From: Cloeon dipterum
Taxonomy: Eukaryota > Arthropoda > Insecta > Ephemeroptera > Baetidae
Assembly: GCF_949628265.1 (NCBI RefSeq)
Contig: NC_088790.1
Location: 21,518,545-21,582,544 of the forward strand
Direction of reading: 5' to 3'
Length of the DNA stretch: 64,000 nt
The notes under the pieces are model-generated. The model did not search any database, was not told the origin of the DNA, and saw nothing but the letters and a program-made list of their open reading frames with translations. Position numbers and translations under genes: made by a program. Of the stretch, positions 1-64,000 are shown piece by piece. Each line of letters begins with the position of its first letter. The first letter of the stretch is position 1.

Positions 1-2
1 TT

Positions 3-404
3 TCGCTGGTGGAATTCGGTCGCAACTTCGATATGGACTACGTCCCTGCGCACGCTCCCAACGCCAACAAGAGATCCACGCAGCACAACTCGATGTGCGC
101 GCCCCTGCACGAAATCAAGTTCAGGTCGGACCCAGGCGGGCTGGCCTTGCGCAAGTTCGGCTCGGTGGAGAAGCTGAATAATGTGGGGCGGCGGCACCGG
201 CGGCCTCCGAGGGAAAAGCAGCAGAAGCAGGAGGCCAGCAACTCGAGCAGCGTCGAGGCCTTGACCGAGGTGGCCCCCGACATCCTTCGGCCGAGCAACA
301 AAGGCCTCCTCGCGGCGACCGGAAGCGGCATCAGGAGCTCCTTCATGGCGCTGTTCAGCAAAAACCAATCTGGCTCCAGTGCCAGTTTTGGTTCTAAGAA
401 GTAG
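3..404 (+). CDS. 3'-terminal coding part of an unrecognised gene
   Basis: An open frame enters from the left edge and runs 133 codons to a TAG at 402-404. No start or splice acceptor is needed inside the window, so this is the C-terminal end of a larger protein. It is hydrophilic and low-complexity: a basic stretch (GRRHRRPPREKQQKQ), a Ser/Asn-rich patch, then a Gly/Ser-rich tail ending GSSASFGSKK. I see no membrane segment and no family motif. GC content is high (about 60 percent) compared with the AT-rich DNA that follows, which supports real coding. It could be the regulatory tail of a receptor, channel or kinase, but nothing here decides that. An antisense ORF over the same bases is treated as a shadow. 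Confidence 0.6.
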   Translation, partial: SLVEFGRNFDMDYVPAHAPNANKRSTQHNSMCAPLHEIKFRSDPGGLALRKFGSVEKLNNVGRRHRRPPREKQQKQEASNSSSVEALTEVAPDILRPSNKGLLAATGSGIRSSFMALFSKNQSGSSASFGSKK

Positions 405-1457
405 AAGCTAGGATGCATGGACCAATATAGTGCAATGCTTATTATTTAAAGAATTGGTATTTTGTTAAAACTTGGATAAAATGACTGAAAAGTGGTGGTG
501 ACAGATACAATGGTCTCATACAACCTCACAGGGGAAACTCTTAAGGATGCTGCTTTTTTTAGCTGGCTGCAAATTTATTTCATTTGTGCAATTTTCAGCA
601 GTTTTTCAAGTTTAGTAAATTTGACCACGAGAAAATATGGGACATTTTATCAGCTTTTTTATTTTGTTTTTCAGCAGTTAAGTTTCATGAATGCTCATAA
701 ACAAAATTATTTTTAAACCCCTGCTTCTATTTTTTGTTTGATAATAACTAGTTTTACATAATTAACATTTTTGTTGTCATTTTGTATTTCAAATTTTGAA
801 CTTTGAACTTGATTCACATCAGGTCAAACTACACAAATACAAATTCAATAAATTCACCACCAGCTTAAACGTAGATTCCTTAACAGGTTCCTTGTCAATG
901 TCCGAAATAATTGTACAAATTGCATAAAAAGTTGTAATATATATGTGCCAAAATATGCTCCATTCATTTGTGACTTTGCTCATTTAACCAATTTCCAGTA
1001 TTTTATTGTGGCTAGTCATTAACACAGCATTTTGTAAAACATGCATTAATTCGAATTGTGAAAAATATGGCATAGATCTAAATTAAATCCAATGACATTA
1101 CTAATCTAAGTAGATAATACTGTACGCATCTCGCTGGATATCTCAAGTAAACGCTTTTTTCGAATATATTATACACTTTGTCATTCCAATAAAATATGCT
1201 TTCATGTGCTGTGAATATAGATTAACTCCCCAGAAACAAATAAAATAAATACGATAGACGTATAAAACAATTTATTAATACAATCCTGAGTATCATAAGT
1301 CATGTAAGTAAAAAATCGTCATCTTGCGTGAGAATAAGTTACATTTTTCGCACTTGGAAACCTAATAGTAGAGTATTAAATGATGCATCCTGTTACATAA
1401 CACGACAACGGATGTTGAGAATGAGATCATGCAAACGAAAAACTTTTGCGTTTGAAG
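405..1457. other. convergent 3' ends: AT-rich 3' UTR and intergenic DNA
   Basis: No coding sequence is seen. The stretch is AT-rich. Candidate poly(A) signals for the + gene are AATAAA at 847-852 and 1188-1193. For the Patched-like gene on the - strand the candidate is at 1271-1276 (TTTATT on +). The two genes therefore end tail to tail around 1190-1275, possibly with overlapping 3' UTRs. A GT-rich 74-codon ORF at 492-716 has no features of a gene. Confidence 0.5.
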
Positions 1458-4400
1458 TTAGCACTGCGTTATCACAGAAGGAATATCTGGCAGTTTCTGC
1501 GGTTTATTATCAGCGACGGCCACCACATTCATGGGCAAGCTCGACACATTCCCTGGCTGATGCTCTTCCACTTGAGGGTAAGGGGCTGGTCCAATGAGGC
1601 TCAACACGACAGGAAGGAAAACTAGACCGTGAAACAGGCCAAATACGACAACAAGGAAAAATATCTGAAAAATAAATGAGGCAAAAATCATTTCAGATTC
1701 CTGTTTGATCTCTTACAAAGATCTATAAAGTATGATCTAATCAATCCATTTAATGGGAAAAATCAAGAATGTTTAAGGATGATTCTTTTTTTTAATTTTA
1801 CAAGGGAATATGATAGAGTGCTTCTTTAAATATTGTCGGTCACTTTACAACCATCTGATTTGAAAATTAATGTTGCATGGTTCAAAGAATTCTTTGAACT
1901 GCTTTAAAGGCTGCCTTGAATCAATTAAAATTACACAACTAAAAAAAGTAACAAGTTAAACTCATTCAACAATTATAAAATTAAGAAAATTTCAAACCAG
2001 CCATTTTAAGCATCCTATGTAAAATTCTACCAATTTAATATAAAAATATCATGGTTTCAAGAGGTGTGGTTACCTTGAAGTAGGTGGAAAACACGTGCGA
2101 GTCTGAGTCTGCCAGCAGAATAAAAGCCAGGAACGTGCTAAAGCCACCGTTGAAAACTGCAGGACCGATCTGTTTGACAGTCTTTATGGCCCTTTCCTCT
2201 CGAGATCCGGGAAATGTCATGAATGAGTGAGCAATGTGCGCTGCATAGTCAACGCACAATCCTATTGCGAGAACCAGATCAATGCAGGAGACGGTGTCCA
2301 CGGTTAGTCCCCAAAAATGCATCATTCCGCTCACATCGATCTAAAAAATATTAATTTGTCAGATGACATCAAATTTTAATTATCATTTTTGTATTACTAG
2401 AGTAAGAACTACGCAGAAAAGAACAAGGAGGCACGCTTTGATGTCTACGATGAGAAGCAGAGTGGTGAAGAAAACGCAAATCATGGCCCAGCTAATATTA
2501 CGAAGCAACTCTTCAGCGATTACCTAAAGATAATTAGAAAAATTAGTTTCTCTGAATTTTTGTAATATTTTTAATAATTACTTCGTCTGTTTCCCAGCCA
2601 GCAAAAGCTCTTGCCCAAACCTTTACCACAGCACCGTCTCCAAATTCAGCCTGAGAAATTATCTTCTTCAGCCTATTCATAGCAGGCACGTGCTCAACGG
2701 ATCCTTTGAATTTCCGAAACTTGAAGTCAAAGCTGGAAATCTAAATACGCAAGGATTACAAAAACTGATCATAAAGTTTTAGTTTCCGTATTTTACCTTG
2801 ACAGGCGGTGCATCTAGCAAGCATCTTGGGGTGCCGTTAAATATAAATTTCATTCTATATTTCGAGCCAGTTGGACTGAAAAGAAATCTCCCTAATATAT
2901 CATGAAATCTCTCTTCACTGAGTTTTTCTCCAGGCAAACCTGACAAACATAAAATTTATTAGATTTGCTTGTTCTTAAAAATCAATTAGCTTACTCGTAT
3001 TGAAATGGGTATTGCTGTATTTTTGGAACGGAGTGTACCACGCATCCACCTCCTTAATTATGTCTTTCTGTTCTTCAAGCTTGTCGATCAGATCGGCTAT
3101 TGAGTTCAAATGGTCGTAATGGTTAAAATTGCTGAGGAAAATGGTGCCAGGCTCTCCGTCGCTGGGGTAGAACTTTTTGGACTTGTCAAAGTACTTGAAG
3201 AGGTAAGTGCTCTGGGGCAAAAACCAGATAGGGTCAAACTCCTGGCGCAACATCGAGAGTCCCCACGAGCCGAAAATCAGAAGAGTTGCAGTACATACAA
3301 GGACGATGACCTTAAAAGGATTTAAGTTAGTAATTTGGTCGAGAAATAAAATTTATACAAACCTTGACTGGTGTCTTGAAAAGAAATGATCCTAAAATTG
3401 CTTCAAAAGCGCTTTTGAACAGGTCCTTTTGGCTGCAATTGTTTGGCTTGTAATTTTTGTATTTGATGCAAAAGAGGAATCCATCTCGACTGTCCAACAT
3501 TCGCCTGAGGTCCAAGGAGAACCAGGCGGTGAAAAAGGTTGCCTGGAGGACGTAGGTTGCGAGAATTCCAACAGCAGCATAAATGCAAAAGGACCTAAAA
3601 AGAAAAAAAGACATGGAAAATTATATAATAATCAATTCGTTTAAAAACTCGCTGCAGATTTGACTTATTTTTCAAAGATTACAAACAAAGAATAATTAAA
3701 AAAGCTGTAGGAAATTAGAGTGCAAGGTGCATTTAACTGAATAGCTTTGCCAAAATTCCTGCGATAAAACATCCTGGGCTTACTTCTTTTAAAAATAATT
3801 ATCATAAATAATTTAAGAGATTAAAACCTTAATGAAGGCAGGACGGTGGTGGCGCCAATGGCAAAGGCGGTGAAGTCGGTGAGCGACGTAATTGTGATAG
3901 ACACACCGGCGTGTTTTAGTGTGTGACCCATTTTTTCAGGCAGGCTGAGGGTGGTGACCTCGGGACCGAGAGTGGCCCAGCACTGTGCGATCACAAACAT
4001 GTCATCGATCCCAATGCCTAGCATCAAAAAGGGGAGAATGTTGTGAACAGGCCCGTAAGGGATTCCAAAGGCAGAGCAAATCCCGTACGCAACAACGCAG
4101 CCCATTCCAACACTGCCTATGCCGATCAGGGAAAGTACCGCCTGAGGATCAATTTGGATTAGGACTGATTTGATTAATTTGTGTTGTTTTCCTACCCTTT
4201 GCTCCACTAGATTGAATCTCCCAAGCATGAGTTGAACATAAATGAACATAATGATGAAACCAATTGAAAGCTTCTTAGCATCATTTTTTATCGCTGTGCC
4301 GCTCACATCTCCAAAACTGAAAGCACCAAATGCATTTATTTATATTTATTTATGATTTAATTAAATGCTGTGAACCTTCTTCCAGAAAAGGTATAAATAG

Positions 4401-5634
4401 TGATGGAGCCATTTCTGTTTTTATTCAAAATGTTCACGAACTCTGCTTCCCAGTTCAAAATATCTTTCGCCACCTAATTTGAAAAGAAAATTAGAAATAA
4501 AATATTACTTTGAGCAAAAACATGAAAATATTACCGAGTCTCCAGTGCCTGCATCATTTGAGATTTCTCCTCTGGCTTTTGATGGGTCGCTCTTCACCAG
4601 CCAAGTAACCAAAATAGTTTTTGCGCCTATCACGGTCCCGTTTTGATCCATCTGCACGCCACCGAGCATCTTCAAGTAGTCACGCGGAATTCCAAACACT
4701 GGGCTGACGTCGGTTTCATTTAAAGCGGTTGAAATTTCGTCCAAATCCAAATTTTCGATTTTTTCTCGGTCGTAATTCCAAATTTCCAGGGGGGAGCTCA
4801 GCCAGCAAGCCTCCTAATTTGTTAAAGCGCAGTAGTTTAACAATGATTCAAGGCATTTGACCGCAATATAGTGACCTGCATTCCACTTAAGAAGGAGCAG
4901 TAAGTGGCTCTGTCAAAGTGCACGCTTGGGTCAAAATTTTTTAGGAACGAAGGCTCTCCGAAATCTTTCTTCTTGAACAGATCTTCTTCAAAGGCGTCAT
5001 CAAAGTCGCTGCCAAAAATGTCGTCCCACTCTGATTCAGACTCGTTTACTGCTCTCCTCCGTCTCAAACCTCCACCTTGACCGAAAGTCACAACTGGAAT
5101 TCTGCAAAGAATAGTGCGAATTAAAATAAAAAATTTTAACTGTTAGTCAGAATGCAAAATTCCCTTACTTTAGGCAGATATTACTCCATTCTGTGCCATC
5201 TGCCTTGATTGATTTTATTTCTTCTATCACATCTAGAATCTAAAAAAATGGTTTGTTAGTGCGACAGTTTTTCCTAGTTCAATCAATTTCATGATTTTCA
5301 TATTTTTTAAAAGGCGCACCTGTATCAAGTTTTCACTCGTCATAATATTCTCCTGCGCCTCGAAAATGGCAAATTGCGGGCGGACATTGTTTGGAAAATT
5401 GTTTCTCATCCATTCGGAGTCGCGCACGAAATGCGAGTCAGATGGAATCCAAAGTTTTTCTGGTCGATTCTCCTGTGTGAAATTATGCAGTCCCGAGGAG
5501 AAGAGGGCCCCAATTAGCAGACAACTCGAAATGACGTAAAATGGGTGGTGACCGATGAAGCATCCCAGCCTGTGGATAAAGGATTCACTTAAATGGTGTG
5601 CGTGTTTGACAACTCTGACTTTTGAATTTTTCAT
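1458..5634 (-). CDS. Patched domain-containing (RND/sterol-sensing) membrane protein, PTCHD3-like
   Basis: Fourteen exons (high to low): 5634-5320, 5239-5169, 5101-4876, 4813-4535, about 4473-4376, 4316-4196, 4141-3828, 3594-3363, 3310-2995, 2939-2797, 2740-2582, 2523-2398, 2340-2074, 1664-1458. Joined phases give about 957 aa. The order is that of the Patched/NPC1-related RND family: TM1 near residue 35, large extracellular loop 1, a sterol-sensing-like five-helix block (about 340-500) with GIGIDD at 412-417, TM7 near 555, loop 2, then TM8-12 with GLCVD at 827-831. These match the paired GxxxD positions of RND transporters. The likely role is proton- or cation-driven movement of sterol-like lipids, or patterning of cell surfaces, as for insect and worm PTCHD proteins; the substrate is unknown. 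The ATG at 5634 was chosen because TM1 follows directly. The length is usual for the group. The assignment to the family is firm; the exact orthologue is not. Confidence 0.88.
4142..4195 (-). other. 54-bp in-frame mini-intron
   Basis: On the minus strand GTAGGA...CTCAG separates LVEQR from AVLSLIG. Its length is divisible by three and it has no stop, so an ORF reads straight through it. Removing it restores the usual Patched-family junction between TM2 and TM3. A branch-like CTAAT is present about 20 nt before the acceptor. Confidence 0.75.
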
Positions 5635-7233
5635 TTTGCGTCATCACGCAATATTTTTTTTCATTATTCATATAGCTGTGGATGAATTGTCATCTGTTTG
5701 TGTTTGGTTAGTGTCAATTTCCAAGAATAATAAATTAGAGGAAGCCGCAAAATCAAGTCACAAAAAAGGATGACTTTGTTGCGTTGCACGACCTTTGACT
5801 CAAATGTCCAACTAAATTAGTTGCGATATTTATTTTATCAGTATGTGTTCTTCCAAAGAGCCAACATTAAAATTTTAAATTGAGAAAAAAATTAATATAT
5901 TATTATTGGTCGTAAAAAAGTTGAAGTAATTGCAAATCCCTTTCATCACTTGTCCTTGACAAGAGCTACACCAATTTTGCCACGAGAGAAAAAAACAGTA
6001 CGTCTTGCAGCACTCCATGAGAGCATTATGATTGGTATTTGAGGTTATATAATAATAATTAACCATATAAAAAAGATACAAGAACCATTATTTAAAAAGC
6101 CTCAACAGAAAATGCGAATTTTCAAAAGTAAAAACTATTTTTTTACGCTATAAAAATAAAAAAATCGTTCATCTCACTTGAAACCCCAATTTAATCTAAA
6201 ATTAATATTTTAAATTAGGTCCCTACTTGCCTTCCTGAAATAAACTTATCTTGATATTAAAAAATAAAAACTATCAGAGTATAATACAAGTGAAGCGCCG
6301 ACGCAACCACACTATTAAATTTTGGGAGGGCCAAACACTAGAATATCGATTTCCATGTGAATGACAGAGTTACGTAATGATAAAAGTTATCTGCGAGCAC
6401 TCATACCAGAAGAAAAAGGCTTCCAGGGCCGCAATGAATGAGACTCCGAGGCGTGCCAGGCCCGTCGGGCCGCTGGGGCCCTCGGTGCTCGGCATTCCGT
6501 GCGAACAGCTGCACTGACACTCACGCCAGCGCGATTCAGGGCCGGCTCCTCCAGGAAGAAGGAGTTAAGTAGACGGCACACCGCGAGCAAAACACGAGTC
6601 GAGCGCCGGCGCGGGTTTCCTCGGCAGTGCGCAGGTCTCTTCATTGTTTCGGAGGCACCACTGCAAGGTCGGCATCGCCACAGCACCGCTGTCTTTTAGC
6701 GGCGTGTTTTTTGCAGCACGACGTGTGCCTTTCTTGGAATCTAAAATAGGCTGCTTTTAACGACTGAGGATGCGACTTTCAAGAGCAGGATAAAGATGAC
6801 CCACAGGAGCATTTGATCAGAATCAATGCAATTGCTGACAGAGAACAGAGTTCATGGGCCAATAAAATTAATTGTTGGATTTTCTTTGTGTTGTTTCCCT
6901 GCGTATAAAAGGAACAAAGAACCAAACTATTCAAAAGACCCTTGAGAATTAAAGAAAACATGGTGTAATTTCCTTAATCATATTGCATGCCTTTTAAATT
7001 ACATTATATCTCATGAGAAAATCTTTTGATCAAATTTATCTTCTTTTTCAGGAAAGTGTGGAGAAAAATATGCGAATTATATTATACTGTTAAATCCATA
7101 ACATTCGTTTATTCTTCGATGCAATTAAAATTTGATAGTTACTTCGTAAATAAAATCAGTGCCATTTATTTAAAATCCGATCGTTTTCATTGAAAAACAA
7201 TTTTTTCAACTGGTGCAAAACTAATTCGCATTT
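5635..7233. other. spacer between Patched-like and lectin genes
   Basis: Apart from the GC-rich island at about 6400-6700, this is AT-rich DNA without recognisable genes. A plus-strand TATAAAAG lies at 6904-6911 but no gene follows it. A lectin poly(A) signal on the minus strand sits at 7165-7170 (TTTATT on +), about 64 nt after the lectin stop. Confidence 0.4.
6407..6690 (-). other. candidate non-coding first exon of the Patched-like gene
   Basis: A GC-rich island on the minus strand ends in a good splice donor, CTG followed by GTATGAGT, at 6407/6406. No recognisable protein is encoded, although open frames exist on both strands. It lies 0.8 kb upstream of the Patched-like start codon, with plausible acceptors on the minus strand near 5680-5700. 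The upstream edge is a guess. It could equally belong to an unrelated transcript. Confidence 0.3.
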
Positions 7234-8047
7234 TTATGGCGAGTTCATGATTGCCTCTTTACGACACTCACAGGCGAATTTGTAGCGAAAACTGCAGGAC
7301 TCGTCCCAAAGACCTCCTCGAATTACCGCCACGCAAAGATGGCCTTTATATAAAATATCCGAATAGTTATTTAATAGTTCATTTGGTTGCGCTACCGCCT
7401 CTTCATTTCCTTTAAACCACATTTCGCTGTCGGTCTCAAGAATTGGTCCACTCTCACCCCATTGGATAATCGAACCGTTTTTGCAGTTACTCGCCAAAAC
7501 CCAAGCGGAACCTGTTGCAAGGTTAGTTATAATTTTTCTTTTTATTATTTGAAAACTTACGGAAATAGTGTTCGCTGAGTTTGTTGTAGAACTCGTCCAA
7601 TTCTGTTTTTGATTTCAGGGTCACTAAAGAGAGATTCGTGCTAATGCAAATGTTGTTAGCTTGTTCCCAACTAAGCTGAAAATCAAATGCCAAGTGAAAA
7701 AATTCGAAGTTATAGGGGTTTGGAGGATTTTAGAAAAGTGTGTATAAAGAAATGACCAACCCTCGAGTCAACTAGAATGATGTTGTTCTCCGTTTGATTT
7801 CCAGTACCTTGAAGAAGCAAAATTTAAAATCATCTGGTATCTCATTAAAAAATCTTCACAATTATCAAGGTAATGCGTCTCCAGCCTTTTCTTTATGCCT
7901 GACAAGCAACCTCCTGCAATTTTAGAATTTGCCGATGCCTAAAATTGCATATAAAAATACATATTAAATGGTGCGTATTATTTTGTGCTAGTTATTTACC
8001 TCAAATATGACGGCTAGAGCAACAAGAACCAAGAAGAATGACCCCAT
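7234..8047 (-). CDS. secreted single-domain C-type lectin
   Basis: Five exons (high to low): 8047-8000, 7938-7911, 7807-7761, 7675-7561, 7511-7234. The phases join to 171 aa. Residues 1-18 form a signal peptide (MGSFFLVLVALAVIFEA), so the product should be secreted into haemolymph or a gut or cuticle lumen. The rest is one C-type lectin-like domain: LSWEQANNIC start, SAWVLASNC, IQWGESG, then LCVAVIRGGLWDESC and a YKFACE end with the usual disulphide cysteines. The sugar-contact position reads AQPNE, between the classical EPN and QPD, and WND is replaced by WDE. Calcium and sugar preference therefore cannot be called. Insect lectins of this type act in microbe recognition. The second exon (28 bp) has the weakest support; the rest is secure. 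Confidence 0.82.
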
Positions 8048-8049
8048 GA

Positions 8050-8092
8050 TTCTGATTCAAAAGTATAAGGTTCCAGTTAATTTATACCCATT
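8050..8092 (-). promoter_or_regulatory. lectin core promoter (TATA plus initiator)
   Basis: On the minus strand GGGTATAAATTAAC (about 8079-8092) lies roughly 30 nt upstream of a TCAG initiator-like sequence just before the lectin ATG (8047). If it is used, the 5' UTR is only a few nucleotides. This is inferred from spacing alone. Confidence 0.4.
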
Positions 8093-9374
8093 AGGGGGCG
8101 GTTGTGTGATAAAAGCTAATGCGTCACACAGACGCATGATCACCGCACAGAGGCTAAAGTTTATCGTATTTAAAGGACCAGGATTTTCCCTCTATCATCA
8201 ACCACGAATAGATTATGAGTAAATTTACGCGAATGAACAATTTCCTTCAACTGAAACGATAAAGACCGATATCCTATATACCAAAGTTGAGCTGGTGGCA
8301 TTGTTTCCTTGTTTATTTCTAGAGTCGTAAAATCCCGAAAGTCGACGATTTTTTTATTTCACTACACCGCTTTTGCAAGATATGTTCATAAATTGATAAT
8401 TATTGTTGGTACGGAAATTTTAATTTCAAATGAAAGCCCAGCATGTCAGAATTGACGCAAGATAGCCTTGTGTTGCCTTGTGCTTAATTTGTTCGCAGAT
8501 ATCATCCAGACGATCTTGTTTCCGCTGCGAAACTTTGCCAATAATCTGTCGTTTCGCACCGGCAGTCTCGTCTGTTAAGGCATCAGCCAGCAGCGACGGT
8601 AATTTGCAATAATTGTCTTGCTAAGCAGCAAGTGAGCGAGTTAAATTGCAAATTCCCCGGCTGTACAGAGCTATCAGAGTAATTGCTGCAGGTCGACGAG
8701 CCGATTGTCGGGAGCCAAGAGTACTTTTAGTATACGGACGGTGTAACCCACATCAATGTAGGAATTAGCTCCTCTCCAAATTTTATATAAATCTCATTCA
8801 TCCGATGCAAGCCAAAACATGGAATACATTTTAATAGTTTAAATGAGGAGTTATTTATTTTAAATAGTATTTACGCTGTAAAGGATGCAGAAAATTTCAA
8901 GCTGCAAGCTTCAAGAAAAGCTCAACATGTAGAATAAATCTCAAACGACCAAATTAATAATTATTATATTAGTGGCAGAGTCGAATCTAACTTTATCTAA
9001 TTGGCATAATCTTGAGGGAGTTCCATGGGATGCACCGCTGCACAAAAGAAGGCTCTTCAGGGTTTTCAGGAGATTTTAGGGGGTCAGATTGATTTTCTAC
9101 AAACTTCGAAAAATCATTTCACAGTACAAAATTTATTGCTGCATTTAGCTTCGAATAAAAATTATACAACAGACAACTGACAAATCCTTAAAAATACATA
9201 TATGTACATCGCCAAAAAGCACCTTGTGCATTCTTGACTAATCTACTTAAAACAAGTCATATACTTTCTAAATTTCAGTTAAAATTTGAAAAACCAAGTC
9301 ACCAAGCTGGATGTTACAAACTACTTTACATTAAAAGTATCACATTTCACAGGGGCTATTTTTTCAAATAGCTG
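8093..9374. other. intergenic DNA, no gene recognised
   Basis: Mostly AT-rich sequence between the lectin and TMEM72-like genes. A possible minus-strand poly(A) signal for the downstream end of the TMEM72-like gene is at 9133-9138 (TTTATT on +). I see no conserved ORF and no RNA gene. Confidence 0.4.
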
Positions 9375-12300
9375 CTAAATTTCTAGAACGATTCCTCCAG
9401 ACTGGCCAGGTCTTGAATGTCTTGTTGGAGATTCTGTTGTCGAGAATGAGTCGTCCAGCACTTCAGTGTCAAATCTGAGGAAAATTATATCGAGAAAATT
9501 GAACAAAAAATTCTCCTGTTCACTGAGATTTTGTGTTTTGGTCTTTAAATTAATAAAATATTTTTTAACCCTTAAATTGGACTGAAAATAAAACAAATGA
9601 TATTTCAGAATCATATTTATGCTTTTTTTGTTTTAAATAAAGTCCCCCATTTAATTTATTCCTTCTGAGAGACTAACCGTTCCTCATTCTCAGCTACACG
9701 ATTTTCCCCAAATGAAAAAATCTTGACTGTTAATTTCACGAGCGTGTTACTCTGGACTGCAATCACTCATACCTGTCGCAGCTGTCTTCACCATGAGCGT
9801 GCAAAAGTCGCGAGTCAGGACTGGGGCGGGAGGAGCTGAGCGACAACAGGGCGTAGCACGCGGCCAGGATCAGCAGCATTCCACCTGAGGGAAAATCGAA
9901 GTTTGCCTACTTTGAGAAAAAAAACACTCACACGCAGATTTCGGTCGGCCTGGGAAATAAAATCTGTGCATGCGCCGGGCCAAAAGGGAATTTATCTGTT
10001 TGTTGTTCTCGGGGCGGGTGAGTGGGCTGGATGATTAATTAAATGGGCACGTACCGGCAACGGTGGAGAGCCAGAGGTGATGTGGCCACGCAATCAACGC
10101 GGCCGCGATCCCGCAGTAGAGCAGACTCTTTTTCCAGCCGTTGAACCAAAGGACCCAGCGCCAGCAAACGCAGCGCCGCTCGCCCCTGCAGAAACGAAAT
10201 TGCAGCTGTGTTAGCGTCGTGTACGTGGATTTCGCGACCAGCCTTGTAAAATTTAACGACCGCGAATGGATTAGCGCCGTTCTGGTTACGCACTCGAAAA
10301 GGGCGACCGGAAAACACGTAAAAGCGTGAGCGCCAAATAGCGGAGATTTTAGTTCGAGTAGTAAAACTGGGACCCTGAGAAAGGTCGCGTGGCTGACGTT
10401 GTTGCGTCATGTGAAATTACCTCGTTGTCACACATGGGAAAACATCAGCAGGTTTGAAATAGCTCATCAAATCAACGAGATGCTTATCTTTAAAATTAAT
10501 TTTAGGTGGTCTTTTGAAAATTAAATCGCAAAACTTTAATCGGATTATATCCACACACATCAAGGATATACTAAAAAAATAAGAGATTGGCATCTGTTAT
10601 AAGACGCTGAATGATTTTTCTGCTTGAGAGGTAAATGAATGACTTGTTATTTAATTAAACTTCTCCAGTTTCGGCGAATCCAGTCAACCCTATTTCATGA
10701 AATAAAAATCCAAATCCTTACTATACATCAAAACAAGATTGTTCCTACTTGGATCACTTCAAACAAATTTTTCTTTTGTAATTTGATTTCAAAACAATTA
10801 TTCCCATAAGTTAAATTCCATTGGGATTTTTACTCTATACGAGACTCAACAACTCGCTTAACGACACCATCTTGTTAACAATGTTCACTTTTGATGTTAC
10901 AAAATTGCATCAATTCAATAAACTCACCACAAACTAAAACGCAGCATCCTACGAGTTTATCGTTAAGTAAACTCGACGGAATCCATTAGCGATGGGGATC
11001 TTAAAATATTTACCAAGCCCACCCCCACAACTTGCCGAGCATTCCATTTATTTTTCCGCGTGTGTGATCAAGAAGAGGCTTTTGGAGCGTTTCCCTGTGC
11101 CCCTAGATCCTGGGCGAAGAGGTCAAAAATACTTTGCCAGGTTTTTTCCTACTCACACACATGGCTCACGGGGAGGAGTAAGAACGCGTCTAATAAATTG
11201 GCGCGATCCAATTCCAGCCAACAGGTAAATTTTTTCCCCCCGAGTGATTGCTTTCGGTCGTGGTTGTTGCGGAATTGACTTTCTCCCTAGCAGAGTAAAC
11301 AGGATGAAGGAGGAAAGAGCGTAATTAATTTCCTTTGATTGCACGAAATGGATTCGCGCTGCTGATCGTTATTTTGGACAATTTTTCTTTCCTGTGTTCA
11401 TCACGCTGAATGAAGCAGACAAGTTGAGCAATTTCGCCTGCTCAGCGTCGGGCGGGCGGGCGGGCCGCACAAAAAGCTTGGATCGTTTTAAGTTTGCGCA
11501 AGAACGCCAGTTTGAACTTACCGAGAGCACACTTGCAGGAATAACGAGACAGTCCACGTGATTTCCAGGAAAAACACCAGCAAAGCACACACTCTGTGAA
11601 AGAAGAAACTGACTTGAAGATATACACACATTAAACAAAACTGAAGAAGAAAATAATTGGGAGAGGAGGAAAATTTCTTTGAGGCAAACAATAATTCCAC
11701 CTGGGATTTTTAACAACAATGCTTCAGGCGTTGTAAATTTTTTAGAAGAGCAAAAAGCTTCCATAGCGGTTAGGGTATCGTTCTCAGAGGCTCTTTACAC
11801 ATTAGATAAAAATGCGAAATTCACGTCACTTTTCGGGGCAAACTTAAAAGGCGTTGGTGTCGATCGAGTGCCATAAAAGCGGCGATGCAAAAAAGTTTGT
11901 CACGTGCTGCGCTTTCGTTTCTTTTCACCGACACTTCAGCGTGAAGCTTTTTTCGTGCGGGCACAAAATGCAAATTGGGTAATGAGCTTAAAATTACGTC
12001 CTTCTCCGGTCTTGCGTGCTGTGCCAGACAAGGAGCCGTCTTTTATGGCACCCGGAAGATCTTTGCTCCTCTGCGCCCCGAAATTTACTCCTACAAACTT
12101 TTAGATCCCAGGGGGAAGAGAGAAGCAAAAAAGAAGCTCGACTTTTTATGAACGTTCCGACCGCATTTTCAATTTTTCGAGTCACTTACATAATGTAGAG
12201 GCCCATTGGATGGTGGTGAAAAGAGATGTCGACGCCAACTCCGCACAGAACTGGAACAAGAGAATAATGAGACAGCTGCAAGGTCTGTGCAAAGTTGGAT

Positions 12301-15300
12301 TTTAAAATCTTTTCTTTAAAATTTCCTATATTTTCCTTATAATCAGACAGCTTCACCGATCGAAAAGATTAGAAGTATTTTTAACAAAAAATTAATTACT
12401 TTTTTATAGGTTTGCAGCTTCAACAGTTCACGTAAAGCATTAAAAAGATCTTGTCCAAATTAAAGAGCTTGCAATGCCAAAGAGAGCTCAAAAGAAAAGT
12501 TAAACATTGAGCTGTATTATTAAAATTTTCAACGTCTAGACGTCGTTTAGAGGCCACGTAGTTTTAAAAAGCTGAAAAATACACATATTTATCAAGGGAA
12601 CAAGTGAGCAATAAAAAAACTGGCGATCATGGAAAATTTTCAAAAAAAAAATCTACAGAAGAAGTTTTAATCTCCAAAAGAGTAACTTTTTAAGGTGCCT
12701 TAAAAATAGCACACAGAAAGTTTTCATAATCAAGTTAGAAGCCTAAAAATATCAAAAAGTGGTCCTGGTTTGTAGCTTAAAGTAGGTAAAATCCTCGCAT
12801 GATTTTTACCACCCAAAATTGCAGCTTAAAAATATTTTCTCTGCCCAACCAATGCGTCAGTTCAGTCTCGTCGGTCTGTGCCATTTTGGTACATAGTGGA
12901 TTTTGGAATAGGAATGATTAAACTGAACTGCTCAACATACATATTTTGTTTTTAATTTCATTGTTGAAAAATTCAATGCAAAATAAAGAAATCTTGTCAA
13001 AATTCTTATTTAATTTCAATAATTTAAAAGCTGGTGTTGGCCGTTAAATTTTATCCTAGATTGTGGAAAAGCGAAAAACATTCTGTTGTAGCACTCTTGA
13101 AAAAGTAACATTTATCTTGATTTACAAAAATATGAATGTTTAGAGAAGCTATCATTCAATTTTTCATGACATGGGCTAAAATCGTTCTCAAACCTGAGAC
13201 GTGAGTAATTTCCAAACGATATTTAAAAAAAATCAAACATAAAGCCGGTTAATATCTGAGGAAGAGTTTCCAATGCAATTAAATAATATCATAAAAAATC
13301 CCACGACGTAGCTATCTATTTCAAGCCAAAAAAATTGTTTGACGGTTGTGGACTAAACCGTGCCGAGGAATAAATCACAATGGCTGCGGAGAAAACGCGC
13401 AGCGGCAAAAATTTGCGTGTTTTTTTCGTGTATATAAGCGAGGCGTTCGTCGCTGAACTCGTGCGATTGTGGCAATTTACAAATGGAACGAGTCGCGAGG
13501 GTGCTCGACTACACACACTCGTCACTTTTTGGCCGCGCGTCTAGAGACTGGTCCGGAACACGAAACTCGCCTCGGATGTACACGCAGACACAAAAGAGGC
13601 GAGTTGGAAACGACGTCGGTGGCGGGAGAGAAAGAGAGCGAGAGAACGAGCAGCCAAAGGCATATGATGAGCCTCGCTTTCCACTTTCACAAAGCAGGTA
13701 CAAAAGAACGGTGTGCGCACTTTGAAGAACCAACAACACATTTGTTTCATGTTACGACCTTTTCATTTTTTTTCGCTCATGCGTTGTCAGGTTCTATTTG
13801 GAAGGGGATGATGAGGGCGATGCAGAAGCTGGGGACTCGTTTTTTTAAAGAATGCCTACGAGGGATATTTAAATGGAGCACAGCTAAAAAATATTTGATG
13901 ATATGAGCTATCAACTGGGTAAAACATAGTTTTTTAAAGTTCTGCAAATCCACTAATAATTTAACCAATTTAACTAATCAATGATCAATTAATAATTTAA
14001 AATATTATTTATTATTGCATCAGTATATTTTGATCCTTATTTCAATCAAATTTAATTTATGTTTATGTTTCAATAATTAAATTTTCAGACCATTGAAGTA
14101 GTCTGTTTATTCTTAGAGCTACAAAATTTAAACGTTTTTATTTTCGACGAAAACGGTGACAATTTAAAAATATTTAGAGCTCTAAATTAATTTAGATGAG
14201 TTTTAATATTATTTTATGAGCGTTTTTCATGCCATTAAATCACATTTTACAAGAAAACAAGTTGAGCAAAATAATGTGAATATTTTACTAAATAAAAAAG
14301 AAGTGAAAAATAAACAAAGAAATTAAGGAAAAGGTCGATTTTCTTGAATTTCCAAAATTTTCGTTATTTTAAAAATGCGTAATTTTCTGCACGTTTTTAC
14401 TTTCATAACAATTTGGGAAATTTGTTATTGTTGGTGAAAATACCTTTTTTAGGAAGTACATGTCATTTTAAAATTTATATGTTCTTTTAATCTGTTCATA
14501 ACATAAATTAACAGTCAATTTATTGAAAAAAATCTAGTTTGAGAAGCTAATTGAAATTCCCCTTTAGCCAAACAGACTAGTTACGATTTTAATGCAGGCC
14601 GTGGCTGTTGGCCCCATATGCGCGAAAATCGAATGGTCATCAAGTGAATGACGGCGCACCCCAATGCCCTCCGAAAAAGCACTTGACCTCTCTCGCCTCC
14701 CTTTCTATTTTGTTTCGTCTCACGTGCAAACGCAAAGGCAGAGTGAGGGCGAAAAATTGCTTTCGGCGCGGTCAACCTAATTTAAGGGTTGTTTTTCTAC
14801 AAAAAGGGGCCTGCAGGCGCATTAAATTGGATTTTGAAAGACTGGCTTTCACCGCAACGGCCTGAGTGATGTATAGTTTGGCTTGTAAATTATTTACAAT
14901 GCATTCATCAAGTCTGTGATAGAAGATGGATTTAAATTAAAAGAAGGAGACCTTAAAAAATTAGTCTTCAGTTTTGCAACGATGAACGGATCAAAATTCT
15001 AAAAGGCGGAATAGCTTTAAAGGAAATTCCAACCGAAGATGCACGTAAACGGGGCCAAATAAGCAGCTGAGCGTCCGTTTCAAACACTCATTAATAACAT
15101 GCCGTGAATGGCCAATTAGAACTCTCGCTCGCGGGCCGAAGAGCGTAATTAGCGGGCGGGTGAAAAAGGGCGCGCAGTTTCGGCTCGGATGGGAATTGCA
15201 AGTGGTGCTAATTAGCACCCTTTGTCTCACCCACTGGAAACGTGCGAGAGGTGAGAACGCACAATAGTCTGACGAGCCCCTGCGGCCGTCAAGAAGCAAC

Positions 15301-17240
15301 CCGCGCGACACTGCGACTCGCCCGGTTGCTCACCACTTGTGGTTACGAACGTGAATTGTGTCGATTGCGGATGTCTCGGATCCCTCCATGTTTCTTGTTC
15401 AAACAAAAGGATTAATAAATCAGATACAGAAAAGCGAAAATTTATCCAATTTCGGCATTCACTCTGAAAGATGTTTCCTTTCCTGTCCTGACTAGGAGCT
15501 AAAATTTTAAATAATTCTAAACTGCCTGTTTCCTAAAGATATTAAATGTTTCCAATGTTTCATACATCCAAGATATATATTCCAAATTATGTCTTCAAAT
15601 AACTTTTTTAATATTTTTAAATCTCTGCTCAGCACATCCCGTGGGCTATGTGAGCTCACCGGGTCTCAATAACACCACTGAGCGGATAACATGGGCACAG
15701 CAATGGGCGATTTTAAAATACCTTGGTGTGGGAGGCGAAAAGATGGCCACATGAAGCCCGGCCTCTTCTGCGGCCACTCGGACCCCATGTTATCCGATCG
15801 GCGATGTTATTGGGACCCGGTGAGCTCAGAGCAGAGGTAAAAAATCGTAAGCAACATTCTTTCTCCCGTATTTTCATTATTTTGTGTGTGCAGACATTTT
15901 GTTTTTGAATGGTAAATAAACACCTGCATAATCCTGTTCATCTGACTCTTAAAAAAATTGATCGATTTCGCTTATAGTACCTAGTACGACGCTATAAGCC
16001 TGAGAAATTGTATCATATAAATGGAAATAAATATAATCTAGAGCATAAAAATTGTTTCGGTCATGACTGCAAAATTTTTCTCGTTTCTAAATTAAATTTT
16101 GATTGCAGTAAAAATTAATTATACATTCTGCTCCCTGGGAGAGCAGCTTTAATTAAGGGAACGATTACAGCTCGCAAATGCAAAACAGCTCGCTGAGAGG
16201 TTGAGAGACGGAAGAAGGAGGCCGAGGGCGATGAAAAATTCAGCAGACTGCGCAAAAACATGCTGATGTTACTTGGCGGAATTTAAAAATTCAAGCTTAA
16301 GGAGTGATTATGAGATGACGTGTATACAGGTGGGACCAAACACGAAAAGTTCAAATTTGTAAACATCGCTGGAAATTCACAGTTTTACGAGGGAAAAGAA
16401 GAAATGTAACTCACCTACCTCGCATAAATCACTGTTAAATTTTTATTCAAATCAATGTGCTAAAGAATACAAAATTTAGGGAAAGTAGAAACATTTTCCG
16501 CGGTGAAATATAGTCCAGCCTGTAGAACATGGAGTCAATCCTGCTACATGAAAGACAGAAGCAGACATGGATAACAAATGAAACATGAACAAACAAAACG
16601 GCTGCATCTGTCCCATTGATCGTGAAAGTGCAGTTTGTGTGTTTTACTATCTCCTTTTCTACAAAATTTCCTTTTCCTTGAAAATGAACACCTGCGTAAA
16701 TACAAAAAGCTCGACGTATACGCTGAGCGAATTTGCATTCGTCAGGGGGAAAAAGTTCCTTCTCAGTGCGAGCAGAAGAGTGAAGAGGGTCGAGTTTTTC
16801 TTTCTGCTGAGTACGACGGCGCCCAACTTTTTTTTAGAAGAAAAAAGATTAAACGGCAAGCAAAAATGTTTTGTTTCCAGCAGATTTGCGCAGAAATCTC
16901 TCAAGATTTAATATAAAAAAGGCTGACTAACAATTTATCTCTATAAAAGGTAGAAAAATCCTTTCGATCAGAATCGCTTCAGATTGAAAGACCCCAATGG
17001 GGAGTTTTGACAATTTACGGCGCAATTTGGCTGCAGCCGAGTGGGAGCATTTCATAAAAAATGGACAATCTGGACTCTATTCCGCGCAGAAAAATCGATT
17101 GGATAATTTTCGACCCCGACAACGAGCGCGTGTGATTTGAAATTAAAAATTCACGCGCGCGGCGGCAAATGAAAGAGAGGAGCGTCGGCGGAAACTCTCA
17201 AACGCTGCTGGCACGGCCGCAATAATAAAATACTGTGCAT

Positions 17241-17292
<52 letters not shown>

Positions 17293-20200
17293 TGAGTGCC
17301 GCACAAAATCTGCAAAATCCAATATGCCGGAAAGCCCCTCAGAGACCACGAATGAATGAGGAACGAGCCTGGCAAGAATGCGTGCACCGTACAAATACGC
17401 ACTTGTGCGTACCAAGGGGCGAAGCATTCGAGTTCCATCTTCCACTCCTCGGGCGAGCGAGCGAGAAGAAATCATTATTCCTTATTTCGCTTGTCGAAGG
17501 GAAAGGGTTGCGAGAGGCGGAAATGTCGCCTCAAACCAAGATTAACTCAACAGATTTATTTTACGGCTCTTCAAAGACAAGATAAAATTTCTTTGCTGGT
17601 AAAACTGCATTATTTGAACATTCTGTAAGCTGATGAAATTTCCCTTTTTCTCTAATCAACATTTTCTTGAAGTTTTTTTTTAATAAAAACATAAAGTCAA
17701 TAAAAATGTTCACCTGCTGATCTTCGTTTACATTGTCAAAGTGGATCAGTACTGAAAAATAATGTTACTTTCAATTTAAATGTGCTCTGAAAATTGGGAA
17801 GAACCTAACAATTTTTACCCATGCTACCGGTTAAATATATGTATAAGAAAATCGGCTTGCATGGTATATAATAAAGCGATGAGCATTGTCTCCTTACGTC
17901 CTTACCGAAAATCAGGACTTGATAATTGCACATTGTTGAGATACATAATTATTCAAAGTGAATAAATTATCATCTGCTAATTTAAGTCAACAATTCAAAT
18001 CGATTTCAATTTTTGTCATGAATCAAATCACAGTTAAAAAAAAAATAGAGCCAACTAAAACGCAATGTTTTGTATGAGTTTCCTTTGAAGTAAATACCAT
18101 ATTTTCTAGCCATCGAGGTGTCTAAATTATACGCAAGGTAACCGTGTTCTTTTCCCATTGAAGAAGATATCAAGAATAAAATATAAAATAAACTTTCATT
18201 CCGCAGCTCTGCTTTTACTTGGTCCTGCTCAGTTGTAATTGCCACAGAAATTCTATGTTATCGCGGCGATAAAATTTTATTGTTGCAAGCTGCTGTCCCA
18301 ATGCCGCAGGGACAAGTTTTTTCCTTCCAAAAGCGAGCTCACGTTAAAAGTTTCGTCCCTCGATTTGAACTATAGCGCACCGGCATTTCCCCAAAGAGCC
18401 AACAACGCACAACATCTGCACCTCGTGAATGTGGCTTACAGCTAGCAGACAACGGCCCTAAAAGAGCCAGCTCCTCAACGCAGCAATGTTGGGACGACGA
18501 CTCGCCCGCCCGGCGGTCACACCATGTTTATGTGCGCGCGGGAAAAACACCCTTCTGCAAATTTGTTGGGTCGGAAAAATAAGCTTGTTTACATGAGAAG
18601 TTTGACAGGACTGAAAGTTGCTCTCGACTAAATAGAAGAGAAGGTTAAATTTAACGGTTATGACCTCTTTACATCAGTAAATTTTAGATAGGCTGCTGCC
18701 ACACATTTTTATGTGTTTTTTATTCTTTTTTTTAGTTAAAAGAAGGAAGAAATAACACGAAACTTTGTGAACATATAGCCAAATTAAATGCAAATCGATT
18801 TTCAAGTTAAAGTTCCTGGAACTTTACACCTAAAATTGTTCTGATCATTAATCCGAAAATGGTTGCATATAACATCGATATGCCACATTTCGGAGCGCGT
18901 GGTAGCTAAAAGTAGTTGCATTGATATTTCTAACAGACAGAAAGCTGCATTGGGTAAACGCAGAAGGCGCAGAGGGAAACAGAACAAAAGGGAATGGGAG
19001 AAAATATTGTCAGCTTCCAGATGTTATGCTGTTTTCGTTAGAAAGTCAAGTTTTAAAATACAGCCCAAATTGACCTCTTCCAGGTAAAATGTATTTAAAA
19101 AATTATCTTTTCGTTTCATCAAAAATTATCAATTAAGAAAATTTCACCTGGTTAAAAACTGTTGTGAGTTAAATCAGTTTTACAATACTAAAGCTTTTAA
19201 AAAATCCATAAAACGCAAAATATTATATAATTGAAAATTTTCAACCAGAGAACGACATCACTTGTCAAAACAAAGAATCCTAAGAGTGTCCATTCTGAAT
19301 GATAAAAGCTAAGTATTGGGAATATAATTGAATTCCGATAGTTTTGCCGAACCACAGTGTCTTCAAATAAATTCCTCTCTGAGACATAGAAGTTTGTAAC
19401 GTCCACTGCATGTAAAAAGCGAAGGTAAAGGGAGGGACAAGGAAGAAAATTGCGGCAATCAATTTGCTCGTGACTCGCGGCGATCTCAGCACAACAGGGT
19501 GTCATTCTCGCATTGGAAAATCGACTTCCGATTATCGAAAACGGCCTCGAGACCGTTCTAAATTTAAATTGGCCACGCCGAGGGGTTTCGTGTGTTTATG
19601 CGACATACACGCGTCTTTTGGACTCGGGCCCATCTGTGACGCAGGCAGAGAGCACGATATAGAATGGGGAAAAGTCTTCCACACGAAATCACAAAACAGA
19701 TTATACGCGCACACGCCCCTGCAATTGATTCTCGCATATTCATTGGCCGCAGGTTAGACAAAAAAAACTCGGTTGTAAAGTTCAAAGGATTTGTATTTTC
19801 GTACTTTCCGGTACTTTCATAAAGGTCAGAGTTAGGAAATCAATAAATTTTGAAAGGGTAAATTTTTTTGTTAAAACTGATTAATTTAGAATAAGACTTT
19901 ATTCATAAATTATATTTTTGTTTCAATATAATTCCTCCCTTCAATGCAGATATATTTTCAAGAAATTAAATTAACGCCGGAAAATATCTTCGAACAGCAA
20001 AATAAATTATTTCTGCTTATATGTACTTCTATCTCAAAGTAATCTGTATTACTTTACCTTTAAATTTTCATTTTAATGCTCAGATTTCAATCAACTGTTG
20101 TAATTTAAATTTTTTAACGTCAAGCTAAAAAAATATGCTTTTCTCCTAGTGTTTATCACACACGCCACATCGTACTCAGGAAGTCAAATATTCATGATGG

Positions 20201-20787
20201 TGAAATGGTTAGAGTTGAATAAAAATAGAATGAGAACGAGTATTATCTCTAAATTTATTCGTGTTCTATTTTAAGCCCATAATAAATGCGACATAGAAAG
20301 GTTAATTTGTTCAACTAACTTGCTCTTTTTTAAAGTTACTTTTTGTTAGAAGATAGACTGCAATAAGTAAAGTGAGTGAAATTTGTTTTATTACTAGCGC
20401 TTTGGACGTCCGCAACTCGTTTAGAAATTTAATTACTATAAAGTTTCGAGACCAACTAAAAAATACGAATATATCAGGAAAAGATTTTAAAAATGAGAAA
20501 AAATTATTCAGTATTGAGCTCGCGATCAAAACCATGGTTTTGATAAGAATAGATAAGAATAAAATATCAGAAAATATCCCAGGAAATGCTATACACAATA
20601 TTTCCTGTTAAGTTTCTACACTTTTTTTATCGCATTTTCTTGCAAATTTGATTTAAAATTGCACCATTTTCCAGCGTATTTATAAAGGGCAACACTGACC
20701 GACAGACGTGAAAACTCCCAAGAAGCGGGTGAAGGGGGTGAGACTCTCGAAGAGACACGTGTACTTGGAATCCTCGTACTGCAGCAT
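9375..20787 (-). CDS. TMEM72-like four-pass membrane protein
   Basis: Six small exons (high to low): 20787-20700, 12250-12190, 11593-11522, 10185-10055, 9884-9773, 9474-9375. All phases agree and give 187 aa from ATG 20787 to the stop at 9375. Four hydrophobic segments are visible: FLGVFTSVVLCGVGVD, IIVCALLVFFLEITWTVSLF, SLLYCGIAAALIAWPHHLWL and GGMLLILAACYALLSLSS. A Cys/Trp-rich loop (CVCWRWVLWFNGWKKS) sits between TM2 and TM3, and a Ser-rich acidic cytosolic tail follows. The order (R-L-G start, G-V-G after TM1, a helical pair around P-x-x-x-W, G-x-L-L-I...A-Y-x-L-L-S) resembles TMEM72 as I know it. That family has no settled function. The first intron is 8.4 kb. The exon chain is convincing by phase; the family name is less certain. 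Confidence 0.7.
13431..13697 (+). promoter_or_regulatory. TATA box plus possible first exon, gene unknown
   Basis: TATATAAG at 13431-13438 is followed by GC-rich, ORF-containing DNA and a donor-like AAAGCAG|GTACAAAAG near 13697. It lies antisense inside the TMEM72-like intron. Open frames of 80 and 145 codons start downstream, but both are low-complexity and unlike any family. It may be an enhancer RNA or lncRNA start, or chance. Confidence 0.2.
15622..15837. repeat. inverted pair of SINE-like 3' ends
   Basis: The left end (CTCTGCTC...GAGCTCACCGGGTCTC, then AATAACACC and GCGGATAACATGG) is the reverse complement of the right end (CCATGTTATCC...GTTATTGGGACCCGG, then GAGCTC and GAGCAGAGG). The right half matches the 3' part of the element at 38226-38572, including GATGGCCACA. 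The structure is two element tails facing each other, or a fold-back derivative. Confidence 0.6.
17242..17290. repeat. (GA)n microsatellite
   Basis: About 24 uninterrupted GA dinucleotides inside the TMEM72-like first intron. The surrounding GC-rich DNA produces low-complexity ORFs on both strands (poly-RE and poly-SL) that are not genes. GA tracts can bind GAGA-type factors in insects. Confidence 0.95.
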
Positions 20788-20990
20788 TTCTGAAGCAGCC
20801 CTGATCGGCCGCCTCCTCGCGCCGCACTGCACCCCGACCGCCCTTACGCTGGCGAACACTCACGCACCCCGCCGCCCCACCATTACACTTAGCTCTGTTT
20901 CAAAAAGATGCGCCGGCCAGAGCCGCGGCGACACAGCGCTGCCGACGACTCGCAACAAGTTTCGGCAACAGAACCGCACACTTTAATTAG
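20788..20990 (-). promoter_or_regulatory. 5' UTR and promoter region of the TMEM72-like gene
   Basis: A GC-rich island lies directly upstream, on the minus strand, of ATG 20787. It has several CpG and no TATA box, consistent with a housekeeping-type start. The exact start site is not visible. Confidence 0.35.
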
Positions 20991-21277
20991 AGTAAAGAGT
21001 GAAAGTAGAGGAGAGTGCGTCTGTTTATGAGCATGAATTTTAACAGCACTTTGACTTTGTCATTAGAGTCAATCGTGCAAGCGTGAGTTTTAAATAATAA
21101 TGTGTCTTGAATTTGAATTATGGTTAGCCTGCCAAATTGGTAGAGGACTGCACAGAGTGCTCTTGTGCTTTAATTCGCATAATATTATTGATTCTATTGA
21201 CCAATTAAAATTAGAGTGATTAACTTAAACCATTGACAAGCAATTTGGAATTTTCCAATCCTAATATTCAAAATACC

Positions 21278-21524
21278 TAGAGGTCTCAGCCAGCCGCGCT
21301 GCGCCCCGTCTTCCAGCTAATATTGGGTCACGTGGTCAGCCGCTAGCCTTGGCTAAGCTGTGCCAGCCGCTAGTCAAAAAGTAAATAAAATCGAAAAAAC
21401 TTCACTTTTAAAATTTTGTTAGCCGCCGGCAAAAATGCTCAATCGTTACTGCGCTTGAATTGGGTTTAAGCCGGGCTGCCAGCCACCGCATCAAAATTAC
21501 GCGGCTGAGTGAGTGAGACCTCTA
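21278..21524. mobile_element. MITE-like element with TA target duplication
   Basis: About 247 bp with inverted ends: TAGAGGTCTCAGCC...GCCGCG on the left and CGCGGCTGAG...TGAGACCTCTA on the right. TA flanks both sides, as in Tc1/mariner-type insertions. There is no ORF for a transposase, so it is non-autonomous. The inside is GC-rich compared with its surroundings. Confidence 0.7.
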
Positions 21525-23029
21525 AAAATAGCACATCATTCGACTTGTCTTAGACCTGAAATAAAAAAATGGATTTAATAAAAAAAGGCTTTAAAAAATC
21601 GATTTCAAAAACATTACCGTGTTGTATCCCATTATGAGTACAGTTTGTATCTCTTCGGAGAGCTCCAGAGCTCGCTAACCTGGCGATCTTCGCTAAATCG
21701 ATGAAAAATACAAAAATTCAATTAATTTATAAGTAAAAAAGCAACATTCTAGAAGTTTCCTCGTAAGAGTAGTAGAGGTCACCTTTAAAACCTATGAATG
21801 CAATTAAAAAAAAAGAAACGGGTGTGGAAAAAACTTGCGGTGTTTACAATCACAAATATAAAAATAGACATACTAATGAAAAAATTACATGAGATACATT
21901 AGCTACTCACTGTGGTGAAACATGATTATTAATTCACTGTAGTAGATTGAGTCTCCTTCCTTGTGATGCAGTTAAACATTTTTTATTATAAAATAAAAAT
22001 GATCATTTGTACCCATCGTACCAAAATGATGCTCAATAAATCTTTTATTCTATTCTGACTGAATCTCTGTGAATATTTCTCAGCTTGAACAGCGTAGGAC
22101 ATGAAACTTGAGCCGAAGGCAAAGCCAATTTGTCTGCAAAAGCCCAAAGAAGCTTAATTGCATTCCGCTGGAAAGTTTAAATTAGTTCGTCATGCATTCG
22201 TATTCTAAGAGGAAGTGCGACTCCTGGAGAGGCCAAATCGACACTAACAAAGTTTGAGATGAATTTCTAAACTTCGTTTTGAAAAATTAGGTTGAGACAT
22301 TGTGATCTAAAATGAATCAGCGGAAGTTGTATTATTTTAAATTCTACGATGCATAATGGACGCGATATAAACTGTGCTTATCAAGAATAAAAGTTGGCAT
22401 ATATCTATTTCAACGTTTCATTCGAGAACACGGAGAACAGAAATTTTAATAAGCTGCGTAAAAGACCTATTTATCATTTTAATTCATTTTTTAACTGCGT
22501 GCATGATGCCAAGGCTGCGTATTGCGCTTCCATGTTATGTATTATTAAAATTATTTTATAAACGATAAGTATTAATCTCATAAGCCAAGCACCTGGCCAT
22601 CCAACACCAGAGTTACGAACTGGACTGTGAAATTTTTTATGCAAGATGTAGAGCCAAAATTGACGTATTTCAGGAGTCGCTGCGTTCTAAATTATTTGGG
22701 TTGACTGCAGAATTTAAGGGATAAAAAATGGACATTTGGAGATTTTTCCAGTCAAGTACATTAATTTTCCCCCATATTGATCAATAAATTTTTTTTTAAC
22801 CAGAGCGTATTTTATTTTTAGATTCGTCTCGGAAAGTCTTTTGAGAAGCAATCGACCAGTAAAATTTAGCAACAACATCCGCCGCCCTTGTTGGGTTTGC
22901 AAGACATAACAAAATTGGAATTCCGGGAGCTTTTGGTTGTTGTTGTGCGACTGCGTTTTGCGGTTCCCTGTCACGTGTCACACCGGCGTATATTTCCTTT
23001 CCGCACACAGTGAACATCAACAGCTAGAG

Positions 23030-23238
23030 GAAATTAGCGAATTGAAGCCAAACCGCACTCGTGGCGTGCTCGCATTTGGACAGACTGGATATACAGAGAG
23101 AGCGGCGCTTTCGCACGGGGCTGTTATGGAAAACGGGTAACTTTGCTGAGGCGAACTGACACGTGAGGTGGTCCACTGAGGCGCAACCATCTTTGGCCGC
23201 AGGAAAGCAAGGAAAATACAACGAATCGCCACCCGCCG
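23030..23238 (+). other. GC-rich island with a splice-donor-like end
   Basis: A GC-rich patch ending in CCGCC|GTAAGTGTA near 23238. It encodes no recognisable protein. It may be a non-coding first exon of an unseen transcript. Confidence 0.2.
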
Positions 23239-23877
23239 TAAGTGTATTTTTCTCTCATATTCAATGATTCGATTTTGTCATTTTTTCCTCACACTCCACG
23301 CAGAGATTTGCATTTGTCAGTATTTTCGACTGACTTTAAGGATCAATGCTGTAATTTGTATATATGTGTTCCTAATTGTATACAATTCTTGATCTATTTT
23401 TTAAATATTCTGTTTGTACATATATATATAATGGCTTTGATACATATGTATTTAAAAGTCACGCGGCCAATTGTAACAAACAACAAGAGGTACGCATCTG
23501 GATCAAAAAATACGTCATTATTGTTTAGTAGGTCATTTAGGAAGCTTTCATTTGAGTTTTCCCGGCTCGACTTACTAACCTTAACCTAAATTACTAAAAT
23601 AAAGTTTGGTGTCTCATATTTATCAAACTGAAAATCAATATACGTGTTATATCTAGTTTTTTTGTGTTTTTTCGGATAAAAGGTAATTTTTTTCGAGTGC
23701 CATATTAAAAAAGTTTCAAAAATTGCTGGCTGGCGACGCAAAATAATTAGCCGTTAAAATTGGAGTTCACCTGAAAACAAGAATGGGAAATGGAATTGCT
23801 CGAAAATAGATTTTCTCGGAAATTAATATCAGGAATCGATAATTGACTTTTGCACAAGTCCCCAGCGAGAGAGTTTG

Positions 23878-23885
23878 TATAAAAG
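23878..23885 (+). promoter_or_regulatory. isolated TATA box
   Basis: TATAAAAG follows GAGAGAGTTTG. No gene is recognised downstream on this strand before 31.4 kb, so its use is unproven. Confidence 0.25.
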
Positions 23886-26604
23886 CAAGACTGCTAAAAG
23901 CTCTTAAGTGTGCAAGCTTACTTCGTTCCGGTGCATCTCAAGGATCTTCATTTAGAATTTATAGGGCTTTATCAAGAACAGCAGTGAACTCACTTAAAAT
24001 CATTTAATATCCTCTTTTTCGTTTATATTCAAATTACTAATAAAATAATTAAATTTTCAAGTCTACTGATTCCCTCGTGCTTTATATTTTTAAGGAATTT
24101 ACAGTTGTTGGTCATTTCGGCAACGCCAAAATATGGCAATAGAACCGCATGCGTTCATCTGTGCGAAAAATGGGACTATTTCGCCCACTGATCTCATCCT
24201 CCGCGATCACCCACATAGAGAACGCCCCACTGCAAACGGCCTTGCAAAAATACAGGTGGGATAGTGCAAATAATATCGCGCTCGCTCACTCTGGCTGGTT
24301 GTTCACTTGGCTGCAGACGAGCGCTGGAATGGCAATGTGACACTGCCGAGTGAACCTTTCCTAGGATTCTGCTTCAAAATTAGTTCGAATTGACCCTCAA
24401 AGAACAGAATAAAACACACAAGTAGGTGCAACTTTTTTTAATCGTTGGTATTTTCGGATTTATCGTAAAATGCGATGCAATAATCTTAAAATAAATTTAA
24501 AATCGTGCTAGAGAAGAAGAAATTGCAGAATATATAATTTACGTCTCTACATTGGCAATGCACTGGCTTCTGCTTTCATTCTATTTTGATTTGATGCGAC
24601 AGCGAACGGTCCAATGCGGTTATTTTGGCATTTCGCAAGAGTGCCGCCGCCGCCGCCGCTGCTCTTTGCGGTTGTAATGCTAGGGCCGCCGTTAAAGTTA
24701 ACAGTGTCGGATGCTGTTTATCATGAATAGTGCACGCTATAAGCTGTTAAACTGGTAAAGCATTAATTGATTATGAGCTTAATGCTTTTGACGCTAGTTA
24801 GCTGCGTTTGCAAATAAATTCTCCGTCGCAGTTTTCCACACGAAATCTCGTTCATCAAAAAGGAATATCTTCATAATTAATTATTCAACTTCAGCAAGTG
24901 AAACAAAACAAAATCAAGAATATAAATTGTTCATTGACAATAACGATTTGGTTTGAAATTAGTTATAAATGTACTTCTCATTTGATTGAAGGTTCACATT
25001 AGTTTTATCTCATATTTCCTTTAAAAATATAAAATGTCTGGTAGTACGTCAACAACAAAATTAGGCCAGAAGATGATAAAAAACGACATTATTTTCTGAA
25101 TTGTTGAACATGAGCAGAGCTAAAAATAAATAAAAACTTATCAAATGATTGGCAGCAATTGCAGCACGCACGGCAAGATGAAAGTGCATGTTAGTTGACC
25201 CTAATTGCAGAAACACAGAGGGGTCGTTGTTGATTGATTTAATTATTCCGCATTATCAAATAATGTGTTGTGTATATGCTGAGAACTCTTACATCGATTA
25301 GCAATCAAATAAAAAAAATAATGCGCAATTTTGACCCGTAACAAGTAACACGATCTCTGTGCGACCGCACAAATCGCACCAATTGGCAGACATCAGTTTG
25401 ATTGTTGAACTCAACTGTGCAAGGTGTTTGCCGCACATCGGCAATCTTGGTTTCTTCAATAGCTCTAATGATGCATATATACTGTATTGATTGCAGCATC
25501 ACGTGCACTCGCGTATTATCGCACGCGGAAAATAAATATCAGGTCGCACTATTTGCTTGTGTTACCTGGCGTAAATATTTGTCACTTTAATCGCAATATA
25601 GCGATAAAACAGCTGTTACGCTCATCTGTTAATTTTTAATGGAAAACTGTGTTAAGGGCGACAGCGATTCAAGTGAAATATGTGAGAGAGTATAAATGGT
25701 GAAAATACCAAGCAAAGCAAACACGGAAATTCCACAAATTTTTCTACACTGTTATTAGAACTGCGTGTCATGTCAAACTCTAAAACCTATGGGAGAAACA
25801 TAATTGTGAGTTAAATAAATCTTAAGAAATATTTCGCCATAAGAGAATCCTAAATAGCGAGGGACAACCTCTAGGGGATAATACTATTACAATTGTGCAC
25901 ACGTAAAGCGTCCCTATTGTAATGAGAAAGTTCTGCCTTGACGCTTGATAAATGTAAGCCGAGGGTTAAAAAAACATTCTTGTCCACGTTGTTATTGCTC
26001 TCTTAGGAGGGTTGGAAAACGAAACCATTAGAAAATTTAGTCGGTTTACTTCTGGCGAGGAGAGTGGACGTCTTCAGCTTCAACTCGAGCAAAGCAAAAT
26101 TTTCACAGAAGGAAGAAAATGGCGGAAAACTGCTCAGATACTAAAGGTATTGCTATCAAGTATTTTGTCCATTTGTCTTATTTATTTGTCAGACTTTTTA
26201 TAGTTGCTTAAAATACTTTTAGACAGTTTTTGAATGGATTAAATGCATTACCCTGATTTATACTCTGCTTTATTTCGAGATGCTGTTGCATTGCATCCTC
26301 AAGTCACAACTATTTTCTTAATTAAGGAATATTAATGAAATACTGTTGTGCAAGGTGTGATGGAAATGCGTCGTGTGATATACTTTGTCTAAAATGGGTG
26401 ATACGGAATTTGTCCGAAAATATATTTTGTTCATAAAGGATATTGCCAAATCAAGCTAGCGTTATACGTTTATTAATTTCACATTGGACATTGGACCGAA
26501 AAGTGATGCCTTAATTCAGAGTTAGTAAATTGATAACTCTTGGTAGATGTCAATGAAGACAAAAGCCCACGAGGTTATCATAATCTTTAGAAAAAAAATA
26601 ATGC

Positions 26605-26686
26605 AGCATCCTCGGTGTGTAACTAGCTGGTATTATATGTATCCCGTGTATCCGTATTTATATGCATGTTACACGCCGAGGAAGCT
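26605..26686. ncRNA. pre-miRNA-like hairpin (unassigned)
   Basis: Arms at 26605-26623 (AGCATCCTCGGTGTGTAAC) and 26668-26686 (GTTACACGCCGAGGAAGCT) pair at 17 of 19 positions, plus one G-U wobble and one mismatch. The loop of about 44 nt can pair further. The size and arm geometry suit a microRNA precursor. I do not recognise the arm sequences as a known family, and the strand is undecided. Confidence 0.4.
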
Positions 26687-28203
26687 CTTTATGAAAAAAA
26701 TATTTATAACTGCCTGTACAATCGATTTTTTTATTTGTGTGGGATGCATTTGGATGGTTTTTGGAATTTTTCGGGGCATCATTGCCACCACACATTTTTT
26801 TTAGTTCAAAGTGTCGTCTCTTTTCAATGATGGTCAATGACATACCTCACCGTCATTTTAACGGCTCTGTTGACTGGTCGATCTAATTGTGAGAAAGGTT
26901 TACTCTCCCCAGTGAGCTATTCAACTTATTATTGCTATATGATAAATTGACATTCCCCTGTCAAAGCCTCATACCCAACTGGTTTTGTCAATTTGTCTCG
27001 GTCATGTTCATTCTCAATCCGACAAACACTTGGAAAAAATAAAAAGCCCTGGCAACGTGTATTGAACGTACCAATCTAATTCTACTCTTTTTGAAGCAAA
27101 ATGGTATTTTTTTGGCATGCACATATAAATCACATTCGCCTTAATCATAATTGGAGTTAACTTTCTTAATGCTCATTAAAATCCTGAAATTAAAACGGAC
27201 GCACAGAAAAAAATTGACAGTCTTCAATACCGAATCAAATATTTATTGCATTAATCTTGACTCAAGAATGCAAGATTCCTCCAGAAAAAAAACTTAGCAA
27301 ACATAATTCTTACTCACTTGAGAAAACGTAATTGGATTATGAAGTCAGATCGCGTTGATAAACAATCGATTACCTAATCACTTTTGTCTTGAGCGCAATG
27401 AAATGAACGACAGCAGTTGTTATGAACCAAAATCGAAATGATTGCAATTTCCAAGGAGGTCGTACTTAAGATTAATAGACGAGACTGCTGAAGATCAAAT
27501 AAGGACATTTCTATGTTGACAATTAGCACAATTAAGACGGTAAAGTCGTACTCGCTAATTCATTATGTGCCGCTCCGCAGACAAAAATGACGCAGATAAG
27601 CACACAATGATAAGTGCATTCGCAAATATTGACCTTAGCTAACCACATTCTCCTATTAATGCATCACGAAACGATTGAACGAAACCGCTGCCTCTATCCG
27701 ACGCAATAAATATATAGCTGCACGTATACACATAATTAGCTCGCGACCGAGACATAAGCCAGTCGGAAGCGTGAGGAATCGCGCCGCCGAACAAGAGGAG
27801 TTACGCTGGCTCGAAAAGAGTTGAAACACGAGCGGTTGCGCGAATTATTTTTCAGCTCGAGTGATCACCGCAAAATAGAAAGTGAAACGGCGGCTCTTAA
27901 CTGCACGTGTGCATGCACCGACACGAAGTTAGTTCTTGTATTATATTACTTTAAATAATGCGCCACTCTATCTGTAAAAAAGATGAAATTCGTTTTCTAA
28001 GGAAAGAAGTGAGGCATTTCAGGTCTTTTTAAACAAATAGAAACTCGAGGAGGCAAAGAACTTTATTTGAACTTCAAGTAAAAACCAATTAAAAGAATTA
28101 AAGCCTCATGAAAATTTGATATAATTGGTAAATTAAATCGCTGGTAGAAATGGAGTCAAACCCTGCCTAAAAATGGCCGCCTTTTTAACGAAAAAATAAG
28201 TAT

Positions 28204-28245
28204 AAAATTTCCAACCCTATGATTAAAATTTCCAACCCTATGATT
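28204..28245. repeat. 21-bp perfect tandem duplication
   Basis: The unit AAAATTTCCAACCCTATGATT occurs twice in direct succession, followed by a partial third start (AAAATT). It lies in gene-poor DNA. Confidence 0.95.
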
Positions 28246-30088
28246 AAAATTGACAAATGTTTTTGTGTAACAGCTTATAATAAGCAGTGTTGCTTTCAAC
28301 TTACTGGCGCTGAAGCGAAAATATTCTAATATAAAAATAGCTCTCATGAAAATAGCATAACAGAAAATAAGGAATAAATTGTAGTTTTTCTGGTTTAGCA
28401 GCCTATTTAATTATATTTCTGGTACTCTTAAAGATAATTTATTGCAGTGATATTAAATAAACATGAAAAATCTCACGATAGTAATTTTCCTTCGTCAGGA
28501 AAAATAATATATTTCTCTTTGCGAGTTGTGCAACTGCTGTTCAATCTTAACGTAATTAATTCATCTTAATCTCGACGCAATTCATACAATACATAATTCA
28601 AGCAGCACCTCAAGGTACTTGTTGCATAATTTTATTATGCCTCCGTATCAACCACCATGCAAATTCACAATTGTGTGCTTTATCTAGAATATTTCCCCCG
28701 GAAAAAGCCAACTCCGCAAAAAGAGTTATTTGCGATTGTTCTTTGAAAGAGCGGAATAAATCAGCGCATCTGAACTCAACCCTTCCTTTTCCGACACGTC
28801 CAAAATTAATGAAACGCCCTCGTGTCATTTGCACACAATGACACTCATTCAACATTAACGTGCGAAAACTCAATGCTCTTCTCATAGGCGGCGCGTACAA
28901 GTTTTCATTACTATCGGCTCGTGCGATCTCATTTACGAACGTGTGACAGATTAATTCCCCGCGAGAGCGATAGTTATTATCGTCTGTCACGGCCACCTGA
29001 GGCCATTGCGCGTGAATCCGTTTCAACTTTTCACCCTGAGCGAACGCACGCGTTCAAGAACACTTCATTAACTTCCTTATGACAGGTTGGACGCCAGCCA
29101 AAAATGATAGTAAGAATTGCTGATGCCAACTTAACTTGAGTTTCAGCCTCGAGTCACAAAATACATGAAGAAAATCGAAAGAAATGAAAACAGTTTCTTT
29201 AAAAATTTCGAAATGAAATATTTCGAGGATTAAAAATTTCCCAACATTCTTTTTTAATTATTATTGCAGCCATCAGGAAAATATTTGCTTACAAAAGAAG
29301 CTAGATTTCGTAATTTCTCAGCGTAGAATGATGAAATATTTTTCATCATGTTTGAATACGTAATATGTGTATTTTAAGGAGAAAATTGAGTAAAATATTG
29401 ACAGCCGAAAGTAGCAAACATATTTAAATAGATGACTTACAACGAGTAATGTCTGGTTTTTCCTTCTTCTATGAACGAAACCTCAAATTCTTATATCTAC
29501 ATAATGACATCATTCTCCATTTTTAATTTTAAACCCTCAACAGTTCTTTTCAGGATATAATAATTATAGCGTTTGTCTCTTATTTACACCGCAATGATGG
29601 TTATGAGGTGCTTTATAGGGTGTGATATTTCCTGAATATTTCTCCAATGAAAATAAATTCCAGTCATTCTTTCCTCAAAAAATCCTTCGGTTGTGAAATC
29701 GTTGGAAATCTATGGGCGCGTCAATTCTTTTGTCGTAAATACAGAATTGTGTGACATTAACAATGCTTTTAAAATAATGTAAAATACACAGAGAGTTGCA
29801 CAAAAGGTTTGTTACTTCTTTTGTGCAGTAAAATCAGGCTGTATTTTGAAGGTCGAGGGCGCTCAAGAGGTAAAGAATACCTTTTTTACAGTTTTATAGC
29901 AAACACAATTTTCTGCTCCATTTCAGTGGCAAAACGTTTTAGATTTGCGCAACGCAGGGTATAAACCGTAATATTCGGCGGCTTCGGTGAATTATTATGC
30001 GGATAGGTGAATAGGTTCACGAAAAATGAGTCACTTGGTGCGGCAATCCCGATAGTAAAAGTATGCCTATGCACATAGCACGTACAAA

Positions 30089-30398
30089 TGACGTCAGAAA
30101 GAAACGGGAAGGGGGCGTGGGAGGGAGACCCTCTCTCTCTTTTTATGAACGGCTCCTCAGAAGGACTTGGTTCTTGTAGCTCAAGCTCAGTCAGTGTGCG
30201 CGTGTTTGCCGAACGATACGGACAACGGACGGACTTACTGTCCCGCGAAGATAGCTGGTATATGGGCACCACCGTCGTTTCGAGATTTCGCACCAAATCC
30301 ACAGCGGAGCGCCTGTGGCTGTCCAAATTGGCTGCATTTTCGCCTTATAAGCACTTCGCAGTAGCACCTTAGATCCTCACGCGACCGACTTACCAGAG
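30089..30398 (+). promoter_or_regulatory. candidate promoter and 5' non-coding exon of SLC41 copy A
   Basis: A perfect CRE palindrome TGACGTCA (30089-30096) is followed by a GC-box-like GGGGGCGTGGGAGGG, a CT-rich tract, and an initiator-like CTCAGTCAGTGTG near 30190 with GGACGGAC downstream. A splice donor CCAGAG|GTATAA ends the island at 30398. Copy A's first coding exon begins with an acceptor at 31385, so an upstream non-coding exon is required; this is the nearest good candidate. Confidence 0.4.
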
Positions 30399-31389
30399 GT
30401 ATAATTTTATTGAACAGAATTACCAACAAATGACTGCATATAATTATTTCTAAAAGCCAAAGAGCTCTTTTAGGATTAGGAAATAACTGTCGAAACGATA
30501 AATCATCAAGACGATTCTAGAAAACATATTCTAATTTTTTTGTTTTCACTTTCAATTAATAGTTACTTCAAAAAGATTGCTTGTTGTCCATAGAGTGGAC
30601 GTAAAAGCCTAGATTACATGTGTTGGTAAAAATATTATCCTTGATAACCCAATGATCTATATTTTTTATTAAGATATTTGATTCAAAATTTAAAAAATGT
30701 TTTTTTATGATTTTATTCTTATAATAATACAATTATATAATTTATTTTAGCGTCAGCACGATGTAAAACCTGTAGAGCGTCTTTTCTGAAAAGCAATTTT
30801 CTTCCAAATCCTAATCCGACGAATCGCACAAATTGTGGTCTAACTACGTAGCCAGCTGGTAGCCGAGAGGGGGTTTTGCAGAGCAGCACGCCTGATGCTT
30901 TCCCTCCTATTCTAGAGCATTGATGACACCTATTGGAGCGTTTGCATTTGAGGTCAAAGATTTCAGTATTTGCATACTCCCTATAAATATATCAGCAAGA
31001 CGGGATTTAAATCCTCATTATCATCGTCCAATGCTAAATTTATAAATCAGATATTTACATTTATCCTGGTTAATCTTGATGAATATGATCAGTTAAGTTT
31101 GTTTGCACTAATCGTTTATAAACGAGTGCCTATTAGGTTTGTCACAGCACAATATTTACTAAAAGTGCAAAATAATATGGTTCCAGATTTAAAATTTAAT
31201 AAAAAATAATATAAATATTTTTATTTATAAAAAGATCAAACACACCTAGACATATTATACAATCCAATTATTTTAACTATGAGAAATTGATGCTGTGAAA
31301 TACTTGGGATATAACAAACTCATCTGTCGAAATTATGATATATACCATCATTTTTAATTGGGATTACAAATTTTTCTTTTGCAGTCGAG

Positions 31390-34300
31390 ATGGTGGCGAC
31401 AGAGTTTGCAGGAGGAAAGCACGAAAGCTACGACAACGCTGGCGTCGACCTGGAGATCGGCATGGACATTGAGCCGCAGCTGCCCCCGGTGGCGTTTGTG
31501 CCGCCAGAGCAGCCGGACACGTACGGTTCGCTGGTTTCAGTGATGCCAAGTGACCCACCGACCGGCTTCCAGAACTACAAAACCGAGAGTTGCTGGAGCA
31601 CCACCCTGCAGGTGTCGGTGCCCTTCTTTATTGCAGGCATCGGCACCATTGGTGCAGGACTCATGCTCGGAATGGTTTCGGTGAGTTGAGTTGGCTGTTC
31701 TTTGAATGACAAAAGTTTTATTTGTCGATTAATTGTCAGGGTTTTTTATGAATACCTGAAAATACTTAGCTAGAACAATATTATTAATTCCAACACGGCT
31801 GGAAAACTCTATTAAAACATTTTTTTATAAAATTGATTCTGAATTGGATAACAATATATTTTTTAAGTGATGCAATGTTAAATTTGAAGCGTGTTCTCTA
31901 AAAACCAAAGTCACCTTCAAAAATTTTGAAACACAATTTAATTAATTAATTTTATCGACAGGCAAGATTGCCAAATTTAAACAAGAAGTGTTGTCACTCT
32001 ACTTAAAATCATTTTGACCAAAATTTACCTAGACTTTATACTACAATGTTAGATTTTTACAGATTCGCAAGCAACACTGCACGCTTGACATTAAATGCAC
32101 CATCTATTTGATCTCGATTTCATAATTTGCTCACGTCAGTCACATAATTTCGCTGGAAACAGAAAAATATGCACGAATTAAAAAATATCAATATTTAGCG
32201 AAAAGATTATTATTGCGTATCAATTTTGCAAAAACAATCAGGGAACAATTTTGGCTCAAATGTCACGTATCGTCATCTTGTTTGCGCAATCTGTTGGAAT
32301 AATTTATGCGATAGGTTCTCGCTCTTCAGGTTGAGTGAGCACGCAGCGTTAAACAATACTGACTCCTTACGTAAGGGAGCGAGTCTATTTGCGTCCACAC
32401 TTTCCTGTCCTGTTTGTTTTCGCATAAAATATAAATATGTATCCACACGACGTTCGCGCAGAGACGTGTGCGAGAATGGCAATGAGAATTTTTCCACTCT
32501 ATGTCTGCAGCAATGGGAGGTGTTTAAGGAAGTGTCGGAGTTATTCATCCTGGTGCCAGCCCTGCTCGGTCTCAAGGGCAACTTGGACATGTGCCTCGCT
32601 TCTCGTCTCTCCACCCAGGTCAACATCGGGAATATGGTCAGCGCCAAGGATATTTGGTCGCAGATCCTTGGGAACGTTGCGCTTGTCCAGGTATGTTAGA
32701 TGACATTTTGCTAATTCCTTGTTTTAGGTAATAATGAGCTAAATGAATAAAACTAGCGTTGAAACATCTTTCAGTGCGATCAATCATTCATAATTTAGTT
32801 AAACTACAGCTAAATTTAAAATTCCATTATTATCACATTCTAGTCAGTAAATATTTAAATTGTTTCCAGCAGGACGTTCTTGCTTTCCCAATGAATAATG
32901 ATTTAATAAATGTTCAAGAAATCAAATTAACCAAAAAATTGCCTCTGACCAAATTCTATTTCACACAGGTCCAATCCATCATAGCTGCATTTATTGTGGC
33001 CATTTTCGCCGTTTGCATAGGAATAGTCATGAATGGTTCCTTCGAGTGGAAGCACGGCCTCCTTTTGGCGGCGGCTGGGATCATTACAGCCACCTCATCC
33101 TGCTTTTTCCTCGGTCAGTGATTAACGTTTTGCAAGTTGAATTTATCCTAACCAACCACGCTCTTGCCGCAGACTTTGTGATGATAGCTGTGATTATGAT
33201 TTCCCACAAACTGCGGGTAAACCCTGACAACATAGCTACCCCTCTGGCTGCCAGCTTCGGGGACGTCGTCTCCATTACTGTGTTGGCAAATGTGGCCAAG
33301 TTCCTATTTAAATATCACGGTAATTTAGGAATTTTTATGCTTTTATTCGCAGTTAGACAATTATATAAGATTTTGTTCTAGTTTTTCCTTCTGATATAAC
33401 TATTTTATCTATTCATATTTGACGCTTTAAAGTATTCCGTTATTTAAATATTAGATTCTCTGCTGTACGTGACGCCTGGTGTTCTGGTTGGCTACCTGCT
33501 TCTCCTGCCACTTTGGATTTTCATTGTTATCAAGCAAAAACACACAAAGCACGTGCTCACCACAGGCTGGACGCCCGTGCTCTCAGCTCTCTTCATCTCC
33601 GGGTGGGTAGAAATAATCCTTAAACCCCAAAAATTATAATTTATCATATTTATTTTGCCAAAAATTACTTTTTACAGTCTGGGAGGTCTGGTATTGGGCT
33701 CGGTGGCTACCCTCTTCCCTGGATTCGTTGTGTTCCAACCCATCATCAACGGCATCGGCGGCAACCTTGTGTCAGTTCAAACCAGCCGAATCTCCACGTT
33801 CCTGCACAAGACGGTCCATTTGGGCGAACTTCCGTCTTACGCCACCAAACTCATCATCAGCCCGATTGCAGTTCTCTTCCATGGAAGTGAGTTCAACTTT
33901 TTTACCCACGCGGCTTTTATTAATTCGATGCGCAGCTCCACAGGCGAAAATTGCAAGAATTCTACTTTTTATGGCTATTCCTGGACACCTCATCTTTGCC
34001 TATGTTGCCGACTACATTTTCAACGGACAGTCCACAGTTAGCGTCATCTTCATGGCGACATACTTGTTTGTCAGTGTGCTGCAGGTAATTGAAACAATAT
34101 ATTAAATAGTTTATTGTGCCTTAAATTTTATCAAGCAAATCATTTCTGTATTATTTGAAAAGTTAAAAAAGTGATATCCAGAAAAAATGCAAAATTTTTA
34201 ATAATTCAATGCCATTTTAGGTTGCAATTTTGCTGTACTGCGCTCACATTTTGGTGCACTTTGTCTGGAGGAGGAAAATCGACCCTGACAGCTCGACCAT

Positions 34301-34406
34301 CCCCTACCTGACCGCCTTAGGAGACCTTTTGGGCTCTGGCATTCTCGCCCTGGCGTTCCTCTTTCTACGCAGCATCCACCGTGACTACACGCCAGTGGAG
34401 CTATAG
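31390..34406 (+). CDS. SLC41/MgtE-type Mg2+ transporter, copy A
   Basis: Eight coding exons: 31390-31680, 32511-32690, 32969-33113, 33173-33319, 33455-33602, 33678-33886, 33936-34084, 34221-34406. Phases join cleanly to 484 aa. An acidic cytosolic N-terminus (about 75 aa) precedes TM1. The first MgtE half carries [20 protein letters not shown] (in exon 2) and [15 protein letters not shown]. The second carries [17 protein letters not shown] and [15 protein letters not shown]. These paired motifs define the SLC41 family, whose members move Mg2+ at plasma, basolateral or mitochondrial membranes; the Asp residues line the ion path in MgtE. The length is close to that of SLC41A1-type proteins. The acceptor at 31384/31385, just before the ATG, implies a non-coding 5' exon. 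Compared with copies B-D it keeps both introns flanking the second MgtE motif. A possible poly(A) signal is at 34970-34975. Confidence 0.93.
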
Positions 34407-35149
34407 GATTTTCCTCGTGAGCTTTTCTCAAACATCAAAATGAACCTGCACGCGTGCCTGTGATACTATTAAGGAAGAGTACATGACATAGTGGTAGGGT
34501 GAATGTTCATTTATGTTTCCGAAAGACTCCGTTTCTGGGGATCTGTTTTTCAAGAATTACTATCTATTTTTATAGATCACGAACAAGAATATTCTACTGC
34601 TTGTAATAATTGCTAGTATGCACTCCTATTAGAAAGAAATTTTTCTGAAAGCGTACCAAACAAGAAGTCAATTTTATGCATTTTATAAGTTTCATTCCAA
34701 ATAATATCTACGTGCGTGGAATTTGAAGTGCAAAAAATTGTATTTTATAAATTGAGCAGCCTGATTAATTTTAAGCATCCAAACAGGAGGCGTTTATAGA
34801 CCGTAGACTAGATGTTATATTAATTATTCCTCAAATTCATAAACGCCTGACACCTAAACTTAAACCAACCTTCTGAAATTGTGTACCTTATTGAATTAAA
34901 CAAATTGAGACAAAGAAACATAAATTTATAGAAATTTCATTTCCAACAAATACATAATGAAGCACGTAAAATAAAATTATTTAAATAATGGAAGATTGGA
35001 AGGGTATACGAACAAAAACGACAAAATAGTACATAACAAACCACAACAATGCCAGTAATTTGTTAGTGTTGAAATCTGAGATTGGAAACAAGATTATTAT
35101 TATATACTCGTGATATACTAGTGATATCACGCGACAGAATTGTTGTCAG
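34407..35149. other. 3' UTR of copy A and spacer
   Basis: AT-rich. It contains an inverted repeat AGGCGTTTAT (34788-34797) / ATAAACGCCT (34839-34848) and a poly(A) signal candidate at 34970-34975. No gene is seen. Confidence 0.45.
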
Positions 35150-35365
35150 TTGTCTGATTCATTCATTCATTGAAGCACGGCCCAGGCCAGCCTCAATATA
35201 ATTCTTTCGCTCCATGTGCGTTTGGCGCCAATCACCACAAAAAGCGAGCAGTCATTGGCTGACGATTTAATTTCTCCCTCCCATTCATTGGTCCAGCGGC
35301 TAGCCGCCATATTGGTGCTCACAAGAAGTAAACAAATACAATACACAGGCGAGTGTCATCAGCAG
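35150..35365 (+). promoter_or_regulatory. promoter and non-coding first exon of SLC41 copy B
   Basis: Several CCAAT boxes in both orientations (GCCAATCACC, CATTGGCTG, CATTGGTCC, ATATTGGTG) and a CCGCCATATTGG element crowd 35230-35320. The island ends in a strong donor, CAGCAG|GTGAGTTTG, at 35365. An acceptor TCTCCAG at 35741 would join it to the exon holding ATG 35818. There is no TATA box. Confidence 0.45.
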
Positions 35366-35817
35366 GTGAGTTTGTCGAAATTAAATTAGACCCTTTCGGT
35401 GTCGCAATTTTTCGGCACCAGCTGACAAAACAACGGCAAGCAGGTCTGTTCGGTAGAAATCGAACAATAAATTGCGCTGTTTGCGCCGGTGTGGCTGATC
35501 ATGGGTCTAAAGAAAAGTGCACAACTCGGGCACGAAAGTGCATTCGCAGCACTCAGCCCTTATCGCCGGCAAACAATATTCGAGGTCCTTGCCGCACGCA
35601 AAACAGTGCGACGTGGCTAGGCCGAGTAAAGAGAAACTGAGCCAGCCAGTTTGCCGCCTTCAAAATATTGATTTTTGAACAGCGATATCAAGTGGCCGGA
35701 GATAAGGGATTGAGGATTTTTTTTAATCGTTTCGTCTCCAGCTGTTTGGCTGCAGAATCATTCCAGTGAGTTGGCTGCGTTTTGACCTTTTGCCTCGGCA
35801 TTTCTATTGGACTCAAA

Positions 35818-38800
35818 ATGAGTCAATATTCAAGTGATCAGTTTGTAATTGACATGGAATCAAGTGGTGAGAGAGACACGGGATAAATATTATCTATTTT
35901 GAAAAACAGATTGCATAGAAAGTTTTTGTGTTTAATTAGGATCATTAGGATAGTTATTTTTCTGTTTCAGGAAAACATTTCTCAGATTCGTCGTTGCAAT
36001 GGTAAGTTATATAATCCAATTATTATATTTTTTGTTACTATTCTGACGCTTTTCATTTCATTTTTCAGACTTCTGAATACATATTTTTGTTTGAATGATA
36101 TTTGCAAAGAAGGATTATTTCAAGTTTGTGAGTCCTAAGTTAAATTTCATTTAGTACAATTTAGTAGAGTAGTGAAGCACGGTTTTAGCTTTGTGCAGTA
36201 TTATACTCTTTTTCGGTAAAACTTCAGAGCTCTTATTTAACTATATTGGTTTCATTTTTTTAACTTTCTGACTTTTGAACACTTATCAACGCGTTTAAGT
36301 CGTTTCTTAATCGCAACTTCTGTAAAGCCCGATAAAAATGTTGATCGGCCTCGATAATTTGTTAGCGAGTAGACTTGCGAAACAATTTTTAATTAATAAA
36401 TCGCATCTTGCAAAATTTTAATTGAAAAATTACATTGCATGATTTTTTAATACTTCGTTCCAAACAATTAGAGCTGTTGGTCGTAGTCCAAATTTCGGTG
36501 GAGTGAGTTTTGTTTTGCGTGGAGGGGCGAAGTGTGCTAAAAATAAACACCCTTTGTCTGGGGTGAAAGGAGAAGCCAATCACCTCTTTAAAGTTTGCTC
36601 TTTTTGCGGTTGCACACGCGCGAAAATCACAGATATTCCATAACAGGTTTTGTAGAAGATCGTCCTGAACCTTTTCACTGACACTTCTACCCTGGCATTA
36701 ACTCATTGATTAATTCACCAGGGGTACCTACGAGTTTGGGAGCGACATGCCGCCCAAGGGTGCGAATAAGAAGGGCGGCCGGCACAGAAAAGGACGCAAG
36801 AATATGGCGAGCCTGAACGGCGGCGGCGGCGAGGATGAGGTGAGCCTGATGGCCGCTGCCGACCTGGAGCTGGAGGAGGACTTCCAGGTGCAGCATGAAC
36901 CCAAGCGGAAAAAGAGTCAGGCAATTCCAGCGGCCAGACACAAGTTTGAGCCCGAGGAGAACGCCTTCTCCATCGCCGTGCAGGTCTTCATTCCCTTCCT
37001 TGTGGCTGGATTGGGAATGGTCGGCGCCGGTCTCGTCTTAGATATAGTACAGGTGAGTGACTCACAATCACCTTAAAAAATAGAAAAATTGCTCAATCAA
37101 CACACAATAAGTGGAGGGAGAGAGCAATTTTGAATAGCTCCAATTTAACAGGTTATGCTAGGCCTGGAAATCAATCAAAACAATGTCATTTTTTTGGGAA
37201 GTAACTTTAAATTTTATATAAATCTTTTTGAGTTAGATTTCAATGGTCAAATTTTAAATTTTCTTGCAATGCTTTGGATTTTAATTACTTTATGACATTA
37301 GATTTTAACAAAGTGGCTCCGCTTTGCGTAAATTTAATTTTATAAAATTTCTTGCGTGTTTACATCTATGTTTTTTCTGTTTTAAATACTTTGTCCAATT
37401 TATTAATTCTTGAATGGAGTAGAGAAAATACCCTTAATTAACAATAAAATTTTTTCAGCACTGGGAAGTATTTCGTGTGGTCTCAGAGGTGTTCATCTTG
37501 GTACCAGCTCTTCTGGGCCTCAAGGGAAACCTGGAGATGACGCTGGCTTCTCGTCTCTCCACGCAGGCCAACCTTGGCTACATGGACACCCCCAAACAGC
37601 AGTGGAGTCTTATCGTTGGCAACCTCTCATTGATTCAAGTAATTTTTGCATTCTATATTCACAAGGTTTGCAAACTGAGCCACATTTATTTGCAGTGTCA
37701 AGCTATTGTCGTTGGCTTCTTGGCCTCGATGGCTGCCATGATCATGGGCTGGATCCCAGAGGGAAAGTTTGACATTGACCACGGCCTGCTGCTTTGTGCC
37801 AGCAGTTTGGTCACTGCCTCCCTTGCTAGTTTTGTTTTAGGTAACAACGGCACTTCTAGCACTGCTTCGAGGATGTATTGTTTCTTATTGATACATATTG
37901 CAGGTATTGTGATGATCGCTGTGATAATTGCCTCAAGAAAATTCAACATTAATCCTGACAACGTTGCCACGCCAATTGCTGCTAGCATGGGAGATCTGAT
38001 AACGCTGACCCTGCTTGCCTGGATATCCTCTCTGCTGTTTGAGGCTATAGGTAAATACATTTTTATTGCATGGAGAATTTAAAAATCGCAACTATACCCA
38101 AATATTGTAAATCAAATCAAAGACTTATATCAGGACTGTGAAATTAAGACGGCTAAATATTTTATTTGGAGCTCAAATTGCCATGGGAATGATACAATTT
38201 TAAGCTATTTTCACTTTTACAACCTGGCCGTTGGCTCGCATGGTTAAGGCATCTTTGGGAGTTTCAAATGAATGGGAGATATTCTAGAATTCGGGTATCT
38301 ACTTCTGGTTGCCCAATGCCAATGCCAGAGATGGTAAATTGGGTTCATTAAAGTGACTTGGAATACTCAAATAGCTCATCAGGCTGGGAGGCGCACTGGC
38401 GCCGACTCTCCACTTGTCTTGCTGGTTTTTGAACCTTTTCAACGGCTTTAGGACAAATGTCTGGCATTTTAATTAAATATCTCGGTGCGGGGAGGCAAAA
38501 AGATGGCCACAGGGGCTTAAGCTATCCGCTCGAGAGTGTTATTGAGACCCTGGTGAGCTGAGCAGAGGTTAAAAAAGTTTAAATCAATCATTGTGTACTT
38601 ATTCAATTAAGTTGGATCTTTAAAAATAAATAAAGAGCGTTGAAAGTTAACAGCCGTAACTTTTTGTAGCTGAATAAAGCATTCCTTTTCTTCAGAAACC
38701 CAGCCCTGGTTGGCACCGTTGATCATCGGCTTCTGCCTACTCCTGACGCCAATTTGGGCCTGGCTGTGTCGGCAAAACAAGCACACAAAGGAGGTGCTCA

Positions 38801-40637
38801 GCTCTGGCTGGACCCCAGTTGTGCTGGCCATGCTGATCAGCAGTGTCGGCGGCGTCATCCTTGATCTGACCGTGGCTCTGTACAAGGGTATCGCCGTCTT
38901 CCAGCCAGTCATCAATGGCGTTGGTGGTAACCTTGTGGCCGTGCAGGCCAGCCGCATTTCCACCTCCTTGCACAGGGACTCGAAAATTGGAACCCTGCCC
39001 TCATACGCATCGAATATATGCCTCAGTCCTCTTGCCGTTTTCGGTGCCAAAGGTAAATACAAATTGTTTTTGCTGCATACTTGTTAATTTTTTTACAGTG
39101 CTACATATTTTAAGTTTTTTAAAGCAATTACTATGGATTGAATATTTACATTCAAGTTTGTGAAAGAAAAATCAATCCTGTTAGCGCTGTTTCCCCAAGA
39201 ATAGGGATTCCTGAATTTTAACACAGTACCTGCATGTTCTAAAGCATTAACTATTATATTTTTCATTTAAATCCTACTGAAGATATTTCTCTTGCGAGTA
39301 TGGTGTAGTTTTTTTTAACTTGGATTTTAGGTTGCCGTTCAAAATTATCTGTATAAATTTGATCCCCATCTTTCCACAGGTGGACACGCAAGGACAGCTC
39401 GGATTTTGCTTGCCATGGTCATCCCAGGCCACTTGATTTTCTCGTACACAATCAGTTATCTACAAGCAGGACACACATCGTTGACTCCCATTTTCGTTGT
39501 TGTATATTTGCTGGCTGCTCTCATCCAGGTAAAATTGATTGAATGCTTAAGCTTTCCATAGTGGGGCTAATTGGCTTTATAAGAACTCATATAAAAATTA
39601 ACTCATCTGAGTGAACTTGTGTTCAGCATCAAATGTAAGCTAGTTTAATCGGTGGGCAGTCACCAGTCGCCAGACAGTTAGGCTTGACAGTAATCATATC
39701 ACACGTTTACAATTTCCGCTAAACACGCACTTAGCAAAAATACAAAATACATATCATTTAACGCATGCAATGCTAGAGACTACCATGCGACTACTGTTGA
39801 AAAAAATGAGACACAGTTTTGCGCAATAGGCTTTGCGATTACCAAAATATAGAACGCCAAGTTAAAATACGCAGAAATGAAAACGAGTCTAGTTATCAGA
39901 CTTTGGAAGTTGACAACTGCGTCAACTTGTGCAGTAGCAGAGCAATTATGAAGCTAAACGTGATAGTAAATTTTGCAGTTAAACTTTAGGGGTCAAGCGA
40001 AAAGAATGCTGGATGAAACATTTTGATTTGCCGTCAGTTAAAGAAAAGCATCATTAATAAACTACATGTTTTTAAATTAATTTTTCTGACATTCGTCTCT
40101 TCCGCGTGAATTCAAGGGTAAAAAATCAAATGTCAATTTTTAAACATTTAACAGCAGGTTCAAGTTGTAAAATTAAGATATAAATGGCATATAACTTTTG
40201 TTACTTTAAAAAAAGAATTACGACGCAGTGTAAATATTTTAATAGATTTTTTTTTCAAAGTCTTTTAAGATTGACCACGCTAGCTACACAGTCAAACTTT
40301 TTAAAACGTCTCCATAATAATAAACTAGTGCCTATTTTATATAAAATTCTCAATTTGTAGTCACACATCAGTTTCACTTGATGATTAACGTTTTTAAAAT
40401 TAAATTGAATTTGACCTGACAAACATATTGTAAAATTTTAATTTTTTTCAGGTGTCCCTGTTGCTTTACATGTCGCACGTGATGGTGCACTGGATGTGGA
40501 CAAAGCGAATCGATCCTGACAACTCGGCGATCCCATACCTGACTGCTTTCGGCGATCTTCTGGGAACAGGTCTGTTGGCCATTGCTTTCCAGTTCCTCTA
40601 TGTCATCGGTGATCGCGACAGTGACGTCGGCGACTAA
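35818..40637 (+). CDS. SLC41/MgtE-type Mg2+ transporter, copy B
   Basis: Nine coding exons: 35818-35866, 35971-36001 (31-nt microexon), 36722-37052, 37459-37638, 37696-37840, 37904-38050, 38696-39052, 39380-39528, 40452-40637. They join to 524 aa. If the internal ATG at 36747 is used, the product is 489 aa. ATG 35818 is preferred because no other ATG lies between the acceptor at 35741 and it, and both new junctions keep frame ([17 protein letters not shown], then [21 protein letters not shown]). A basic patch ([12 protein letters not shown]) follows in the cytosolic tail. MgtE halves: [20 protein letters not shown] and [32 protein letters not shown] and [15 protein letters not shown]. The role is Mg2+ movement, as for copy A. 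The intron before the second motif is absent (merged 357-bp exon). The poly(A) signal is near 41105-41110. Confidence 0.92.
35971..36001 (+). other. 31-nt coding microexon of copy B
   Basis: TTTCAG|GAAAACATTT...CAATG|GTAAGTTA has near-perfect splice sites. It enters in phase 1 and leaves in phase 2, exactly as needed between 35866 and 36722. It encodes KHFSDSSLQ plus split codons. Confidence 0.6.
38226..38572 (+). repeat. tRNA-derived SINE-like element
   Basis: Inside copy B intron 38051-38695. The 5' end (TTGGCTCGCATGGTTAAGGC) resembles a tRNA A box and AATTCGGGTATC, about 35 nt later, a B box. The body ends GTGTTATTGAGACCCTGGTG, then GAGCAGAGG and an A-rich run. The 3' third matches both arms of the repeat at 15622-15837, showing a family in this genome. 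Confidence 0.6.
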
Positions 40638-42289
40638 ATGAGCGTTGAGTTATTCTGTTGAATTAATTCCATTCGAACTCATGCGGTGATGTTGTCGATT
40701 AATAGTTTTGGAACCTCTAGTCTTGCAATTTCACTCGGGTTAGCCATAAAGAAACGTGCTCAGCTGTACCGTAAATTTCTCATCTATCGTGTCATTTGTG
40801 AGAATCAAAAGTGAACAAGACATTTTATCACTGCTTTATTTCAAACGATTTTTTGGTTCCTTTTGGATACTTTAACCAAGGTGTCATCTTTGGATTTGAT
40901 TTGCAATTGCGTGACTTGCCAAGTGAATTTTTGATTGAACCAAAAGGTGCCTTATTAATCAGATATTGATGAATGTGTACCTCTTGTTTCCCACCACCTG
41001 TGTTTTGCGTATTATCCAGTTGCAAACGAACGCCACTAAAGTGTTATAGGCTCTGGTGAAATGGAAAATTAGTAATTTATTGTTATCCAAAGTTAATAAG
41101 TAGTCAAATAAAGAATTACATATCACGGCCTAAACCTTGAAAATTATTTTATAAATGTGTTCCTACCAAGGGGAAATAGTTATTTCTTTGTCCTCCAAAT
41201 ATTTTTATAGACAGTTAAGCATTTTAAGTTGCATTTCTGTGCAGCAACGAACGGATAAAAACTTGAATGACTGATTGTTACAGCGTTCAGTGTCCAAGCT
41301 GTAATCCGATTGGTTGTCTTAACATGAAGCGCGCTCATGTCAGTTGACTGCTGATTATTACTTAATGATTGTGAGGGAGCCAGCAAATTTGGTTTTGCAG
41401 AGAGGAAAAGAGCAGCGTCCCTGTTTCTTAATATTGTTTTGACAGTTAGTTATAACGATTTGATGCTGAATGCTAAAGAGTCGCTACGATTTAATATTAT
41501 TTATGATATGCTTTCATTAATAAAAAAACTGCGCTTGAAGAATCAATATGTGAAAAATTTTGAGTTACTTAAAAATCTTTCGGTTGAAATTAAATGCAGC
41601 TTTCTTCTGTATTTCAAGAGAAATTACTGCTCAACTAGTTTTTGTCACTATAATACAAGAGCTGACTTGAGCATTCATAAAAATTAGAGTTCGTTAATAT
41701 ATATTTCATACAATATTTTCCCGTCAACGTGTACTAAAAACAAACGTTACATGATATTTTTTCCTGTAAATCGAGTCTTGGTTTCATTGATGGTATAATA
41801 AGAGATACATTTTAGCATTATGACGAAAGTAAAATTGTTCTAAGACGTGTAATGCATTTACCATCCTATGTTCCCTCTGTGGAAAACTAAATTTTAAAAG
41901 TGACTTAGATCGGCTCATTCTGTTTTTCCATCTGCAATTCCCAATTTAATGGTTTTAACCCTTGCCCATAATTTAAACTGGTACTGTATTACATATTTAT
42001 TGAACGTTATAATTGTTGCTTAATTTTAAAAAACTATTCTCTAATAAAATAAATTATGCTAAATTATTGATAATGAAAAGGAATAAAAACAGAACAGGTG
42101 TCAGCAACAAGTTGTAATTTGGGAGCAATTAACCTGCTTCCTCCATTTACGAGTATTTTTGGATTACTTCTTGCAGAGTAAACAATAATAATTGCGACTT
42201 CCCCCGCCACACACCTTTCATCGTCGGTTTAAATTAAAAGGGTTTGGTTGCCTTGCGAATCGAAGGACTTTCCGGGGCTAATTGGCCAC

Positions 42290-42473
42290 CCGTGCCTCGG
42301 CGAGAGAAGAGACATCGGAAGCCGGGGAGAAATTGCGTTCACTCGGTCACTGTGAGTCGTCCTCTCGCCACGACGCGACACCCGCCCGCCCAGCAGGCCC
42401 CGTGAGGCTTCCGACGCCCCTGGCCAGACCCCAACCTTCCGGCCCTGAAATTTCATTTCGGCGATTAAAGTCA
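42290..42473 (+). other. GC-rich candidate first exon
   Basis: A GC-rich island in an AT-rich spacer that ends in a strong donor, AAAGTCA|GTAAGTATC. No protein family is visible in any frame. It could be the start of a lncRNA or a distant alternative first exon for copy C. Confidence 0.25.
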
Positions 42474-45400
42474 GTAAGTATCCCAACACCAATTTATTCA
42501 AACTCTCGGGGGTTTCAGTCAAAAACTACATAAAATTTTTATCGTGAGATTTTGCAAATCCGCTTGCCAGTCTTTCATTTGTAAATAGAATGATTGGCAG
42601 GAAAAGGTCAAAACCTATTTCATGAAATTCGTCGAATCGAGTTAATCGGCAGATGACATTTAATCAAGGAGATTGATTCTAATTCGCATCGTGCAGGGAC
42701 GATCGCTTGCAAATCGCAGCTCGCGCGCATGAATCCTCAAATTGACGAGTTACGCAAGCGGCCGATTGTCACACACACGACACTTATGCAAAGGTTGGTT
42801 GTGACGCGCAAATTTGCCCCAATCCGTTTGATCAAACGTGCAAAACGTGAAAATCGCGACGGCTGAATTTGGATAAATCGCTTTTTGATTGGTTTCTGAC
42901 AGAAAGGCGATTCGCAAATTGCCCTGGGCGCAGATCGAGAGCACTCTGAACGAATCAAAAGAGGCCTCCCGACTCAATTAATAAGCTGTTGAGCGCTCGC
43001 TGAAACCGCGAACGACGCATTTTGTTCCCGAATTGCACTCGACTTGGCCAAAAATAGGCTGAAAGATCCATTTACCCTCAAAGTGGGCCAACTCTAGATA
43101 TTGGCAGGTGTGCAAAAGGGGTATTTTGAGCTGTAAATTATTTGAAATTCTGTACAGATTAATTGAGTTAAAATTGGAATTTAAATTTAGGTGAAAAATT
43201 CTCCCGTGCTAAATTTTGCAAAAATGTCTTCACAAACAGAATTTTAAGATTAAAAAAATTAAAGTCTTATATAATACTTTAAAATTGCATTTCTTTAGAT
43301 TTGTGCTGTGTTTTCCTCTTTGTTTTGTAGGAGACAATTAATTTAAGATCAAAAGACTTAAAAGTCGTAGACTTCATTCAGAAGTATTTATTATACCATT
43401 TTGTTGCTCTCAAAAAGTATTTGAGAGGTGATAACAAATCCCTTTAAGATTGTACAAATTATGAGCAGAGGATGCTTAGCAAATTTAAATAATGGTGCGC
43501 GAGAGGCGTTTGAGGTTGAAATGATATGCACAGCAACCGCGCTGGTCAAAAGCAATTTAGACGCAATTTTGTTCCATTAGCAAAGCAAGAGAGCGCGCGG
43601 GTTCTGTTCTGTGAGAGATTCTCGCTCACACATATCATTATTGATACCAACCCTCACACCATGCACACATAACATGTGCATATGCAACTTCCATGTGATC
43701 AAATCTAAGTGCGGGAAGACTAGGAATAATAGATTGATCTACTTATCTTCATATTAAGATAGTTATTTTAAATTGAAAACACTGAAAACGGCGAAAATCG
43801 AACGATAAACATCACATTCTAAATTCAATTCCACATCAATTTTAATTTCTCCATCGTAATTTGGATTTTAATTCCAAATAAAGTTCAATGAACGTAGGAT
43901 ATAATTTTTCTCTAGCGGATTTCTGGTTATCCTGGTAGAATAAATGTATTCCCAGAAACCCTGAATGTGCTGTCGGCGTCTTCACTTGCCGATTTCTAGA
44001 ATTGATTTAATAGAAGACATGAGGTAACAACGATAATTTAATTAAAAAATTGTGCAATTCGTTCATTTGATCGCAAGTGTGCGTCTCAAGCATTGCGACA
44101 TATTTTCATCTATCTTCGCAAGAGGCTTCAAGCAAGACCAAGATGATTAATTTTTGCAACTACTGATAGCAGGTGTTCATTAACCAACTAAGTGCTGATC
44201 AAGCTACTTGAATCTCATCTTAACATCGTTACGACAACCCTTGACGTTTCGCAACAACTGTTTTAACGACTAGACTCTTTCCAGGAGCGAGTTTTACTTG
44301 CGTAAACGTGCTTTGTTTCTCCTGCTTGTCCAAATGTCTGAAGGCGGAAAGCGCAAAAACAAGCAACTCGTTACACGAGCTGTTTGTTGCTGCTTTTTCT
44401 TCTGTACACACAAAAGAAAAACAAAAGTCTAGATATTTTTACCTTAAATTTAAATTTTAGACTCCAGTTTGCTCACGAGCACAAAATTCAATTTTGTATA
44501 TAATTTATAATTATAAATATGCTTTTCATATAAGGATATTTTGTGTAAATATGGGTTGAAAATCACATTAAGCAAGAAATGAATTTTAAAATATGGCATT
44601 TCATAACGTCGACCTTGTGATAAATGAGAGAACGAAATTTGAGAAACAAGATGATAATTTAATTTTTTTGTAACCAAGACGATGTTGGCATAAATAATAC
44701 GGACGTGGCAGTTTCTTATCTTCCCGCACAGCGCTTGTATAGACTCTAGAAAAATCATAAGAAACGGTTGTGATTTAAATTTATTCACAACATTAAAAAA
44801 TTCGATTTATTTTAAAACGAAAAACCAGACAGGCCTTTTTTGTTTTTTTTAAGCAAATTAAAACGAAATACACTAATTAAGAAGGACATGTCCAGTTTAT
44901 ATATTTGCTACTTCCGCATTCTGCTATTTCCAGCTGAAACGTCCTTTCCTCCGTCCTCTTCTATTTTTGATATCGAAAGTACACCTGACGCTGCAGCTTC
45001 TCGAATGAAATTCTACATCTTTCGCGAATCCCCCAGTGGACTCTAATTCCCGCGTATATAAATATATCAATTTCGTCACCGGTCCGCAGATGTCGTAGTC
45101 AGAGCTTTTTATCACAGCCAACACATCTCGCAGGTCAAATAAGCCGCTTCCTGTCTGATATAAGCAAGCTGTGCTGCGAATTTGGGCGAATCTCGATAGC
45201 GTCATTTAATGTGTCAAGATCAAAGACGCGGCGCGCGGCGATCCTAAAATAAGTCGCCGCGCTCACTTGCTCAATAAACGCAGCAACTAATTACGCTACG
45301 TTATTGACCAACAAGGTCAGACTTTCGATATCGGAGACCGCAAGCAAACAGATCTATTTCCGAAACGGTATCGTTTCCTGCTAGCTTTTTCGATTCACTT

Positions 45401-48154
45401 CATGCTGAATGAAAGAGCTAAAATGGGAGTAAAAGTGGCCTGTTTTCGCCAATCAAGGCTGCGTGAAATTTCTGAAGACATTCAAGTGCAACAAGTAACA
45501 CGAAGTGAATCCAAAAGACATTGAGCACTTCAGCTTTAACTAATAAAAATTTAGCTCTCAATATCAGATAAATTTTTTGGGACGATTTATAACGCGTATG
45601 GAAATGTTCAAATGATTATTTATGTTTGAATTAGCTAATTTGGAGAAGACGAGAATCAATGCATTAAACCCTCCTGAAAAAGCAGTATTTCAATTTATAT
45701 TAATACATAGTTAAATCACCATGTTAATGATCGCTTGCGAAACTTACGCTCGTAAAAGCATAATTTTAATAATTGTATGCTCACTCACACAGCTGATAAG
45801 TGGCACTACTTGTATATTAATTTTCTACCGTTATGCAAAAATATCACATTATTATCTGTTGTACATGTAATTTTTTACAGTAATTGTTGCAAAAAATATC
45901 ACATCGAAAAAAGTGTCGTGCCAGAAAAAATGCCTCTAAAAGTAGCTTAAAAAATTTACAACACTAAACTTGAAACTGTCTTAATTTAAGTTGTAATGTC
46001 TCTTTTAGCAAGGTGATTCTTCTGGTGATTAATAAAATGCCTGTAAGAATTAACTGTTGATTGTTGGAATACCTGTGAAATTAATAATTCCAAACTAAAT
46101 ATTCCTCTGGTTTCTTGACTAATCGTGATAACTTCCGATTAATAATTGAATAATTAATTAAAGCAGATTTATCAGGATCTTGCATGATTAATAAAAGGCC
46201 GGAGTGTAAGTTTTAAATTAACGTATATTAATTGATTATGAAAACCTCAATACTTTTGTATATGACTTTTCAAATGATACCAATTTTAATATTCACTCAA
46301 ATCTTGATTCTTGTCAAGTCTTTTCACTTGTGTGTCTTTCAGTTTGTTACTTCACTTGCTTTTGTAGTCACGGTTGCGATTACCTGGTCATTAACGGACC
46401 TGAATGGTGTTGCTTTGCTGATCACCTGAGCTGCTTCTCTCCTGCACGTCCGAAAATGTCTTAAATTTGGTTGGTGAAAGGTATAGCCAATAGTGAAATC
46501 TTGCCCTTTATTCTATGCACTCATTGGTAGACTCACTAATGTTGTCCTATTCTCTACCACCAAGCACAGCGTCTTGTCATAACGGTCACTCACCCTCAAA
46601 TGGTCATCAATCTACATTGGTGTTATTGTTGTTTATACAAACAACTAGATGTGCGGGTCGAATTTGAGTTCCTTTTGATATTTACGGGTAGACAAGTTTA
46701 TTTATTTATCTGTCAACAATATAAATAAGGACACATCCGGCTGTCCCAAAATAATAGACCTTTTAAAGGGATGCTTGGTGAGAAACTGTAGTTTGACCCT
46801 TCCTGACCATTTCACATTTACAAAATAAATAATGATTTTCTTCTGACTGTGTTAATTTATCGACATTTCATTAACCATTGCACAAGTATTGAATTTAATT
46901 TATTATTGGTTTTCGTTCGATTTAATTACCTATTTGATTGCACTATGTATAGCAACATTTATTTTATGCTTGCTAAAATAGCATAGGTACATTATAAAGT
47001 GTTGTGCGCTTAATAGTGCGATTAATAAATCAATATACGTTTCCTAATATGTATTTGATGGAGGGGAACAAGAACTTTGAACAATTTTAAACAAAACGCA
47101 TTCCGGCAACAGGACAAAGGTTAAAATACAATCAATAGGACTTTTTACATGGTTTTCATACATATATATTCTCTGTTCTTGACTTCCTTTTCTTACAATT
47201 AGGTTCAAGCTTTTTAGGTATCTCCTTCGTCACGAAACTGCTTATGAGGCGATTTTCACCTTAAAAATTGCCTACGTAGCTCGAGTGTAATCGCAAAAAG
47301 CTGACTCGGCCTGAATTTGCACGAGCAGTTAAACGCACACAACTCGAATTTCTCAGCGAGCAACTCTTCATAAAAGAGTTGTCTTTATAATTACTGACAC
47401 GTGTAGACCGCATCTTAAAATATTGAGAATTTTAGAGAGAGGGCACGTGTTATGGTGTCTGGCGGCGTGAAAAAAGGATTTTATATGTGCGAGAAACGTC
47501 TCTCGTATTTCGCAGATAATAAGGCTTCCCTTCTGTTGATCCTGTCAACGGTCAGAAAGTGTTCACAGATTGCCCGATTTATTATATTAAGCGCACACGT
47601 GCGGAGAAAAATTGGAGACGATATAGCATACTCTTAAAAAAAATCCTTTACTGCGAGCAAAGAGATATGGAACGATCAAGACTAACTTCAAATAGACTCT
47701 CTGCACGTAAAATTAACAATTAAAGGTTCTTAAAGTTTTAAAAATATTTATTTATCAAAAAGTGCATTTTTTAATCATAATATATAAAAGTAATTCTTTG
47801 AGATAATTAGCTTTGTATTTTTTATGGCGTTTTGGTGAGGTTTAACATCTAAATTGTATTAATTTTGAAGTGAAAATTCAAAACATGGTGCTTACAAAAA
47901 TATTACATCATTTTTGAACTGATTATTAATAGATTTTTTAACTTCTTACGAGATAACAAGTTTATCTCCAAATTCCTATATTTGATGATCCACTTTGGGT
48001 GCATCTTTCTTGAAACACGCATAAAGCTCAGTGCGGCGAGAGATTACATTGTAATTAATCGTTTTTGCAATATGTTTGCTAGTACTATGCCCTTTCTTAC
48101 TGTATTTTCTATTTAATTATTTAATTTTATGTATTGACAATAGCAAGAATAAAC

Positions 48155-48205
48155 AAGAATATAATATTATATTATATTTAATATTATATTTATAATATTA
48201 AATAT
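48155..48205. repeat. AT-palindromic simple repeat
   Basis: An interrupted run of TAATATTATATT units that can fold on itself. It is likely slippage-prone simple sequence. Confidence 0.8.
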
Positions 48206-48382
48206 TGTAAAATCAAATGTTGTAAGCCGTCATAATGTGTGGTCAAATTTTGTGGCTCTGTAAGATTTGAAAAGTAATGGGAACGGGAGCAACACAAATC
48301 CATTCATTTCGGGAAGAGTCTCTTTGGGTGGCCACAATAACAAAAAGGAGTCCATGCTGAGCGCTCCCACGATTTGAGGAAG

Positions 48383-48418
48383 GGATAGGATTTGAGGAAG
48401 GGAAAAGCCAATTCTTTA
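48383..48418. repeat. short tandem duplication
   Basis: GATTTGAGGAAGGGA occurs twice, about 18 nt apart, within purine-rich DNA that ends in a CT microsatellite near 48550-48566. Confidence 0.7.
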
Positions 48419-51279
48419 GGGTGCAGGAAATGACATCCTGGTAAACTGTTGCTTTGGAAAACAAGAGAAAAGTGGGAAAAAGAGGAAGAGGCATTTTGCG
48501 GGAATTCATTCAGAAGCGAGCTTCCATCGCGAGCAAACGTCGTTTGCTGCTCTCTCTCTCTCTCTATCTGTAGTGAAATTCATGCTGGACTTTGACTGTA
48601 TCAACGAACGAAACCATCGCAAACGGCTGATATATTCAGGTACTGTCTTCAGTTAGTTATATTTTGGCTAGTTTTAATATTTTTTAAGATCCAATACAAA
48701 TATTTTAAATTAACATTATCAAAGATCATTGAAATTAACAATAGGTAATTAAATGACAACTTTTTCCGGGGAAATAGGATTATAGGGTCTTCCCATGCTT
48801 ATGAAAATTGATTTCATATTTCCATGCTTTCGTGTGAGCAATTTTTAAACAGCCAATTCAATAAACTAAGGGTTCATCTGGCTGGCATAGTCCGGCTCAA
48901 AACGCTTCATCGCGCAAGATTTTATTGTTGCGTTCGTATGCACACGGCTCGACGACGCAAAATGAATTTTAGATATTAGATGGGAGGGTTTTATTCGTTC
49001 ACCAGGTTCTCACCGTGATCGTTTTTGTGATACCACCTTCGCTTATCGTTGTCAGTCTCCTCTGCTCCAATGAATTGAGGGAGGGCACAGACACGAAAGT
49101 AAGTGCTTCACAGCTCTCTCCGTGTGTGCAGTGTCAAACTTAGTCAGCTCACGTCTTTTCGAGTTGGAAAATATGACAAATTTTCTGTAATATACCTACT
49201 TAACCACGCGATCTTGAAGTTAATTTTTAATCCATTCTGTCCACTCTCTTCTCTCTTCCCGTTTCCGTGCCCAGATCTATATTACTTAACGCACTAATGA
49301 ATGAGTGTCTCCTACCTCCTTGCCATAGACCATAGACCGAGAACAACTGGTTTCAAAACTAGTGCTGTATAGAAACTGAATCTGTTTTCTATATACGCGA
49401 TAAGTATGCAATAATAAATTAAGTGTCTCAAACAATAGCAGCACATACTTAATAATTGAAAGAATTAACTTTATTTCATTTTCAATATCTTTTACAAACA
49501 AAATTAAGACAACTGCTCGGTTCAATGTTTGGGAATGAATTGAGGCATCGTAACAAGCTTCACAACACACAAAGTCTCTTTGAGGTTAGATAAATAGTAA
49601 TTTTGGGGGAGCAACTATAAAAACTTTGGAAATAATAACTTGAGTGGCTGAACAGAAAATTTTAAAATAATTTTGAAATAAAGATTTTAAGAGGACGAGG
49701 AAAAATAAATCCTAAAAAGTATGGTCAGTCGTTCTTGACTCAAAGTAAGTTTTTATTTTTATAACATTTAATTAAAAAAAATCACACCCCTGTGTGAAGG
49801 CAAAATTTTTTAACAACTCACGGGCAGTACTATAACTACATAGCGTGTGATATTTCACTTTTCTGAGCAACTCAGCCCAGTTCACGTGAAGCGTCAATTT
49901 GCGCAATTTGCGCGTCAGCCAGAGCTGCACGACCCGAGGTCTGGTTGCATTTGCTGGGGCAACGCTCGCGTTTCGAATTCGAGCGCCACACGCAGCTGCC
50001 CCACCCGGCGAACGAGGGGCCGAGAATCGATCGTCGCATGCGGCGGCGCCGAGTAAAGCAGGCGCTGCCGACGAGTCCGCTGACGTAGACAAACAATACC
50101 GCGTGTACGTCAACGGGGTGCACCAGCGGCGCCAGCCTTAGACCACGGTGGCTGCTCAGAGGATGATGTTAAGTTTGCCTCGGGTCCTTGGACTTTTCCA
50201 GACGAATCGCGAAAACAGTGGAGATCTGCAGATCAGACTGCGGGGATGAGAGAGGAACAATAAAAAATTTCTCTCTTTAGTAAACAGGACGGGTCGGACA
50301 TGCAAATTTTCATACTTAATTTAAATTGTAATCAAAATTAATATTTTTTTAGAGTTGAAGTTTCTCCTAAACAATTATCGGTAAAAAGATTTTGCTTGAT
50401 ACAGGACCATTCTCATTTTCAGTTAAAATATTTTCTACAGTTTTAAGATAAACTAATAATCCCTTTACCCCAATATACTAGTCATTCTTGAACAACTTAT
50501 TGGATATTATTGCAACTGTCACAGCTTCATTTAAAATCAGGTTTTACGAACAATTCCAATATTTTTCTCATCTTTGCGCCGTTTGGAATTTTAACTGTAA
50601 CGCTGAAAACCAGTTTCGAGCAAGATCTACGAGAGAACAGGCTTTTTTGTGTTGATTGATACCAGACTTTTACTTTCAAATTTTACAATCTGGATATATT
50701 TCAAGTTTATTTTTTTAAGAAAATATTTATTTTGAAAGCTACAGAAGTCCAGCCAATTCCGGAGAATTAACGGCTGGTGCTTATTCTGCTACACAAGGCA
50801 GCACAATTTTAGTACATTAGTGTGTAAATAACATACAATCAAATATTTTTAATGCAGTGTCGTCATTGAGACAACAGCAACAAACATATTATTATAGTAA
50901 AAACACTCGCAATATTTAAAATTACTACACAAAACTGAACATATTTCAACTTTCAAGATTTCGAAAAAAAAATGGCATTTATCCTCTTATCCTGAGCAAG
51001 AATTTAAACAAATCTGACAAAACATACACATCGAATGAACTATTGAACTTTTTTTATCATGCTGAAGCGACCCAACGTATAAACAACGTTTCACTACTTA
51101 AAGTTTTGCGTTAATTTTATATTTTTAGTTTTTATGCGACCACCATTCAACGCTATTGTTATGCTATGTAAGATAGTATAAGGTAGCAATGCCAATCGTT
51201 TTTTTCCTCGGTACAATAGCCCTTTTTTTCACACAACACCTTGTCGTTGTCGGTCATTTGCACCGCGCACACAATCGCT

Positions 51280-51492
51280 GCAGCCGGCGCTATATTCGCT
51301 CAGTTCGAGCCCCCTTGCGCGTGACGTCACGCACGAGCCGAGCTGCTCGCGGTTGGTTCGGGCTGCGCTCTTTAGTATGCCACATGCTGGTCGTTGGCAT
51401 CACTCGTCGATCGCGCGCCTTTCGTGCTCAGCTATAATGTAATTCAATCGCAGTTATTAATGTTATTCCATAGCGCATTGGACTTTCCAAAG
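51280..51492 (+). promoter_or_regulatory. CRE-bearing promoter and likely non-coding first exon of SLC41 copy C
   Basis: A GC-rich island with an initiator-like GCTCAGTTCG near 51300 and a perfect CRE palindrome TGACGTCA at 51322-51329. It ends in a strong donor, CCAAAG|GTGAGTAA, at 51492. Splicing to the acceptor at 54850 would make ATG 54916 the first ATG of that exon. It is the best of several candidates for copy C. Confidence 0.35.
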
Positions 51493-53757
51493 GTGAGTAA
51501 ATTGCTTATTTTGCACGGAAATCGGTGAAAAAAGGGCGGCTCGGCAAAACGGGGGTGCAAACCGTCGCAGTAGCAGCCCCCGCACTCCGTTGACTCCGTC
51601 CACGCTGCTCTCTCCGCTCTCTTCTCGGGAAATTTAGGGGGAGTAATTTATTCTAGCAGCCGTGGGACGTTTCCAGCTTATTTTTTGAGGGTTTAGTAAA
51701 TGCTGATGCAATAGATCCGGTTCGGCTGGTTCATTTCTCGGGCAGATACTGCGGACAATCCCCTGGCGGCTTTTCACCCCGTTCCCCGCACACTACTTCC
51801 AGCCTCTTAATGCGCCGATTTCGCCACTCGCGATGGAGGGAATTGTGCCAACGAGCGTTATTGATCCAACCCGACCTAACTTTGACCTGAAAAACGTTTC
51901 TTTTCCACGCGGTGCCAAATTCGCGACCCGTAGAACGTTCCACAACCGCGTCTATAATCAGGAAGCAGAACGTTTTCCGTTAAAAATCGAGCGACCACGT
52001 GGTATCGGTGCTCGCACGGAAGCCAGACTTTGCACCGAAAGGTGAAGGCCAAAGACGGTGACGGCACCGGCACGCACTGCACCGAAGAGTGTGGTGCCCC
52101 CGTGTTGCCTCGAAGAATTCGGCCCTCGCAGCACAACTGGCACGGCCGAGCGCATTTAGCTGAGCAATCGCAATTCACAAATAATTCGCAACCTTGCAAT
52201 CGACTTGCCAGCTAACCGACACCCCAAAAAGTAGTTCAAGCGTGAAGCTAGATAAGAAGCGAGAAATTCGATGAGATTAGTAACAATGAGGAAGCCGGCG
52301 CGACTGAAAACTGTTCACACGCTGAAGTGCAATTTCACGAAAATCAGAGACAAGGACCTGAGTCATTCTCATGAATGGGATTATTCATCATTGCGGAGGC
52401 GAGTGAATCATTAATTTGTAGGTTTGAGATCAAAAATTGGAAAGGCTAACAAGGAAATGTAATTTTTTCGTTTTCTTGAATTTATACGAGTTGTATTAAT
52501 CTACAATAATGCCACAAATAATTATTAAAAAATAAAGAATACAAAGGTAACGAAAAATACTAACGTACTAAAGGCGTGCCATTGTGAAAGTCTGATTTTT
52601 ATAAATCTCAGGTGGCGGGGTCAAACAAATGAAAAATTGTTAACTTTTTTCCTTCTCTGAAAATTCCCGTCGGTTTAAATATGCTTTTTCCTCGAACGTA
52701 CGTTAACTCTTTATCATTCTTCCTTCTCGAGCATACCTCGAGATATTTCGTGCGGCGCCATAAGAGCCGCGAACCAAACGTTTTCTAAACAAGCCTCATA
52801 CAGTGAAGAATAACGCCGCTCTCGCGGTCCGTCTGGAATTTCATTTCAAGGCGAACGCCGACTGAGATTTTTCCTTGCGTGCGGCCAGGTGCACTGCGCT
52901 CTTTCCTCACAAAGCACCATTCATTCCACTCGCTGTCTTGGCCGGTATTTCCAAGCTATGCGGCGGCCCGAAAATGACTTATCGAGTCACATGATTCTCC
53001 AGGGGAGCAGGATACGGCTAATTGGATTAGCTGGGCTACAGTGTCGGATTCCCGCTAGAATGTTGCCCGTAGGGGAGCAGCATAACGTACACAAATATGT
53101 GGTTATAGATTACACGTGTAGGAGGTGAAAATGAGTACCCACCTCAGCTACTCGACGTAAGAACATGGAGGGCGGGACGTGTAACTTACCTGAAACAAAA
53201 TAGAAAACATTATCAAATATAGCCAATAAATGAGAATCGTAAAGGCAGAAATTTTTGTATAACTGATTGGACGTAATTGTTTTTGATGCCAATTGACTCA
53301 AGTTACAAATAATATGAGCCTTTGATGACGTAGATGCAAATGACCAGAAACCTAATTCTCGTAGGTCACTTGGGTCGATTAAAATAGTATTAGGTTCAAT
53401 TGCCAGTATGTTTATATTAAGCATAGCTCGTGCAGTTTTGCAAATTCAACGTGACTAGCTTGCTTGCAACGGACAGGGGTGCGACGTCAACCCTGGGCTG
53501 GTGCTCCAGCTCGAGGCTCGACCCACATTCGAAGCGCTAAATGGGTTTCTAGAATTCGCGTGCGCGCAAATCACGCAGGTAGACAGCGGGTGACACTAAA
53601 ATAAACACTCGGGCATATCGCGTAAGAAGCCACTCGGCGATAAATAGCTCATATCACGCGTCACTCAATGCAAATGCGCAATACCAAAATAAACAACAGC
53701 GTGCGTTAGTCCTAGCGCTATTAATTTGACTGTGTTGTTTTGCATGATTGCGATTTG

Positions 53758-53832
53758 TATAAATACGAAAGAGAGAGTAATCGAGCAAAGGAGTTTCAGT
53801 CGTCCTGCTGAACCAGTTTGCACTTCAAACGG
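53758..53832 (+). promoter_or_regulatory. TATA box and initiator, alternative start for copy C
   Basis: TATAAATA at 53758-53765 and TTTCAGTCGT, with its A at 53798. The 40-nt spacing is longer than the usual 30. A donor-like ACGGAG|GTGGCA follows near 53832. It could be an inducible start for copy C. Confidence 0.3.
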
Positions 53833-54915
53833 AGGTGGCACACTTAAATTTACACACACGTCCTTAAGTCTTGAATGAATTGCGCAACACAAGCCACTAT
53901 AAAGTGACTCACGTTGCGATAGAAGCGCCCAATTAAGTCTGATTCATGAAACAGAACCGCCAAGGAGATAAAATGAAAATCGATGGTCGTGTGACACCGC
54001 GCTGCTGCGGTTGGTGTTTCTCTTTTCCAGCGGGAAACGCGTGCCTGCGCCACTTTTCTAGCTCAGCATCGGCTCGCCAGATAAAATTGCTTACCGGTGA
54101 TGTTTGCCACCAACCTTGTTCACACGATACCTGGCAACCCTTGCATGAGACAAAATTTCTGCGTGCGTGTATATCACCTGAGAGCACAGGAATCGCAAGC
54201 CGTCCGTCTAGACGGACTCGAATTACACGCCATGCAGTTGGCAGAAAAAACGTGCTCGTATCCAGGCGAGACGAAAAGCCTGCTCCTCATTAAACAGCCT
54301 GCTCTTGTTCAGCCATGACCCCAGCTAACAAAAATTCCGTTTGGAGCCTGTTGGCAAGTGCGGGATGAAAAGAGACACTCGCGACTTGCAGTGCCTTATA
54401 AAGAGGATAATATAAGAAATGAGTAAAAGCTTAAATGTCCCTGGGAGCGTCAGAAGAGCAGAAATAATCCCGCTCACACTGTAAAACTGCTAACAATGTT
54501 AAGCAAGAAGCGCTAGCAGCCGAGTTAGTAAACATTTGTAATGTTTTGTAGTGTTTGATTTTTTTTAAATTGGCACGCTGAACATGAATAAACATGCTTT
54601 AATCTGAAGAAATAGAGAGCCTAAGACGGTAGACAAAATAGCAAAAAGCATTAATTTTTGTGGACTCCTATACCGCGAGCATGAATATTAATTTCTACTC
54701 ATCTTTTGATTCGCAGGGGGCTGCATTGTACAGGGTATGCCCAGATCCGGTTTGGAGCTACCCATCGTCGACCACAACACCAACACTCACCCTAAAACAA
54801 GCTTCATCGCGAGCTGCGTCTTTTCTGACGGTCCCGTTCTTTGAGAGCAGCAACCATTTCGGCTTCCAAAGTGAAATCGGCCGCTGCGGCCTCGACTCCA
54901 TCCAAGCTGCTGAGG

Positions 54916-57499
54916 ATGCTGTCCAAGGACAAAGACGCCACCGCGCCCATTTGCTTGGGCGAGGAGGTAGTCGAGCTCATCGTCGACCCCATTACCATTC
55001 AGGTAAAAATTAAAAAAAAATTATTTATACTGAAATAAATTATAATTATGCAAATGAGAGACTTTGCAGTCTTTCCATTATTATCGGTTCTTTTGATATT
55101 TTATTTTGATTGTTTACTGTTTTAAAGATTGATTCAACTTTTAAGGTGGTCAAGGAACCTCTCGTGGACGACCCTGGCGACAACAACGGCGGACGCTTGC
55201 CAGACGTGGTGGCGGAGACAACAATGTTAGCGGACCCTGCGGAGGTGGTTCAGAAGAAGGATGAGAGTTACCGTGCAATGGCCCTACAAGTTTTCATTCC
55301 GTTCTTGGTTGCCGGACTTGGAATGGTTGGAGCAGGGCTTGTTCTTGACGTCGTTCAGGTATTATATTCGAACCTTAATTTTTCCCACAGTCGTTGCTCA
55401 TGATTTTTATCTTTAATCTCCAGCATTGGTCAGTGTTCATGCAAGTAAAGGAGTTGATGATTTTGGTGCCGGCTTTGTTGGGATTAAAAGGAAATCTAGA
55501 GATGACTCTCGCGTCTCGTCTCAGCACCCAGGCAAACTTAGGACATATGGACACGCCAAAAGAGCAGTGGAGCATGATCGCAGCTAATCTCACGCTAATC
55601 CAGGTATGAAACACTTTCGAGATATTAGATTATGCAACGCGGAAGGAGGGCATTATGTGCAGTTAAATGGATCTCATATGTGACAATTATTTATGTTGCA
55701 ATTGCAGTGCCAAGCTATTGTGGTTGGATTTCTTGGATCAGTAGCTGCGTTGATTATGGAGGCCAGCAAAACTCAGACCTTCAACTTGGACCACGCTTTT
55801 CTCCTCTGCGCAAGCAGTCTCGTGACCGCCTCCATCGCCAGTTTTGTCCTAGGTATATTTCCATTGCATGCGAATCCACAGATAAACTATTGCCGCCATA
55901 AATAACGGGGCATAGGTCAATATCTGATTTCTTATGTAAACACAGAAAGAAAATATAATTATGTTACGTCAAGTTTGCATTCTGCATAATCTAAACTCTT
56001 GCGTGTCCGCAGGACTGATCACGGCCGCGGTAATAGTTTTTTCGAGACACTGCAACATCAACCCTGACAATGTGGCCACACCCATCGCGGCCAGTTTGGG
56101 CGACATCACGTCCCTTGCCTTGCTCTCTTGGACTTCGACCCACCTCTACAACGCTATAGGTGTGTTAAGGATTTTATTTAGCACGAACAAAATTTAATTT
56201 AACAAATAATACAGGAAAACAAGACTGGCTGGCACCGCTCATCATCTCAGGTTATGTGCTAATCACACCGCTCTGGGTTTGGATCGCAAAACGCAATAAG
56301 TACACCCGCGAAGTGCTCTACACTGGCTGGACACCAGTGGTAATCGCCATGATAATCAGCAGGTAAGCTATTTTTTAATTTTCAAAATTAATGAATAGTG
56401 AGTTTTAAATTAAATGCAAGTTCCTGTGTGTATAACAAACTGCTTGCTTTTTGTGCTAAATAAAAACGAAAAGATAAACAGCTTGCTATACACTGAGGAA
56501 GTTTATATTAATTACAACGGAAATGTTGAGTGTTTATCAACTTCTATTGACATCTGCTGACAATTTGGAGAATATGTGGCATTTTAATAATTCCTTTAAA
56601 CTATTTTAGCTTCGGGGGTTTCATCCTGGAGGGAATGGTCGCGCATTTTGAAGGATTCGCCGTCTTCCAACCTGTTATCAACGGAGTCGGTGGCAACCTG
56701 GTGGCTGTGCACGCTAGCAGGATCTCAACCTCCCTTCACAGGGACTTCCAGCCCGGAATGCTGGATGACGAAGAAGGCGGCCACAGCAGCGTCTGCATTA
56801 CACCAGGCCAGTCTTTCCGCGGCAAGAACAAACATTCGCGCACATGCCGCATCCTAATGTGCATGGTGGTGCCTGGACACCTCATTTTCGTCTACACCAT
56901 TCACTACATAAAAACTGGAAACTTGGGATTATCGCTGTTGTTTCTTGCTGGCTACCTCGTCGCAGCACAAATTCAGGTTTGTTTTTCAAATGATTTAAAA
57001 TAAAATTAGGAGCTAAATTGAAAGTAAAAAAATATAATAATTACAAAACGGCTAATCTGCGCGAAGTAGATTAAAGATGATTGGCTATAAGAGTGAAATT
57101 CGATACTTCGGAATATTTTCTTGTAGAATTATTGCGATATTATAAGAGCAGAAAATTTCACTCGTAGCCACCCATATCCTTTGTCAATTCAGCGTAAAAA
57201 AGAGCCACAACGTTTATTTTTAATTTTGTCACAGTTCCCGTGTTTCAATTTAATTTTTCCTGCTCAAAAATCACGTTTAAATATTTAATTGACTGGGGAA
57301 ATTGTGCACACAGGTTGGCATTCTGCTCTACATCGCTTACATCATGACCCACTGGATGTGGAAGAGACGAATCGATCCAGACAACTCAGCCATCCCATAC
57401 CTCACTGCCATGGGCGATCTTTTGGGCATAAGTTTGCTTGCCATGGCCTTTGGCGTCCTGTACGTTGCTGGCAACGATGGTATCTACATGAAACAGTAA
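54916..57499 (+). CDS. SLC41/MgtE-type Mg2+ transporter, copy C
   Basis: Eight coding exons: 54916-55002 (exon itself starts about 54851), 55128-55358, 55424-55603, 55708-55852, 56013-56159, 56215-56362, 56610-56976, 57314-57499. From ATG 54916 they join to 496 aa. The N-terminus is uncertain: the frame is open back to the acceptor near 54850, so an upstream coding exon is possible. MgtE motifs: [52 protein letters not shown] and [15 protein letters not shown]. The loop after the second motif is longer and acidic ([11 protein letters not shown]) than in A and B. The intron that splits this loop in A and B is missing, as in copy D. Mg2+ transport is inferred from the family. Its nearest relative in the window is copy D, by intron pattern and shared 3' flank. 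The poly(A) signal candidate is at 59020-59025. Confidence 0.88.
57082..57170. repeat. imperfect inverted repeat in the last intron of copy C
   Basis: TGGCTATAAGAGTGAAATT (57082-57100) pairs with AATTTCACTCGTAGCCA (57154-57170): about 16 pairs with a small bulge and a 53-nt loop. It may be a structured intron RNA or a short mobile-element relic. Confidence 0.6.
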
Positions 57500-59115
57500 T
57501 CTTTTTCGAAACCGAATATTTAAGTAAGACTGCAGAAATTGGCAAGACGATTTTTATAAAAAAAGGACCCTGCTCTCACATTACTTCTTGCATTATTTTC
57601 GATACAACTCAGTATTGGCTGGCCCAACGATCAAAATTGCAACACAGGACAAGGCACGAGCTATGAAATTTCTTCATACCAGACTAACTTGCAACTTCAA
57701 GTTTACTAAAATCATCTACTTTCACGAAATCCCAAAAAACTTTTGATTTGATGACAAACTAAACTAAATGTTCGGCTCGTTTTAAAATGTTTAAACAATA
57801 ATAATCAACGTGCAATTAATAGGGCGGCCCTTATTCCTAGCTAGATACACGAGTAGAACAGTTAACAAATGTACTGTGATAGAGTTGATTGATCCCAAAA
57901 GCCCGAGAACATCCAACTTGCATGCAGCTTGTTTGGCGTCAAATTCCAAAATACGACAACAATTCCTGACTGAGCTGCTTTCATGAGACTTTGTCACACT
58001 TACAAGCTTCGGAAATGCCTCGTTTGAAACTTGTATTTTGCACGTTCCAACGCCATATTCGCAAAGTTTTACCATTTTACCAAGATTATTTTTGCCTATT
58101 TTTACCCCAAAGACCAATCATCCTGGATTATGCTGGGTAAAGTTTCATTAACCCTTCATCCCCCGATGCACACATAATTTGATCATAGCCCGTCTAGTCT
58201 TTTTAAGTTGAAATTGTTTTCACCTTACTTCCAAAGATAAGTCGCGAGCTTTGTTTTTAAGAGAAAGAGCCATCGGGGGTGATCGGTTTCTTCCTACTGT
58301 TTTAAATTATTTTCAATTTTAATTTTGAATCGTATGTGTGCTTCAATAAATAGTTCCTTTCCTGCGCAATAATTTCTGAAACGAACAATATATTTCTTCA
58401 GCAAAGTGGCCTGAACATCATTCCGTGAGTTCCACCTCAGGTCTTGCTTGATAATTATTGCATTTATCAAATTTCACTTCTGATAATAATTTATTTCAAA
58501 ATTAGATTCCTTTCGGCCGTTTCATTGAACGAGAGTATCGTCTTCTTTGAAAGCCTATTAGAATTAGGTGCCATTTTAAAATAATTATTTTCAAATTGTG
58601 TTTTAAAACAGAGTTTGTCGCACTTTTAGTACTTAAGAAGTGTCTCAAAATTTGTGAAATCTCGGAAAAAGTAAATGTATTTTCTTATGGGAACAACTAG
58701 ACTTTTGAGTGTAAACGTTTGGTTAATAACCAATTACTTTTAAAATCTCCCCACTAAAGATTTTGATCTGATGCTATTTCAGTATGTTGGCATTTTATTT
58801 GAGTAAAAAATGTGCTGTTTGATTTTTTATGATTGACTGTCCTTCACTAAACACGTGGAATTCGTTTATGCTTGTTGGTAACCACGACATTAGTTGTTGC
58901 TATCACCCGACGAGTTGTGTTTATTGTTGAGTAATTAAGAGTGTTGCCTGATGTTGAAATCAAAAAGTATCAGACGAAAGTGTTTGTGCCAAACATCCTG
59001 TACGTGAAATTTTAAGATCAATAAAAAGTGTTGATTTAAAAGTACTATTTTCATTAACTATCGAATGATCAACCTCTCGATCCATATTGGTTTTTAATAA
59101 TAGCAAAATTCAGAA
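57500..59115. other. 3' UTR and downstream flank of copy C
   Basis: AT-rich. Segments from about 58340 onward (CAATAAATAGTTCCTTTCC and GATCAATAAAAAG near 59017) resemble the flank after copy D (62500 and 62670), marking the duplicated block. No gene is recognised; a 108-codon minus-strand ORF at 57791-58117 has no family features. Confidence 0.45.
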
Positions 59116-59178
59116 TTATTTCAGAAAGAAATGCCCAATTTTCAGGAGAGTTTTCATCTGTGGCAAGGAAAAGTAAAA
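59116..59178 (-). pseudogene. relic of the sugar-transporter 3' end
   Basis: On the minus strand this matches, with scattered changes, the last codons of the transporter at 62766-62825: shared CAATTTtCAGGAGAGTTTT and GGCAAGgAAAAGTA (lower case marks differences). It has gaps and no open frame, and nothing else of the transporter precedes it. It travelled with the duplicated SLC41 unit. Confidence 0.65.
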
Positions 59179-59389
59179 ATTACAGAATCATGACTCGTGA
59201 CCAACTTCTGTATTACTGTTTTTACTATAGCTCAATCAAATTGAGATTGGACATGTAGTTGAATTTTTTTATAGCAAATATTTGACTTTTAAAAGGTGTA
59301 CTACAAAAGGAACTTTCCGATGACCCGGTCTAGTGACTGAAATTGCAGATAAATACCGGACGAAGTATTAAAAAAATAATAACGATAGA

Positions 59390-59822
59390 AAACCCTGAGG
59401 AGGCGGTTCAAATAAAGGAGGATTGAGAGTTACAATGTTCGCGTCTCATCTTACAATTAGCACCCAGGCCAACTTAGGACGCACGGAGACGCTGACAGAT
59501 AATAAGCGCGTAAAACTTGTTTCGCGCTAATCGAGGTACAAACACTCGTAATTAGAGAGTAAATTAGTAAATTGCTACCAAGAAGGAGATCATTTTATGC
59601 TGCTAGCTGGATCTCACGAGACATTAAAAAACGCAGGATTTTATAATTATTCAGCAGAGCATCTCTATTACAAATAATTGTCGACGAAAAAAATAATCAC
59701 TCAAAATTATAAATTTTCTAAGGAGCATGACGCCCATTAATGCCATCATTCAACATTCATTGCAGTGCCAAGCTATTGGGGTTGGATTTACAGGATCTCT
59801 ATTTGCATCGGTTATAGGGTTT
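59390..59822 (+). pseudogene. decayed SLC41 copy between C and D
   Basis: Three remnants lie in order. About 59395-59440 resembles the exon 2 start of copy C (GAGGxGGTTCAxAxxAAGGA) but has TGA in frame. About 59445-59535 resembles exon 3 (GCACCCAGGCCAACTTAGGA, then CGCGCTAATCGAGG) with insertions and lost codons. About 59764-59820 resembles exon 4 (CAGTGCCAAGCTATTGGGGT). Intron sequence between them is also related to copy C, so this is an unprocessed duplicate, not a retrocopy. Most of the TM1 exon and everything after exon 4 are gone. Confidence 0.75.
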
Positions 59823-60225
59823 TACAAACCAACATTATCAAAAATACTTTTAAACAAATTATCACAGGCATAAAATCCTCACAGGCATGTACAGAAGTCT
59901 CCAGATATGCTTTAAACGTAATTATTAACCGTTGTCACAATTAAAATTACTATGATGCCTCGCTGATATCTGAGCGAGGCGGTTAGCGGAAAGGTCACCT
60001 GTCCACTGGTGACCACATAAACCAGGCCAATCAAAATCCGTCTAATATATTTTCGTGCTTTTCGACTATATGTTCTCTTGCACTTTACACTTTATTTCGT
60101 TTATTGAGAATAAACATGTGAAAGCAAACATTTGATGTTTTTAAATAACTTTTTGGGGACGAGCATCGCATCGAGCAAAGCGACTTCAGGTGAACACTTG
60201 ACAGACGTGGTGACAGAGCAATACA

Positions 60226-62415
60226 ATGTTGGCAAATCCTTCGACGCCGGTTCGTAGGAAGGATGAGAGTGACCGTGCAATAGTCTTTCAAATTTTCATT
60301 CCGTTCGTGCTTTCAGGATTTGCAACGATTGGAACAGGAATATTACTTGATTACATCGATCAGGTACGCCATTTGAGGCAAAGGTTTACAGCTTTCAGCT
60401 AAAGATTTTTTTTTATTTCCAATCCAAAGAATGCGACTGTGTTCAAGAAAGTAAATGCGACGACGATTTTGGTGCCTGCTCTGTTGGGTCTGAAAGGAAA
60501 TCTGGAGATGACTCTCGCATCTCGTCTTAGCACCAAGGCCAACATAGATAACATGGACACAACGGAAGATTTTTGGAGCATGATCAAAGCTAATCTCGCG
60601 CTAATAGAGGTACGAACCAAATGAGCCACGTGAGATTGGGGTGATTGGACGGGTTTTTGAGACGCCTGAAAAACTGTAACTTAACTTTCCTTGAAGTCCA
60701 TCTTTTCAGTTTGCACACTTTTCCCGGGATTTTTTAATTACTTAAAATCAGGGCAACCACTCACTTTTCCGACCTCTGACCTGACTGACCTCGACTCCCA
60801 TCACCTTTCTGAGTATTTTTAGGAAGATTGGGTTACATCTAAAATTTCAAACGTCTTAAAAACTGGTCCGATTGCTCCCTCAAACATAAAAAATAAGAGC
60901 AATTTGCTGTCATTTTGGATGATATATAAGTTGCAATTGTAGTTCCAAGCTATTGTGGTTGGATTTCTTGGATCACTAGCTGCGTCGATTATAAATGAGG
61001 CCATCGAATCTCAGACTTTCCACTTGGACCACGTTCTTCTCCTCTGCACAAGTAGTCTCGTGACCGCTTCCATCGTCCATGTCGCCCTAGGTATATCTCA
61101 ATTTCGCATACGTATGAACGATTTTTCACCGAAAATTTATCAGGGAACTTAGTGCTTCATCTGCTAAATGATTTACTAAAAAATAACAATAAAAGCCATT
61201 AGGTTCGCATATTTTACATTATTTTAATTTGTGTATCTGCAGGAGCGATCACGATATGTGTCATAAATTACTCACGTAAGTGCAACATCAACCCAGACAA
61301 CGTGGCCATACCCATCGCGACCAGTCTAGGTGACTTTGCGTCCGTCGTCGTTATATTTTTGTCCACAACCTTGCTCTATAGCGCTGAAGGTCTGTTTAGT
61401 CTACCGGTGATCCTTAAAAATTAATCCAAAATATTTTAAGGAAGTTTAAGGTGGGTTGCATCTTTAATCTTCGTGGGTTTAGCGTTTCTCGCAGTGTTCT
61501 GTTTCCGGTACGCGAAATGCAATGAGCACACTCAAGAAATGCTCAAAAGAGACTGGTGGTGGCTACCAATGATGGTTGCCATAGCAATCAGCGTGTGAGT
61601 AATTTTAATTTTCTAAAAATTAGAGACCTAGATATTCTTGTGTTAATTGAAATTTTTTCAGCATGGGGGGTTTCGTCCTACAAAAAACGGTCAAAAAGTT
61701 CAAAAAGTTCGCAGTCTTCCAAACAGTCATCAATGGTTCCTGCGGCAACCTGGTGGCTGTGCAAGCTAGTAAGATTTCAACCTTTCTGCACAAGCACATC
61801 CAGCCTGGAACGGTAGACGAGGAAAGCGGCAACACGCGACGAATATTTGTTTCGCTTGAACATACCTTGTACGGTATTAATATAATATCGCGTACTTGCC
61901 GCTTCATATTGGCTATGGCGTTTCCTGGACACATGATTTTCCTCTTTTTCGTTTACATAACTAGACGCGTGCACATGTCGTGGGTGTTTTTAACTAGCTA
62001 CCTCATTGTTGCAGAACTTCAGGTTTGTGCTTTAATATATATTAAATAATAGATTAGTAATCAATTAATTTCAATCAAAATTTGGAGCTCTAAATTGGTT
62101 AAACACAGCACATGAAATTACTCCTACAAATTTGCAACTAGAAAAATGACGATTTATAAAGATTGAAATTAAGTTCTAATAACTTGAAAATTGTGTTCAC
62201 AGGTTGGCGTAATGCTTTATGTTGCATACGTCATTACCCACGTGTTGTGGAAGTCGAAATTTGATCCAGATACCTCAGCAATACCTCTGTTAGCTGCTTT
62301 GGCCGATTTAGTAGGCGCAGTTTTCCTTGCCTTTGTCTTTAACGTTCTGAACATTACTGGAGCTGAATTTCCTGGCGATGATCTTTCCGGGACCGAAATG
62401 CTACTACGACAGTAG
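60226..62415 (+). CDS. divergent SLC41/MgtE-type transporter, copy D
   Basis: Seven exons: 60226-60363, 60430-60609, 60943-61090, 61243-61389, 61441-61594, 61662-62022, 62203-62415. Phases are intact with no stop, giving 446 aa. The N-terminus is only about 18 residues before TM1: sequence upstream of ATG 60226 still resembles copy C's exon 2 but is out of frame by one base, so the long cytosolic tail was lost. The first motif is intact ([35 protein letters not shown]). The second is altered: [17 protein letters not shown] instead of [15 protein letters not shown], and [15 protein letters not shown] instead of ..GD, with the Asp kept. It could be a transporter with changed selectivity, or a gene in early decay. 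Its C-terminus is longer, with an acidic end. The poly(A) signal candidate is at 62671-62676. Confidence 0.82.
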
Positions 62416-62765
62416 CGCACAATTTTTAAATTATATGATAATGTACTCTTAAAACAAAACGAAAGCGCTCTGAGTTTTCGCCATCTCAAAAGAGGTAAAC
62501 TAATCAAATAAATATGACTCCTTTCCTGCGCATCAGTATCTGAAGAAAGGTGGTTAGGTTATCAATTAACATTTCTGCATTTATTCATATTTAATATTAT
62601 TGAGTAGCAATCAATAATTAAATTCTGACAAGGATCTGTTGCAAATAACTGTGTTTTGATGTTAAAAATCAATAAACATTTGTTATTTAAAGAATACTTG
62701 TTTATTTTCTAAAAAATATGTGCTTCACAGTTCATATTGGTTTGTCAAAAATTGAATCATCACAG
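62416..62765. other. convergent 3' ends of copy D and the sugar transporter
   Basis: AT-rich. Plus-strand AATAAA at 62671-62676 and minus-strand signal at 62701-62706 (TTTATT on +) mean the two 3' UTRs meet or overlap. Confidence 0.5.
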
Positions 62766-64000
62766 TTATTTCCTGAAGGAATGTTCAATTTCCAGGAGAG
62801 TTTTGCCTTTCGTTTCAGGCAAGAAAAAGTAGACAAAAGTTGTCCCAATAATCGAGATGGTTCCGAAAATGAGAAAGACTAAGCTTTCGCCTAAAAGAGC
62901 CAGCATGTATGGGTAGCTCTTTACTACGGTGAAAATGAATATGTAGACGATGCACGTAATGAGACCAGATGCAAGTCCTCTGCATTTTTCAGGCAGCAAC
63001 TCGCCCAGCATTACCCAGGGTATCACAAGGAAACCTTTGAAAATGCGTTAAATTTTAAAACGTTAAGAAAAATTGACTGTTACCAAATGTATTAAAGGCA
63101 ATGAAGCCAGTCATGCAGGTCAGAGAGACGGCAAGCGATGGTGTCTCCTGCAGCTGCATAATGGTGCCCAATGTGATCATGGACACTGACATGCCAACGC
63201 CAGAGATAATTGACACAGGGCGGCGGCCAATTTTGGAGAGAATTACACAGCTCAGGCAAATTACAATGAGCCTGGCCACCCCGATGACCACGGCAGATTG
63301 GTTGCTGGACAATACTCCACTGTCCGCCGACTGGAAGATCTGCACAGCGTAAAAAATTACGGCATTCATGCCGCAAAACTGCTGGAAAAAGAAGAAGACC
63401 AACATGACCAGCAGGGGTCTTCTGGAATGTTTGGAGACGAGAGATTCCCAGGCGGAAGTTGTGTCCGTAGTGTCCTGCGCCCGAAAACTGAGAAGAAAAA
63501 TACAAACATTAAAGCGATGCAAAGACATGCATGGGAATATTAACCAATTACTGTCGTCAGATCTCTTGTTGAGCCAGCGCATGGCTTGGTCAGCTAGTGT
63601 GTGCTTGCCCTTTGCCCTAAGCCAGACCGGGCTCTCAGGCAGGAAATGCATCACCAGGAAGTGCAGAAGCGGGACTGAGGCGCAAGTTGCAGCTACCACG
63701 TTCCACTGCAGGTGCGACGCGCCCATAACGTACACCACCAGCATCCCCATCGAAAATACAAGGCTCGGCGTCGAAGCCAAGTAGTTTCGCAGAATTGGCG
63801 TGGTGATTTCGCTTATATAAACCTGCGAGCGACGACTTTAAAAATAATTATACTTTTGATTTTCCATCATTTCCTACTTGAATCGTGCAGTCGACCATTC
63901 CGCCGCCTAGGCCGGTTAGCAGGCGTCCAGCGTAGAGGGTTAACACGTTTGAGGATAAGGCTATCAGAATCCAGCCGATGAAAGTGGGAACGCACTGCAT
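62766..64000 (-). CDS. MFS sugar transporter, facilitated trehalose transporter (Tret1)-like, 5' incomplete
   Basis: Four exons in view (high to low): >64000-63878, 63822-63545, 63487-63084, 63034-62766, giving 357 codons to the stop; the N-terminus is beyond the window. Family signatures in order: LYAGRLLTGLGGG (TM4), VYISEITTPILR, PESPVWLRAKGK (end of half 1), QQFCGMNAVIFYAVQIF (TM7, the sugar-binding QQ..G.N), SKIGRRP (TM8-9 loop), IPWVMLGELLP (TM10) and PETKGKTLLEIE (C-terminal end). These fit insect Tret1-like facilitators that exchange trehalose or glucose with haemolymph; the exact sugar is not decided. The 63544/63543 donor is weaker (TTG|GTTAAT) and was chosen because only it keeps frame with the acceptor at 63488. 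The gene converges with copy D. Confidence 0.88.

Follow-up and report, generated by a model that had tools for sequence, protein, structure and literature searches.

An SLC41/MgtE gene array of Cloeon dipterum: an old cluster with one young, divergent copy

Did the tandem array of SLC41/MgtE genes in Cloeon dipterum arise in one recent, lineage-specific expansion, as the initial annotation had suggested, or does it have an older and more mixed history? The window, i.e. the whole stretch of 64,000 nucleotides that was analyzed, corresponds to positions 21518545-21582544 of contig NC_088790.1; the species' own genome that was searched in addition comprised 190 Mb on 10 contigs. Frame reading and spliced protein-to-DNA alignment yielded models for four genes, A to D, which are given here in window positions together with the evidence used:

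31390-34406, + strand: SLC41 gene A, 8 coding exons, 484 aa (frames, introns, Pfam, motifs)
36747-40637, + strand: SLC41 gene B, 7 coding exons, 489 aa (frames, introns, Pfam, motifs)
55224-57499, + strand: SLC41 gene C, 7 coding exons, 435 aa (frames, introns, Pfam, motifs)
60226-62415, + strand: SLC41 gene D, 7 coding exons, 446 aa (frames, introns, Pfam, divergence and rates)

The interval annotated as the array, 31390..62415, runs from the ATG of A through the stop codon of D. All four coding sequences are complete and open from ATG to stop, they are arranged head to tail on the + strand, and every intron has GT-AG borders (seven introns in A and six each in B, C, and D), which bears out the annotated four intact copies. 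The start codon of C is the least certain part of its model, because the open stretch extends upstream in the first exon. Of the spacings that had been annotated, 14 kb between B and C (14.6 kb) and 2.7 kb between C and D were confirmed, whereas A and B are separated by 2,340 bp rather than by 1.4 kb. RNA families were also sought, and none reached the gathering score between 28000 and 64000.

The assignment of the four genes to SLC41/MgtE held up as well. In a Pfam scan, each of the chains A to D contained two stretches of PF01769 (MgtE). A motif scan detected two copies each of PX6GN and P(D/A)X4PX6D in A, B, and C. In D, both P(D/A)X4PX6D are present together with a single PX6GN, so that one of the four canonical copies is missing. 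The annotation of both MgtE half-repeats in every copy is therefore correct at the level of PF01769, but D has lost the PX6GN proline in its second half.

Pfam and protein searches across the own genome revealed two further genes; they form another cluster, which lies on the same contig at a distance of about 12 Mb from A-D (contig positions):

9582655-9578627, - strand: SLC41 gene E, 8 coding exons
9575160-9573161, - strand: SLC41 gene F, 8 coding exons

Both genes match PF01769 and contain each of the two motifs twice; one F intron has a GC donor. Six SLC41 genes (A-F) were thus found in the genome. With protein B as the query, the own genome gave 42 matches at E<=1, and all of them fell within these six loci; this search scored the best candidates (37 of 37), and a very diverged seventh copy could escape it. 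A search with PF02949 additionally gave five exon matches of odorant-receptor type among 25 candidates, one of them resembling the end of the co-receptor Orco, as fits an insect. In none of the six proteins was a second Pfam family found besides PF01769 at E<=0.001, and a CBS domain is absent. A profile of the six proteins matched no chain among the solved structures at E<=0.01. An acetylglutamate kinase structure that was hit in a search with exon pieces (E 0.001) was dismissed as meaningless.

These features agree with what has been described for the family. According to PMC9276622, PX6GN and P(D/A)X4PX6D each occur twice per SLC41 protein. The animal proteins SLC41A1, SLC41A2, and SLC41A3 likewise contain two PF01769 stretches per chain, as do A-D, and both motifs are doubled in A, B, C, E, and F. 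The present system differs from them in having six genes, which are split between two clusters of a single contig, and D differs in the loss of one motif proline and in a dN/dS near 1. Bacterial MgtE has PF01769 and the same two motifs in common with A-F. In contrast to A-D, each with two such domains, and to all six proteins, in which PF01769 is the sole Pfam family, the bacterial protein is described in PMC9276622 and PMC13022745 as having one such domain, forming a homodimer, and carrying CBS domains.

The view that A-D are the product of one recent local expansion after the split from other insect orders, with A and D evolving fast, is in accordance with their common strand, exon plan, and close spacing, and with a split ABCD|EF that is present in the unrooted tree. 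However, sequence divergence argues against it. The core identities are 65.7% for B-C, 66.9% for E-F, 51.2% for C-D, and 50.4% for A-B, and they range from 37.7% to 51.2% for the other 11 pairs among A-F. Among A, B, and C, 34-54% of the core residues are different (core identity 45.5-65.7%), and the synonymous sites are saturated, which together indicate that the duplications leading to A, B, and C are old. At fourfold sites, 26 of 80 positions (0.33) are different between C and D, compared with 0.61-0.81 for the other 14 pairs. In the same 14 pairs, the NG86 pS of 0.69-0.82 indicated saturation, and the five A-D pairs other than C-D had values of 0.72-0.80. Low synonymous divergence within the array is therefore confined to C-D, for which NG86 gave a dN of 0.355, a dS of 0.593, and a ratio of 0.60 (bootstrap 0.46-0.77) over 430 codons.

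The relationships among the six genes were further characterized with trees and exon plans. Unrooted trees recovered the pairs AB, CD, and EF with bootstrap values of 93-100%. The eight coding exons of A, E, and F represent one plan, from which one intron is missing in B alone, while another intron, present in A, B, E, and F, is absent from both C and D. In an unrooted tree of three pairs, A-D can form a clade apart from E-F only when the root is placed on the branch leading to EF. Approximate sequences of human SLC41A1 and SLC41A2 were used as the outgroup. Among the six proteins, B is closest to them, with about 62% identity of the core (62.8% and 61.5% with the approximate SLC41A1 and SLC41A2, respectively). 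With this outgroup, E-F grouped with C-D, and a single A-D clade received a p-AU of 0.034 with all eight rows and of 0.149, 0.049, 0.078, 0.133, and 0.33 with five reduced row sets. The trees rooted with the approximate human sequences thus lean, without being decisive, against a monophyly of A-D to the exclusion of E-F. Further relatives for rooting were sought in viral and prokaryotic contigs, and none were confirmed among 18 and 37 pattern matches, respectively. Given the saturated sites and the rooted trees, a single recent expansion appears unlikely to us.

Local duplication did nevertheless occur, and it left an additional trace between C and D:

59439-59816, + strand: relic of a fifth SLC41 copy (blastn with the genes masked, controls, three-frame reading)

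When the four genes were masked, blastn detected a match to the end of C exon 2 at 59439-59616 (67%, E 2e-5) and a match to the start of exon 3 of D and C at 59759-59816 (81%, E 3e-9 and 1e-8). The two pieces are collinear with the gene order and have the same strand as A-D, and all three forward frames are interrupted by stops. The best E values in the controls were 0.010 for the reversed window and 0.060 for five 8-mer shuffles. The dead fifth copy of the initial annotation is thus real, but it is a short fragment; exon 1 and exons 4-7 were not found in the masked search of the window.

The matches at 59.4-59.8 kb were the only DNA matches to SLC41 exons that exceeded the controls. Matches at 15.6-15.8 kb were traced to a repeat within an intron of B and were discarded. 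A dead copy elsewhere in the window was likewise rejected, as the masked protein matches were weak, the best one (E 0.06 at 5252-5443) looking unrelated. By protein search alone the relic itself would have escaped in the window, with a best E value of 0.074.

DNA comparison identified C, the relic, and D as close kin. C and D are 61-86% identical in their exons and 49-63% in their introns, and judged from these comparisons, the C-relic-D group constitutes the young, local part of the array. These local duplicates are what remains of the expansion that had been annotated; its extension to one recent event for all of A-D is not supported, given the saturated A, B, and C. The dS between C and D is not uniform, with 0.35 in exons 1-3 versus 0.76 in exons 4-7, and gene conversion could be the source of part of the low value in exons 1-3.

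Quantification of the evolutionary rates revealed a strong asymmetry within two of the pairs. The unique changes of D and C numbered 98:16 with B as the outgroup, 72:26 with E, and 69:22 with F. For A and B, the respective ratios were 102:18 with C, 59:31 with E, and 67:29 with F. Control comparisons were even (B:C 34:26 and 27:29; F:E 27:28). A and D have thus evolved much faster than B and C. In a codon model, omega was 1.42 for D, or 0.84 when C was also left free, 0.27 for C, and 0.04 for the background, the latter being a rough value because the deep synonymous branches are saturated. A one-ratio model was rejected (2dl 138), while an omega of 1 for D was not rejected (p 0.30).

These values raise the possibility that D is a pseudogene of recent origin that has kept an open frame by chance. 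Besides a dN/dS that is indistinguishable from 1, the loss of conserved residues in D would be in agreement with this, including one position of the second half:

61723..61725, + strand: codon 277 of D, Thr (motif scan, list of invariant residues, DNA alignment)

A, B, C, E, and F all carry a proline here, which belongs to their second PX6GN copy. In total, 28 of the 122 residues that are invariant in these five proteins are altered in D, including four prolines, and the second half also shows a change from GD to AD before a conserved aspartate. The state of the reading frame argues against decay, however. The 446 codons of D contain no stop, whereas neutral simulations produced 6.1-12.2 stops on average, and stop-free runs were obtained in 2 of 1000 cases at 0.5 substitutions per codon; at 0.8, 1.2, and 1.5, with 1000 runs each, there were none. 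Replacements of hydrophobic residues by D, E, K, R, N, Q, or H were depleted (8 of 110 versus 18.7% expected), and an equally low value was reached in 1 of 1000 neutral runs. Furthermore, the six GT-AG introns are intact, the gaps between C and D in exons 1-6 total 3, 3, 6, and 6 bases, and branch-site fits indicated that about 30% of the codons remain strongly constrained. The combination of frame-breaking changes and loss of constraint that characterizes a pseudogene was not found in D. The fast change could represent a late stage of decay in which the frame is still unhit, but we regard a pseudogene as quite improbable. Judged from its sequence, D is relaxed and not dead, and it is a loss of constraint that we claim for it.

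Positive selection on D toward a new function was considered as well. The branch-site test yielded a signal for D (2dl 7.36, p 0.003, omega2 3.2), but it also fired on the control branches C (p 0.004) and B (p 0.026) and marginally on A (p 0.050), while it was silent on the E and F branches. In addition, exons 4-7 (279 codons) gave no support (p 0.36), and the signal came only from exons 1-3 (132 codons, p 0.010), with fits at the boundary. Because of the signals on control branches and the lack of one in exons 4-7, positive selection on D was rejected, and we consider it very unlikely. Somewhat less doubtful, though still a tentative idea, is that D could be a neofunctionalized paralogue that gave up a canonical second half-pore but preserved its membrane scaffold and the first of its half-repeats; it would perhaps be an asymmetric transporter with an altered choice of ion, or a regulatory partner of C.

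Taken together, the locus is probably a composite cluster of old A/B and C lineages with a later duplication in the C lineage, in which D is relaxed and not a pseudogene. Old duplications would have given rise to the A/B, C, and E/F lineages, and the C lineage would then have duplicated locally at least twice, leading to D and to the copy that is now reduced to scraps. B and C would represent the conserved copies, and A and D fast-evolving daughters. D would have lost most constraint on about two thirds of its codons while it kept its frame, splice sites, and hydrophobic core, as may be expected for a relaxed, sub- or neo-functionalizing copy.

In analogy to the MgtE dimers and to human SLC41A1, the two MgtE half-repeats of each protein would build one pathway for divalent cations. 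PMC9276622 and PMC13022745 state that human SLC41A1 has been reported to move Mg2+ in an Na+-dependent manner, which others dispute; the direction of transport and a coupling to Na+ in the proteins described here would follow from the reports on human SLC41A1. From the motifs and these reports, A, B, and C are expected, as members of the SLC41 family, to function as Mg2+ carriers. As the conserved copies, B and C most likely provide the basic Mg2+ function. D may transport weakly, act in a different way, or require a partner. Explanations involving fresh water or mineral use would be speculation.

Enlargement of solute carrier families through duplication is known from other arthropods; PMC7487162 describes expansions of SLC33 in aphids and of SLC22 in Lepidoptera, and SLC41 does not occur in its main text. 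No publication describing an SLC41 array in an insect turned up in a literature search. The family itself is already known, and its cluster in C. dipterum is an old one with one young, divergent copy. An array with a neat tandem appearance thus turned out to be largely of old origin, one copy being young and evolving very fast, and this corrects a tempting story. With the conserved B and C and the divergent A and D, the four genes form a natural series for finding the dispensable parts of SLC41, a transporter that is poorly understood.

Exons of two other genes lie in the window beside the SLC41 genes A to D, and two further SLC41 genes, E and F, form a second cluster on the same contig.

3821-4339 of the window, minus strand: one exon for a protein of the Patched/sterol-sensing-domain type (Pfam family matches, PF02460 and PF12349)
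62766-63837 of the window, minus strand: sugar transporter exons (Pfam family match, PF00083)
9573161-9582655 of contig C5, minus strand: second cluster, SLC41 genes E and F (loci L009-L011)
Contigs C2, C3 and C4 of genome G000: odorant-receptor-like exon matches (loci L012, L013)

The Patched-type exon sits at the left side of the window, and the sugar transporter exons run convergent with gene D. The core identity of E and F was 66.9%, and one intron of F has a GC donor. The whole-genome scan with PF02949 (25 candidates) yielded only five odorant-receptor-like matches, one of which resembles the end of the co-receptor Orco.

An intron segment of gene B (about 38466-38575) has further copies near 15.6-15.8 kb (15607-15844), with piecewise identities of 82-86% in both orientations, and it looks like a short dispersed repeat.

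The synonymous divergence (dS) between C and D was 0.35 in exons 1-3 (C 55224-55852 against D 60226-61090), in contrast to 0.76 in exons 4-7. This lower value hints at possible gene conversion between the two genes in exons 1-3.
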